46,197 bases of DNA from Pseudomonadota bacterium (lineage in GTDB: Bacteria; Myxococcota_A; Bradymonadia; UBA4248): NCBI GenBank assembly GCA_017464085.1, contig JAFUEE010000045.1, forward strand, positions 1 through 46,197, given 5' to 3'. The stretch's first letter is position 1; each line of letters starts with the position of its first letter. Of this stretch, positions 1 to 46,197 are shown one piece after another. The position numbers and the translations under genes are program-made. A model generated the notes under the pieces. The model was not told where the DNA came from. It did no database searches and saw only the letters and a list, made by a program, of their open reading frames with translations.

Positions 1-356
1 GGCCCCTGAGGGTGTCACATGTAAAAACCAATTTTTCGCGCTGGCCCCTGAGGGTGTCGCGTGTAAAAACTGATTTTTCGCACTGGCCCCTGAGGGTGTC
101 GCGTGTAAAAACTGATTTTTCGCGCTGGCCCCTGAGGGGGTCGCATGTAAAAATTGATTTTTCGCGCTGGTCCCTGAGGGTGTCACATGTAAAAACCAAT
201 TTTTCGCACTGGCCCCTGAGGGTGTCGCGTGTAAAAACTGATTTTTCACTCTGGCCCCTGAGGGTGTCGCATGTAAAAATTGATTTTTCGCACTAGCCCC
301 TGAGGGTGTCGCGTATAAAAAACTATATTTCGCGCTGGCCCCTGAGGGTGTCGCAT
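1..356. repeat. 42-bp tandem repeat array, cut by window edge
   Basis: Just over eight head-to-tail copies of a 42-bp unit, with unit starts at 1, 43, 85, 127, 169, 211, 253, 295 and a partial copy at 337. Each unit begins GGCCCCTGAGGGTGTC and ends with an AT-rich half in which AAAAA and TTTTT flank a variable 4-nt centre (ACTG, ACCA or ATTG types). Because 42 is a multiple of three, several frames stay open on both strands and give 14-residue peptide repeats. I do not take these as genes: there is no start signal and no recognisable domain. The array continues beyond position 1, so its true length is unknown. It is not a CRISPR array, because there are no unique spacers. Confidence 0.9.
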
Positions 357-422
357 TGTCTGAGCTATAGTTTGAGCCAGCTTTATGGAATGCGTCGTAT
401 TGAAAAAGGTAAAATACAACAA

Positions 423-549
423 TGCCTGGCGTATGCGCGTAGCGCATAGCCGGGCACAATGCGCAGCGTATCGGCAACGCCGATAGCTGCGTTCCAGGTG
501 GTGGCGCATCTCTGGGGAGTCGTATGGTCGTATGCCGTCGGGCATAGAC
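423..549 (+). repeat. Three REP-like palindromes (CGTAT...ATAGC family)
   Basis: Three adjacent hairpins with cores at 430-450 (stem TATGCGC/GCGCATA), 468-486 (TATCGGC/GCCGATA) and 529-549 (TATGCC/GGCATA). The outer arms also pair in the first (TGCCTGGC with GCCGGGCA) and second (CGCAGC with GCTGCG). They lie just beyond the 3' end of the minus-strand Yip1-like gene and belong to the palindrome family seen in most intergenic gaps of this window. They could act as transcript-end stabilisers or be remnants of RAYT-mobilised REPs; neither is shown here. Confidence 0.8.
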
Positions 550-562
550 GAGCCGCAAAGAA

Positions 563-1312
563 TTACCAGATATTGAATTGGAGCAGCGTGGGGATGAGCA
601 TCGGCAACGCAGTCCACATGCAGAGCATCATGCCGCAGTAGAGGCCGGTCAGTGTCGGGGCAATTTCGGGCTTGATCTTGAGGTATGCGTGCACGCCTGC
701 ACCCATGACGAGGAAAGTCCAGGGCATTGCGAGGAAGTCGCAGATTGTTGCGAGGTATGGCACGGGGACGATGCTGATGATGCCGACGAAAAGGTTCGGT
801 GTGATGCTGTAGCCGACATAGCGCAGGGCGCGGTCATAGTGGATGCGCTGTCCTGTAAGCGTTGAGATGCCAGAAATGATGAGCGCGAGAACCCATATCA
901 TTACAAAGATGAGCAGAGCCTGTGTGGCAGCCTGAATGAGTGCGCGCGAAAATACGGGTTCGGGCTGCAGGATGCCGCCCAGGAAAGCCATGAGGGTTCG
1001 CAGCGTGACGAGGATGAAGAGGTGCGGAAAGTGAAGCTGGCCTAAGGTTGCCGGATGTTCATCCTGTCCTTTCCAGAATGCGCCCGGGCGAGTGAGGATG
1101 AGGAGGAAATCGAGAAAGAAGCGCGTGAAAGGCGTTCTGGCGGCGTAGTTCAGGCTTTTCTGAAGCTCGGGCGTGTAGCCGGAATCGGTGTCTTTGTCAT
1201 ATTGTGCGTAGTGCTGGACATCGACGGCATAGCGAGCGGGGGCTTTTTCGGGGGGCGGCAGCTGCGTTTGCGGTGCCGTTCCGTGGCTGTGATCGTTGCT
1301 GGGTTCGGTCAT
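563..1312 (-). CDS. Yip1-domain-like membrane protein
   Basis: A 249-residue integral membrane protein. The first ~75 residues are hydrophilic and rich in Pro, Gln and Tyr. They are followed by about five hydrophobic segments with the spacing typical of Yip1/YIP1-family proteins, including a Phe/Leu-rich entry helix after an RTPFTRFFLDFLL-type stretch. Molecular function in bacteria is not established. The start at 1312 is chosen because its ATG overlaps the stop of the upstream methyltransferase-like gene as ATGA (1309-1312), which indicates translational coupling. A longer in-frame extension to 1726 is only the shadow of that upstream gene. The 3' end is followed by REP-like palindromes. 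Family assignment is by overall pattern and is moderately sure. Confidence 0.75.
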   Translation of the reverse strand: MTEPSNDHSHGTAPQTQLPPPEKAPARYAVDVQHYAQYDKDTDSGYTPELQKSLNYAARTPFTRFFLDFLLILTRPGAFWKGQDEHPATLGQLHFPHLFILVTLRTLMAFLGGILQPEPVFSRALIQAATQALLIFVMIWVLALIISGISTLTGQRIHYDRALRYVGYSITPNLFVGIISIVPVPYLATICDFLAMPWTFLVMGAGVHAYLKIKPEIAPTLTGLYCGMMLCMWTALPMLIPTLLQFNIW

Positions 1313-2706
1313 AATTCGAGGCTGGCAACAGCCATCATGTGATAGGTCATCGGGAGCGTGTCGCAGAGCGTCAGGCGCGTGAGTCGGTAGCCGAGCGCTG
1401 TAAAGTGTCGGCATTCCTGCGCGACAGCGTATGCCGTTGGCGCGACGATATAGAGCGTTCTGGCGCCGAAACGCTTGCAGAGCTCGGCAGTCTTTTCGGA
1501 ATACGGCATGCGGTTGCTGTGCATGAGTATCGCGTCTGCCCTGCATCCTTTGTAATAGCGCTTGTCGAGGTAGTGTTCGGCGGTATCTGTAAAGAATGCG
1601 GCATTCTGCCAGTTGTAGGTCTGCGCGTTGTGCTGTGCGGACAGGATTGCTGGCCACGAGGCGTCGATGCCGGTATAAGCGTGCGCGCATCGTTTCATGA
1701 CGGAGGCATGCGTGCCGCATCCGCATCCGAGCTCCAGGATGTTTTCGAAGTGTCGTGTTTCGGTCATTTCGGCAAGCGCCTTCCGGATCAGCGCGGCATT
1801 GCCGGGGTTGACGGGTGTCCAGGCGCCGCGCAGGGCGTAAAGCAGATGGTCTTCGTCGTCATGCGCGTAGCCGTAGTATGGGCTGCCTGCGAGTGTTTCC
1901 GGTTTGGGATAGACATGGCTGCCGCGCGGTGGGAGCTCCTGAAAGATGACCGAGACATCGAGCGTCTGCCCTGCCTGTGCCGCGAGCTGCTTTGAGCCAT
2001 GCGCTTGGTCCGGCATATTTTGGTCCGGCATATTATAGACGATGATGCGTGCCTGGTTGCCATAGGCTTCAAAGCCGATGCGAGTCAGGTGAGCGAATGG
2101 CAGGTCGAGCGCGCAGAAGCGCGTGATCAGCTGAGCGAGCTCCGGTGCATGGAGCGCGCAATGCTGCATGTCGAGCGGCCGCACGGCTGGGGCGTCATAG
2201 AGATCCTGAGCGGTGGCTTCTTTGAGGTCGATGCCGGGCCCGGCATGCGCAAATTGGATTGCTGCGATATCAGTGCGCGGGAGGATGCCGGTGACGCGGC
2301 CTTTTTGCGTCTGAAAAATAGTCAGGTCCGTGCGGTGCCTGTACGCGAGCGTCTGGGGCGCGCAGACGAAATCGGTCTGACAGTCTTCGGGAATCTGCAC
2401 GAATTTCTGGATCAGGCGAAGCCAGTGCGCTTTTTTGAGCGCGCGCTGCGCGTCAATCGACAGGCAGGCGAACTGGCATGCCGGGCACGACTGCCAGAGC
2501 GGGCATGGCGGCTCGACGCGGTCTGCGCTTGGCGTGAGCACGCGCGTCAAGTAAGCCTGGGCTCTCCGGCGTATCGGGCATGGTTCTGCTTCGACCAGTT
2601 CCCCGGCAAGCGCATTCGCGATTCGGAACATGCGGCCTTCGGGGGACTGCGCCATGCCGTCGCCGCAGTAATGGAAATGAGAGATGCGGAATGTGTTGGT
2701 TTCCAT
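1309..2706 (-). CDS. TrmA/RlmD-family RNA methyltransferase-like protein, catalytic residues missing
   Basis: A 465-residue protein of the SAM-dependent RNA m5U methyltransferase family. Visible features are an N-terminal iron-sulfur-type cysteine set (C-x5-C-x2-C in CPLWQSCPAC, with a further Cys near ...DFVCAP), the YRHRTDL strand, and SAM motif I ELGCGCGTHASV. Family catalytic positions are not conserved. The DPPR motif is replaced by HSNRM, the nucleophilic Cys of the LYISCNPET segment aligns with LYIVAPTAY, and the terminal HHME general base reads YHMM. It may therefore be a non-catalytic binding protein or have changed chemistry. The start at 2706 is 15 nt after the SEC-C gene's stop; no clear Shine-Dalgarno is seen. 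It is coupled to the downstream Yip1-like gene. Confidence 0.8.
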   Translation of the reverse strand: METNTFRISHFHYCGDGMAQSPEGRMFRIANALAGELVEAEPCPIRRRAQAYLTRVLTPSADRVEPPCPLWQSCPACQFACLSIDAQRALKKAHWLRLIQKFVQIPEDCQTDFVCAPQTLAYRHRTDLTIFQTQKGRVTGILPRTDIAAIQFAHAGPGIDLKEATAQDLYDAPAVRPLDMQHCALHAPELAQLITRFCALDLPFAHLTRIGFEAYGNQARIIVYNMPDQNMPDQAHGSKQLAAQAGQTLDVSVIFQELPPRGSHVYPKPETLAGSPYYGYAHDDEDHLLYALRGAWTPVNPGNAALIRKALAEMTETRHFENILELGCGCGTHASVMKRCAHAYTGIDASWPAILSAQHNAQTYNWQNAAFFTDTAEHYLDKRYYKGCRADAILMHSNRMPYSEKTAELCKRFGARTLYIVAPTAYAVAQECRHFTALGYRLTRLTLCDTLPMTYHMMAVASLEL

Positions 2707-2720
2707 TAAGGAGAGGATCC

Positions 2721-3137
2721 TCAGGCTCTGTTGCCGAAATCGATGTTTCCGCCGTTGCCTGTCTCGCTGCGCACGGTCGGCACGTTGCGGAACGCGCAAT
2801 AGACCAGGAGGATCAGCGCGCCGACGCCGAAGATCGAGCCGCCGAGGCGCGTATAGTCGCTCAGATGGAAAATCAGGAACAGCGCGCCCAGAAGCGCGAG
2901 TCCGAGCACTGCGACTTTCCATGTCGGCACGCCTGGCGCGGGGTTTTCTTCAAAGATGACTTCGCCATTTTCATCGAGTTTGAGATCCGGATTGTCTTTG
3001 CTCTCTTTTGCGAGCGCCGCTTTGCGGCGCTGCTCCTGCTCCGCTTCTCTGGCGGCATCGAGATCCTTCTGCAGGCAGCAGTTTTTGTATTTTTTCCCGC
3101 TGCCGCAATGACATTTTTCATTTCTTCCGAGAGACAT
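2721..3137 (-). CDS. SEC-C motif protein with two membrane segments
   Basis: A 138-residue protein. Residues 1-22 form a SEC-C zinc-binding motif (GRNEKCHCGSGKKYKNCC), the same module found at the SecA C-terminus. A charged, coiled linker follows, then two hydrophobic segments (about residues 72-91 and 97-115) predict a membrane hairpin. The partner is unknown; SEC-C motifs bind zinc and often contact SecB or the ribosome. Start ATG at 3137 is preceded on the minus strand by a good Shine-Dalgarno (AAAGGAA, about 7 nt upstream). It heads a minus-strand set with the methyltransferase-like and Yip1-like genes. Confidence 0.85.
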   Translation of the reverse strand: MSLGRNEKCHCGSGKKYKNCCLQKDLDAAREAEQEQRRKAALAKESKDNPDLKLDENGEVIFEENPAPGVPTWKVAVLGLALLGALFLIFHLSDYTRLGGSIFGVGALILLVYCAFRNVPTVRSETGNGGNIDFGNRA

Positions 3138-3566
3138 TTGAATTCCTTTCCAAAAAAGATCAGGTCGGTTCAGTTGTGCTTTACTCGCTATCTGGCATCA
3201 GCCGCATAGGCGTTTGGCATGAGTTCATCTGCCGGCGCGAGTCAGCCGCGCAGGCGTTTTGGGGGCGTGCATTGCCCTTTGCGCATCGCCTGCGCTTGCG
3301 TGCGCAGCCGCTGCCGGATGCGTCCATAAGCCTTGTCTGGCTTTCGGGGCGCGGACGATGCAGACGCTGGGGGACACTCATAAACCATATTTTGCAAATC
3401 GTAAAATCACAAAACTTGTTTAATCGTCATAAACCGTTTAAGAGAGCGATTTTTTTACGGTCAGGCATTTGCCGGTGCCGGAAGTCTGTCTGGATCTGCG
3501 GTTTCAGATGCGCGAACGGACTGGGAAAGCGTTTCAAGGTCATCAAGGCGTTTCAAGGTCACAATA
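3138..3566. other. Divergent intergenic region with short direct repeats
   Basis: No gene is supported here; it should hold the divergent promoters for the SEC-C gene (minus) and the permease (plus). A diverged repeat of GCCGCATAGGCGTTTGG-like sequence occurs near 3203 and 3244. CATAAACC occurs twice (about 3379 and 3428). An exact 14-bp repeat, GCGTTTCAAGGTCA, is present at 3529-3542 and 3548-3561, immediately before the permease start. I cannot fix a promoter with confidence. Confidence 0.5.
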
Positions 3567-4973
3567 ATGGAAGTTCAGGAAACGGAGACGTTATCTGCCT
3601 CAGGCGTCCAGACGGGCGCGGCATTTACATCAGCAGAAGGCAGCGATGTCTCCCCTCAGGAAGAGGCGCCCAAACGCGTCATCAGCGGTTTTTCTGCGAC
3701 AATGGTCGTGATCGCGAGCATGGTGGGCACCGGAATATTCACGACGACCGGCATCCTTTTGGAGCAGGTGCCGTCTGCCTCTGCCGTGCTATGGGCGTGG
3801 ATTATCGGCGGTGTCGTCGCATTTTTTGGCGCGCTCTCCTATGCAGAACTCGTCGCGATGTATCCCAAAAATGGCGGTGAATATCAGCTGCTTTCGACAG
3901 TTTATCATCCCGTGCTTGGCTTTGTCGCAGGATGGATTTCTTTGATTGTCGGATTTTCCGCGCCGATCGCATCAGCCGCCATGGCTTTTGGCAAATACGC
4001 CACCCACAGCCTGCCGGGGCTGAGTGAGTTCTGGGCTGCATTTGCGGTGATCATCGCGCTTTCAGTCGTGCACGCGGTCAAGGTCACGCTCGGCAGCGCT
4101 GTTCAGAACTTCTTCACGGTGCTCAAGATCCTGCTCGTCGGTGGTTTTATCGCCGGCGGTCTGATGCTCGGCGATTTCACGCATATCACTTCGGATTCGC
4201 CGCTTGACACGTTCAATACGATGCTCACGCCTGGCTTTGCGGTCGGCCTGATTTATGTCACGTATGCCTATACGGGCTGGAACGGTTCCGCCTATATCGC
4301 TGGCGAAATCAAAAATCCGTCCAAAGCCTTGCCGAAAGCGCTTGCGCTTGGGACGCTTGTCGTCACGCTGATCTATCTCGGTCTCAATGTGGTGTTTCTT
4401 TCAGCGGCGCCAGTTTCCGAGCTTTCCGGGTCGATCGAGATCGGTGCGGTCGTGGCATCGTCTTTCTTTGGGGAGAGTGCCGGCCGGATCTTTTCGGCAG
4501 TCATCGCGCTGTTGCTCGTGAGTTCGCTTTCGGCAATGATCATGGCCGGGCCGCGCATTTACCAGGCCATGGGCGCGGATTATCCCCTCCTCAAAGTCCT
4601 GTCTCGCAGAAAAGGAGATTCCGGGCCGTTTTATGCGATCATCCTGCAGGCAGTCATTGCGATCGGCATGCTCCTGACCGCGCGTTTTGACGAGCTGATC
4701 ACCTATATGGGGTTCACGCTTTCGGTCAATGCTGTGCTGACGGTCATCGGCGTGTTCGTCATGCGCCTCCGGAAGCCGGACGCCGAACGGCCATACAAAT
4801 GCTGGGGCTATCCGGTCACGCCTGTGCTCTTTATCCTGCTCTCGCTGTGGATGATTGTCTTTACGATTGTTCAGACGCCTGGCGTTGCGCTTGCCGGGGC
4901 TGGTACTATTCTTGTGGGCGTTGTGCTTTACTACATTGCAAAACCTCGCAAAGCACGTACCCTCAGTGAATAA
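3567..4973 (+). CDS. APC-superfamily amino-acid permease
   Basis: A 468-residue inner-membrane transporter with about 12 hydrophobic segments. The N-terminal ~38 residues are hydrophilic, followed by the family's first-helix signature VIASMVGTGIFTTTG, which contains the G-x-G-I-F substrate/ion site. Further hallmarks are FFGALSYAELVAMYPKNGGE after TM2-3 and a TGWNGSAYIAGEIKNP loop. These place it with APC amino-acid permeases or exchangers; the substrate cannot be told from sequence. The Shine-Dalgarno is a weak AAGG eight nt before the ATG, lying inside the second of two identical 14-bp repeats. It is monocistronic as far as can be seen: a 260-bp gap with a REP-like palindrome separates it from the ClpB gene. 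Confidence 0.92.
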   Translation: MEVQETETLSASGVQTGAAFTSAEGSDVSPQEEAPKRVISGFSATMVVIASMVGTGIFTTTGILLEQVPSASAVLWAWIIGGVVAFFGALSYAELVAMYPKNGGEYQLLSTVYHPVLGFVAGWISLIVGFSAPIASAAMAFGKYATHSLPGLSEFWAAFAVIIALSVVHAVKVTLGSAVQNFFTVLKILLVGGFIAGGLMLGDFTHITSDSPLDTFNTMLTPGFAVGLIYVTYAYTGWNGSAYIAGEIKNPSKALPKALALGTLVVTLIYLGLNVVFLSAAPVSELSGSIEIGAVVASSFFGESAGRIFSAVIALLLVSSLSAMIMAGPRIYQAMGADYPLLKVLSRRKGDSGPFYAIILQAVIAIGMLLTARFDELITYMGFTLSVNAVLTVIGVFVMRLRKPDAERPYKCWGYPVTPVLFILLSLWMIVFTIVQTPGVALAGAGTILVGVVLYYIAKPRKARTLSE

Positions 4974-5014
4974 TCGGTTGTCCGGCCGCTTGTGCGTTGC
5001 ACTGCGCGCCGGTT

Positions 5015-5041
5015 CCGCGCTATGCTGACGCATACGCGCGG
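5015..5041 (-). repeat. REP-like palindrome
   Basis: A hairpin with core CTATGCTGACGCATACG (5020-5036) and outer CCGCGC/GCGCGG arms. It is the inverse orientation of the CGTAT...ATAGC family and lies between the permease and ClpB genes. Confidence 0.7.
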
Positions 5042-5233
5042 AAATTTTCATGCAGTGGCGAGGCGCGTGCGGCGAGGCTTGTGCATACGCGCTGAAAGTT
5101 ATATGACCATTTCAGATCACAGGCTTGGCAAAATCGGTGTCATTCTGCCTATTTTGGTATATTTTGATGCGAAACTTTTCGGTCAGTTCTTGCTGGCCGC
5201 AATAGTCATTCTCAAATTCCAATGGAGTTCACT

Positions 5234-8083
5234 ATGATTCTAGACAATCAAATGAGTTCTGCGATGTGTGTCGCCCTCAAAGACGCGCAGAATCTCGCTC
5301 AGCAGAATCGCCAGGAGATCATTGAGATCGAACATGTGCTTTTGAGCATCTTCGCGCAAGAAGGCAATGTGCTCAATATGTTCAGATCCCTTGGCATCGA
5401 TGCGAATTATTTGATTCGCCGTCTCGAGCGCGAGTCGGAGAATCTGCCCAAATCGTTCAAAAACTCGCCGGCGATTCCTGGCACACGTCTGGATCAGGCG
5501 CTTCAGTATGGCCTCGACAATGCGCTCAGCAATGCGCGGCACTACTGCGAGACGACTGACTTTATCGCAGGCGTGACACGCATCCCGAATGGCAATGCGG
5601 CTATCATGCTTCGCTCGCTCAACCTGACCGCTCTTTCCGTGCAGGGCACGGTCATGCGCCTTCAGCTTCCGTCAGAGCCTGTCAATACGAGCGGCTCCCC
5701 ATTTGTGACGGCGTATCAGATGCCTGCGCAGAATGTGCAGCAGCCCACGGCGTTTGGCGGCCCTCAGCCCACGGCGTTTGGCGGCCCTCAGCCCACGGCG
5801 TTTGGCGGCCCTCAGCCTGTTCAGCCTTCATTTGGACCATACGGCGTGCAGGTGCCGCAGGCCCAGAATACATTGTCATCCGTACAGCAGAACGCTGCAC
5901 AGGCTCAGATCACGACGACATGGCGGCCGCTTCCCTCAAATCTTCAGCATGTCCAGCAGATGACGACAGACTGGACGCTCATGGCCACTCAGGGCAAGCT
6001 TCGCCCTTGCCTCGAACGCGATGCGGAAATCCGTCGCCTCATCCAGATCTTGATGCGCAAATCCAAGAACAATCCGGTTGTTGTCGGCCCGCTCGGCGTC
6101 GGCAAAAATACGCTCATCATGGGGCTTGCGCAGCGCATCGTTCGCGGTGATGTGCCCGATCGCTTCAAGAATGTCTCGCTTCTCAAGCTCGACTCCGCTC
6201 AGGTTCTCGGCGGTGCCAAATACAAGAGCGCGCTTGAGGAAAGCTTCAAAAATCTCGTGACCGACATTTCGAGCGCGCGCGGCCGTGTCGTCCTCTATAT
6301 CCCCGATTTCTTTGGGTTCGGGCAGGTCACGAATGATCTCGTCAATATCCTCGAGCCCTATCTCGTGCGCGGCGATCTGCTCGTCATCACGACCGCTTCC
6401 CAGAAAGACCAGAAACGCGTCTTTGACGACAAGCCGGTATGCGATCGCCTGTTCAACGTCCTCTCGCTGGAAGAACCGACAGTCGAACAGGCCACGGAAA
6501 TGCTCCTCGGCATCAAGTCAATTTATGAAGTCCATCATGGCGTGCCCATTACCGATGAAGCGGTCTCTGCTGCCGTCACGCAGTCAAAGCGCTATTTGAC
6601 GACGCGCAAACTGCCCGATAAAGCCGTCGATCTGCTCGATGAATCCGCTGGCAAGGTCCGCATGGAACTCGATGCGCCGCCCGCAGCTGGCGATGCCATT
6701 GCAGATCGCATCAACGATATTCGCATGTCATTGTCGACGCTTTCCAAAACGCCGTCGCCTCAGAATGACAAGACGCGCAGTGACTTGGAAAATGAGCTTC
6801 GACAGAAGACCGAGGAACTCGAAGAATTCAAACGGCAGTGGAAAATCGAAAAAGATGCCATTGCTGAAATCACGGCAATCAAGTCCGCGATCGAACGCGC
6901 CAGCGAAGAGATGGAACAGTGCCGACAGCGCGGCGATGTCAATGGGGAGCAGTCGATCAGATACGGAAAAATGCTCGACCTCCAGGCCAATCTCAAACGG
7001 CTTGAAGCACAGCTTGAGGGCAAGCCCAGACTCGTCAAGAATTCAGTCGGACCAAATGAAATCGCAGAGACCATCGCGCTCTGGACGGGCATTCCTGTTG
7101 CCAAGATGATGGAAGATGAGATCAAAAAGCTCCTCGTCATTGAGGAAAAACTCAATTCACGCGTCATCGGTCAGGAACACGCCGTCAAAGCTGTGGCTTC
7201 TTCCGTGCGCCGTTCGCGCACCGGGCTCCAGGATCCAAACCGCCCGATCGGTTCGTTCATTTTCCTCGGCCCCTCCGGCGTCGGCAAAACCGAGCTTGCA
7301 AAAGCACTCGCGGAATTCCTCTTCGATGACGAGAACGCAATCGTCCGTCTCGATATGAGCGAATATATGGAAAAACATGCGGCTGCCAAGCTGATCGGCG
7401 CACCTCCCGGTTATGTCGGCCACGAAGATGGCGGCGTACTCACCAATGCCGTCATGGAAAAGCCCTACTCTGTCGTCCTCTTCGACGAAGTCGAAAAAGC
7501 TCACCCCGATACGTTCAATGTTCTGCTTCAGATGCTCGATGATGGCCGTCTGACAGATTCAAAAGGACAGGTCGTCGACTTTAAGAACACGATCGTCATC
7601 ATGACGAGCAACTTGGGCTCGAAATCTATCCTCGAATACGTCGATACCGATCCTGAGCGCATGCAGAAAGAAGTCATGGAGGCGCTTCAGAACCATTTCC
7701 GTCCGGAATTCCTGGGACGTATCGATGCCAAGATCATCTATCACGCGCTGACAAAAGACAATCTCCGCAAGATTCTTGGCCTCCAGATGAAACGAATCCA
7801 CAAGCTGCTCGCGGGGCGCGGTCTCAAGCTCAATATCGAAAAATCTGCGGAAGATTTCCTCGTCGATGCCGGCTATAAGCCCGCATTTGGCGCGCGTCCG
7901 ATCAAGCAGGCAATCATCGATTACATTCAGGAGCCGCTCTCCAATCTGCTCATCGAGCACAATTATCCCGAAGGGACGATTCTCGAAGCAGTCTATGAAG
8001 ATGGTGCTGACGCCTTGAAATTCTTAATAAAAAATGAACAGCCTCCCAAAGCGGCTGACGCTTCCCCCTTTGAAACGATCTGA
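5234..8083 (+). CDS. clpB: ClpB-type AAA+ disaggregase with degenerate D1 ring
   Basis: A 949-residue Hsp100 protein. Order: Clp N-domain (about 1-145), a Pro/Gln/Gly linker with three exact 8-residue PTAFGGPQ repeats (about 170-195), D1, a full-length ClpB-like coiled-coil middle domain (about 470-590, with the GDVNGEQSIRYGKM segment), and D2. D2 is canonical (GPSGVGKTE, VVLFDEVEKAHPD, pore GYVG, sensor GARPIKQAI). D1 keeps the pore KYK and HHGV...LPDKAVDLLDES landmarks. Its Walker A reads GPLGVGKN (Asn for Thr) and its Walker B ends LYIPDF instead of hhFIDE, so D1 hydrolysis is probably lost. The start is placed at 5234 because TGGAG lies 6 nt before it; the ATG at 5222 has no ribosome site. 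The symbol reflects the family; it may be a second, specialised paralogue. Confidence 0.9.
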   Translation: MILDNQMSSAMCVALKDAQNLAQQNRQEIIEIEHVLLSIFAQEGNVLNMFRSLGIDANYLIRRLERESENLPKSFKNSPAIPGTRLDQALQYGLDNALSNARHYCETTDFIAGVTRIPNGNAAIMLRSLNLTALSVQGTVMRLQLPSEPVNTSGSPFVTAYQMPAQNVQQPTAFGGPQPTAFGGPQPTAFGGPQPVQPSFGPYGVQVPQAQNTLSSVQQNAAQAQITTTWRPLPSNLQHVQQMTTDWTLMATQGKLRPCLERDAEIRRLIQILMRKSKNNPVVVGPLGVGKNTLIMGLAQRIVRGDVPDRFKNVSLLKLDSAQVLGGAKYKSALEESFKNLVTDISSARGRVVLYIPDFFGFGQVTNDLVNILEPYLVRGDLLVITTASQKDQKRVFDDKPVCDRLFNVLSLEEPTVEQATEMLLGIKSIYEVHHGVPITDEAVSAAVTQSKRYLTTRKLPDKAVDLLDESAGKVRMELDAPPAAGDAIADRINDIRMSLSTLSKTPSPQNDKTRSDLENELRQKTEELEEFKRQWKIEKDAIAEITAIKSAIERASEEMEQCRQRGDVNGEQSIRYGKMLDLQANLKRLEAQLEGKPRLVKNSVGPNEIAETIALWTGIPVAKMMEDEIKKLLVIEEKLNSRVIGQEHAVKAVASSVRRSRTGLQDPNRPIGSFIFLGPSGVGKTELAKALAEFLFDDENAIVRLDMSEYMEKHAAAKLIGAPPGYVGHEDGGVLTNAVMEKPYSVVLFDEVEKAHPDTFNVLLQMLDDGRLTDSKGQVVDFKNTIVIMTSNLGSKSILEYVDTDPERMQKEVMEALQNHFRPEFLGRIDAKIIYHALTKDNLRKILGLQMKRIHKLLAGRGLKLNIEKSAEDFLVDAGYKPAFGARPIKQAIIDYIQEPLSNLLIEHNYPEGTILEAVYEDGADALKFLIKNEQPPKAADASPFETI
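5744..5815 (+). repeat. Three perfect 24-bp repeats inside the clpB linker
   Basis: Three identical tandem 24-bp units (starting CCCACGGCGTTTGG) encode the PTAFGGPQ linker repeats between the Clp N-domain and D1. Lack of synonymous drift implies recent expansion. Confidence 0.9.
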
Positions 8084-8119
8084 TATTTCAATGGATTGGA
8101 AGTGATCGATCCATGATCA

Positions 8120-8159
8120 GGCTCTGCAGCTCTGGCAGTCGCAGAGCCTTTCATTTTTC
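8120..8159 (+). terminator. Intrinsic terminator after clpB
   Basis: Stem GGCTCTGC (8120-8127) pairs perfectly with GCAGAGCC (8141-8148) over a 13-nt loop, followed by TTTCATTTTTCT. It separates clpB from the lipoprotein gene that starts 10 nt later. Confidence 0.8.
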
Positions 8160-8168
8160 TGAGGACGC

Positions 8169-11039
8169 ATGAAACATAAGATCCTGCTGGCAGCATCCAT
8201 CTGTTCACTTTTTCTCATGGCTTGCAATGAAACTCTCCCGTGGACAGATTCGCTGCGCTTCGAGAAGGCCAATTCTCAGATCATTTATCAGGCCCCAAAA
8301 GGCGCGGCTGAAGCGATACGGGCCGCGTGGTTTCCTCAGGCAGTGCTGCCGCTGGATGCGTCGCGCGTCCTCTTCGCGTCCCAGGGAACGAGGCGGCTTG
8401 TCGAGCTCGACACAGCTGCGGGCACCCAGACCGTCCTGTTTGATCTTGCTGCCTGGGAACCCGAACTCAACCATTCGGAAGCGTATGCGTCCGATTGGGG
8501 GGAGGCTTTGATCCGGGCTGATTCGCAATGGCTCATCGTCGCTTCTGCACGCAGAGCGCTGTTGTGGGTCAATACCCGGACTGGGGAGGTCAAGCGCGTG
8601 GGAAATACGCGCTTTGAAGGTGCAAGCATTCCAGAAGAAGGTCTGCCGCTCAGAGACATAGATTTTTCTCTATTTTCGGGCATTGAACGCTCAGATAACG
8701 GCTTTTATCTCGTTTTGGGCAGTCAGGTCTTTGAGGTGAGTTGGGATGGGAAAAGCCCGGAAACACTGCTTGACGGCCGTCTGGAACTGATTGCAGGCAC
8801 GCTTGGCGAACGGTCTGAAGATCCGCATGATGCGCGCGGCATTCCCCTGCGATTTTCATCGTTCACGCATTTTGCAAAATACAAAGGGTATCTGTGTTTC
8901 TGGACGCCGCCTGCGCTTCGCGCCGTCAAAGACGGGCGCATCTATATCATCACAGGCTTCGGGTACAACTCCCCTAATGGCGACCTCGAAAGCTTTTACG
9001 CGCAGGGGCTGCCGCCGGCGCCGGAACTCGTCGCGCTCGGGGATTCGCTCTATACGCCGTATTGGTCTGATGAATCCGCGCTTTTGAAGATGCGCGTGGA
9101 TTCCATAAGCGAAGAGGAAACATTGGGCGCGCTGGATGTCGTGTACCCGGATGCCGGGGCGCTCAATCAGCTCGCCGCATATCAAGACCATCTGCTGTCG
9201 GTCGACACGGAGGCTGGTGCTTTTTGGCGCATCGATCCTGAAAGCGCTTCGGCTCAGCGCCTGTTCGGCCCGGAATCTGCTGAGGCGCGATTTGAAAGCC
9301 TTTCAAATGATCCGGACTCTCCTTATGAACCTCATGCGGTTCTCACGCCGCTCAGTCTTGTCACTTGGCAAAAAGGCGCATCCGCACTGCTCTATTCGCC
9401 AACTGTCGAGCGCCTTTCCATGCTGTCTCTTTCCTCGGGGAAAGTTCTCCCGTTTTACCAGGGAGCGCTTCAGCAGATCGTGTCTGACCAGCGCGATCGT
9501 GTGTGGTTTGCCGATTATCAGACGTTGTATTTCATGAACCTGAACAGCGCTTCAGAACTTGAGCTCTCGTATGTGCCTCAGTTTTTCAAAAAGGCTGACA
9601 TCATGGGCGTGCCATGCGACCGTAAGACATTTGCGCTGACTGAAACGCCAGATATCTGCGCCACATCGCGCGGGCTGTATCTTCATGTGCCGGAAGCAGG
9701 CCGCATTTTTGCCTATGATCGCAGTTCGGATGCGCTCACTGTCGTCCATGAGAACGGATGGGCAGATCCGGAAACGTCTACGCAGTTCTATAAGGCCGGC
9801 ATGCCGACACGCATGATCGAGCAATGGGTTGTCCGCGATACGACGGAAGCTGTCGTTCTCAATAAATCGGGCAGGCAATATGTGTTTGTGGGCAATCTGT
9901 CCTCTAAATCCAAAGTGCTGGCCGGCAGAAAGGTCGAGCCCAACCAGTTCGTCGCCGTTGCGACGGATGCGCTTGCCGGGGCTCTGATCACCGCGCTTGC
10001 CCTGACGCCTGATGAGCGATTGGCAGTGTCAGCCGGAGGCAGGCTCATGCTGACCGATCAAGACGGACACTGGCAGGACGGGCCTGATGCTTGTCGCTCA
10101 TTCGGGGATATCACCCCAAAATATCTTGAAGCCTATGTGCAAAATGACCGCGAGCAGTATGTCGTGGCGGATGGGCTGGATGCTTGGCGCTGCACGGAAC
10201 GCGATGGAGAGTCGGAGGGCTATCGGAAACTCGGCGCATCGATGTGGCGGCTTTGCGGCAGTACTGTCGCTGCGCTTGAAAATGGCCAGCTCTGCACGTT
10301 CGCATTCGGGAACGAACAGGCTAAAAAATGCACGAAAGATATGGCTGAATTTGATGTGCGTTCGATCAGCTGTGACAGCGCTTACGTCTATCTGTCGGGG
10401 GCAGATGCGGACGGGGCATCCGTCATCAAGCGCGCGCCGCTCGCGGAACCGGAAAAGCTTAGAAATTTCATGGGCATGGGGGCCGGCGTGGCTGACAAGG
10501 CGGCGCTCAAAGATGCACGTCTTGGATATGATCTCGGCAAAATGTCTATGGACGATATCGGGCAGCTCTATTTCTGGATGCGCGATACTTGCACGGTATG
10601 GCGCATCAAGGATAGCAAGGACATCGCTGAGGACAGCCTGGTCTATCGCGTCCTGACGGATGACAGGCTATGCGCTGACAATGGTGTCCTGGCCGTCTCC
10701 CCGGACAGCGAGCTTTCATTTGCGTCTGGAACGAAGCTTTATATTTATGACGGACACGAGCTTCTCGATGCCGGTACGTTTGCCGGGGATGTCATCGAGC
10801 TTGAGGCGCTCGGAAACCGCTATGTCGCATTGACATCGGCGGGAATCGAGGTCTGGCAGGATGGAAAAGTCTCTCTTGTCGTGCGATCTCCAGTGAATCT
10901 TGAGGGTAAGGATATCCATTTTGCCGTTGCAGGCGATCATCACCCGCGCATGGTTCAGTCGCCTGGGGAAAACGCCGTGCTTGTGCCCGTCTATTCGGAA
11001 AGCGCCGTGCTTAAATTGTCTTTGGATCCGGCTTTTTAG
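8169..11039 (+). CDS. Large lipoprotein, beta-propeller-like, function unknown
   Basis: A 956-residue secreted lipoprotein. The signal peptide ends in a lipobox, LFLMAC, with Cys at residue 19. The rest is soluble and beta-rich, with many short strands and recurring turns of the kind found in propeller proteins (for example SDWGEAL, AGAFWRIDPES, LSLSSGKVLPF, NRYVALTSAGIEVWQDGK). No catalytic motif or named family is recognised; NHL- or PQQ-like propeller repeats are the nearest impression. A Shine-Dalgarno GAGG lies 4 nt before the ATG. It follows the clpB terminator so closely that its promoter must lie within or near 8084-8168 or in the clpB 3' end. Signal peptide and cell-surface location are sure; the fold is inferred. 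Confidence 0.85.
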   Translation: MKHKILLAASICSLFLMACNETLPWTDSLRFEKANSQIIYQAPKGAAEAIRAAWFPQAVLPLDASRVLFASQGTRRLVELDTAAGTQTVLFDLAAWEPELNHSEAYASDWGEALIRADSQWLIVASARRALLWVNTRTGEVKRVGNTRFEGASIPEEGLPLRDIDFSLFSGIERSDNGFYLVLGSQVFEVSWDGKSPETLLDGRLELIAGTLGERSEDPHDARGIPLRFSSFTHFAKYKGYLCFWTPPALRAVKDGRIYIITGFGYNSPNGDLESFYAQGLPPAPELVALGDSLYTPYWSDESALLKMRVDSISEEETLGALDVVYPDAGALNQLAAYQDHLLSVDTEAGAFWRIDPESASAQRLFGPESAEARFESLSNDPDSPYEPHAVLTPLSLVTWQKGASALLYSPTVERLSMLSLSSGKVLPFYQGALQQIVSDQRDRVWFADYQTLYFMNLNSASELELSYVPQFFKKADIMGVPCDRKTFALTETPDICATSRGLYLHVPEAGRIFAYDRSSDALTVVHENGWADPETSTQFYKAGMPTRMIEQWVVRDTTEAVVLNKSGRQYVFVGNLSSKSKVLAGRKVEPNQFVAVATDALAGALITALALTPDERLAVSAGGRLMLTDQDGHWQDGPDACRSFGDITPKYLEAYVQNDREQYVVADGLDAWRCTERDGESEGYRKLGASMWRLCGSTVAALENGQLCTFAFGNEQAKKCTKDMAEFDVRSISCDSAYVYLSGADADGASVIKRAPLAEPEKLRNFMGMGAGVADKAALKDARLGYDLGKMSMDDIGQLYFWMRDTCTVWRIKDSKDIAEDSLVYRVLTDDRLCADNGVLAVSPDSELSFASGTKLYIYDGHELLDAGTFAGDVIELEALGNRYVALTSAGIEVWQDGKVSLVVRSPVNLEGKDIHFAVAGDHHPRMVQSPGENAVLVPVYSESAVLKLSLDPAF

Positions 11040-11044
11040 CGCGT

Positions 11045-11092
11045 CTATGCTGCGCATACGCCGCGATAGGCCGCGTCTATGCTGCGCATACG
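11045..11092 (-). repeat. Two REP-like palindromes, direct repeat
   Basis: The core CTATGCTGCGCATACG occurs identically at 11045-11060 and 11077-11092 within a 32-bp direct repeat (CGCGTCTATGCTGCGCATAC...). It is the inverse-orientation form of the palindrome family and sits just after the lipoprotein stop. Confidence 0.75.
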
Positions 11093-11246
11093 CCGCGTCA
11101 GACGTTCCAGGGAACGTCCTTGTTTCCTTGTTGCCTGTTGGGAATACGGCTCGCATGAGCGCAATAAAACGGTGCATGCGATGCTGATTTAGTGTATGAA
11201 AAGGCATTTATTGCCCGCGCAGTGCTTCAAATGAGCGCGCGGCGAA

Positions 11247-11311
11247 GCGTATGGCCGCAGGCCATAGCAAAGCCAGAACGCTCCGCGTATGGCCGCAGGC
11301 CATAGCGGAGC
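11247..11311 (+). repeat. Two REP-like palindromes before the glycan operon
   Basis: CGTATGGCCGCAGGCCATAGC occurs in two copies, at 11247-11268 and 11280-11311 (coordinates include flanks). In the second, the arms GCTCCGC/GCGGAGC extend the stem to about 14 pairs. It ends about 20 bp before the FkbM gene, so it may sit in that gene's leader. Confidence 0.8.
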
Positions 11312-11332
11312 CCCAAAGAAAAGAAGGTTGCG

Positions 11333-12313
11333 ATGTCAAGATTCCAAAAAATTCAGAAAAAAGTAGAGTATTACAAAAGTGCCCTGAATTCGCTGAAGGA
11401 ATACGGCGGAAATGCTGAGCTCGCGAGAGGTATCGCGAGAATCGCTCTGCACAAGCCGAGTGATATGCTCAGAAAACTGCGTTGGAAAGCCGTCAGTGCG
11501 CCTGGAAATGTTCAGCATGTGGAGCTGAAGTTTCCGAAATACAATCTGCTCGTCGATGCGCATGATCAGGGAATCGCTGCAGAGCTTGCCTTCGAGCATG
11601 TGCATGAACCTTTTGGAACCGCCGTCCTCAAGAGCATCCTGCGCGATGATATGACAATCATCGATGTCGGCGCGAACATCGGATATTACGCGCTCGAAGA
11701 AGATACGCATGTGAAAGTCAAGCTTATCGTCGCGATTGAGCCGAATCCTGTCAGTTTCGAGCTGCTCTCGCAGAACATCTGCATGAATGACGCGATGGCC
11801 AATGTGTTTAACATCGGGATCAGCGACGTGGACGGAACGCTGCCGTTCTACATCTCGAAACAGTCGAACATCTGCAGCATCTTGCCGAGGGCGGAGTACG
11901 AAAAGAAAATCGATGTGCCGGTGATGAGGCTCGATACGCTGCTCGATCGGGAGAAAATTGAAAATGTCGATCTCATCCGCATGGATATTGAAGGTCATGA
12001 GATCAACGCTCTGCGCGGCATGAAGGAAACCATGGAAAAATATCGGCCATGGTTCTGCTTGGAATACCATTCGCCTGTCATTTCACCGGAAGATCGGGAG
12101 TTTTTCATCTCGACGCTCGAAGCGCTCGATTACGAGCTCAAATGCTTCACGTTCAGATGGAGCGATTACATGATTTTCGGGCACAATATCGCTGACCGCA
12201 GAAAAGTCGTGATGACCGGAAACCTGCGCGAAGTGCTCGAGAATATTCAGAATCAGGTCCTGCTGCTATACATTGCCCCGCGCGGCACGCAGTTTGAACT
12301 TCCCGTGTTATGA
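11333..12313 (+). CDS. FkbM-family SAM-dependent methyltransferase
   Basis: A 326-residue cytoplasmic O-methyltransferase-like protein. SAM motif I is TIIDVGANIGYYAL (about residues 108-121), followed by the acidic strand-2 end AIEPNPVSFELL, the NIGISDVDGT strand, and the C-terminal family signature LIRMDIEGHEINALRGM with the terminal ...CLEYHSP strand. FkbM enzymes methylate hydroxyls on sugars or secondary metabolites. First gene of a surface-glycan/lipid operon; its stop overlaps the next start as ATGA (12310-12313). Shine-Dalgarno GAAGG lies 5 nt before the ATG. Acceptor unknown. Confidence 0.9.
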   Translation: MSRFQKIQKKVEYYKSALNSLKEYGGNAELARGIARIALHKPSDMLRKLRWKAVSAPGNVQHVELKFPKYNLLVDAHDQGIAAELAFEHVHEPFGTAVLKSILRDDMTIIDVGANIGYYALEEDTHVKVKLIVAIEPNPVSFELLSQNICMNDAMANVFNIGISDVDGTLPFYISKQSNICSILPRAEYEKKIDVPVMRLDTLLDREKIENVDLIRMDIEGHEINALRGMKETMEKYRPWFCLEYHSPVISPEDREFFISTLEALDYELKCFTFRWSDYMIFGHNIADRRKVVMTGNLREVLENIQNQVLLLYIAPRGTQFELPVL

Positions 12314-13623
12314 GCGGGAAATTCGAGTCCTGGCTGTATGATGATACGCCGATCAAGCACAAAATCGTGCGTATCATTTTTTTCCTGACATCGTTTTCTT
12401 GGACGTTTAATCCGCACCAGGACTATACATATTCTACAGGCGGGCCATTGCTCGAAAAGATCGTGTCCCGAATGATCCCGATGAGCATTGTGGCGATTTA
12501 TGCGCTGACATGTGAACATCGTCACTTGCTCAAGCGGTTGTTTCGGCCGGGATTGTGGCCGCTTCTGTGGTACGTATTTTTTGCAGTTCTATGCGGCGTG
12601 AACAGCGTCCAGCCGGCACTTTCAGCCTGGAAAGGCGCGGAAATCATCATAGCTTTGATGTTTTTTACGGTCTCGTGCCGGGATTCGATTTCGACGCGCA
12701 AGGAACTGGTGGCGTTCATACGCCTGTACGAGATTCTGCTCTGGTGGACTGTCGCGCTTGCGATTGTTCAGCCAACCCTTGGAATCAGGCGATCCCCCTC
12801 CATGCTTCCGTGGCTGCAGGGCTATCTTCCTGTCATCAATCCCAACGCGCTCGGGTTTATCTCTGTTTTTACAATTACACGGCTGCTTTTTTTGCCTGCG
12901 CGTTTCAAGCCTGTCAGGCTTCTTTTTGTGGCAGGCACGTTGATTTGCGCGCAGTCAAGGACATCGTATGCCGTCACGCTCGTGGCTTTGCTGATCTATA
13001 CTATCGAGGGGCTTCGCGTCAGGCAGTTCGGACGTGTGATCGTGACATTTATGTGCGCTTTGGTGGCGCTTGGCCTGGCGATGGGCTGGCATGAGATGAT
13101 CATGCAGGTGGTCATGCGCGGCCAGACTTCAGCTGAGATGAGTTCGCTTTCCGGGCGTACAGATTACTGGGATTATGCCCTTCGATACGCATCATGGACC
13201 GGCGGCGGTCTGGCGACGGGCTCTCGAAGCCTCATCTTTGAGAGCGATACCGCGTTCATCAAGGGCTCCGTCAACATGCACAATTCATTTATCGAGGCTG
13301 TGATGGGGGGCGGCTATATTGGTGCGGTGCCATTCATCGCCTTGCTCGGCATCAATGTGCTTCGGCAGGGCGTTCATGCGCTCACGCGTCCCAGCGCCTT
13401 CGAAAGCCTGTTTTTTGTCTGCGCGATTGCTTTTGTCGCACGCGGCATGACAAGTGTGGTGCTCGCGATTTTCTCTGCTGACTTCAATAATATGATGCTC
13501 TTGTGGTACTGGCTCTATACTAAAGATATCGGCTCGGATGAGAAAATAATCCATCTGGAGCGTCCCAGACCCATTGCCTACGAAAAAACGCTCATCGAAC
13601 AGGCGCAGGAAGCATCTAAATGA
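12310..13623 (+). CDS. O-antigen ligase/polymerase-like membrane protein
   Basis: A 437-residue polytopic membrane protein with about 10-12 hydrophobic segments. It contains the large loop with SSLSGRTDYWDYAL followed by MHNSFIEAVMGGGYIG, the pattern of the Wzy_C/O-antigen ligase family (WaaL- or Wzy-like), where a conserved Arg and the HN...L/E...G loop are functional. It likely transfers or polymerises glycan at the periplasmic face. Translationally coupled to the FkbM gene by ATGA overlap and followed after 64 nt by a CDP-alcohol phosphatidyltransferase. Ligase and polymerase cannot be told apart from sequence alone. Confidence 0.85.
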   Translation: MSGKFESWLYDDTPIKHKIVRIIFFLTSFSWTFNPHQDYTYSTGGPLLEKIVSRMIPMSIVAIYALTCEHRHLLKRLFRPGLWPLLWYVFFAVLCGVNSVQPALSAWKGAEIIIALMFFTVSCRDSISTRKELVAFIRLYEILLWWTVALAIVQPTLGIRRSPSMLPWLQGYLPVINPNALGFISVFTITRLLFLPARFKPVRLLFVAGTLICAQSRTSYAVTLVALLIYTIEGLRVRQFGRVIVTFMCALVALGLAMGWHEMIMQVVMRGQTSAEMSSLSGRTDYWDYALRYASWTGGGLATGSRSLIFESDTAFIKGSVNMHNSFIEAVMGGGYIGAVPFIALLGINVLRQGVHALTRPSAFESLFFVCAIAFVARGMTSVVLAIFSADFNNMMLLWYWLYTKDIGSDEKIIHLERPRPIAYEKTLIEQAQEASK

Positions 13624-13687
13624 CTTGTCAATCGGCGCATTCGGAGTAAAAGAGGCAACGTTTTTTTGCGTGGACTTGGAGTTTTCC

Positions 13688-14419
13688 ATGAGACAGAATC
13701 ATCAGTTTTTTACAGATATCGCGAATTTTCCGAACAAGCTTTGCATCTTCAGGCTGATCGTCATTCTCATCAGCGTCACTTGCTTTTTGTGCGGCCTGCC
13801 TGTCACTGCCTCCATTATCGGATTGATCGCTGGCCTGACAGACAAATGGGACGGGATTTATGCCAGAAAACACAACATGTGCACGGAGCTTGGCGCGCTT
13901 CTCGACCAGATTTCTGACCTTCTGTTTAATTTCTTCGTGATCAGCGCCGCCGTGTATATGGGCGTGTGGCCGATCTGGGTGCTCTTCTTGTGGGGGTTCA
14001 GGGATCTCTCCGTGCTGTGCATGCGCACGTCTGCTGGACAGCTCGGGTTCTCCATACCATCGAGCTTTCTTGGAAAAGTCGCGACATTCGAGATGTTCTG
14101 CGCGCTTTTCTTCATGCCGCTCGATTGGGCGCTCAACAACGATAAATATATGTATGCCGATTTCGTGCAGGCGCATTTTCACCCCTACATTGGAATTGGC
14201 ATGCACTGGCTCGCGTTTTTGGGTATTCTCGTTGGCATTGGCATGCAGTATGTGACAGCAGCCAAATATGCGCGCACCTATGTCAATAAATACGATGAAG
14301 CCGTCAAAAATAAAGCATGTCAGGCTGATGCGCCGAAAGAAGGCGCGTCTGCCAAGACTGAGAACGAACACGCGCTTCCTGAGCAGGCTCAGGGCAATTC
14401 GACTTCTGACAACCTTTGA
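13688..14419 (+). CDS. CDP-alcohol phosphatidyltransferase (first of two)
   Basis: A 243-residue integral membrane enzyme. The full family signature D-x2-D-G-x2-A-R-x8-G-x3-D-x3-D is present, starting TDKWDGIYARKH and ending in GALLDQISD. The four aspartates bind two divalent metals and the CDP-alcohol. Six hydrophobic segments follow the family pattern, and the C-terminal ~45 residues are charged and Ala/Glu-rich. It transfers a phospho-alcohol from a CDP-activated donor to a lipid or polyol acceptor; the substrate is not predictable. The start at 13688 is supported by TTGGAG 6 nt upstream; the frame opens earlier at 13574 inside the previous gene, which is rejected. A second enzyme of the same family follows after 35 nt. 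Confidence 0.92.
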   Translation: MRQNHQFFTDIANFPNKLCIFRLIVILISVTCFLCGLPVTASIIGLIAGLTDKWDGIYARKHNMCTELGALLDQISDLLFNFFVISAAVYMGVWPIWVLFLWGFRDLSVLCMRTSAGQLGFSIPSSFLGKVATFEMFCALFFMPLDWALNNDKYMYADFVQAHFHPYIGIGMHWLAFLGILVGIGMQYVTAAKYARTYVNKYDEAVKNKACQADAPKEGASAKTENEHALPEQAQGNSTSDNL

Positions 14420-14454
14420 ACAAACATTCTCAGGCCCTGACTTAGATAAAAACA

Positions 14455-15930
14455 ATGAAATGCATCCTCTATATTCCGACATTTGAATGTGCGAATACCC
14501 GCGCGAGCAATATCTCTGCGGTTCGCGTTGGTGGTCTTTCGCTGTATGAGCGCGCCTGTAGGAGCCTTCAGCGCGCTGACATCTCCGAATTAATCGTGGC
14601 CAAACCAGCCGCTCTCGAACTCAAGGAAGACCCACTGGTCACCGTTCCGATGCAGTTCTTTGAATATAATCTGCGCATCCATGAGGTGTCCAAAGAACTC
14701 AAGGAGGCCGTAGGTTATGAAGCGTGCATGATTTGTGTGCTCGATGGCGTCTATTCTCCTGATTGTTTCAAAATGCGCCCGCTCGGGGCGGATGTCAGGA
14801 TCGTCGCCAATGGGGAGCCGTCCGGGGTCTATTTCATCGGCGCCTATTCGCTGGAGAAAATCCTGAATTCAGATGAATGCCTCGATTCCCTTGAAAATGA
14901 AGTGACTGAGACGTTCGCGGCTCCTGAGAAGACTGTCTATCACCGCATGCTCAGTTCGGATGACGCTAAAATCGGACTGAATTTGCTCACCAAAGCTTTG
15001 AGAAAACCGCTTGGACGTGATTCAGACGGCCTTGTGGCGTATGCGATCAACCGCCCCTGCTCGCTTTTTATCACCAAGCGCATTGCAAATTCCTTCATCA
15101 CGCCGAATATGATCACGGCGATCGGGCTCTTGATAGGGATCGGCGGCGCGGTTGCCATGTTCTTTGGAAATCCAGACTCCAACCCCTATTTCATGGCGCT
15201 TGGCGTCCTGCTCTGGCAGATATCGTCCATGGTCGATGGCATCGATGGGGAGCTCGCACGTATCCGCATGAGTCCCAGCCATAAAGGTGAATGGTTCGAT
15301 ACGGTTGCGGATGATGTGACCAATATCGCGTTTCTCATCGGACTCGGGCATGCTGTTTCTCAGAGCGCCAGCATGCCGTTCTTCAAAGATGTTGTCGTCC
15401 CCTTTGTTGGTTGCAACCCATGGTTCATCATCACTTGCGGCATCGCGATTGTCAATACCATTGCCGTGCTCTGGTTCTATCGCGAATTCGTCAAGATGGG
15501 CATTGCAAGCCATAACCACTTCGAATGGGGCTTCGAAGCAGACAACAAGGCAAATAAAAAAGAAGAACATCGCAATATCTTCAAGAAGGCTGTGGAGACT
15601 GTCGCTGGGTGGTTTGCATGGATTGCCAAGCGGGACTTTTATACATTCCTGATCATGGTCCTCGTCATCATCGGGCTCTCGATACCGGCATACTTTATCA
15701 TGGCAACCGGGGCATTTCTGGTCGGCATCGGCGGTATCGTAGCGCTCTCTCTGCGCGCAAGAAGAACTGTAAAAAAAGCGAACAGCTCCAGCTCTGAAAC
15801 AAATAAAGCTGTCACAGATGCCAAGACAGGCTCGGATGCCGGCCGCTCAGAAACTGAAAATGCAGACACCGCAGAGGACATTCCTGAAAATAAAGCCGGT
15901 GCCGACACTGCAGATGATGTGGCTGAATGA
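14455..15930 (+). CDS. CDP-alcohol phosphatidyltransferase fused to a nucleotidyltransferase-like N-domain
   Basis: A 491-residue protein. Residues 1-~170 look like a reduced sugar-nucleotidyltransferase fold (GGLSLYERACRSLQRADISE, then CVLDGVYSPDCF) without the usual G-x-G-x-R loop. Residues ~185-420 form a CDP-alcohol phosphatidyltransferase with the complete motif from VDGIDGELARIR to GEWFDTVADD. The arrangement resembles bifunctional inositol-phosphate cytidylyltransferase/phosphatidyltransferases, with a probably inactive first half. The last ~60 residues are an acidic Ala/Asp/Glu/Lys tail. Its TGA stop at 15928-15930 is followed in frame by 24 more codons of the same composition. It lies between a sister enzyme and a PhnW-like aminotransferase. 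Confidence 0.88.
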   Translation: MKCILYIPTFECANTRASNISAVRVGGLSLYERACRSLQRADISELIVAKPAALELKEDPLVTVPMQFFEYNLRIHEVSKELKEAVGYEACMICVLDGVYSPDCFKMRPLGADVRIVANGEPSGVYFIGAYSLEKILNSDECLDSLENEVTETFAAPEKTVYHRMLSSDDAKIGLNLLTKALRKPLGRDSDGLVAYAINRPCSLFITKRIANSFITPNMITAIGLLIGIGGAVAMFFGNPDSNPYFMALGVLLWQISSMVDGIDGELARIRMSPSHKGEWFDTVADDVTNIAFLIGLGHAVSQSASMPFFKDVVVPFVGCNPWFIITCGIAIVNTIAVLWFYREFVKMGIASHNHFEWGFEADNKANKKEEHRNIFKKAVETVAGWFAWIAKRDFYTFLIMVLVIIGLSIPAYFIMATGAFLVGIGGIVALSLRARRTVKKANSSSSETNKAVTDAKTGSDAGRSETENADTAEDIPENKAGADTADDVAE

Positions 15931-16005
15931 GCTTCTGGCTCTGATGCCAAAGCGGATGCGAGCACCGAAGATAAGGCGGATGCAGCATCAGAAACTGGAG
16001 TGTGA
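15931..16005 (+). other. In-frame continuation of the acidic tail past a TGA
   Basis: After the TGA at 15928-15930 the same frame reads 24 sense codons (ASGSDAKADASTEDKADA... then SETGV) to a second TGA at 16003-16005. The composition matches the tail before the stop. This suggests either a recent nonsense mutation that shortened a low-complexity tail, or read-through. Confidence 0.55.
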
Positions 16006-16061
16006 TTTATCCAACCGCATGCGTGTGGATAAACCACACTCCATGCGGCTGTGTTCGTTTT
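15997..16061 (+). terminator. Long inverted repeat with T-run
   Basis: GGAGTGTGATTTATCCA (15997-16013) pairs with TGGATAAACCACACTCC (16026-16042) with one mismatch. The loop itself contains GCATGC. A T6 run follows at 16056-16061, 13 nt after the stem, so it could be an imperfect terminator. The first arm overlaps the end of the read-on tail. Confidence 0.5.
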
Positions 16062-16214
16062 TTCTCGATTACGGTTGCTTGCTGTTTGAATACATTGAAA
16101 AAATATGAGATATGTAATTCTGCTGTTTTGGCGTGTTTTTTGCCAAGCGCAGGTTGCGTTTGGGAGCATCCCAAATTTCAAGCAAATTCGGACCAAGTAA
16201 ATTGGAGATAAATC

Positions 16215-17330
16215 ATGGATGAGTATTCAGGGCGTTATCGCCTGATGTGTCCAGGACCTGTCAATGTTTCGCAAAGGGTCATGGATGCCATGACTGGAAG
16301 TGAGATTGGACACCGGGAGAGCGAATTTTCAGCCCTGCTTAAAAATATTCGCCGGAACTGTCTCAAGGTCATGAACCTTCCTGAAGCTTCTTTCGCAATG
16401 GTCGTCATCACGGGATCGGGATCTGCTGCGAATGAGGCTGTGATATGCAGTGCCATCAGGCCGGAGGAAACCGTTCTATCTCTGGTCACAGGTGAGTTCG
16501 GTCGCCGTCTCGGGGAGATTTCCGCGATATACAACCCTAAAACAGTCGTTCATGCCCAGGATTGGGGCACGCCACTTGATATCGCCTGGGTGGAGGATTA
16601 TCTCGCTTCGCATCATGTGGACTGGATCACGATGGTTCACGACGAGACGAGCACCGGGGAGCTTCAGCCTGTGAAAGAGGTCGGGGCAATCTGCAAGAAA
16701 TATGGCGTCAAACTGTTTGTCGATGCCGTGAGCAGTTTCATGGTCGATCCTCTGGACCTTGCGGAATGCAACATCACGTTCATGAGCACCTCCTCTGGAA
16801 AGGCGCTTGGCATGTCGCCGGGACTTTCGCTCGTTGTTGGCCGAAAAGATGCCTTTGAGGCGCTCAGACAGTACCCGGTTCGGAATTACTATCTCAGTCT
16901 TGCGAGACATTACGATTTCTTTACGCAAAAACTCCAGACACCCAATACGCCTGCCATCGCGCTCTTTATTGCGCTCAATGAAGCGCTCAATATGATCGCG
17001 GAAGAAGGCGTTGTTCAGCGCTTGCAGTTCCAGGCGCTCAAAGCTGAGCGCTTCCGCAGAGGCATTCAGACTATGGGGCTTTCACTGCTCCATGCGGATC
17101 ATGTCCTCTCCAATGCGGTCTCTACCGTCGTGCTGCCCGATGGCGTGAGGTTCGCCGATTTGCGCGAATCGCTCAGAGCGCGCAATTTTATTGTCTATGG
17201 CGGAAAAGGTCCGCTCGCGGATAAAATCTTTCAGGTCTCGACAATGGGACATGTCGGCATCGAGGATGTCGATGCATTGCTCAGCGCGCTGCGCGATATC
17301 TTGTCTGAGCAGCAGCACTCCGTCGCATAG
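16215..17330 (+). CDS. PhnW-like class V aminotransferase
   Basis: A 371-residue PLP enzyme of the class V family, closest by eye to 2-aminoethylphosphonate:pyruvate transaminase (PhnW, about 365-370 residues). Seen: N-terminal RLMCPGPVNVS, the GSGSAANEAV phosphate-binding turn, HDETSTGELQPVKEVG, FVDAVSSF with the PLP-binding Asp, and SSGKALGMSPGLSLVV with the likely Schiff-base Lys. Serine-pyruvate or alanine-glyoxylate aminotransferase is the alternative. Downstream of two CDP-alcohol phosphatidyltransferases, it suggests supply or processing of an amino-alcohol or aminophosphonate head group, but no PEP mutase is present in the window. Shine-Dalgarno TTGGAG lies 7 nt before the ATG. Confidence 0.85.
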   Translation: MDEYSGRYRLMCPGPVNVSQRVMDAMTGSEIGHRESEFSALLKNIRRNCLKVMNLPEASFAMVVITGSGSAANEAVICSAIRPEETVLSLVTGEFGRRLGEISAIYNPKTVVHAQDWGTPLDIAWVEDYLASHHVDWITMVHDETSTGELQPVKEVGAICKKYGVKLFVDAVSSFMVDPLDLAECNITFMSTSSGKALGMSPGLSLVVGRKDAFEALRQYPVRNYYLSLARHYDFFTQKLQTPNTPAIALFIALNEALNMIAEEGVVQRLQFQALKAERFRRGIQTMGLSLLHADHVLSNAVSTVVLPDGVRFADLRESLRARNFIVYGGKGPLADKIFQVSTMGHVGIEDVDALLSALRDILSEQQHSVA

Positions 17331-17691
17331 TGGTTCGGCTGGATGCGGCATCGCACCGCTCGTGCGATGCCGCGCTGTTCTGGGGGATAGGCGCGTAAGG
17401 ATGCGTTATAATCTGCCACTCGCTATTCATGGAAAAACAGCAGAAGGCAAGGAAATATCGCGTATTTCTGCATTTAAAACACGATCAGGCCTGTTTGCGG
17501 CATTCATCTCGAAAATTGAGATTCTCGGATACAGGCATTCGGAGCACTGTTTCCAGGTCTCGGAAAACAGCTGAAACAAACGGTGGCTTCGGAAGCGTTT
17601 TTCTGATGTTTACCCACTACCTCTCATTCGGATAATCATGTAAATATATCATGCTGTCACAGGCATTGTTTTCGAAAGACAGGTGTGATTC
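17331..17691. other. Intergenic region with a strong hairpin
   Basis: A perfect 12-bp stem (GCGGCATCGCAC, 17345-17356, with GTGCGATGCCGC, 17362-17373) and a 5-nt loop lies 15 nt after the aminotransferase stop. It has no T-run, so it may be a transcript-end stabiliser or a weak terminator. The remainder shows no convincing gene or promoter. Confidence 0.6.
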
Positions 17692-18390
17692 ATGATCGAC
17701 GATATTCTTGCGGATGCAGAACGCATCGCTTTGCAATCTTCTCCGGACGAGGCAGCCAGATTTTTAGCCAGCCATCGCAGGCAGGCGTGTGATGCGCTTC
17801 AAGATTCGCCCGCAAACATAGCGAATCTGCTCGCAATCACATCGGCTCAGATGCAGTTTCTGATCGATGCCGGCACATCAGACAAGGCTCTGGGCATTGC
17901 CGAATGGTTCCTGCACACCCTCCATCACCTTGAAGAAACAATTGATCAGGGGGATTTTATCAAGCTAAAGCGCGCGCTCCGTGAGGCTTTTTCACGATTT
18001 TTCAGGCGATATGCGCGTTGCCTTCGAGATGCCGGACGCATCGAGGAGATGCGCTTGGCCATGCGCACTGCCCTCGATCTCACGCAAATGCTTCCCATGG
18101 CCATCGTCGCCATGCTTCATCTGTATATGCCGTTGAAAACAAGAGATGTTCTGGAAAGCGAGCCGTCCTCCGAGTGGCTGCTCAAACGCTGTGCGGAAGC
18201 GCTTGCAGGTCTCGACTTTGCCGGCATGAACGCCTCTCCATTCAGACAGGCGCTCGACGAATTTCAGTTCGCGCTTCGGTCTGAGGAAAATCTCCCCGCC
18301 GCTCGTGATCAGCTTCGCATCCTCTGCTCCGAAAATCCGGAGGATATCACCCTTAAGACATTGGCAAACCTCCTGGATACACTCGCTTAA
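17692..18390 (+). CDS. Helical protein of unknown function, TPR-like
   Basis: A 232-residue soluble protein, almost entirely alpha-helical, with a pattern of paired amphipathic helices (for example SDKALGIAEWFLHTLHHLEE and RYARCLRDAGRIEEMRLAMR) and a closing LPAARDQLRILCSENPEDIT helix pair typical of TPR repeats. No catalytic motif is seen. It ends 14 nt before the NAD+ synthase gene and is probably cotranscribed with it. Shine-Dalgarno AGGTG is weak but well spaced. Function unknown. Confidence 0.75.
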   Translation: MIDDILADAERIALQSSPDEAARFLASHRRQACDALQDSPANIANLLAITSAQMQFLIDAGTSDKALGIAEWFLHTLHHLEETIDQGDFIKLKRALREAFSRFFRRYARCLRDAGRIEEMRLAMRTALDLTQMLPMAIVAMLHLYMPLKTRDVLESEPSSEWLLKRCAEALAGLDFAGMNASPFRQALDEFQFALRSEENLPAARDQLRILCSENPEDITLKTLANLLDTLA

Positions 18391-18404
18391 CATTCAAATA
18401 GACT

Positions 18405-20195
18405 ATGAAAATCGCAATCGCCTCTCTCAATCCCACGATCAATGACTGGTCCGGTCAGGTTTCGCTCATTCGCCGCATCATCGATTCTGCCAAATATGAA
18501 AAGACCGATCTGCTTGTGCTGCCGGAACTCGCGATCGGCACCCCGGACGCTGCTGATCTCTATCTCAGGCCGCAAACGGCGCAGTTCGCCGAACAATGTC
18601 TCTCCGAAATAGCCCCCATGACCCAGGGCATTACATTCGTCTGTGGCTCCCCGATCATGCACGAGAACAAGCTCTACAATGTTGCGGCTGTGTTTCATGA
18701 TGGCCTGCTCATCGCGCTTGTTCCCAAAAGATATTCGGAAGTGCACACCGATGAAGACCGCTATTTTGCACGGTGGGATCACAAAAGGCCTTTCGAGCAG
18801 CATTATGGCGCATCTTTCGGCGCATTTCACAGCGAGATACCCGGCATGCCCAAAATCGAAATCTGCTTGGGCGACATGGAGTGTTTCAGCCGCCTTGAAC
18901 CAGGCACGCTCTGCATCGAGCTCAACAGCCGCCCGTTTGCAGTCAATGCGTTTCGTGATGGCTTGTCCGCGCGGCGCGCGCTCTCCGAGTCTCGATCGCT
19001 TACGATCGTGCGCGCAAACCTCCTGGGCTGTCAGGACGGCACGCATATCTATGATGGCGGCGGCTATATCCTGGAAAATGGTCAGATCATTTCTCTCGCG
19101 CCCCGCTTCGCTTTCGAGGATTACATTCTGACGACTTCTGACAATCAGCCGCCCAAATGTTTCGATCCGACCCTCGCGCTCTTCACGTATGCCGGTTCCT
19201 GTCCTCGCTCTGAAGACGATTATGTCTTCGCCGAGATTGAGCTCGCGATCTGTCTTGCGCTCAACGATTATATGGCTCGCGCTCACATCTCCACGCTATG
19301 CCTCGCGCTCTCGGGAGGGCGCGATTCCGCGATGATTGCCGTCCTCATCGGCCGTCTCGTCGATCTCAAATATGCCGATGAAACGCCTGAACAGCGCCGT
19401 GCGCGCATGCGCGCGCTTCTCAAATGCGCCTATCTCCCCAGCCAGGCTTCCTCCTCATCCGGCACTCAAAATGCCGCCCTTGCGATCGCGGAACACTACG
19501 GATTTGATTGCCCGGTCATACCGATCGAAACGCTTGCCGCATCCGCTGTTTCGACCATCGAAGCCGCAATCGGCCGGCAGCTCACCTGGGAGACGGATGA
19601 CCTCGCACTTCAGAACATTCAGGCTCGCACGCGATCTGCCATCATCTGGACGCTTGCGAATGCTTCCAATGCGCTGCTACTCACTACGGGCAATCTCTCT
19701 GAAGCTGCTGTCGGCTATGCGACGATGGACGGCGATTCCAGCGGATGTCTCGACCCCATCGGCGATATCCCGAAAACGCTCGTGTCCGCTTGGCTCGAAT
19801 GGGCGCGCAATTTTCACAATATTCCCGCGCTCGATCTCGTCTTTGCTCAGCCGCCTTCCGCTGAGCTCCGGCCGCTTGAGGCAAATCAGCAGGACGAAAA
19901 AGACCTCATGCCCTACCCCGTACTCGATTCCTTCGTCGATTGGTTCATCGTTCGCAAGTATTCGCCTGCCAAAATCTTCGCGCTCACAAAAACGCATCTC
20001 GCGCAATTCTATACCAGCGAAGACGATATCCGCCGCGATATCCGGCGCTTCGTAACGCTCGTTTCACGCGCGCAGTGGAAACGCGTGCGCTTCGCAAACA
20101 GCTTTCAGGTCATCGATTACGATCTCTCCCCTGCATCGGGCTTGCGCTGGCCTTGCCTGATGAACGCTTTTTCAAAGGCGCTCGAAGAACTTTAA
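18405..20195 (+). CDS. nadE: Glutamine-dependent NAD+ synthase
   Basis: A 596-residue two-domain enzyme that makes NAD+ from deamido-NAD+, ATP and glutamine in the cytoplasm. Residues 1-~265 are a nitrilase-like glutaminase domain with Glu in LPELA, Lys in VPKRYSE and the likely nucleophile Cys in EICLGDME. Residues ~285-596 are the synthase domain with the ATP P-loop LSGGRDSAM (about residue 302), the YLPSQASSSS segment, TGNLSEAAVGYATMDGD and IGDIPKT. The Glu-Asp usually following the active-site Cys is replaced by Leu-Gly-Asp, otherwise the motifs are complete. Length is normal for the two-domain class. A TPR-like gene lies 14 nt upstream and REP-like palindromes follow. Confidence 0.93.
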   Translation: MKIAIASLNPTINDWSGQVSLIRRIIDSAKYEKTDLLVLPELAIGTPDAADLYLRPQTAQFAEQCLSEIAPMTQGITFVCGSPIMHENKLYNVAAVFHDGLLIALVPKRYSEVHTDEDRYFARWDHKRPFEQHYGASFGAFHSEIPGMPKIEICLGDMECFSRLEPGTLCIELNSRPFAVNAFRDGLSARRALSESRSLTIVRANLLGCQDGTHIYDGGGYILENGQIISLAPRFAFEDYILTTSDNQPPKCFDPTLALFTYAGSCPRSEDDYVFAEIELAICLALNDYMARAHISTLCLALSGGRDSAMIAVLIGRLVDLKYADETPEQRRARMRALLKCAYLPSQASSSSGTQNAALAIAEHYGFDCPVIPIETLAASAVSTIEAAIGRQLTWETDDLALQNIQARTRSAIIWTLANASNALLLTTGNLSEAAVGYATMDGDSSGCLDPIGDIPKTLVSAWLEWARNFHNIPALDLVFAQPPSAELRPLEANQQDEKDLMPYPVLDSFVDWFIVRKYSPAKIFALTKTHLAQFYTSEDDIRRDIRRFVTLVSRAQWKRVRFANSFQVIDYDLSPASGLRWPCLMNAFSKALEEL

Positions 20196-20209
20196 TCTGT
20201 TGGACTGCG

Positions 20210-20292
20210 CTATCGGCTCCGCCGATACGCTCTCGTCGCCGCGCTTCCTGCGGTACGCGCGGCTTTCGGCGCTATCGCCGGTCGGCGATACG
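20210..20292 (-). repeat. Two REP-like palindromes
   Basis: CTATCGGCTCCGCCGATACG (20210-20229) and CTATCGCCGGTCGGCGATAC (20272-20291), separated by a GC-rich spacer, lie between nadE and the Fur-family gene. Both are in the inverse family orientation. Confidence 0.78.
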
Positions 20293-20320
20293 CGCCGGCT
20301 GACTTGCTCTCTATCCACAA

Positions 20321-20755
20321 ATGCTTCCCATGGACAAAATTGCTGAAGACAGACTCAGAGCTGCTGGTCTCAGAGTCACAAAACATCGCATCTGCGTTTT
20401 GGCATGTCTGCTCGAAGAGGCAAGGCCGCTCTCACATCTCGATTTGATTGGACTGCTCCGCGAACAGAAACTCGACCGCGTCACGGTCTATCGAATCCTG
20501 GCGTTGCTCAAAGATTCCGGGCTGGTGCATCAGGTCCAGGGCACAGATGGCATCTGGCGCTTTTGCGCCCACGAGGATGTCGAAGGCAAATGCCCGGGCG
20601 GACATCCGCACCTGCTCTGCGAAGTCTGCGGACAGATGACTTGTCTTTCTGAACAGAAACTTCCTCATCTCGATGTGCCGCATGATTTCAAAGTCACGCA
20701 CAAGCAGATGCTCATACTCGGCATTTGCGCAAACTGTCAGAAATTGCAAAACTGA
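20321..20755 (+). CDS. Fur-family metalloregulator
   Basis: A 144-residue DNA-binding repressor. The N-terminal winged helix has the family recognition region (AAGLRVTKHRICVLACL and the DRVTVYRILALLKDSG helix). The metal/dimer domain carries GGHPHLLCEVCGQ and a C-terminal CANC pair, so both cysteine pairs of the structural zinc site are present. Ligand and targets (Fur, Zur, PerR or other) cannot be assigned; the short acidic C-terminus and CxxC pairs fit Zur or Fur. The start at 20321 is kept, but the ATG at 20330 is equally possible, since neither has a good ribosome site. Confidence 0.9.
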   Translation: MLPMDKIAEDRLRAAGLRVTKHRICVLACLLEEARPLSHLDLIGLLREQKLDRVTVYRILALLKDSGLVHQVQGTDGIWRFCAHEDVEGKCPGGHPHLLCEVCGQMTCLSEQKLPHLDVPHDFKVTHKQMLILGICANCQKLQN

Positions 20756-21328
20756 GCGCTCTCTGCGTGAGCTCTGGATAAGAGCCAAGCTGTCTGTCCG
20801 CATCGTGAAATTGATGCGGAAACTGTGACCCCTATCATTAATATATAGCGGAAGTTGAAGGTGTCATCCGTACTGGCTTTTGAGAAGCTCTGAACAATTC
20901 ATAATATTCTATCAGGATATCGCGCAACCCCGCTCCACTTGTCCCATTTGGGAATGGGGCTGGTGGTCAGGGGCCAATTTGACCTTCCTTAGGTTGGAGA
21001 TTAATCCTGTTTACTTTCTTAGAGATGTTTGCTATATTATAAAGATGTGTTTTCTAAATCTCTAGAAAACATAAGTGTGTGTCACGGACACCTCGGTGTT
21101 GTGTACCCACGAGGGACACATCCACAGACGCACACCTTGAGTGTGACACACGGACACCTGAGAGGCAGACGAAAAGACGATAACACGTTTCATTTTGTTC
21201 GCACACTCACACCTGTGGCGATGTGACGTGCAAACGCTCGATGAATACACGTCTAAACGTTCGCCGGGATAACGCAATCAGACGATTGCACCTCGCTCTG
21301 TTCACAGGTATGCACACTTGGATTCAAT
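20756..21328. other. Gene-free region with hairpins
   Basis: No supportable gene. Visible structure: hairpin CCGCATC/GATGCGG (20798-20819) just after the Fur-family gene and a perfect 8-bp stem GTTTTCTA/TAGAAAAC (21049-21070). A stretch from about 21075 to 21215 repeats ACACA/GTGTG-rich words, including CACGGACACCT and CACACGGACACCT. Base composition changes here, marking the left side of the accessory island. No integrase, tRNA or attachment site was recognised. Confidence 0.55.
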
Positions 21329-21930
21329 AAAAAACTAAACGTGAATCTGGATTCACGATTAAAATGAGATTCCAAACGAATACCCCCAACGGAAGCATTC
21401 ATGCACCCATCAAACCTTTACCCAACAACACATTTATACGCCAGAATACCATAAAAACTAAATGTGAATCTGGATTCACGATTAAAATGAGATTCCACTT
21501 AAAATGAGATTCCAAACGAATATATCACACCACCACGGAAGCTTTCATGTCCTCATCAAGCCTTTACCCAACAACACATTTACACGACAGAATACCATAA
21601 AAACTAAACGTGAATCTGGATTCACGATTAAAATGAGATTCCACTTAAAATGAGATTCCAAACGAATACCCCCAACGGAAGCATTCATGCACCCATCAAA
21701 CCATTATCCTGCAACACATTTACACGACAAAATATCACAAAAACTAAATTTGAATCTGGATTCATGATTAAAATGAGATTCCACACAAACAGCATACACA
21801 CTTCAACGGAAGCTTTCATGTACGGACACACGCTATCACCAAATCCATCTGCACCCACATGGGTTCCTTACAAACTCTATGAAAATGAGATTCTGAACAT
21901 CGCCAAAATGAGATTCCACTCTCCCCTGCT
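21329..21930. repeat. Diverged 123-146-bp tandem repeat with 16-bp palindromes
   Basis: Four copies start with AAAACTAAAC/T at 21331, 21454, 21600 and 21740. The first three carry the perfect palindrome GTGAATCTGGATTCAC; the fourth has the variant TTGAATCTGGATTCAT. Each is followed by one or two AAAATGAGATTCCA boxes, a CGGAAGC(A/T)TTCATG segment and CCCAACAACACATTTA-like sequence. Further AAAATGAGATTC boxes occur alone near 21881-21916. Unit length varies, so the array is old or indel-prone. Frames through it do not conserve a peptide. Possible roles are a multi-operator region, a set of small structured RNAs, or a plasticity-region satellite; none is shown. Confidence 0.75.
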
Positions 21931-22267
21931 CGGCTTTCAAACGTCGGTGATGCCCCAAAACAACGCTTCCCAATGCTTTTCTTTCTGGAGGGGGTGTGGG
22001 GGAACCTCATTCTTTTGGCACAAAATAAAGAGGTTACCCCACGAAGCGCTTCACGACGAAGCGCTTTCCTGCGAAGCATTTCATGTGAAACGGAGCAAAT
22101 CGGTTTGCTCCATGACAATTTTTTGTGGCACACATCTGAATGCTTTTCTGGATGATTTGCTTGAATTTACACATGATAAATATCACCCTCCATAGGGAAC
22201 AAATATTTGTTATGTTGTTCTAAAATTGTTCCGCTTGCACAATTTCGCTCGTTCGGTAAACCTACAA
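21931..22267. promoter_or_regulatory. Leader region of the island with hairpins and a palindromic operator-like site
   Basis: Contains three GAAGCGCTT/GAAGCATTT-type direct repeats near 22041-22082. A terminator-like hairpin, GGAGCAAA/TTTGCTCC (22092-22111), is followed by T6 (22119-22124). The perfect 12-bp palindrome ACAAATATTTGT lies at 22199-22210. It sits inside a wider inverted repeat, GGAACAA (22196-22202) with TTGTTCC (22226-22232). The last looks like an operator in front of the first island gene; its ligand is unknown. Confidence 0.5.
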
Positions 22268-23062
22268 ATGCGTATGATGCGCATCTTTATTGGTATTCGC
22301 AGCAACCTCATGACGGACCATAGCTTACATCAAGACATATTGCTCAAAGACCCACTCGCAAAGATCGGGGATTACTACGAGGCGCTGGCTCAAATCGCTC
22401 GCACAAGGTCTTTTGGGGCGTTGCCAAATGTCGAGAAACTCTATCTCCTGATGACTGTTGTCAGACTGCCGACTGAATTCGCTGTGCTCATGGAAATCGC
22501 AAGGCTCAATGGCATTACGTATGGGGAGCTTTGTCAGCTTTTGACGAGTTTTCCAAACTACTTTTATGAGCTGCGCGAGGACATCTGGGTGACATTGGCT
22601 TATGCTGAATGCAACGGTTATGTGCTGCATGACGATAGGCCGCATGCTTCTGTCTGCTCTCAATGTGACAGCCCGGACAATCCCAAGGACATCTTGAAGA
22701 ACAAAGAGGAACATCCTGTAAAGAATGGCATCATCTGCATGTCACAGAATGAGATCAGATGCTCTGTACAGGCATTTTGTCAGTCTTCTGTATTCAGGAT
22801 GCAGCATGAGAACAACTATCTGATCTTGCAGGCGTTTATGGCAGGTTTGCCGCGTCCGATCCGCGCTTCAGATCTCAACAATGTCGTTTACAACATCTTT
22901 GGGTTTTCTATTGCAAGATCGACGCTCCGCAAGCACCTGTGCAAACATCCAGACCTCTACTGCACGCCGACACATGGCGTCTGGTGCTCGGAAAAACTTG
23001 CTCGCGAAACGCCATATTCCGATTGCAGGGAAAATTTGCCAACACATTCCTGTTCCTCTTGA
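22268..23062 (+). CDS. Hypothetical protein with possible winged-helix C-terminus
   Basis: About 264 residues. No family recognised. The N-terminal half is helical (LKDPLAKIGDYYEALAQIAR, VEKLYLLMTVVRLPTEFAVL). The region after about residue 205 (IRASDLNNVVYNIFGFSIAR then STLRKHLCKHPDLY) has a helix-turn-helix feel, followed by a short strand with Trp, so DNA binding is a guess. Several cysteines (CSQCDSPDN and others) could bind metal. The frame is open from a TTG at 22226; ATG at 22268 is chosen, and ATG at 22310 is an alternative. None has a clear ribosome site. First gene of the island, next to an operator-like palindrome, so an autoregulator role is possible. Confidence 0.65.
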   Translation: MRMMRIFIGIRSNLMTDHSLHQDILLKDPLAKIGDYYEALAQIARTRSFGALPNVEKLYLLMTVVRLPTEFAVLMEIARLNGITYGELCQLLTSFPNYFYELREDIWVTLAYAECNGYVLHDDRPHASVCSQCDSPDNPKDILKNKEEHPVKNGIICMSQNEIRCSVQAFCQSSVFRMQHENNYLILQAFMAGLPRPIRASDLNNVVYNIFGFSIARSTLRKHLCKHPDLYCTPTHGVWCSEKLARETPYSDCRENLPTHSCSS

Positions 23063-23122
23063 TGGCACTGGAAATGAAAGTCAACACCTTTGAAGCAGAA
23101 TAACCTATTCTAGGAGTCAGAT

Positions 23123-23674
23123 ATGAACACTCTGGAACGTACGCTCGCACGAGGGGATCAAGATATCCTCAAGCGTTCTGCACTCACGTGCGGACGCTCG
23201 GATGATGCAGCGCGCATCGCGGATTACACGCGCATGGCAATCCGTGCCTTCCGAGAAGATGTCCTCAAAAGCATTCAGGACGAGAAAAAATTCGGAAGTG
23301 CTGCGCATCGCAAAAATGTAGACCAGAACACGCTTAAAATTGAGAGGATCAAAAAAGAACATCACGTCACCAGTCAGGAATTGCTTCGCCTTGCTGATGA
23401 AGCGCTCAAGGACTATAGCCAAAATTATCCAACAGAAGGCAGATACACATACGTCAGCCAAAATACTGCATCCGAGCGCTCCAAGCTCGACCTGTTACTC
23501 GTCATCTGCCTCATTCTTCTCTTGCTCCTTTCACTGCTCTGCGCGATCAGATATATCGAAGCGACGCATATCAATAATCGCCGGCAGATTTTGAAAGACA
23601 AATATCAATTCTCCGAGATCATCATTCCGCAAAATGAACGCAACGTCCTGGACGATGCGCTCAGACGAAAGTGA
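23123..23674 (+). CDS. Single-pass membrane protein of unknown function
   Basis: 183 residues. A charged, helical N-terminal part (1-~118) contains KIERIKKEHHVTSQELLRLA. One transmembrane segment follows (about 121-141, LLLVICLILLLLLSLL) and then a basic stretch and a short C-terminal tail. By the positive-inside rule orientation is ambiguous, because both sides carry lysines and arginines. An excellent Shine-Dalgarno AGGAG lies 6 nt before the ATG. It lies between the putative DNA-binding protein and a coiled-coil lipoprotein, so it is likely part of the membrane module of the signalling island. No homologous family is recognised. Confidence 0.75.
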   Translation: MNTLERTLARGDQDILKRSALTCGRSDDAARIADYTRMAIRAFREDVLKSIQDEKKFGSAAHRKNVDQNTLKIERIKKEHHVTSQELLRLADEALKDYSQNYPTEGRYTYVSQNTASERSKLDLLLVICLILLLLLSLLCAIRYIEATHINNRRQILKDKYQFSEIIIPQNERNVLDDALRRK

Positions 23675-23702
23675 GATGTTGAGCTTCTAAGGCTGGCTTA
23701 AA

Positions 23703-24380
23703 ATGCACTTACGCGAATGCACGCTCCTACTATTTTTGTTTACGCTGTCGGTATTACTCCCCGGGTGTGCCGACTTTTTCCAGATGCTTCAGGTCAAATT
23801 CACGCATGAAGTGCCCTCAGATCTGCAGACTTGCCAGGCTCGGGAATTGGAAGAATTCACGATGAACAAAAAACTTGAAGCACGCTTAGAGAAGTGCACG
23901 GAAAAAAACAAAAAGCTTCACGAGGATGTGCAGAAACACCAAGCCATCCGTGACAGAGAGAAATTCGAATGCAATGCGAAAATCTCCAAAATAGGCAAGG
24001 ATAAAACTGAGCTTCAGCAGGAAGTCAAACGCCTGAATCTTCTGCTCGGTCAGCCTTCCAAATCTGGGGCTTCTGGTGTGTCTGCAAAAGTTTTTCTTGA
24101 CGACACATTGCCGCACATCCCCTCTCAATCTGAGGATTCGGAGAGCTTTTTTGACAACCAAACAGCCTATGCATTCTCCAAATTAGAACATGTCAAGCAA
24201 AAGGCTGTGCAGTTCAAAAAGGAAAATGAAAAGCTCAAAACTGAAGCTGACAAGCTCAAAAGGGAAAATGAAAAACTCAAAGCAAAGATAAGACAAGCGG
24301 AAAACGATCAAAAAGAACTTCAAAATAAAATTGACCTTCTGATGAAGGAAATCAAACGTCTCAACGCACTTGGCCAGTAA
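23703..24380 (+). CDS. Coiled-coil lipoprotein
   Basis: 225 residues. The signal peptide ends in lipobox VLLPGC (Cys at residue 22). Two coiled-coil blocks follow (about 50-115 and 165-222, with KKENEKLKTEADKLKREN heptads), separated by a Ser/Gly-rich linker around PSKSGASGVSA. It should be anchored in a membrane facing the periplasm. It lies directly before the kinase gene (24 nt to the kinase ATG) and resembles, in coil composition, the other coiled-coil proteins of the island, suggesting zipper-type contacts with them. No enzymatic motif. Function unknown. Confidence 0.8.
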   Translation: MHLRECTLLLFLFTLSVLLPGCADFFQMLQVKFTHEVPSDLQTCQARELEEFTMNKKLEARLEKCTEKNKKLHEDVQKHQAIRDREKFECNAKISKIGKDKTELQQEVKRLNLLLGQPSKSGASGVSAKVFLDDTLPHIPSQSEDSESFFDNQTAYAFSKLEHVKQKAVQFKKENEKLKTEADKLKRENEKLKAKIRQAENDQKELQNKIDLLMKEIKRLNALGQ

Positions 24381-24404
24381 AGCCCTAACATGAAAGGAAA
24401 AAAT

Positions 24405-25703
24405 ATGTCACACGAACTGAATATCGGCACTCAAATACCTCTCGAAAACGGAAACACCGCGACCATTATGGAAAAACTCGGCGAAGGCGGACAGGGAACC
24501 GTCTATCGCGTTTCAATTGACGGAAAAGACTATGCCCTCAAATGGTATTTTCCTGAAAGAATATCAAAGCCGAAAGACTTTTATGAGAATCTCAAAAACA
24601 ATATCGAAAAAGGCTCCCCAAATGACGCCTTCTTGTGGCCAAAATTCCTCACAACCAATAACAACGGCAGATTCGGATATATCATGGATCTGCGCCCCAA
24701 AAACTATCGTGATTTTTCGGAAATCCTGCTCAATAAGGTCAATTTTAACGCGCTTTCGACTGTCGTTATGGCGGCGATCAATATTGTCAACGGTTTCCGC
24801 GATCTTCACCGCAATGGCTATTCCTATCAGGATCTCAACGACGGCAACTTTTTTATCGATACAGATACTGGCAGCGTCCTGATTTGCGACAATGACAATG
24901 TCGCCCCTTATGGAACGAGTCTTGGCATTGCTGGTAAAGCAAGATATATGGCACCGGAAGTCGTCCGTAGCAAAATGCGGCCAGACAATATCACCGATCG
25001 CTTTTCGCTTGCAGTCGTTCTCTTTTTGCTCTTCTTCAGAAACCATCCGCTCGAAGGGCAACGGCTTGTTCAGTGTCCATGTCTCACCGAAGAGCTAGAA
25101 CTCAAATTTTATGGGAAAGACCCTGTCTTTATCTGTGATCCTGAACGTGACAATAATAGGCCTGTGCCAGACGTTCATGACAACGTGATTCGACTCTGGC
25201 CCCTCTTCCCCGCTTTCTTCAGGGAAATCTTTCAAAAAGTCTTCTCAAAAGACTGTCTCCATAGAGACCGAAATCGTCCTACGGATAACGAATGGCAGAT
25301 TGCACTCACCAATCTGCGCAGCTGCATCGCCACTTGTCCAAATTGCGGTCAGGAGACTTTTATGGACGAAAGCCTCGGAAGATGCATCAATTGTAATATT
25401 TCAATCCCCAAACAGAGAATACTCGTTTGCAAAGACGATAAATACAAAGTTGTCCTCTTCCCCGGCAACAAGCTCTATCGCTGCCACACGGATTCAACAT
25501 CCGATGACTATCAGGAAATCACCGGGGAAATCATCCGAAATCCCAAAAATCCGCAGCTATGGGGCATCAAAAACCTCACCCAGGATTGCTGGAACACCGA
25601 AGGGGCTGAGAGCAAAATGATTCCGCCTGGCGGCGTCCTCATCATCACGCGCACTTCACGCATCACGTTTTCTGCTTCGTGCAGCGCTGATATTATTTTC
25701 TAA
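24405..25703 (+). CDS. Ser/Thr protein kinase with C-terminal zinc ribbon (TerY-P type)
   Basis: 432 residues, cytoplasmic. The Gly-rich loop is GEGGQGTVY (26-34) and the ATP-anchoring Lys is in YALKW (K46). The catalytic loop reads SYQDLNDGNFF, keeping the Asp and Asn but lacking the usual HR and Lys. The DFG position reads CDNDN, and the activation-segment end is YMAPEV. A CPNCG...CINC zinc ribbon (about 312-338) and a beta-rich tail follow. The kinase + vWA + PP2C set matches the TerY-P triad described for tellurium-resistance-linked stress systems. The start at 24405 is preferred because AAAGGA lies 6 nt before it, whereas the ATG at 24390 has no ribosome site. Active kinase is likely but atypical. 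Confidence 0.88.
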   Translation: MSHELNIGTQIPLENGNTATIMEKLGEGGQGTVYRVSIDGKDYALKWYFPERISKPKDFYENLKNNIEKGSPNDAFLWPKFLTTNNNGRFGYIMDLRPKNYRDFSEILLNKVNFNALSTVVMAAINIVNGFRDLHRNGYSYQDLNDGNFFIDTDTGSVLICDNDNVAPYGTSLGIAGKARYMAPEVVRSKMRPDNITDRFSLAVVLFLLFFRNHPLEGQRLVQCPCLTEELELKFYGKDPVFICDPERDNNRPVPDVHDNVIRLWPLFPAFFREIFQKVFSKDCLHRDRNRPTDNEWQIALTNLRSCIATCPNCGQETFMDESLGRCINCNISIPKQRILVCKDDKYKVVLFPGNKLYRCHTDSTSDDYQEITGEIIRNPKNPQLWGIKNLTQDCWNTEGAESKMIPPGGVLIITRTSRITFSASCSADIIF

Positions 25704-25743
25704 TCATCAAATTTTCTAACCATCAAAAAAAAGGAGTCTCATC

Positions 25744-26559
25744 ATGGGTATTTACGATCAAGACATTATGCAGTCAGTGGCAAGACGTTCGATGACCGTC
25801 TTTTTTCTCGTCGACACATCCGGCAGCATGTACGGCGCAAAAATCGGCACGCTCAATCTGGCCGTCGAAGAAACGATTCCTGAACTCAAAACACTTTCTG
25901 CATCAAACGCCGATGCGCAGACTAAGGTGGCTGTTCTAAAATTTGATACCGATGCGGAATGGATCACGCCTGCGCCGATCGATATCGAATCTTTTCAGTG
26001 GACACAGCTCAATGCCGGTGGTTTGACAGCATTCGGTGATGCCTGTTTCAAGCTCGAACAGAAACTTCACAAGGAAGCGTTCATGTCAGACGCGGCTGGC
26101 AATTATGCCCCAGTCTTCATCTTGCTCTCCGACGGTGCGCCGACTGACGATTTTAAGGTTCATCTCGACAAACTCAAAAATAACAATTGGTTCAAAAAAG
26201 GTGTCCGCGTGGCCATTGCCATCGGGGATGACACGATCATCGATACGCTCGAAGAATTTACAGGCAGCAGAGAAACTGTCCTCCCTGTCTATTCACCAGA
26301 AATGCTCCGCAAAATCATTCGCTTTGTCTCGGTGACTGCCTCTCAGGTCGCATCCAAGTCCAGCAATGTCGGACAACAGACGGCTCCAGATCAGACAACC
26401 ACAAAACAGCAGGACTTTATCTACGCACTTAATCAGTCTTCGATAATGCAGCCCGCCGATGATGGCTCCGATTTGGGACAGGGCTTTGATGCTCGTAACC
26501 AGGCTTCGGTGATGCAGCCCGCTGATGACGGCTCCGATCTTGGAGATGTCGAATGGTAA
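25744..26559 (+). CDS. TerY-like vWA domain protein, intact MIDAS
   Basis: 271 residues, soluble. A vWA domain occupies about 14-200 with all metal-site (MIDAS) parts: DTSGS at 24-28, Thr in GGLTAFGDA, and Asp in LLSDGAPTDD. A Ser/Gln-rich linker leads to a tail with two copies of an 18-residue element (NQSSIMQPADDGSDLG and NQASVMQPADDGSDLG), ending in DVEW. The repeated acidic peptide and final Trp look like a docking or phosphorylation tail, since a kinase is upstream and a PP2C phosphatase overlaps downstream by 7 nt. Shine-Dalgarno AAGGAG precedes the ATG. In TerY-P systems this protein is the presumed target or scaffold for the kinase/phosphatase pair. Confidence 0.9.
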   Translation: MGIYDQDIMQSVARRSMTVFFLVDTSGSMYGAKIGTLNLAVEETIPELKTLSASNADAQTKVAVLKFDTDAEWITPAPIDIESFQWTQLNAGGLTAFGDACFKLEQKLHKEAFMSDAAGNYAPVFILLSDGAPTDDFKVHLDKLKNNNWFKKGVRVAIAIGDDTIIDTLEEFTGSRETVLPVYSPEMLRKIIRFVSVTASQVASKSSNVGQQTAPDQTTTKQQDFIYALNQSSIMQPADDGSDLGQGFDARNQASVMQPADDGSDLGDVEW

Positions 26560-27644
26560 AGCGTTCAAAATTTCGGAAATCAGAAAATTATAAAGCAAAG
26601 CGCAAGAAACGCATGGATGCTAAAAATAAGAAACTCAAACGATTATTTCGCCCGATTCCTCAATTTAAATCGCATCATTTTTGCGTGCGCGGATATTTGC
26701 ATATCAAAAACGGACTGCCATGTCAGGACACTTCTGATGCGATCCTTAAGGAGAATTATTGCCTTGCTGTCATTGCCGATGGGCATGGAAGTCCCCAGTA
26801 TTTCCGCTCAGATCGCGGAAGCCGATTCGCTGTCGATACATTCAAACAGTGTGTCGAAGAGGCCCTCAAGGCTGCCGAATATCGTCATCACAAGGATGAT
26901 TCCTCAAAAGAGAATACATCTATCAATCTGGTCGATGCACTGACAAAGCCCAGATTGTCTAAGAAAAGACGTGATCAGATCATTCAGCAGTTTTGTCAGA
27001 GCATTTTGGTCAATTGGCGAGATGCGGTGCAAAATGATATGCAAACCGAACCATTTTCGGAAGAGGAAATACAAAAAATTCCTGAAAAATATCGCAATAC
27101 AAAACAAGAATATATTTCCGCTTATGGTTCAACGCTTGTCGCAGCGCTTCTCGTCGCGGATTTCTGCTTGCTGATACAGATCGGTGATGGCGTCTGTGTG
27201 GTCTTTGATGATGACTTTCCTGACATGACTTCATCATTAAATCCAAGTCATAAATCTACCCATGGAAAGCTTGTTTCATTTGAACCGATTCCTCTCGACG
27301 AGAAATGTTTTCTCAATACGACGACATCCTTGTGCGATGCGAAGGCAAACAATGAGTTTCACTGCTGTATGCTCAAAAAATTGCCTGTTGCCGTGTTGGT
27401 TTCAAGCGATGGCATCGAAGACTGTTTCCACGATCGTCAGGATTTGCACAAATTCTTCCACCGGATTCTTTTTGACTTCTGCGATTCTCATGAAGAAGGA
27501 GAGGCTGAGATGGCTTTGAATGAATTTCTCCCTCGCCTTTCTGAGAAAGGAAGCGGTGATGATATGTCGTTATCCATGTTCTATGACATTGAGCGCTTCA
27601 AAGCACTCACATCGGATGCAAAAGATAAGGCGGTTTCTGATTAA
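26553..27644 (+). CDS. PP2C-family protein phosphatase (TerY-P type)
   Basis: 363 residues, cytoplasmic. A strongly basic N-terminal ~33 residues (KAKRKKRMDAKNKKLKR) is followed by a PP2C domain: GLPCQDTSDA, metal-binding DGHG (76-79), AYGSTLVAALL, IGDGV, VSSDGIED and GSGDDMSLS. All metal-ligand aspartates are visible, so activity is expected. An insertion of about 90 residues between DGHG and the GST motif is helical and charged. The ATG overlaps the vWA stop by 7 nt with GGAG 7 nt upstream, so the two are coupled. Role inferred: removes phosphates placed by the adjacent kinase. REP-like palindromes follow its stop. Confidence 0.9.
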   Translation: MVKRSKFRKSENYKAKRKKRMDAKNKKLKRLFRPIPQFKSHHFCVRGYLHIKNGLPCQDTSDAILKENYCLAVIADGHGSPQYFRSDRGSRFAVDTFKQCVEEALKAAEYRHHKDDSSKENTSINLVDALTKPRLSKKRRDQIIQQFCQSILVNWRDAVQNDMQTEPFSEEEIQKIPEKYRNTKQEYISAYGSTLVAALLVADFCLLIQIGDGVCVVFDDDFPDMTSSLNPSHKSTHGKLVSFEPIPLDEKCFLNTTTSLCDAKANNEFHCCMLKKLPVAVLVSSDGIEDCFHDRQDLHKFFHRILFDFCDSHEEGEAEMALNEFLPRLSEKGSGDDMSLSMFYDIERFKALTSDAKDKAVSD

Positions 27645-27652
27645 ACGCTTCG

Positions 27653-27723
27653 CTATTGCGGCGGCTTGCCGCCGCAATACGCTTCGCCATCCTGGCTATC
27701 GCCTTCGGCGATACACCAGGATG
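27653..27723 (-). repeat. Two REP-like palindromes inside the island operon
   Basis: CTATTGCGG...CCGCAATACG (27653-27681, 10-bp stem) and CTATCGCCTTCGGCGATACA (27696-27715), the latter within outer arms CATCCTGG/CCAGGATG (27688-27723). They separate the PP2C gene from the second vWA gene and show that the host's palindrome family has entered the island. Confidence 0.78.
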
Positions 27724-27739
27724 CTTTGGAGAATGTATC

Positions 27740-28585
27740 ATGGGGATTTATGACAGCATATTGATGAAAGCGGTAGCCAGAAGGACGCTGACCATCTACT
27801 TTCTGATCGATGTGTCTTGGAGTATGAGAGGTTATAAAATTGATGCAGTCAATCAGGCACTTGCGGAAACGATACCCATGATTCAGGAAGTGTCTGAAGA
27901 AAATGCCGATGCTGAGATCATGATTGCAATCCTGACTTATGGGACATTTGCAGAATGGATTCAGGAACCGACATCTGTCATTGGGTTCGACTGCCCTACG
28001 ATCACAACCGGCGGACAGACGAATTTCAAAGATGCATGCATCAAGCTCAAAGAAATGCTCATGCAACAGGATTCCAAGACCAGCGGCGCGGGATGTTACG
28101 CGCCTGTCTTCATTTTGATGGCAGATGGCGGCAGCAACGCATACAAGACCGTGCTCAAAGACCTCAGGCAGATCAAATGGTTCAAACACGGCATCAAGGC
28201 AGCCATCGCAATCGGCGATGACGTTCATTTCAATGTGCTTGCAGAATTTACGGGCGATGCAGATACCGTGTTCAGGGCGCATTCAGCCAAACGTCTCAAA
28301 GATTTGATCAAACTTATTTCCGTCAAATCCTCACAGATCGCTTCAAAATCAGCCTCTGTCCAGGGACATGCAGGCTATTCGAATGCCAAAAATTCTTCAT
28401 CAAAATCAGCCTCTTTCCAACAGCAGTCCTACCGTACCACGGCATCTGCGTCTTCAATGCAAAAAGCCGCTCAGCAAGAGCTTGAAATTGACCGTGTTTA
28501 CTCAAAACAGGAAGAACTCGCGAAAACTCTCAAAATGTTCACACCTGCTGAAGACGAAGACTCACCTGAAAATTGGGATTGGTAA
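27740..28585 (+). CDS. Second TerY-like vWA domain protein
   Basis: 281 residues, paralogous to the vWA protein 2 kb upstream (shared MGIYD start, AVARR.LT.YFL core, IAIGDD strand). MIDAS is intact: DVSWS at 24-28, Thr in GGQTNFKDA, Asp in LMADGGS. After about 205 comes a Ser/Gln/Lys-rich linker and a helix, then an acidic end EDSPENWDW. Like the first vWA protein it finishes in an acidic-plus-Trp tail. The start at 27740 has GGAG 8 nt upstream; the longer frame from 27656 runs through REP palindromes and is rejected. Its stop overlaps the next ATG (TAATG), coupling it to the first degenerate-vWA protein. Confidence 0.88.
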   Translation: MGIYDSILMKAVARRTLTIYFLIDVSWSMRGYKIDAVNQALAETIPMIQEVSEENADAEIMIAILTYGTFAEWIQEPTSVIGFDCPTITTGGQTNFKDACIKLKEMLMQQDSKTSGAGCYAPVFILMADGGSNAYKTVLKDLRQIKWFKHGIKAAIAIGDDVHFNVLAEFTGDADTVFRAHSAKRLKDLIKLISVKSSQIASKSASVQGHAGYSNAKNSSSKSASFQQQSYRTTASASSMQKAAQQELEIDRVYSKQEELAKTLKMFTPAEDEDSPENWDW

Positions 28586-30393
28586 TGAATACGTCTGAGG
28601 TCAGTAAACGTCACCTGACAATTGTCTTTATTCTAATCTGCACATCGACGCTCGGCGATGCGTATGCCGGGCAGATGTTCACTGCAGTTGAAGAATTCAT
28701 CGAAGAAATCAGGCGATTTGCCAAAAAGCAAAAGCTCAACATCTCGATTGATACGCTGATCAATGCAGATAGAGTCTATTGGCAAAAGGATAAAGCAATA
28801 CCGCTCGATGAGTATGAATGGCGCAATCCGAATACTGGCGGAAATTTCAATTCATCCAAAGTTTTTTTGGCACTCAAGTGCAGGCTATATAAATACGTTC
28901 ATGATGACTATGTTCCGATTCTTTATCTATTTTCTGGAAAGTTGCATCCCAAATTAGATTGTAATGAATATCAGGATTTAATAAAATATCCGATTTACAA
29001 GCAAGCCGTGAGAAATTCAGTATCACTGAAGGAGATAACTGAATTTCTAAAAGAATTTGCTACTTCACCTGAAAACATATTTTCAGAACTAACACCTGAA
29101 TGTTTAAAAATAGGATTACGATTAAAGCAAAATCAATTCGACCGCGAAATCGATAAAAGTTCTGATGGTATAATTAAAAATACTTATGTACAAGAAAATG
29201 AGTTGCCATTCATAAATTCTGAAATGCTATATGATGATTTGAAATCCAAATACGATGAATTACTTAAAAAATATCAGAATTCAAACTCAGAACTGCAAAA
29301 AGCCAGAAATGATCATCAGACAACAATAAGTGAAAATGCCAAGCTGAGCACCGATCTTCAAACCATCAAGAGCGAGAGAGACAATCTGAGCACAGAGCTT
29401 CAGAACATAAGAAAAAATTCAAAACAGCAATACCTTGAGCTATATCAAAAATATCTCTCCCTCGTTAAGTTAAGTTCTGATGTTAAAACGATAACAAGTG
29501 AAAGAGATAAGCTGAGCACGGAACTTCAGACCATCAAGAGCGAAAAAGCTCAACTGAGCACGGAACTTCAGACCATCAAGAGCGAAAAAGCTCAACTGAG
29601 CACAGAGCTTCAGACAATAAAAAATACTAATGTCAAGCTCTGCACAGATGTTCAAACGATAACGAGTGAAAAGTCCAAGCTGAGTACCGAGCTTCAAACT
29701 ACAAAAGGAGAAAAATCAAAACTCAGTGCTGAGCTTCACACTATCAAAATTAGCTCAAAACTTCAATGCGACAAATTGCAAAATGAATTGGATACAGCTC
29801 ATTCTGAGAGAGACAAGGCTATTGCAGAAGTCAACGCGCTAGCTTGCAAAAATCAATTATATCACAATAAATATAAAGTTGCAGTCATTGCCTCTGGGGT
29901 ATTGCTTTTAAGCTGCATACTTCTTCTTATACCCAGAACACCTCAGCCTGAACAAGTGGAGGTTACGGAACACAAGGCTGAATCTTCTGATAATTCATCT
30001 AGTATCACCAAAACACAAGAAATGATTTCAGAAGCATCTGTTAATCTCCGAAATGATGCGCCTAGCATTTTGCCATCCGATACCCCAAACAGTGTATCGA
30101 CTCGAAACTGCACCTATAACAGAACTGAAATCGATATGAGCTTATCTGTTGCGCATGAGGTCATATACGACCTGATAAGGTCAAGCAATCCTCAAATAAC
30201 TGGTAATTTGACGGGGAAACTAAAAATTGACGCAAATTCAGTATCGTGGGTGACTACCCAGAATACGCTTAAGCCACGAGTCTCCCCTGTTTGGCTTTCT
30301 AAGACCATTGAAAACAATTACAAATATCCATCCAATTGCACTGGTTCTCCAGTAGAAGTCACTTGGACATTCAAATACTTAGGCCATTTATGA
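28585..30393 (+). CDS. Degenerate-vWA / coiled-coil / membrane protein, copy 1
   Basis: 602 residues. Residues 9-~190 align by eye with the two upstream vWA domains, but the MIDAS is gone: DTSGS becomes CTSTL with Cys19 at the Asp position, and LLSDG becomes YLFSGK. A coiled coil (about 215-425) has 14-residue repeats of the LQTIKSEKAQLSTE type. One transmembrane helix (about 431-450) follows, with lysines before it, so the N-terminus is cytoplasmic. The periplasmic end (about 510-602) resembles an AgmX/PglI or TonB-like C-terminal domain (SNPQITGNLTGKLKI ... SPVEVTWTFKY). Coupled by TAATG to the second vWA gene. Its stop is 6 residues later than in copy 3, because TAA has become TTA. Role inferred: membrane adaptor for the vWA proteins. 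Confidence 0.8.
   Translation: MNTSEVSKRHLTIVFILICTSTLGDAYAGQMFTAVEEFIEEIRRFAKKQKLNISIDTLINADRVYWQKDKAIPLDEYEWRNPNTGGNFNSSKVFLALKCRLYKYVHDDYVPILYLFSGKLHPKLDCNEYQDLIKYPIYKQAVRNSVSLKEITEFLKEFATSPENIFSELTPECLKIGLRLKQNQFDREIDKSSDGIIKNTYVQENELPFINSEMLYDDLKSKYDELLKKYQNSNSELQKARNDHQTTISENAKLSTDLQTIKSERDNLSTELQNIRKNSKQQYLELYQKYLSLVKLSSDVKTITSERDKLSTELQTIKSEKAQLSTELQTIKSEKAQLSTELQTIKNTNVKLCTDVQTITSEKSKLSTELQTTKGEKSKLSAELHTIKISSKLQCDKLQNELDTAHSERDKAIAEVNALACKNQLYHNKYKVAVIASGVLLLSCILLLIPRTPQPEQVEVTEHKAESSDNSSSITKTQEMISEASVNLRNDAPSILPSDTPNSVSTRNCTYNRTEIDMSLSVAHEVIYDLIRSSNPQITGNLTGKLKIDANSVSWVTTQNTLKPRVSPVWLSKTIENNYKYPSNCTGSPVEVTWTFKYLGHL
29514..29612 (+). repeat. 42-bp tandem repeats in coiled-coil gene (copy 1)
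   Basis: Two identical 42-bp units (starts 29514 and 29556, beginning GAGCACGGAACTTCAGACC) plus a partial third. They lie inside a longer run of diverged units from about 29340 to 29750. Each unit encodes 14 residues, that is two heptads. Confidence 0.85.
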
Positions 30394-30548
30394 ATATATT
30401 CACACGAAAGACATCACATCCGTATATCAGACAACGCGCATTTAGCGGATTTTCAAGGAACATCATTTGCCTGCATGCTCTTTCATGGACTGATAAAATA
30501 CCTGAATTTATGCCGAAAACACTTCTGAATATTGGGATTGGTAAATGA
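30390..30548 (+). pseudogene. Scar: remnant of a helicase 5' end joined to a vWA 3' end
   Basis: Between the first two degenerate-vWA genes. From ATG 30390 the frame reads MNIFTRKTSHPYIRQRAFSG, which matches the start of the helicase at 33821 (MNTSHHNSSRPLDASQRAFC); the preceding AGGCCAT also matches. At 30511-30544 the DNA (ending CTGAATATTGGGATTGGTAA) matches the last codons of the second vWA gene (GAAAATTGGGATTGGTAA), in another frame reading AENTSEYWDW-stop. The middle of both genes is missing. It fits tandem duplication of a vWA/degenerate-vWA/helicase unit followed by a deletion. Unlikely to be expressed as a functional protein. Confidence 0.75.
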
Positions 30549-32386
30549 ATACTTCTGAGGTCGGCAACCGCCAACTGACAATCGTCTTTATTTTGATTTG
30601 CACAGCAGCACTCGGTGATGCGTGTGTCGGACAGATGTTCCAAGCCGTCGAAGAGTTTATCGAAGAAATCAGGCGATTTGCCAAAAAGCAAAAGCTCAAC
30701 ATCTCGATCGATACGCTGATCAATGCAGAAAGGGTCTATTGGCAAACGGATAAAGCTGTACCGCTTGAGGAGTATGAATGGAGCAATCCTGGGGTTGGTG
30801 GCAAATTTAAATCATCCAAAGTCTTTTCGGCACTTAGTAGCAGGCTCGATAACTATGCGCGTGATGAATACCTCCCCATACTCTATCTATTCGGCGGAAT
30901 TCTAGAACCAAACTTGAACAGTGCGAACTATAATGCGCTCAAATCTCAAAACATATATCAGTTAGCCATTAGAAATGCTGTGATATTGAAGGGGATAACA
31001 GCGTTCTTAGAAGCATTTGCAACTTCACCTGAGCATGTTTTTTCGGAAGTAACGCCAGAATGTCTCAAAAAAGGCCTAATTTTAAAGCTGATGAAAGAAC
31101 TGGTCTTGCAAAGTGATCAGACAGCTGGCAAAGATTTATTTAAAGAAGCAGAACAAAAGATAAAGAAATTTGAAACATTATACGAAGATTCAAAAAATCA
31201 ATATCTTGAGCTCTATCAAAAGTATCAAAACGAGAACACACAACACAGAGCCGACCTTCAGACTGTAATAAACGAGAACGCACAACACAGAGCCGACCTT
31301 CAGACTGTAATAAATGAGAACGCACAACTCAGAGCCGACCTTCAGACTGTAATAAACGAGAACACACAACACAGAGCCGACCTTCAGACTGTAATAAATG
31401 AGAACGCGCAAATTACTAATAAGTACAATTATTACTACTTACAATTTATATACAAATCTAATGAAGTTAATAATTTAAATTTACAATTAGATGGAACTAT
31501 AATAGATTTCAATAGTAAGTGTAATGAGTATAATAAACTGAATAGTGAATATGAAATATTTAAAAGTAAACATGTACCCCACATTGCAGAACTACAGACT
31601 ATCAAAAGTGAGAATGCTAAGCTTAAAAATGAACTTCAGAACAAAATAAATGAACTCAACAAGATGAAAAGTGATTCCGTAAAACAATTATCAAAGAACG
31701 ATATTATTAGTTTTGCAATAACTAACATAAACAGAAAGGAGCCAGTTAAAATTGATAAGGTAACTCGAATTGCTATAGAGGATATGCTTTATTCATTCCA
31801 TAGATTATTATCTGAATCAAATGGATATCTTGAGCTCAATCGCTTTCCCGAACTTGAGAAAGCAACTCAAATTGCTTTAAACAATTATAAAACGAAAGTA
31901 GAAAAAATTCTCACTGAATTGAGCAATAATTATCATAGAACTGCTATAGTCGAATTAAAGCGCAACTTAACTGAAGAAGCAATAAATAGAATACCTAGCA
32001 TTAATCTTGAGAATAACGATGATAACTCTGATTTAAACAAAAATTATTCAAAAACTTGTAACTCTGATTTAATAAAACACATAGGAATACTTAGAAGAAT
32101 TATATTGGTCATTCTTAGTGCTATTATTATCTTTCTAATTATGTTTGCAATAAAAGGCTATTATGTTGAACTAGGAGAGTATTATACGCGAAGTACTTTT
32201 ATACCTGTTATTATATCATTAGTACTTGGCTTGGGCTATATATGTATATGGCATGCATTTCATCCAGGAAACTATAAGGTACTGATGCAAGGCTACGACT
32301 TTGAGGGCAGTGGTTGTCTTGAGATAATAGTCAATTTTGTTATATTTATTATTATTATTATAATCATCGCAATATGTCACATATAA
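30545..32386 (+). CDS. Degenerate-vWA / coiled-coil / multi-pass membrane protein, copy 2
   Basis: 613 residues. The N-terminal ~190 residues are clearly paralogous to copies 1 and 3 (CTAALGDACVGQMF, AVEEFIEEIRRFAKKQKLN, FATSPEHVFSEVTPE) and again lack the vWA metal site. A coiled coil with four to five near-identical 14-residue units of the HRADLQTVINENAQ type spans about 229-290 and continues to about 385. The C-terminal part differs from the sister genes: a helical region and then three hydrophobic segments (about 515-535, 550-575, 590-612), with no TonB-like domain. The 3' half is very AT-rich. The ATG is preceded by the remnant vWA tail. Probably a membrane adaptor with a swapped C-terminus. 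Confidence 0.78.
   Translation: MNTSEVGNRQLTIVFILICTAALGDACVGQMFQAVEEFIEEIRRFAKKQKLNISIDTLINAERVYWQTDKAVPLEEYEWSNPGVGGKFKSSKVFSALSSRLDNYARDEYLPILYLFGGILEPNLNSANYNALKSQNIYQLAIRNAVILKGITAFLEAFATSPEHVFSEVTPECLKKGLILKLMKELVLQSDQTAGKDLFKEAEQKIKKFETLYEDSKNQYLELYQKYQNENTQHRADLQTVINENAQHRADLQTVINENAQLRADLQTVINENTQHRADLQTVINENAQITNKYNYYYLQFIYKSNEVNNLNLQLDGTIIDFNSKCNEYNKLNSEYEIFKSKHVPHIAELQTIKSENAKLKNELQNKINELNKMKSDSVKQLSKNDIISFAITNINRKEPVKIDKVTRIAIEDMLYSFHRLLSESNGYLELNRFPELEKATQIALNNYKTKVEKILTELSNNYHRTAIVELKRNLTEEAINRIPSINLENNDDNSDLNKNYSKTCNSDLIKHIGILRRIILVILSAIIIFLIMFAIKGYYVELGEYYTRSTFIPVIISLVLGLGYICIWHAFHPGNYKVLMQGYDFEGSGCLEIIVNFVIFIIIIIIIAICHI
31229..31411 (+). repeat. 42-bp tandem repeats in coiled-coil gene (copy 2)
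   Basis: Units begin at 31229, 31271, 31313, 31355 and 31397 (partial). Each contains CACAGAGCCGACCTTCAGAC and encodes a 14-residue heptad pair. The near identity of units implies recent slippage or recombination. Confidence 0.9.
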
Positions 32387-32400
32387 TCAGGATGACGAAG

Positions 32401-33813
32401 ATGATCACTTCACTCGACGACAATATCTCTAACATCCAAGCGAGTGCATCAAAACATGCAGTCACTGTCCCTTCACGGAATATCTCCGATTGCTCTGAAT
32501 TAGCAACAACACACAACCGTCACCTGACAATCGTCTTTATCCTCATCTGCACTGAAAGACTCGGCAATGCGTATGTCGGGCAGATGTTCACGGCAGTCGA
32601 AGAATTTATCGAAGAAATCAGGCGGTTTGCCAAAAAGCAAGAGATCAATGTCTCAATCGATACGCTGATCAATGCAGAAGAGGTCTATTGGCAAACGGAT
32701 AAAGCTGTACCGCTTGATGAGTATGAATGGCACGCTCCAAATGCTGGCGGCACTTTCAAACCACCAAAAGTTTTTTCAATACTTAATAACAGACTCGTTA
32801 ACTACGCACATGATGAATACTTTCCTATCATTTATTTATTTTCTGGTAAGTTATATCCTAAATTAAATTGCAAAGAATATCAGGATTTAATAAAATTATC
32901 AATTTACCAGCAAGCAGTGAGAAATTCAGTCTCACTAAAGGTGATAACAACGTTCTTAGAGGCATTTGCAACTTCACCTGAACACATACTTTCGGACTTT
33001 ACACCAGAGAACCTTAAAAAAAGTCTCACATTAAAGCAAAATCAGAATATCTTTGATGCTGCTGAATGTATGACTGTCACAACATCGAATGTGTTTGATG
33101 ATGCAATACAAAAAATCAAGAATTTAGAAAATTTATACGAAGATTCAAAAACTCAATATCTTGAACTTTATAAAGAGTATCAAGTGGTTAGTGCAGAGCT
33201 TCAGACCATAAAAAATAACTCAATAACTCAATCCGACGAATTGCAGAAAAAGTTGGATGCAGCTTATTCTGAGCGTGATAATGCCATCGCAAATAGTCAC
33301 GCGCTCATTGCACAAACCCAAGTTAGGCATAAAAAACTCAAGCTCCTAACAATAGCATCTGGGGTGATAGCGTCATGCTTCATGATTAATCAACTGAATA
33401 TGAGTAGTAATCATGCTGTTCAACTTGCTGAGCTTAAAAGCAGTCATCAGATGCAGCTTGCAGAAGTTCAAAAACAAAGAGATGAGCTTTCTGCACAACT
33501 CAGTGCTCTGCTTCCGGAAGGGAGTAAAGACAAAAAAGTATGCTATTCCAATTCCATTGATATTGAAAAAACATTAAAAACTGCACATGGTGTAATATAT
33601 GAACAGATCAAGCAAAAGAATCCTAAAATATATGGAGAACTCATTGGAAAGCTGATCATTGAAAATGATACGGTATCCTGGGCGGTGATTCGAAATAAGC
33701 TCTATTCAAAGGTCTCCCCGAGCTGGCTCACTCAGATTATTGAAAATAATTACGAATACCCTTCCAATTGCACTGGTTCGCCAGTGGAAGTCACTTGGAC
33801 ATTCAAATACTAA
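32401..33813 (+). CDS. Degenerate-vWA / coiled-coil / membrane protein, copy 3
   Basis: About 470 residues. A unique N-terminal ~40 residues is followed by the shared pseudo-vWA domain (CTERLGNAYVGQMF at the MIDAS position). A shorter coiled coil lacks the 42-bp repeat expansion. One transmembrane helix (about 315-333) has lysines on its N side, then a second short coil and the same periplasmic C-terminal domain as copy 1 (KIYGELIGKLIIE ... SPVEVTWTFKY). Start 32401 is preferred because AGGA lies 8 nt upstream; the frame is open from 32374, overlapping the previous gene. The helicase ATG lies 7 nt after the stop, so the two are probably coupled. Confidence 0.8.
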   Translation: MITSLDDNISNIQASASKHAVTVPSRNISDCSELATTHNRHLTIVFILICTERLGNAYVGQMFTAVEEFIEEIRRFAKKQEINVSIDTLINAEEVYWQTDKAVPLDEYEWHAPNAGGTFKPPKVFSILNNRLVNYAHDEYFPIIYLFSGKLYPKLNCKEYQDLIKLSIYQQAVRNSVSLKVITTFLEAFATSPEHILSDFTPENLKKSLTLKQNQNIFDAAECMTVTTSNVFDDAIQKIKNLENLYEDSKTQYLELYKEYQVVSAELQTIKNNSITQSDELQKKLDAAYSERDNAIANSHALIAQTQVRHKKLKLLTIASGVIASCFMINQLNMSSNHAVQLAELKSSHQMQLAEVQKQRDELSAQLSALLPEGSKDKKVCYSNSIDIEKTLKTAHGVIYEQIKQKNPKIYGELIGKLIIENDTVSWAVIRNKLYSKVSPSWLTQIIENNYEYPSNCTGSPVEVTWTFKY

Positions 33814-33820
33814 GGCCATC

Positions 33821-35983
33821 ATGAATACATCACATCATAACTCTTCACGTCCGCTAGACGCCAGTCAGCGGGCATTCTGTGAGCTTCCTGGAGATGCCAT
33901 TCGTCTGCTTGCCCCTGCAGGGTCTGGCAAAACGCATGCCCTGCTCTGGAGATGCCGCAAACTCGTACATGACGATCCGAATACGAAAATTCTCATGTTC
34001 ACGTTTACGCGAGCGGCACGCGATGAATTGTCTGAACGCCTCAAACGTCCTGAATTTGCTCATATACAGGCCAATGTTTCGATGACGACGCTCAATAGTT
34101 ACGGGTATCAAATCGTCAAACAGATCATGCCGCGCTCGACGCTGATGACGAGTAAGCAGGAAAAACGAAATTGTCTGCAAGCGATGATGCCTGTGTGGCG
34201 ACATTATCCGATAATCAGCCAACAGCTTGAAGTGAAATATCCCTACAAGTCATGGGATCTCATGTTTGAGCTCAGCGATCGCCTCAAAAGTATAGGCTTT
34301 CGGCATGACCGTCTGGATACGTTTGAAGACTTTCAGAATCGAATAGCCATGCTCTCAAAAATCGGTATGGGACAGATGCTCAAAAAGATTTTTTCAGACC
34401 TGTTTGAACTCAAGGTCTGCGAGCAATATTGCCTTGATGATCTTTGCCAGTTATGGCTATTGCGTGAAGTGGAAGATGCCTATAAATCTCGTGTTGAGGC
34501 GATCTTGCGCGAAATCTATCACAATTATATCAAATATTGGTGTGAAGCGACTGCACAGATGATTCAGTTGGGCTTTATAACGCTTGAAGATCAAAAATAT
34601 ATCGCATCACTTTATCTTCATGAAAAGGTCAAAACACACGATTTGAATCCAGAAACATCACGCATACATCACATTTTCGTGGATGAATTTCAGGATATCA
34701 ATCCGATTGACCTCTCATTTCTTAGGGCTTTGGCACATTTAAACCAGACACAGCTTACAATCGTTGGTGACGATGATCAGGCAATCTATGAATGGCGAGG
34801 GGCTTCGCCAGCTTTTATATTGGCACCTGAGAAATTTTTGGGAACGAAGTATGTGACGCGTCTTCTCTCGACAAATTACCGCTCCCCACAAAATATTGTC
34901 GCACTATCGCAAAAACTCATTGAGCATAATAAACACAGGATTTGCAAGCGCGTTGAGGCTGCCAATACCATGGTTGCAAATGTTGAGATTTTGTCTTTCC
35001 CTGAGATTGGCGATGCAATCGCTCAAACGGTGAGCAAAGTTATGGAGCTGCTCCCGAGCGGACAGCGCATCGTACTCATCAGTCGGAAACGTAGTCAGCT
35101 CATACCCTACCAGATTGTATTTGCCGATCTCGGCATTGCTTTCTGCGCTGCTGAAGATTTGCAGATTTTTTTAAGCCAGGCTTTTCAAGAATTGCGAGAG
35201 TGTATTCAGATTTGTGATCAGATACAGCACACGAAGAGCATCTCTGTGGATCCTCGAAATCTCATCTTGACGCTGTGTGATAAGATTAAGCGTTATCCGC
35301 TCTCAAGAGCTGACAGAGCTGCCCTTTCTCAATACCTGCTTCAGCGTTCTCCGCAGTCGCTATGGGAGGCACTCGCGCATCTGAGAGAATACCATGGGCC
35401 GCTCAAAGGAGATAATTCGGATGCTCGGCAGAGCAAAAGATTTGCTGATATACTCAAGAAATTGTTCGAAGCAACTACGGTCTCTGAGTCGATTGATGTA
35501 TTTGGACAGTGCTTCGAAGGCTTGCAGAAAGATTATGGCAAGTCTGAAGACGATATTTTTTATACGGATCCACCGTTTATATATTTATCTGAATTTGCTA
35601 AAAAATATGGCAGTGATTACCAAAAATTTTGTAGCGATATCGACAAAGCGATCATTACCTTGGCGGATACCCAAATGCAGTCAGAGGATGAGATATCTTC
35701 GGTCTGGCAAAGACAGCTCCATCTCATGACAGCATTGCGTGCCAAAGGAAGGGAATTCGATACGGTCTTCGTGCTCGATGCTGTCTCTGATATCTGGCCG
35801 AGCAAGCAGGCAAAAACTGAAAGCGAGCTCGAACAGGAGAGACGATTGTTTTATGTTGCGGTGACTCGTGCCAGAAAAAACTTGTTCTTTGTCTTGGAGG
35901 GCTCTTTTGGGAAAGTTTCATTATCCCCTTCTCCCTTCCTCAAAGAAATGGGATTACTCCAGTCGCATGATGAGATGCTGTAA
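33821..35983 (+). CDS. UvrD/Rep-type SF1 helicase
   Basis: 720 residues with the full SF1A helicase set. Q-like region ASQRAF, Walker A APAGSGKT (31-38), motif Ia FTFTRAARDEL, motif II FVDEFQD (about 287), motif III IVGDDDQAIYEWRGA, motif IV LSTNYRSPQNI, motif V ALRAKGREFDTVFV and motif VI FYVAVTRARKNLFFV. No extra nuclease domain is visible. The start at 33821 has AAGG 5 nt upstream; the in-frame extension into the previous gene is rejected. A decayed copy of its 5' end lies at 30390, which shows it belongs to the duplicated unit rather than being a chance neighbour. Inferred role: nucleic-acid effector or repair arm of the island. Confidence 0.9.
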   Translation: MNTSHHNSSRPLDASQRAFCELPGDAIRLLAPAGSGKTHALLWRCRKLVHDDPNTKILMFTFTRAARDELSERLKRPEFAHIQANVSMTTLNSYGYQIVKQIMPRSTLMTSKQEKRNCLQAMMPVWRHYPIISQQLEVKYPYKSWDLMFELSDRLKSIGFRHDRLDTFEDFQNRIAMLSKIGMGQMLKKIFSDLFELKVCEQYCLDDLCQLWLLREVEDAYKSRVEAILREIYHNYIKYWCEATAQMIQLGFITLEDQKYIASLYLHEKVKTHDLNPETSRIHHIFVDEFQDINPIDLSFLRALAHLNQTQLTIVGDDDQAIYEWRGASPAFILAPEKFLGTKYVTRLLSTNYRSPQNIVALSQKLIEHNKHRICKRVEAANTMVANVEILSFPEIGDAIAQTVSKVMELLPSGQRIVLISRKRSQLIPYQIVFADLGIAFCAAEDLQIFLSQAFQELRECIQICDQIQHTKSISVDPRNLILTLCDKIKRYPLSRADRAALSQYLLQRSPQSLWEALAHLREYHGPLKGDNSDARQSKRFADILKKLFEATTVSESIDVFGQCFEGLQKDYGKSEDDIFYTDPPFIYLSEFAKKYGSDYQKFCSDIDKAIITLADTQMQSEDEISSVWQRQLHLMTALRAKGREFDTVFVLDAVSDIWPSKQAKTESELEQERRLFYVAVTRARKNLFFVLEGSFGKVSLSPSPFLKEMGLLQSHDEML

Positions 35984-36080
35984 TGACCGAATATTTGCCA
36001 TAAAACCAATATGGCTGTATGACAAATATCTGCCATCAGAGATGGCAATGCCCTTAATTCCTTAGCTATGGAGATATTAG

Positions 36081-36848
36081 ATGTCTCACCTTAAAGAAAT
36101 TGAAAGCGAGTTCGATAAAAAGCTAGAAGCTCTTTATGCCAAACTTAAAAGTGATAAACAAAATTTGGAAGCTAAAGAAGCTATATCTTCTCTAAAGAAT
36201 AGTTTATCTAAAAATGACACAAAAAACGTACTTGCACACACAGAACAATCTGCTGTGGGTACAGAAATATCTAATAAACAAAATATTTCTAATACTAAAA
36301 GAGGACTTTCTGCGTCAATGAACACGCTGAAAAATAAGATAATTACCCCTACGCCTCCAGCTACAAACATCAAACAACTAGGTCTTAAATCTGAATCAAG
36401 CGAAGATATTTCCTCTAAAGGAAAAATTAATGCTTTAAAAGAAGAAAACAAGCGACTTCTCGGTCTGCTTGCAATGAAGAATGCTGAATTTGAAAAAGTT
36501 AAGAAAGAGCTTACACTTTTAAAACAACTAGATGAAAATGATCTGACAGCGTCATTAAAATTATACAACGAAAACGATGGACTTCGAAAGGATTTAGATA
36601 ACCTTCAAAATGAGCATAACTCGCTTCAGGATTCAAATATACAACTTAAGAAGCAAATTGCAGACCTCGAAACTGAACTGAATGGCGAGATCATCAGCAT
36701 TATTATTCCTAAAAATTATAAGTTAGGCATATATAAAGGCCCCGGATATAGCTATGAGCAAATTGGCTCTTATTCAAAAATCTCAAAAGTTAAATTCAAA
36801 CATATACTTGATGCTCAAAATGGTTGGTATAAAATTAATTTGAATTAG
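36081..36848 (+). CDS. Coiled-coil protein ending inside an SH3b domain (5' part of a frameshifted gene)
   Basis: 255 residues to the TAG at 36846. Helical and coiled-coil N-terminal part, then a bacterial SH3-like domain (YKLGIYKGPGYSYEQIGSYS ... NGWYKINLN) that stops before its last strands. The missing strands are found immediately downstream in the -1 frame (GWIDAKYALKTL from 36848). The open frame therefore seems interrupted rather than complete. Good ribosome site: GGAG 7 nt before the ATG. It follows the helicase gene by 97 nt and is AT-rich like the rest of the island's right half. As read, it would be a soluble truncated protein. Confidence 0.75.
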   Translation: MSHLKEIESEFDKKLEALYAKLKSDKQNLEAKEAISSLKNSLSKNDTKNVLAHTEQSAVGTEISNKQNISNTKRGLSASMNTLKNKIITPTPPATNIKQLGLKSESSEDISSKGKINALKEENKRLLGLLAMKNAEFEKVKKELTLLKQLDENDLTASLKLYNENDGLRKDLDNLQNEHNSLQDSNIQLKKQIADLETELNGEIISIIIPKNYKLGIYKGPGYSYEQIGSYSKISKVKFKHILDAQNGWYKINLN

Positions 36849-38078
36849 GATGGATTGATGCAAAATATGCTCTAAAAACTTTAGATGTTGCCTCAGATAG
36901 AGTGATTAAAGATCCAAATTTAGTTTCAAAATTTGAAAGTCTTCAATTTGAACATGATGAGCAGAATAAACGTTACACAGCACTTGAAAATATTTTTCAA
37001 GAATCAAAAAAAATATATAAGCACACTTCAGTCTCAGATTAATTCATCTAAAGTTGAATGCTCAAATTTAAATAATCAATTGATTAGAATTAATCATGAA
37101 TGCTTAGATTTGAAAGCCCAACTGAACACAACAAAAACTCAATACGCTGATCTTCAGGACAAGTATTCGCAATCTCAAAATGAGCTCATTGCAAGTCGAA
37201 AGGCGTCTGCAGTCGCAGAAAAGAAATATGATTCGGCGATTTTACAATGCTCTGCCCTTCGAGATGAACTACAAGCGGCGAATGATCGATGCACTCAGTT
37301 CAAATCAAAGTTTGAGAAAACTGTTCAGGAATGCTCAGAATATATAGCGTTACTTGAAGTGAGTGAGCAGGAGTGTGCCAGCCTGCAATCCTATATTGAG
37401 GCAGGCAATGAGCAATATGCAGCTTTGCAGCAGCAATATGTCGTTTCCCAAGAAGAACTCACAGCACGTCACGAGGAAATCAAAGCGATACAGGCGAAGT
37501 TTGATGAAGCATCCTCGCAATGTTCAACCCTGCATGATGAGCTCAATGCATCAAACGAAAGAAATCTTCAGCTCAAAACTCAGCTTGATACCTCTATCGG
37601 AGAAAGTGCAGCCCTCAAAACTCAGCTTGAAGCATCTTCGGCTGAATGCGCTGAGCTTCAAGCCTGTCTTGATGCATCTACCAAGGAATGCGCCAACTTG
37701 CGGGATGAATGCGCTTCTGTAAACACTCAATATGCCGATCTGCAAAGCCAGTATTCAGCATCTCAAGAAGAACTCGCAGTGCGTCACGAGGAAATCAAAG
37801 CGATACAGGCGAAGTATGATGAAGCATCCTCGCAATGCGCTGCCCAGCAGACTGAGCTATGCATTTCACGGGAAACCAATACGCAGTTGAATGTACAATG
37901 CAATGATACAAACAAGCAGATGATTGATAATCATGCTGCACATGGTGAATTATTGTATAAAAAGTCAGTGAATAATTTTGGCGCAAATCCTGAAGATCAG
38001 GATGACAGTCAAATCAAGGAGATTATGATTATTTTCATCATTGTAATTGTGCTTTTTATCATATTTATGAGCAAATGA
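36849..38078 (+). pseudogene. 3' part of the frameshifted SH3b/coiled-coil membrane gene
   Basis: From 36848 the -1 frame completes the SH3b domain and continues as coiled coil to a TAA at 37040-37042. In the A8 run at 37006-37013 the coil moves back to the original frame (KKYISTLQSQINSS...) and runs to 38078. No in-frame ATG with a ribosome site starts this part (only a TTG at 36933), so it depends on the upstream start. It encodes ~350 residues of Cys-containing coiled coil with a 57-bp internal duplication, and a C-terminal transmembrane helix (IMIIFIIVIVLFIIFMSK). Either two real compensating frameshifts, assembly errors at low-complexity sites, or phase-variable expression through the A8 tract. 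Confidence 0.65.
37467..37838 (+). repeat. 57-bp duplication in coiled-coil region
   Basis: 37467-37523 and 37782-37838 are identical except for one base (TTTGATG versus TATGATG). They encode RHEEIKAIQAKFDEASSQC-like segments 105 codons (15 heptads) apart, which keeps the coil in register. Confidence 0.88.
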
Positions 38079-38157
38079 TTTACAGGCGTTATTCAGATTG
38101 CGACCTCATTTAATACCGCTTGTAATTTTCACTATGATTTCGTAATCTATTATGGTT

Positions 38158-38190
38158 ACGGTATTTTATGTTTTAAATACCGTTTTTTTC
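38158..38190 (+). terminator. Intrinsic terminator at the end of the island
   Basis: ACGGTATTT (38158-38166) pairs with AAATACCGT (38175-38183), followed directly by a T-run. It ends immediately before the Shine-Dalgarno (GGAGG) of the PAP2 gene, so it both closes the island and could act as a leader attenuator for PAP2 if transcription enters from upstream. Confidence 0.78.
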
Positions 38191-38200
38191 CGGAGGGCAC

Positions 38201-39046
38201 ATGTCTAAGAGCTTATCACGTTTTCATATCCTGATTGTCCTTGTGGCATGCATGATGGTTTGTGGCATCAGCACTTCTGCGTTTGCTGAAGCGACCGACG
38301 AGATTAATGTCAACTGGAAAGTTGATGGCGGTCTGACAGGATCGACAGGCGCGCTGTGGCTCACGTTCGAACTGCTTAAAGATTATGTTGCCCCCCAGAA
38401 GTGCATCTGGTGTAAGACAAATCAGATGGACGAGACGATTACAGACAGCCTTTCATGGCCGACACCAAAATATGCTGCCAAAACAGCGGATGCTGTGGCA
38501 TTCGGGGGTATTCCGCTTCTTGCTGTCGGTGCCTTGGCGCTCTCCAGCGGCCTTGAAGGACGCATTCAAAATCTCGGCGCAGATGCAATCCTGCTTGCCG
38601 AATCCATAACCATTAGCTCTCTTGCAAATCAGTTTGTCAAATTTGGCGTAGGGCGCGCTCGCCCGTTTACAATCCGGGATGATCCGGAGATGTACAAAGA
38701 TCGCGCGGATGATAATCTTTCGTTCTATTCCGGTCATACAAATATGGCATTTGCGCTTGTCGTTTCCGCTGGCACGATTGCGCACATCCGCAATTATAAG
38801 GCAGAGCCTTATATCTGGGGCATTGGCATGCCTTTGGCGCTTTTTGTCGCTTACACGCGCGTTGCGGCGCAGAAGCATTATTTTACCGATGTGCTGATTG
38901 GGGCCGTAATCGGAAGTGCCATCGGTTTTGCGGTACCTTGGCTGCACAGAAATACGTCTAAGAATCGAAAAAACAATTCCTCTGTTGTACGTGACGTTTC
39001 GATGAACTTAGGGAACAATATGGTGTCGATATCTGGAAAATTCTGA
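38201..39046 (+). CDS. PAP2-family phosphatase, secreted or membrane
   Basis: 281 residues. The N-terminal signal peptide ends around STSAFAEA. Three phosphatase motifs are complete: KFGVGRARP (K-x6-RP), YSGH in FYSGHTNMAF, and the R-x5-H-x3-D of YTRVAAQKHYFTD. Four to five hydrophobic segments surround them. The active site faces the periplasm; substrates of this family are lipid phosphates such as undecaprenyl or phosphatidic-acid species. It has its own strong ribosome site (GGAGG 4 nt before ATG) directly after a terminator hairpin. The C-terminal tail is polar. Not obviously part of the upstream island. Confidence 0.9.
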   Translation: MSKSLSRFHILIVLVACMMVCGISTSAFAEATDEINVNWKVDGGLTGSTGALWLTFELLKDYVAPQKCIWCKTNQMDETITDSLSWPTPKYAAKTADAVAFGGIPLLAVGALALSSGLEGRIQNLGADAILLAESITISSLANQFVKFGVGRARPFTIRDDPEMYKDRADDNLSFYSGHTNMAFALVVSAGTIAHIRNYKAEPYIWGIGMPLALFVAYTRVAAQKHYFTDVLIGAVIGSAIGFAVPWLHRNTSKNRKNNSSVVRDVSMNLGNNMVSISGKF

Positions 39047-39111
39047 GACAGTCGCGTGGCGTATCGCAGATCACCGCACCCGACATGGGCATGCCCTCGT
39101 TTAAAAAGAGC

Positions 39112-39252
39112 CGTATGCGCCTGCGGCGCATAGGCGCGCCTGCGTGGCGTATCGCAACGCGATAGCCGCGCCATGAGACATACGCTTTGCGAGCCGTATG
39201 CGCCACAGGCGCATAGGGGAGCTTTCGCGCGGCGTATCGCATCGCGATAGCC
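39112..39252 (+). repeat. Four REP-like palindromes
   Basis: CGTATGCGCC...GGCGCATAGG (39112-39134 and 39195-39217) alternates with CGTATCGCAACGCGATAGCC-type units (39148-39167 and 39233-39252). The pair of units is thus duplicated with a ~84-bp period. The rest of 39047-39422 holds no gene; the promoter of the following lipoprotein should lie between about 39260 and 39400, but I cannot fix it. Confidence 0.82.
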
Positions 39253-39422
39253 GCGCCACTGATAGAGATCTCTTATGTGTCGCTAAAAAAAAGAAGCGAA
39301 AATAAATTAAATCAGGCTGGAGAAGTTATTTAAAGAGCGAGCCTGATATGATAGAGTCAAGTTATCATTGTGCGGCCAATATCTGACTGCATGGTTCGGT
39401 TTATTTGCTTCGGAGAGATGAG

Positions 39423-42400
39423 ATGAAAGTCAATCGTATATTGTGGATTTTGGCAATGTGCAGCGGGTTGATGGTCTCGTGTTCGGATAGCGATCCGATT
39501 TTTATCGTGGATACGGATCATCAGGGGCAGGCGCAGGACCCCGAACAGCCAGGCGATCCGGCAGATCCAGGGCAGGCGCAGGACCCCGAACAGCCAGGCG
39601 ATCCGGCAGATCCAGGGCAGGCGCAGGACCCCGAACACCCTGGAGAGCCCGATCCTGACGATCCAATTGATCCAGAAACTGGCGATCCTTCGCTCGAAAC
39701 AGATCCAACACAAGACCCGGAGCCGGATCCGGATCCTGAAACACCGGGAACTGAAGTCAGCCCGATCGAAGACGAAGGGACAGATGATGATACCGAAGGC
39801 GGCACTGATCCTGATATAAGCTGTCCTGAAGTCTGTGATATCGGTGTGCGCAGATGTACCGACAACGGCAGTCAGATCTGTGAGCTCGTCAACGATTGTC
39901 CGGCGTGGGGCTCTGTATCACCATGCGCTCGCTGTGATCACGATTCCGGCCTCTGCTTGCCCGATTGCGTGAACCTCTGCACTGAGGGGCAAAAGAAATG
40001 CGAAAATAACTCGGTCTGGACATGCGCGGCGAGCTCGGATCAATGCCTGGCTTGGCAGTTGACCGAGGCCTGTGGCTCTGACAAGGTCTGCAATGAAGCA
40101 TTTCAATGCGTGCTCGGATGCAAAGACGAATGTGCTGAGAATGATTCGCGTTGCACGAATAACAACATGCAAAAATGCGCCAAAAATGCTTCTGGCTGTT
40201 ATGTCTGGCAAAACGGATCCGCGTGCGGGGCCGGACAAATGTGCAGCAGTGATGGAAAGTCCTGCGAATTCGCATGCGGGAACGATTGCAAGCCGTTCTC
40301 AATCATTCTGATTCCCGACACTCAGTATTATACGCAATCGGTGGCATTGGGACATAAAGACGCTCAGGGAAAACTTGTCAGTGACACCACTTCCATTATG
40401 GTCAAGCAGATGGAATGGGTCGCCAAAAACAAGGACAGCAAGAATATTCGCTTTGTTATGCATCTCGGCGATATCACGAACAGAAACCGCGAAAAAGCTT
40501 GGGCCAATTCTGTCACTGCGATGAAAAAACTGGCGGATGCATCGATTCCCTTCACGATTTCGACTGGCAATCACGATTATTATGCCTCTGATTCTACCCT
40601 TCTGCCATCCAGATCCAAAACTAAATTTGCCACTTATTATAACAATGACAAGCTGAAATCTTATTTCAGCAAGAGCTCATTGAAAGATATGAAATGGTTT
40701 GGCGGGTATTATTCCGGAGCCAATTCGTATGCGACATTCTCTGTTGGAAATATACATTTCCTCGTGTTCGCATTTGAGTTTTATCCCAGAAAAGATGTCA
40801 TCGCCTGGGCGGATAAGATCCTCAACGATCCTAAATATGCCGATTATCATGTCATGGTGACCACGCACGGATATCTCAAGCACGATGCCAAATATTGCGC
40901 ACAGCAGAAACAGGCGCACATGCTCTACCAGGTGCATGGAATGGGCGGAAAGGCGCTTTTCAATGAGTTCATTCGGCGCCATTCCAATATCGTGCTCGTC
41001 GCCGGCGGACATGTCTCCGATTCGGAATACACGACGCATGACAATCTCTTTGGGAAGCCTGTGCATGAGCTTCTTGTCGATTATCAGTCCGAGAACCCCT
41101 GCCAGGGCGGCGTCTGCAAGGCGGGCTCGTGCAGCGGTGCCAAAGTCAACAGCGGCAATGGCTGGCTCAGACAGCTCGAAATCAATCCCAAAACAGGCGA
41201 AGTCAAAGGATATACGCACTCAGTGCTGGATAAAGACCTGAAGTATTATTTCGGCACGAATGATTCCTCGCCACACATGTTCTGCACGGATTATTATGGA
41301 AAAGATGCCTCCAAAGGCGCGCATGTCAATAATTTCAAGATCGATCTTTCACCGATACAGCATCAATACAGCGACAAGAATATTCATGCATTCGTCCCGC
41401 GCGTTGTAAATAATGTCGGTTCCGGCGATCAGTTCAATCCCATTGTCGCGGCAAACCGCTCGAACGGCAATTTCGTCGTCGTATGGGAGGACAACTCCAG
41501 CACGGATGACGGGACATATAAAGACGCCGAGGGAAAGACGCAGAACAACTTTGATATTGCGTTCAGGCTTTTCAATAAAGGCGGCTATACAAACGGTGGG
41601 CAGAAATTTGTCACGAGCGACAACAAATTTGCCAAAGGCAACCAGATTTCTCCGGATGTCGCTATGGATAACAAAGGGAATTTTGTCGTCGTCTGGGCTG
41701 ATGACAGTGATAACAACAATATTTACAACATCAAGATGAGCGGCTTTGACAGCAGTGGCAAGCTCAAGTTCTCTAATGTCACGGTACATGAGAGCGCAAG
41801 CGGTGATCAGACGGCTCCGAAAATCGCCATGGCACCGGACGGGCGCTTTGTCGTCGCTTGGAATGACAAACAGGGCGACAAGAATATCAATATCAAACTG
41901 CGCACGTTCAAGGCGGATGGCTCCCCGGCTGCCGCAGAACAATACCTCATCGCTCAGACTGAGGGAACGCGAAGAAATCCCTCTCTTGCGATGGATGCAA
42001 ATGCCAATTATGTCATTGCGTGGGACGATGACAATGACAATAATGGCACTTATCAGCTCTATGCGCGCAAATATGACTTTAATGGCAAGCTGCTTGGCAA
42101 TGTTTCCCCGGTCAATCTCGAATCTGCCGGACAACAGATCCACAGCGCTGTCGGGATGAATGGGAAGGGCGCATTCTTCGTCGCCTATCGGGATGATCGT
42201 GACAAGGACAAGAAATATGCGATTCGCGTTCGAGGATGGGATGAAAATCTCAAGGAAATCATCACCGACAAGCAGGTTTACAGCGCATCCCATAATAATG
42301 CGCAACCCACGGTCTGCGTCGATGATTCCAATCGCGCAGTTGTCGGTTTCTACGATCCGAGCATTGTCAATTCCGTCACAAAAGATGGCAAGACTACTTA

Positions 42401-42620
42401 TGATGATAAGGCAGGCGATATCTTGCTCGCTTCAATCGTCGATGGAAAAATCGGAACTGCCGTCTCCCCCACCTCGCTCGTATGGAACAATCAGAAACAG
42501 CCCTCGGTTGCCTGCACTGCGGCCGGACAGGTCGTTGTCGTCTATTCAGATGATGCAGACAACAATGGCGCTTACGAACTCTATGCGCGCGGTTATAACA
42601 AAATTGCAGACATTGAATAG
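39423..42620 (+). CDS. Stalked extracellular metallophosphoesterase / beta-propeller lipoprotein
   Basis: 1065 residues. Lipobox LMVSC (Cys at residue 20). A Pro/Asp/Glu stalk (about 30-130) has 15-residue GQAQDPEQPGDPADP repeats. A Cys-rich region (about 135-290) has three modules of about eight Cys each. A calcineurin-like phosphoesterase domain (about 292-560) carries metal ligands in PDTQYY, HLGDITN, TGNHDYY, VTTHGY and GGHV. The C-terminal ~400 residues hold seven repeats of the NGNFVVVWEDNS / KGNFVVVWADDSD type, as expected for a seven-bladed propeller. The start at 39423 has GGAGA 6 nt upstream; the frame is open from 39405. It is a surface enzyme acting on a phosphoester; substrate unknown. 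A strong terminator follows. Confidence 0.92.
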   Translation: MKVNRILWILAMCSGLMVSCSDSDPIFIVDTDHQGQAQDPEQPGDPADPGQAQDPEQPGDPADPGQAQDPEHPGEPDPDDPIDPETGDPSLETDPTQDPEPDPDPETPGTEVSPIEDEGTDDDTEGGTDPDISCPEVCDIGVRRCTDNGSQICELVNDCPAWGSVSPCARCDHDSGLCLPDCVNLCTEGQKKCENNSVWTCAASSDQCLAWQLTEACGSDKVCNEAFQCVLGCKDECAENDSRCTNNNMQKCAKNASGCYVWQNGSACGAGQMCSSDGKSCEFACGNDCKPFSIILIPDTQYYTQSVALGHKDAQGKLVSDTTSIMVKQMEWVAKNKDSKNIRFVMHLGDITNRNREKAWANSVTAMKKLADASIPFTISTGNHDYYASDSTLLPSRSKTKFATYYNNDKLKSYFSKSSLKDMKWFGGYYSGANSYATFSVGNIHFLVFAFEFYPRKDVIAWADKILNDPKYADYHVMVTTHGYLKHDAKYCAQQKQAHMLYQVHGMGGKALFNEFIRRHSNIVLVAGGHVSDSEYTTHDNLFGKPVHELLVDYQSENPCQGGVCKAGSCSGAKVNSGNGWLRQLEINPKTGEVKGYTHSVLDKDLKYYFGTNDSSPHMFCTDYYGKDASKGAHVNNFKIDLSPIQHQYSDKNIHAFVPRVVNNVGSGDQFNPIVAANRSNGNFVVVWEDNSSTDDGTYKDAEGKTQNNFDIAFRLFNKGGYTNGGQKFVTSDNKFAKGNQISPDVAMDNKGNFVVVWADDSDNNNIYNIKMSGFDSSGKLKFSNVTVHESASGDQTAPKIAMAPDGRFVVAWNDKQGDKNINIKLRTFKADGSPAAAEQYLIAQTEGTRRNPSLAMDANANYVIAWDDDNDNNGTYQLYARKYDFNGKLLGNVSPVNLESAGQQIHSAVGMNGKGAFFVAYRDDRDKDKKYAIRVRGWDENLKEIITDKQVYSASHNNAQPTVCVDDSNRAVVGFYDPSIVNSVTKDGKTTYDDKAGDILLASIVDGKIGTAVSPTSLVWNNQKQPSVACTAAGQVVVVYSDDADNNGAYELYARGYNKIADIE
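39525..39650 (+). repeat. 45-bp tandem repeats encoding the lipoprotein stalk
   Basis: Units start at 39525, 39570 and 39615 (beginning GGGCAGGCGCAGGACCCCGA). The first two are identical and the third diverges after about 30 bp. They encode the 15-residue acidic proline stalk. Confidence 0.9.
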
Positions 42621-42663
42621 CAAACGTTTATCGCAAAAAGAAATTATGACTGTATAGAAAATG

Positions 42664-42697
42664 GCCCTCACATCTCATTTGAGTGAGGGCTTTTTAT
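42664..42697 (+). terminator. Intrinsic terminator of the phosphoesterase gene
   Basis: GCCCTCAC (42664-42671) pairs with GTGAGGGC (42683-42690) over an 11-nt loop, followed by TTTTTATT. Confidence 0.9.
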
Positions 42698-42772
42698 TGG
42701 CATTCAGAGCTTGCATGCGATGGAAGATATAAGGACTGCATTTTCCGCACGCCATCTGATGTTTCGCGGAAT

Positions 42773-42833
42773 ATAAAAAAATAGGCATTACAGAACTACA
42801 GCCGAGAAGGAAAGCTTTAGCTTGCAATGCCTA
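42773..42833 (-). terminator. Probable terminator of the cysK-rrf2 operon
   Basis: Read on the minus strand, TAGGCATT (42833-42826) pairs with AATGCCTA (42789-42782) across a long loop containing AAGCTAAAGCTT, followed by a run of T (plus-strand A-run 42775-42781). It faces the plus-strand terminator about 80 bp away, so the two genes converge here. Confidence 0.6.
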
Positions 42834-42858
42834 GTAAGTTCAAAATTCTTTGATTAAG

Positions 42859-43308
42859 TTATTTTGAGATTGTGCTGTCTGCGATAAGTTCGATCTGAGC
42901 ATCTTTGTCTTTCATGAGCTTAGACAAGGTAATGCTGTCAAAAAAATGGTTGATCATATCATTAAACGCTTTCCACATGGGCAGGGTCCGGCAAATCCCT
43001 GTTCTCTCACATGGCTTGGCATCACATTCCAGACATGCGACCGGCGCGAGATCACCTTCGGTCAGGCGCAGGACTTCTCCGACTGTTACTTCATCGGGAT
43101 GCTTGTTCAGCTTATAACCGCCGCCTTTTCCCTGAATGCCGCAGATCAATTCGCTGCGGCTCAGCACGGGCACAATCTGCTCAAGATACTTTAACGAGAT
43201 GCCCTGTCGCTCCGCGATGACCTTCATTGGCGTGTATCCCTGATTGGCATGCTCCGCCAGATCTATCATGACTCTGAGCGCGTAACGCCCTCGCGTGGAT
43301 ATCTTCAT
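42859..43308 (-). CDS. Rrf2-family transcriptional regulator (CymR/IscR-like)
   Basis: 149 residues. Typical Rrf2 winged helix: MKISTRGRYALRVMIDLAEH start, ISLKYLEQIVPVLSRSELI recognition helix and the GKGGGYKLN wing. A cysteine cluster, CLECDAKPCERTGIC, occupies the region where IscR and relatives bind an Fe-S cluster, so iron-sulfur sensing is possible. It lies 59 nt downstream of cysK on the same strand, the arrangement expected of a CymR-like cysteine-metabolism repressor. Start 43308 has AAAGGGAG just upstream; the frame is open 11 codons further but without a ribosome site. It likely controls the cysK promoter through the palindromes at 44334-44426. Confidence 0.9.
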   Translation of the reverse strand: MKISTRGRYALRVMIDLAEHANQGYTPMKVIAERQGISLKYLEQIVPVLSRSELICGIQGKGGGYKLNKHPDEVTVGEVLRLTEGDLAPVACLECDAKPCERTGICRTLPMWKAFNDMINHFFDSITLSKLMKDKDAQIELIADSTISK

Positions 43309-43367
43309 GTCACTCCCTTTGCAATTTATATCTGGCTGCACTGTCAGCCAGATATACGCAAACTATA

Positions 43368-44306
43368 TCATTTTTCTGTCGCGAACAAGGCTGTCGAGAG
43401 ATAGCGGTCGCCAGTGTCAGGAAGCAGGACGACAATCGTCTTGCCTGCATTTTCTGGGCGTTTGGCAAGCGTTATGGCCGCCCACATTGCAGCACCCGAC
43501 GAAATGCCTACAAGCACGCCCTCTTCTCGCCCGATGCGTCTTCCGGTTTCAAATGCATTTTCATTAGATACGGGAATGATCTCATCATAGATCTTCGTGT
43601 TCAGCACATCCGGGACAAATCCTGCACCGATGCCCTGAATTTTGTGCGGACCGCCTACGCCTTTAGACAGAACCGGGGAAGTCTCGGGTTCGACAGCCAC
43701 AACTTTCACGCCGGGATTGCGGCTTTTGAGATATTCGCCAACACCCGTCACCGTGCCGCCTGTACCGACACCTGCTACAAAGATATCGACATGCCCGTCC
43801 GTATCTTCCCAGATCTCCGGACCCGTTGATTCACGATGCGCCTTCGGATTGGCTGGATTGACAAACTGCCCGGGAATAAAGCTGTTGGGAAGCTCTTCTG
43901 CGAGCTCATTGGCGCGCGCGATTGCGCCCTTCATGCCCTTGGCGCCTTCAGTCAGAACGATTTCCGCACCGTATGCGCGCATCAGCTGGCGGCGCTCCAC
44001 AGACATCGTTTCAGGCATGACAAGGATAATGCGATAGCCGCGCGCTGCTGCGACTGCGGACAGGCCGATTCCTGTGTTTCCCGATGTCGGCTCAATGATG
44101 ACCGAGCCCGGTTTCAGTTTGCCGTTCGCTTCCGCATCATCAATCATGGCCTTGGCGATTCTGTCTTTCACCGATCCTGCCGGGTTGAAATACTCTAATT
44201 TTGCAAGGATTTTCGCTTTCAAACCGTCTTTTTGCTCGATATGCGAGACTTCGAGAAGCGGGGTTTTGCCAATGAGCTGATCTGCGGACGTGTAAATTTT
44301 CGACAT
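43368..44306 (-). CDS. cysK: Cysteine synthase A (O-acetylserine sulfhydrylase)
   Basis: 312 residues, normal for the family. A cytoplasmic PLP enzyme that makes cysteine from O-acetylserine and sulfide. PLP Lys in [13 protein letters not shown], substrate loop [10 protein letters not shown], Gly-rich phosphate clamp [12 protein letters not shown], and the C-terminal [11 protein letters not shown]. Start 44306 is supported by TTAGGAGAAAC just upstream; the open frame extends 14 codons further with no ribosome site. First gene of a minus-strand operon with the Rrf2 regulator. A sigma70-like promoter with overlapping palindromes lies about 90-110 bp upstream. Confidence 0.95.
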
Positions 44307-44333
44307 AATGTTTCTCCTAAGAGTAATTTTGCT

Positions 44334-44381
44334 GTTAATACCTACCATTTAAGTAGTGTTAATACCTACCATTCAGGTAGG
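44334..44381 (-). promoter_or_regulatory. Two tandem 24-bp operator-like repeats in the cysK leader
   Basis: GTTAATACCTACCATTTAAG... (44334-44357) and GTTAATACCTACCATTCAGG... (44358-44381) are direct repeats. Each holds an inverted CCTACC / GGTAGG or GTAGT motif. They lie between the predicted -10 and the cysK start. Confidence 0.65.
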
Positions 44382-44389
44382 TTGATGCA

Positions 44390-44418
44390 TGAATACAGGA
44401 TAAAACCTACTATGTCAA
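44390..44418 (-). promoter_or_regulatory. Predicted sigma70-type promoter of cysK
   Basis: On the minus strand, a perfect TTGACA (44418-44413) is followed 17 nt later by TATTCA (44395-44390). The -35 box sits in the centre of palindrome AAAACCTA/TAGGTTTT (44402-44426), an arrangement expected for repression by the Rrf2-family product. Confidence 0.65.
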
Positions 44419-44426
44419 TAGGTTTT
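44402..44426. promoter_or_regulatory. Palindromic operator over the cysK -35 box
   Basis: AAAACCTA (44402-44409) and TAGGTTTT (44419-44426) are perfect inverted arms around a 9-nt centre containing the -35 hexamer. They share the CCTA(C) half-site with the two repeats at 44334-44381. Confidence 0.6.
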
Positions 44427-44451
44427 ATTCATGGTGTAAATTTTTGGGTAT

Positions 44452-44518
44452 GCCCCGCTATCGCATTTGCGATACGCGGGGCGGATGGCCGGTGCTATTG
44501 CAAGCAATACGCACCGGC
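44452..44518 (-). repeat. Two REP-like palindromes between cysK and the GS gene
   Basis: CTATCGCATTTGCGATACG (44458-44476) with outer GCCCCG/CGGGGC arms, and CTATTGCAAGCAATACG (44495-44511) with outer GCCGGTGC/GCACCGGC arms. Confidence 0.82.
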
Positions 44519-44697
44519 ACTTCTCCAGCCTGTACTTGAGTTCGTGCTTTGCCAGAAAACCGTGCGTAATATCCCACATGTAAGCAAATCGGTTTGGCAA
44601 ATGCATGGAGATTGCGGTATATGATAGACGCCTTTTGTGCGAAGGCGGCCACGGTCATCCGGGCCAGAGCTTCTAAAACACCTGGACAAGAAGAAAT

Positions 44698-46125
44698 ATG
44701 CTTAAGATCAGAAATTTCAAAGAAATCCCCTACGATGAACTTGAAGCGCTTAATCTGGAAGCCAAGGCAGATGTGAAGAATCACGTGCCAGACGATATCT
44801 TGCGCGAAAAATATCTCCGCTATCTGCATGACGAAAATCAGCTCAAAGCGGTGACGGTATGTTTTTCCGATCTTGAAGGTCGTTTTCACATGCTCGACTA
44901 CGACAAAAAATTCCTCGAACAGTCGTATGACAGCTTGACGTTTGATGGTTCATCCATTCATGGTTTTTCTCGTCAACGTGAATCAGACCTCTGTCTTGAC
45001 ATTGACTGGGGAAGTTTTCGCTGGCTTCCGAGTGATATTTTCGGTCCAGGGAAAGTCATGGTCTTTGGACTGGTGCGCGATGTTGAAAATCGTCCCTATC
45101 CCGGAGATATCCGTGGGCAGCTCAAGCTCTATAACAATGAGCTCTATCGAAACGGCTTGGAAGCTAAAGTCGCCTTTGAGGTCGAGGGCTTTTTGTTCAA
45201 AGGCATCGATGCCGAGCAGAATTTTCAGGCAGACCATGGATTTACGTATGTGTCGGATGGCGGTTATTTTCATACGCTTCCCAATACCCCGCTCAAGCTC
45301 TTTATCGATCATTTTGCTGAAGCGCAGCGCGCGCTGGGATTTGAGAATGAAAAAGATCATCCTGAAGTCGCGCCGTCGCAATTTGAGCTCAACTATCGGG
45401 CAACAGAAGCGATCACGGCATGTGATCAGGTGCAGCTCTACAAGCTTCTTGCGCGCCAGATTGCAGGCATGAACGGCATGACCGCATGTTTTCTTCCAAA
45501 ACCGATGACAAAAGTCAATGGTTCAGGCATGCATGCAAACATTTCTGTCTTTAAGGATAACAAAAATCTGATGTACGATGCGGATGGGCTCGGGCATCTT
45601 TCAAAATTCGGCTGGAATTCAGTCGACAAAATCCTTCGTCATGCCAAAGATTTCTGTCTGATTGCCAACAGTTCGGTCAATTCATATCGCCGGCTTGACC
45701 CAAATTTTGAAGCACCGAATGCGATCCGCGTCTCCTCAAATGACCGCACTGCGATTATCAGGCTTCCCAAAGGCAACGAAAAGACATCGCGTTTCGAGCT
45801 GCGCAGTGTCGGCCCGGATGCAAACCCTTATCTGTTAATCTATACGCTTCTGCATCTCATGATCGATGATTATCCGGCAATTGATCCAGCACAAAGAAAC
45901 GAGGAGTCCAACAAGCTCTACAGCAATATATATGATGCCATTGAGGGATTTGAAAATTCCTCGGCGATGAAGCAGATTCTCGGCGAAGAAAATCACTCAA
46001 AATATGCGGCAATTAAACGCTTGGTTGCAAACCGCTCTCCAAAAGATCTCGGTATCCGCATCAAGCGTGGGGAGATTGTCTTCCACCACGAAGTCACGAA
46101 CCAGTCGTTGTGGACGGATTTCTGA
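44698..46125 (+). CDS. glnA: Type I glutamine synthetase
   Basis: 475 residues. ATP-dependent synthesis of glutamine from glutamate and ammonia; cytoplasmic dodecamer in this family. Landmarks: DGSSIHGF, metal Glu in EVEGFLF and the HPEVAPSQFELNY strand, NGSGMHANISVF, NSYRRLDPNFEAPN and SRFELRSVGPDANPYL. The C-terminal part reads NKLYSNIYDAIEGFENSSAM and ends EIVFHHEVTNQSLWTDF. The NLYDLP adenylylation motif of enterobacterial enzymes is not seen. It therefore looks like a GSI variant without covalent regulation at that site. Shine-Dalgarno AAGAAG lies just before the ATG. The window ends 72 bp after the stop. Confidence 0.92.
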   Translation: MLKIRNFKEIPYDELEALNLEAKADVKNHVPDDILREKYLRYLHDENQLKAVTVCFSDLEGRFHMLDYDKKFLEQSYDSLTFDGSSIHGFSRQRESDLCLDIDWGSFRWLPSDIFGPGKVMVFGLVRDVENRPYPGDIRGQLKLYNNELYRNGLEAKVAFEVEGFLFKGIDAEQNFQADHGFTYVSDGGYFHTLPNTPLKLFIDHFAEAQRALGFENEKDHPEVAPSQFELNYRATEAITACDQVQLYKLLARQIAGMNGMTACFLPKPMTKVNGSGMHANISVFKDNKNLMYDADGLGHLSKFGWNSVDKILRHAKDFCLIANSSVNSYRRLDPNFEAPNAIRVSSNDRTAIIRLPKGNEKTSRFELRSVGPDANPYLLIYTLLHLMIDDYPAIDPAQRNEESNKLYSNIYDAIEGFENSSAMKQILGEENHSKYAAIKRLVANRSPKDLGIRIKRGEIVFHHEVTNQSLWTDF

Positions 46126-46197
46126 TTTCCCTGTTGTAATAGCCGAAATTCCGATTATCGATACAGATGATATAAATGTGCAAGGGCGACTTCTCAC

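Follow-up and report, generated by a model that had tools for sequence, protein, structure and literature searches.

The window, a stretch of 46,197 nucleotides from a gut bacterium, carries a gene island in which a TerY-P triad is accompanied by a second vWA gene, three genes for metal-less vWA proteins (pv1-3), an SF1 helicase and coiled-coil genes, all on the forward strand. The gene cluster, first described in a sequence-only reading, proved to be real. In combination, the TerY-P switch, the metal-less heads predicted to lie at the envelope and the SF1 helicase could plausibly constitute a sensor of envelope damage or phage, a reading that is credible if still short of probable.

The triad and its flanking genes

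On sequence grounds, the locus at 24390-28585 is a TerY-P triad with an extra intact TerY vWA (Table 1). The earlier claim of such a triad is borne out, as a kinase with zinc ribbon, a TerY vWA and a PP2C phosphatase are all present as neighbours. The four cysteines of the zinc ribbon are invariant across 35 alignment rows, and both TerY-like vWA copies possess the complete DxSxS/T/D metal site, the second being 74% identical to its counterpart in the kinase locus (L020) of another species of the genus (G004). PADLOC returned no match to either TerY vWA, and the kinase matched general kinase models only. The helicase, whose motifs appear intact by eye, matches phrog_1967 (3e-74) and has an orthologue in G004 (76%).

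Table 1. Features of the island and its edges (positions of the window)
Feature	Position	Strand	Remark
Repeat-rich stretch without accepted gene	20756..22225	.	Between Fur-like gene and island
Gene A, 252-aa soluble protein rich in Cys; may open the operon	22304..23062	+	
Small protein, one TM segment near residue 124	23123..23674	+	Hydrophobicity scan
Predicted lipoprotein with coiled coil	23703..24380	+	Lipobox ...LLPGC, read by eye
Ser/Thr kinase, C-terminal zinc ribbon, beta-rich tail (TerY-P kinase)	24390..25703	+	Pkinase 3.2e-15
TerY-type vWA 1, intact metal site (DTSGS, T, D)	25744..26559	+	
PP2C-type protein phosphatase	26553..27644	+	PP2C_2 2.2e-31
TerY-type vWA 2, intact metal site (DVSWS, T, D)	27737..28585	+	
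pv1: metal-less vWA head, 42-bp-repeat coiled coil, one TM, predicted TonB/TolA-like C-terminal domain (30091-30378)	28585..30393	+	
pv2: metal-less vWA head, 42-bp-repeat coiled coil, helical segment, three C-terminal hydrophobic segments	30545..32386	+	
pv3: metal-less vWA head, coiled coil, weak TM, predicted TonB/TolA-like C-terminal domain (33514-33810)	32374..33813	+	
SF1 UvrD-type helicase, full length	33821..35983	+	UvrD-helicase 3.4e-35
Coiled-coil protein, weak bacterial SH3-like tail	36081..36848	+	
Long coiled coil with C-terminal TM (tail anchor)	36933..38078	+	
Predicted intrinsic terminator, closes island	38158..38183	+	9-bp stem then TTTTTT

Upstream of the island, the repeat-rich stretch comprises three 146-bp tandem copies (21359-21784) and harbours all seven occurrences of AAAATGAGATTCCA in the draft genome, and an ORF at 21650-22195 gave no Pfam match. 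Gene A gave no family match above the cut-off; its orthologue in G004 occupies the same position and is 65% identical, with a dN/dS of about 0.08 at a dS near saturation. The small TM protein has no homologue among the best 80 kinase loci, L020 included, and the lipoprotein has a weak counterpart at the same place in L020, equipped with its own lipobox (E 1.3e-5). The terminator is a prediction only, since the scan found 20 such sites against 13.8 expected.

Metal-less vWA proteins and their predicted C-terminal domains

Directly downstream of the second vWA gene, three paralogues are encoded at 28585-33813, whose N-terminal heads are homologous to the TerY vWA (E ~1e-8) and in which all metal-site residues are gone. 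The sequence-only reading had postulated three metal-less, vWA-like membrane paralogues, and this view holds with respect to TerY homology, the loss of every ligand and the predicted membrane segments, of which that of pv3 is marginal in a hydrophobicity scan. The pv proteins are predicted to be anchored in the envelope by TM segments. The TonB-like tail is missing from pv2, and a pv2-like layout is also seen in P0006, a relative from the database that shares 57% identity with the head of pv1. In a search with pv3, most of the 50 rows matched the coiled coil alone and were set aside.

The C-terminal domains of pv1 and pv3 are predicted to adopt a TonB/TolA-type fold and to reside in the periplasm, a feature that is new relative to the earlier observation. 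This assignment derives from a structure model of the pv3 tail, for which the tail of pv1 supplied the only other sequence; it reached a pLDDT of 70 and a best Z of 6.0, below the comfort level of 8 of the tool; the model of whole pv3 was poor (pLDDT 50). At the sequence level, the tails gave no TonB_C or AgmX/PglI match in Pfam or NCBIfam, an HMM built from them reached an E value of 0.27 at best against AgmX loci, and hhalign against AgmX domains scored 17.45, not above column shuffles (maximum 17.95 of 60). Moreover, a word-based search with 75 candidates yielded no relatives of the tails beyond the paralogues of the window itself and near-copies. Because the C-terminal domains of pv1 and pv3 are predicted to be TonB/TolA-like, membrane sensing becomes more plausible.

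Paralogues that lack the metal site of an active partner typically serve as decoys. The pv proteins, as such paralogues, would accordingly fit a threshold device in which decoys hold the kinase or TerY at the membrane, release allows the kinase to halt the cell, and the helicase is a target within the cell cycle or replication. A role in phage defence is also described for modules of kinase and phosphatase such as KKP (abstract of PMC11341870). Nevertheless, such a suicide device appears quite improbable, given that no toxic effector domain was recognised by Pfam or PADLOC and that the kinase family is also found without vWA/PP2C neighbours (L032, L037, L039).

The arrangement as a whole had initially been considered unrecognised. 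This does not apply to the helicase, because the literature (PMC4978471, PMC11090510) already describes helicases next to TerY-P triads; the text passages returned by literature searches contained, in contrast, no report of membrane pseudo-vWA proteins that carry TonB-like tails.

Recurrence in other genomes and origin

The same blocks recur in G004, where the triad, the second vWA and a pv head are located on one contig, and a pv tail, the helicase and the same 3' neighbour on a second; the blocks span contigs C228, C91 and C53, with joins inferred from gene order. Outside the genus, the other 79 of the best 80 kinase loci, many of which end at contig ends, contained neither pv nor a relative of the helicase, and neither gene was found beside the triad in nine loci of phylum relatives, read out from ten other matching genomes with the weakest (G200) left out. 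Heads of the pv type occur in 2 of 377 genomes of the phylum. The linkage of pv and helicase genes to the triad elsewhere, the point on which the sequence-only reading was to be judged, therefore holds within the genus but not beyond it in these loci, and this confinement to one genus probably reflects one event.

This restriction to one genus, together with the two 3' coiled-coil genes (36081 and 36933), which lack a match in the examined pieces of G004, is compatible with two unrelated modules, one being the TerY-P triad and the other an operon for envelope structure, made up of pv and coiled-coil genes, with a hitch-hiking helicase. Such a chance neighbourhood is very improbable, considering that the pv heads are homologous to the TerY of the triad, that only one gap, of 151 nt, interrupts the otherwise overlapping or almost abutting genes from vWA 2 to the helicase, and that the helicase, which begins 7 nt after pv3, immediately follows a pv tail in both species.

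Among the best 80 of at least 574 confirmed kinase stretches, a sample leaning towards gut genomes that also underlies the kinase tree, the kinase is accompanied by both partners in 62 loci, invariably in the order kinase-vWA-PP2C. Two Treponema loci have ZorAB-like genes next after the triad. Cluster c4, represented by a gene in 21 of the 80 loci, has TerD as its tested member, and three TerD genes reside on another contig of the source genome. These genes, as well as the published link of triads to tellurite and metal stress (passages of PMC11090510), favour a Ter-type metal or oxidative stress system, in which TerY would sense metal, the pv proteins would do no more than localise the triad to the membrane and the helicase would repair damaged DNA, with phages uninvolved. 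This alternative is nonetheless rather unlikely: the island is devoid of TerD, no match to a kinase, a vWA or a PP2C was obtained in the 18-kb stretch around the TerD genes, and the predicted TonB/TolA-like tails and the lipoprotein point to the envelope.

In the tree, the kinase is placed among kinases of gut Bacillota and Spirochaetota, and it was therefore likely acquired by horizontal transfer, with the proviso that eight of the nine phylum rows are of unusual composition and several lie on long branches. Four further genomes (G002, G003, G005, G006) gave weak kinase matches only and no kinase orthologue. Other genes adjoin Fur in G002, G003 and G005, and PAP2 in G002 and G003; a clean empty site was not obtained among G002, G003 and G005. 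Fur and PAP2 lie on separate contigs in G002 and G003, which therefore do not delimit the insertion. A phage or integrative element was considered and rejected: no tRNA was found, matches to PHROGs were obtained for three of seven island proteins, good for the helicase and weak for kinase and vWA 1, and viral_contigs contained no kinase relative in a single-protein search that detects close relatives only. As judged from dN/dS, purifying selection acts on the measurable parts, which exclude PP2C, vWA 2, the pv3 head and the tails, at a dS near saturation (1.3-3.6).

Proposed mechanism and relation to known systems

In a sensor of envelope damage or phage, adsorption of a phage, DNA entry or another envelope insult would move the periplasmic domains together with the lipoprotein at 23703, and the coiled coils would relay this movement to the pv heads. 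These heads may dock on the TerY/kinase complex by metal-free head-to-head contacts with TerY and release this complex upon envelope disturbance, thereby altering the access of TerY1 and TerY2 to kinase and PP2C. Subsequently, the shift in phosphorylation would activate the helicase, which might act on invading or damaged DNA, possibly up to growth arrest. Both the phospho-relay and the stress or anti-phage role are inferred.

More speculatively, and with considerable doubt, the island might represent a new trans-envelope stress or immunity receptor, in which a dead TerY head, a length-adjustable coiled coil, a TM segment and a TonB/TolA-like periplasmic domain would let events at the surface set the kinase-PP2C switch and the helicase. 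In that case, triads would serve as cytosolic relays that can be exchanged between different sensors of the envelope, namely pseudo-vWA/TonB-like proteins here and ZorAB-like motors in Treponema. Three metal-less, envelope-predicted TerY-like proteins beside two intact copies provide a direct test of metal-free TerY pairing, and the same protein set allows testing whether the triad reads envelope state. If both prove true, the phospho-switch and the envelope-sensor (Zorya-like) modules of bacterial immunity follow a common logic.

Several known systems resemble the island in part. With Gabija it shares a helicase scoring well against GajB models (4.6e-55), but an assignment to this system was rejected, as PADLOC, run on 10 of the 13 proteins of the island (for the helicase, the best 25 of its 49 rows), returned of Gabija the GajB models only and no GajA-type protein; likewise, Pfam gave no OLD/TOPRIM row for the 13 proteins (36933: best 25 of 31). 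CoCoNuT systems of types II and III-A, according to passages of PMC11090510, feature a TerY-P triad, two vWA copies of which one is degenerate, coiled coils and an SF1 helicase as well. This identity was also dismissed, because the same Pfam tables hold no McrB-like GTPase, McrC or HEPN; moreover, the helicase here is of the UvrD and theirs of the UPF1 type, and their second vWA lacks the Thr only, whereas the pv heads lack every ligand. Zorya is similar in outline, combining an inner-membrane assembly that has a periplasmic part with a DNA-acting effector (abstract of PMC11890865), but was rejected since no Zor model row, and thus no ZorA/ZorB-type protein, emerged for the 10 proteins tested by PADLOC (helicase: best 25 of 49); on the remaining three (22226, 36081, 36933), Pfam alone was run.

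Envelope proteins of the TonB/TolA/AgmX-GltJ kind resemble pv1 and pv3 in the TM segment and, if the predicted TonB/TolA-CTD-like fold is right, in the C-terminal domain that follows it, but differ in that a metal-less vWA head and a coiled coil precede the TM segment here, with no TonB_C/AgmX sequence signal. Phage-stopping triads carry an OB fold in place of the zinc ribbon (passages of PMC11090510). The island also corresponds to the TerY-P triad itself: zinc-ribbon kinase, TerY vWA and PP2C adjoin one another here too, the kinase being about 45-60% identical to that of the other loci retained and 77% to that of L020, while the island differs by a second intact TerY vWA, three TerY-related, metal-less proteins with predicted membrane segments and a UvrD-type helicase.

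The TerY-P triad and its island

The kinase, vWA1 and PP2C genes of the window constitute a TerY-P triad as described in PMC11090510 and PMC4978471. The kinase aligns over its full length in 35 rows with all four zinc-ribbon cysteines invariant, a complete metal site is retained in both TerY proteins, vWA1 and vWA2, and PP2C is recognised by Pfam (2.2e-31). Moreover, among the best 80 of at least 574 kinase loci from the genome collection, each flanked by at most 10 kb, a kinase ORF was called in 79, a vWA in 64, PP2C in 64 and both partners in 62, the order being kinase-vWA-PP2C in all 62; contig ends lie near many of these loci, 61 of which extend 4 kb and 45 of which extend 9 kb beyond the kinase. 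The triad type proposed in the sequence-only reading is thereby supported. The PADLOC library gave no match to either TerY vWA of the island.

A C-terminal tryptophan ends 56 of the 68 TerY-like vWAs of the same 80 loci (best of at least 574), in most of the 12 tails shown preceded by acidic residues (GDIEW, NWDW, ESIEW); it may mark a docking tail, perhaps for the metal site of another vWA. In three Ruminococcus/Clostridiales loci (L032, L037, L039), the same kinase family adjoins a membrane protein of cluster c8, accompanied in L032 and L039 by c10, and neither vWA nor PP2C was called there. Three adjacent TerD genes reside on another contig of the window's genome, in an 18-kb stretch without matches to kinase, vWA or PP2C.

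The window, 46,197 bp long, is one entire contig out of the 199 that make up the 4.35-Mb draft genome. According to gene calls and Pfam, 13 accepted same-strand genes lie between a Fur-like and a PAP2 phosphatase gene. GC content of the island amounts to 34-47% in 2-kb bins versus 51-60% upstream of 20 kb, but 47-51% downstream, and the gene-free stretch at its 5' opening contains three tandem copies of 146 bp. The motif AAAATGAGATTCCA occurs in seven exact copies in the draft genome, all within this region. The genes running from vWA2 through the helicase are overlapping or almost contiguous: the first base of pv1 is the last of vWA2, pv2 and pv3 overlap, and 7 nt separate pv3 from the helicase. 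The one exception is pv1 and pv2, which stand 151 nt apart. Both the AT-rich setting beside a repeat-rich, gene-free stretch and the single strand order with overlaps had been read correctly from the sequence.

Coordinates of features in the window and in other loci
Feature	Position	Remark
Fur-like gene	20321-20755	preceded by NAD synthase gene
146-bp tandem copies	21359-21784	three copies
AAAATGAGATTCCA copies	21361-21918	
TerY-like vWA C-termini (examples)	26500-26556, 28530-28582	
42-bp (14-codon) tandem repeats, pv1	29512-29615	encode coiled-coil part
42-bp (14-codon) tandem repeats, pv2	31228-31411	encode coiled-coil part
Predicted terminator	38158-38183	closes island
PAP2 phosphatase gene	38201-39046	3' neighbour of island
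Three TerD genes	L197:8535-10343	G000:C62
Broken pv-like vWA pieces	L120:2911-3600	second species
ZorA/ZorB-like pairs	L081:12946-14689, L087:6913-8900	Treponema
DpdF-like SF2 helicases	L066:12882-15878, L083:5435-8500	

Metal-less vWA proteins and recurrence in a second species

The paralogues pv1 to pv3 carry a TerY-related vWA head that has lost its metal site. A word-based search of 5.8 billion proteins with the pv1 head returned six matches, namely the three window paralogues, two near-copies and one 57% relative. Since near-identical database proteins differ by multiples of 14 residues (644 versus 602 aa; 585 versus 613 aa), the coiled-coil rod seems to change in length by steps of 14 residues. 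Among the paralogues of the window, dN/dS is about 0.3. AgmX/PglI C-terminal domains (NF033768) occur in nine of nine genomes from the window's order, with up to 26 matches per genome.

Blocks of the island recur in a second species of the genus, G004, where one contig (C91, L020; 7,271 bp) bears the Cys-rich gene A, a coiled-coil lipoprotein, kinase, vWA1, PP2C, vWA2 and a pv head, and another (C53, L120) a pv tail, the helicase, broken pv-like pieces and PAP2. The helicase is a 76% orthologue of that of the window, its frame open and starting 6 nt past the pv stop. The broken pieces, perhaps a decayed further pv paralogue, lie between helicase and PAP2, a place taken in the window by two coiled-coil genes. 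These two genes (36081, 36933) and the small one-TM gene 23123 were unmatched in the G004 pieces examined, and a 13-base form of AAAATGAGATTCCA was not found in L139, L020 or L120; the Fur contig (L139) stops about 1.3 kb beyond Fur. The measurable parts are under selection: window versus G004, gene A, kinase, vWA1, the pv2 head and the helicase show dN/dS values of 0.06-0.11, with dS near saturation, and for PP2C, vWA2, pv3 head and the tails, which yielded no dN/dS estimate, pN is below pS.

Distribution and origin of the kinase

A kinase orthologue is absent from the remaining four genomes of the genus. Of the 377 genomes sampled from the phylum, the kinase was found in 12 and a pv head in 2. 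The nine phylum relatives read around the kinase feature the order vWA, PP2C, kinase with one metal-site vWA apiece, and gave no metal-less vWA and no helicase match. Joint recurrence of pv genes, triad and helicase was seen in a second species of the genus, on two contigs, and was not seen in these relatives. Some of their vWAs weakly match the pv profile or pv2, and the vWA and the PP2C frame overlap in L192.

In a midpoint-rooted tree of 89 kinase rows chosen by similarity, the window and G004 kinases pair (100/100) among gut Bacillota/Spirochaetota kinases (97/81 for 21 rows; 100/98 for 23), and the nine phylum-relative kinases form a separate side of the root (100/100). This placement, together with the kinase-vWA-PP2C order, suggests horizontal transfer from the gut community. 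The donor is unsure, because the rows were selected by similarity and some of those from the phylum are long-branched or odd in composition.

Proposed working and comparison with known systems

In the proposed working, the pv heads would contact the TerY proteins head to head, envelope parts of the system would sense, and phosphorylation state would be passed on to the helicase. Support comes by analogy: according to PMC7159879, conflict systems repeat one domain in core component and effectors (effector-associated domains), and in actinobacterial GTPase systems a kinase that carries a zinc ribbon and a beta-rich domain adjoins PP2C and vWA.

The slot after PP2C is variably filled in other triads. 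In Treponema (L081, L087) it is occupied by ZorA/ZorB-like pairs, as in Zorya (ZorB2 model, 8e-68 and 1e-69), accompanied by a conserved protein of 418-438 aa to which no PADLOC model matches. Two tested loci and, by clustering, L072 and L073 have in this place a large SF2 helicase that falls close to DpdF models, the hosts being Clostridia and one Bacteroidales, with a small coiled-coil-looking protein alongside. An FtsK/EssC-like cluster, one member tested, fills the slot in four loci. Drawn from these contents and from the anti-phage activity of TerY-P against T7-like phages given in PMC7699616, phage defence is the leading candidate role of the island, metal or DNA-damage stress being the main rival.

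The helicase is a full-length UvrD-type SF1 enzyme of 720 aa, which agrees with its earlier assignment to UvrD/Rep: it scores 153 bits with DNA helicase II (UvrD), 252 bits over its length with the phage family phrog_1967 and 185 bits with a GajB model of Gabija; no GajA was found among the island proteins tested. The sequence-only reading had not recognised the arrangement, and this stands in part: metal-less TerY proteins bearing TonB-like tails were not found described in an open-licence library from which many journals are missing, but helicases beside TerY-P are already known. Hence, the arrangement constitutes a variation on known TerY-P.
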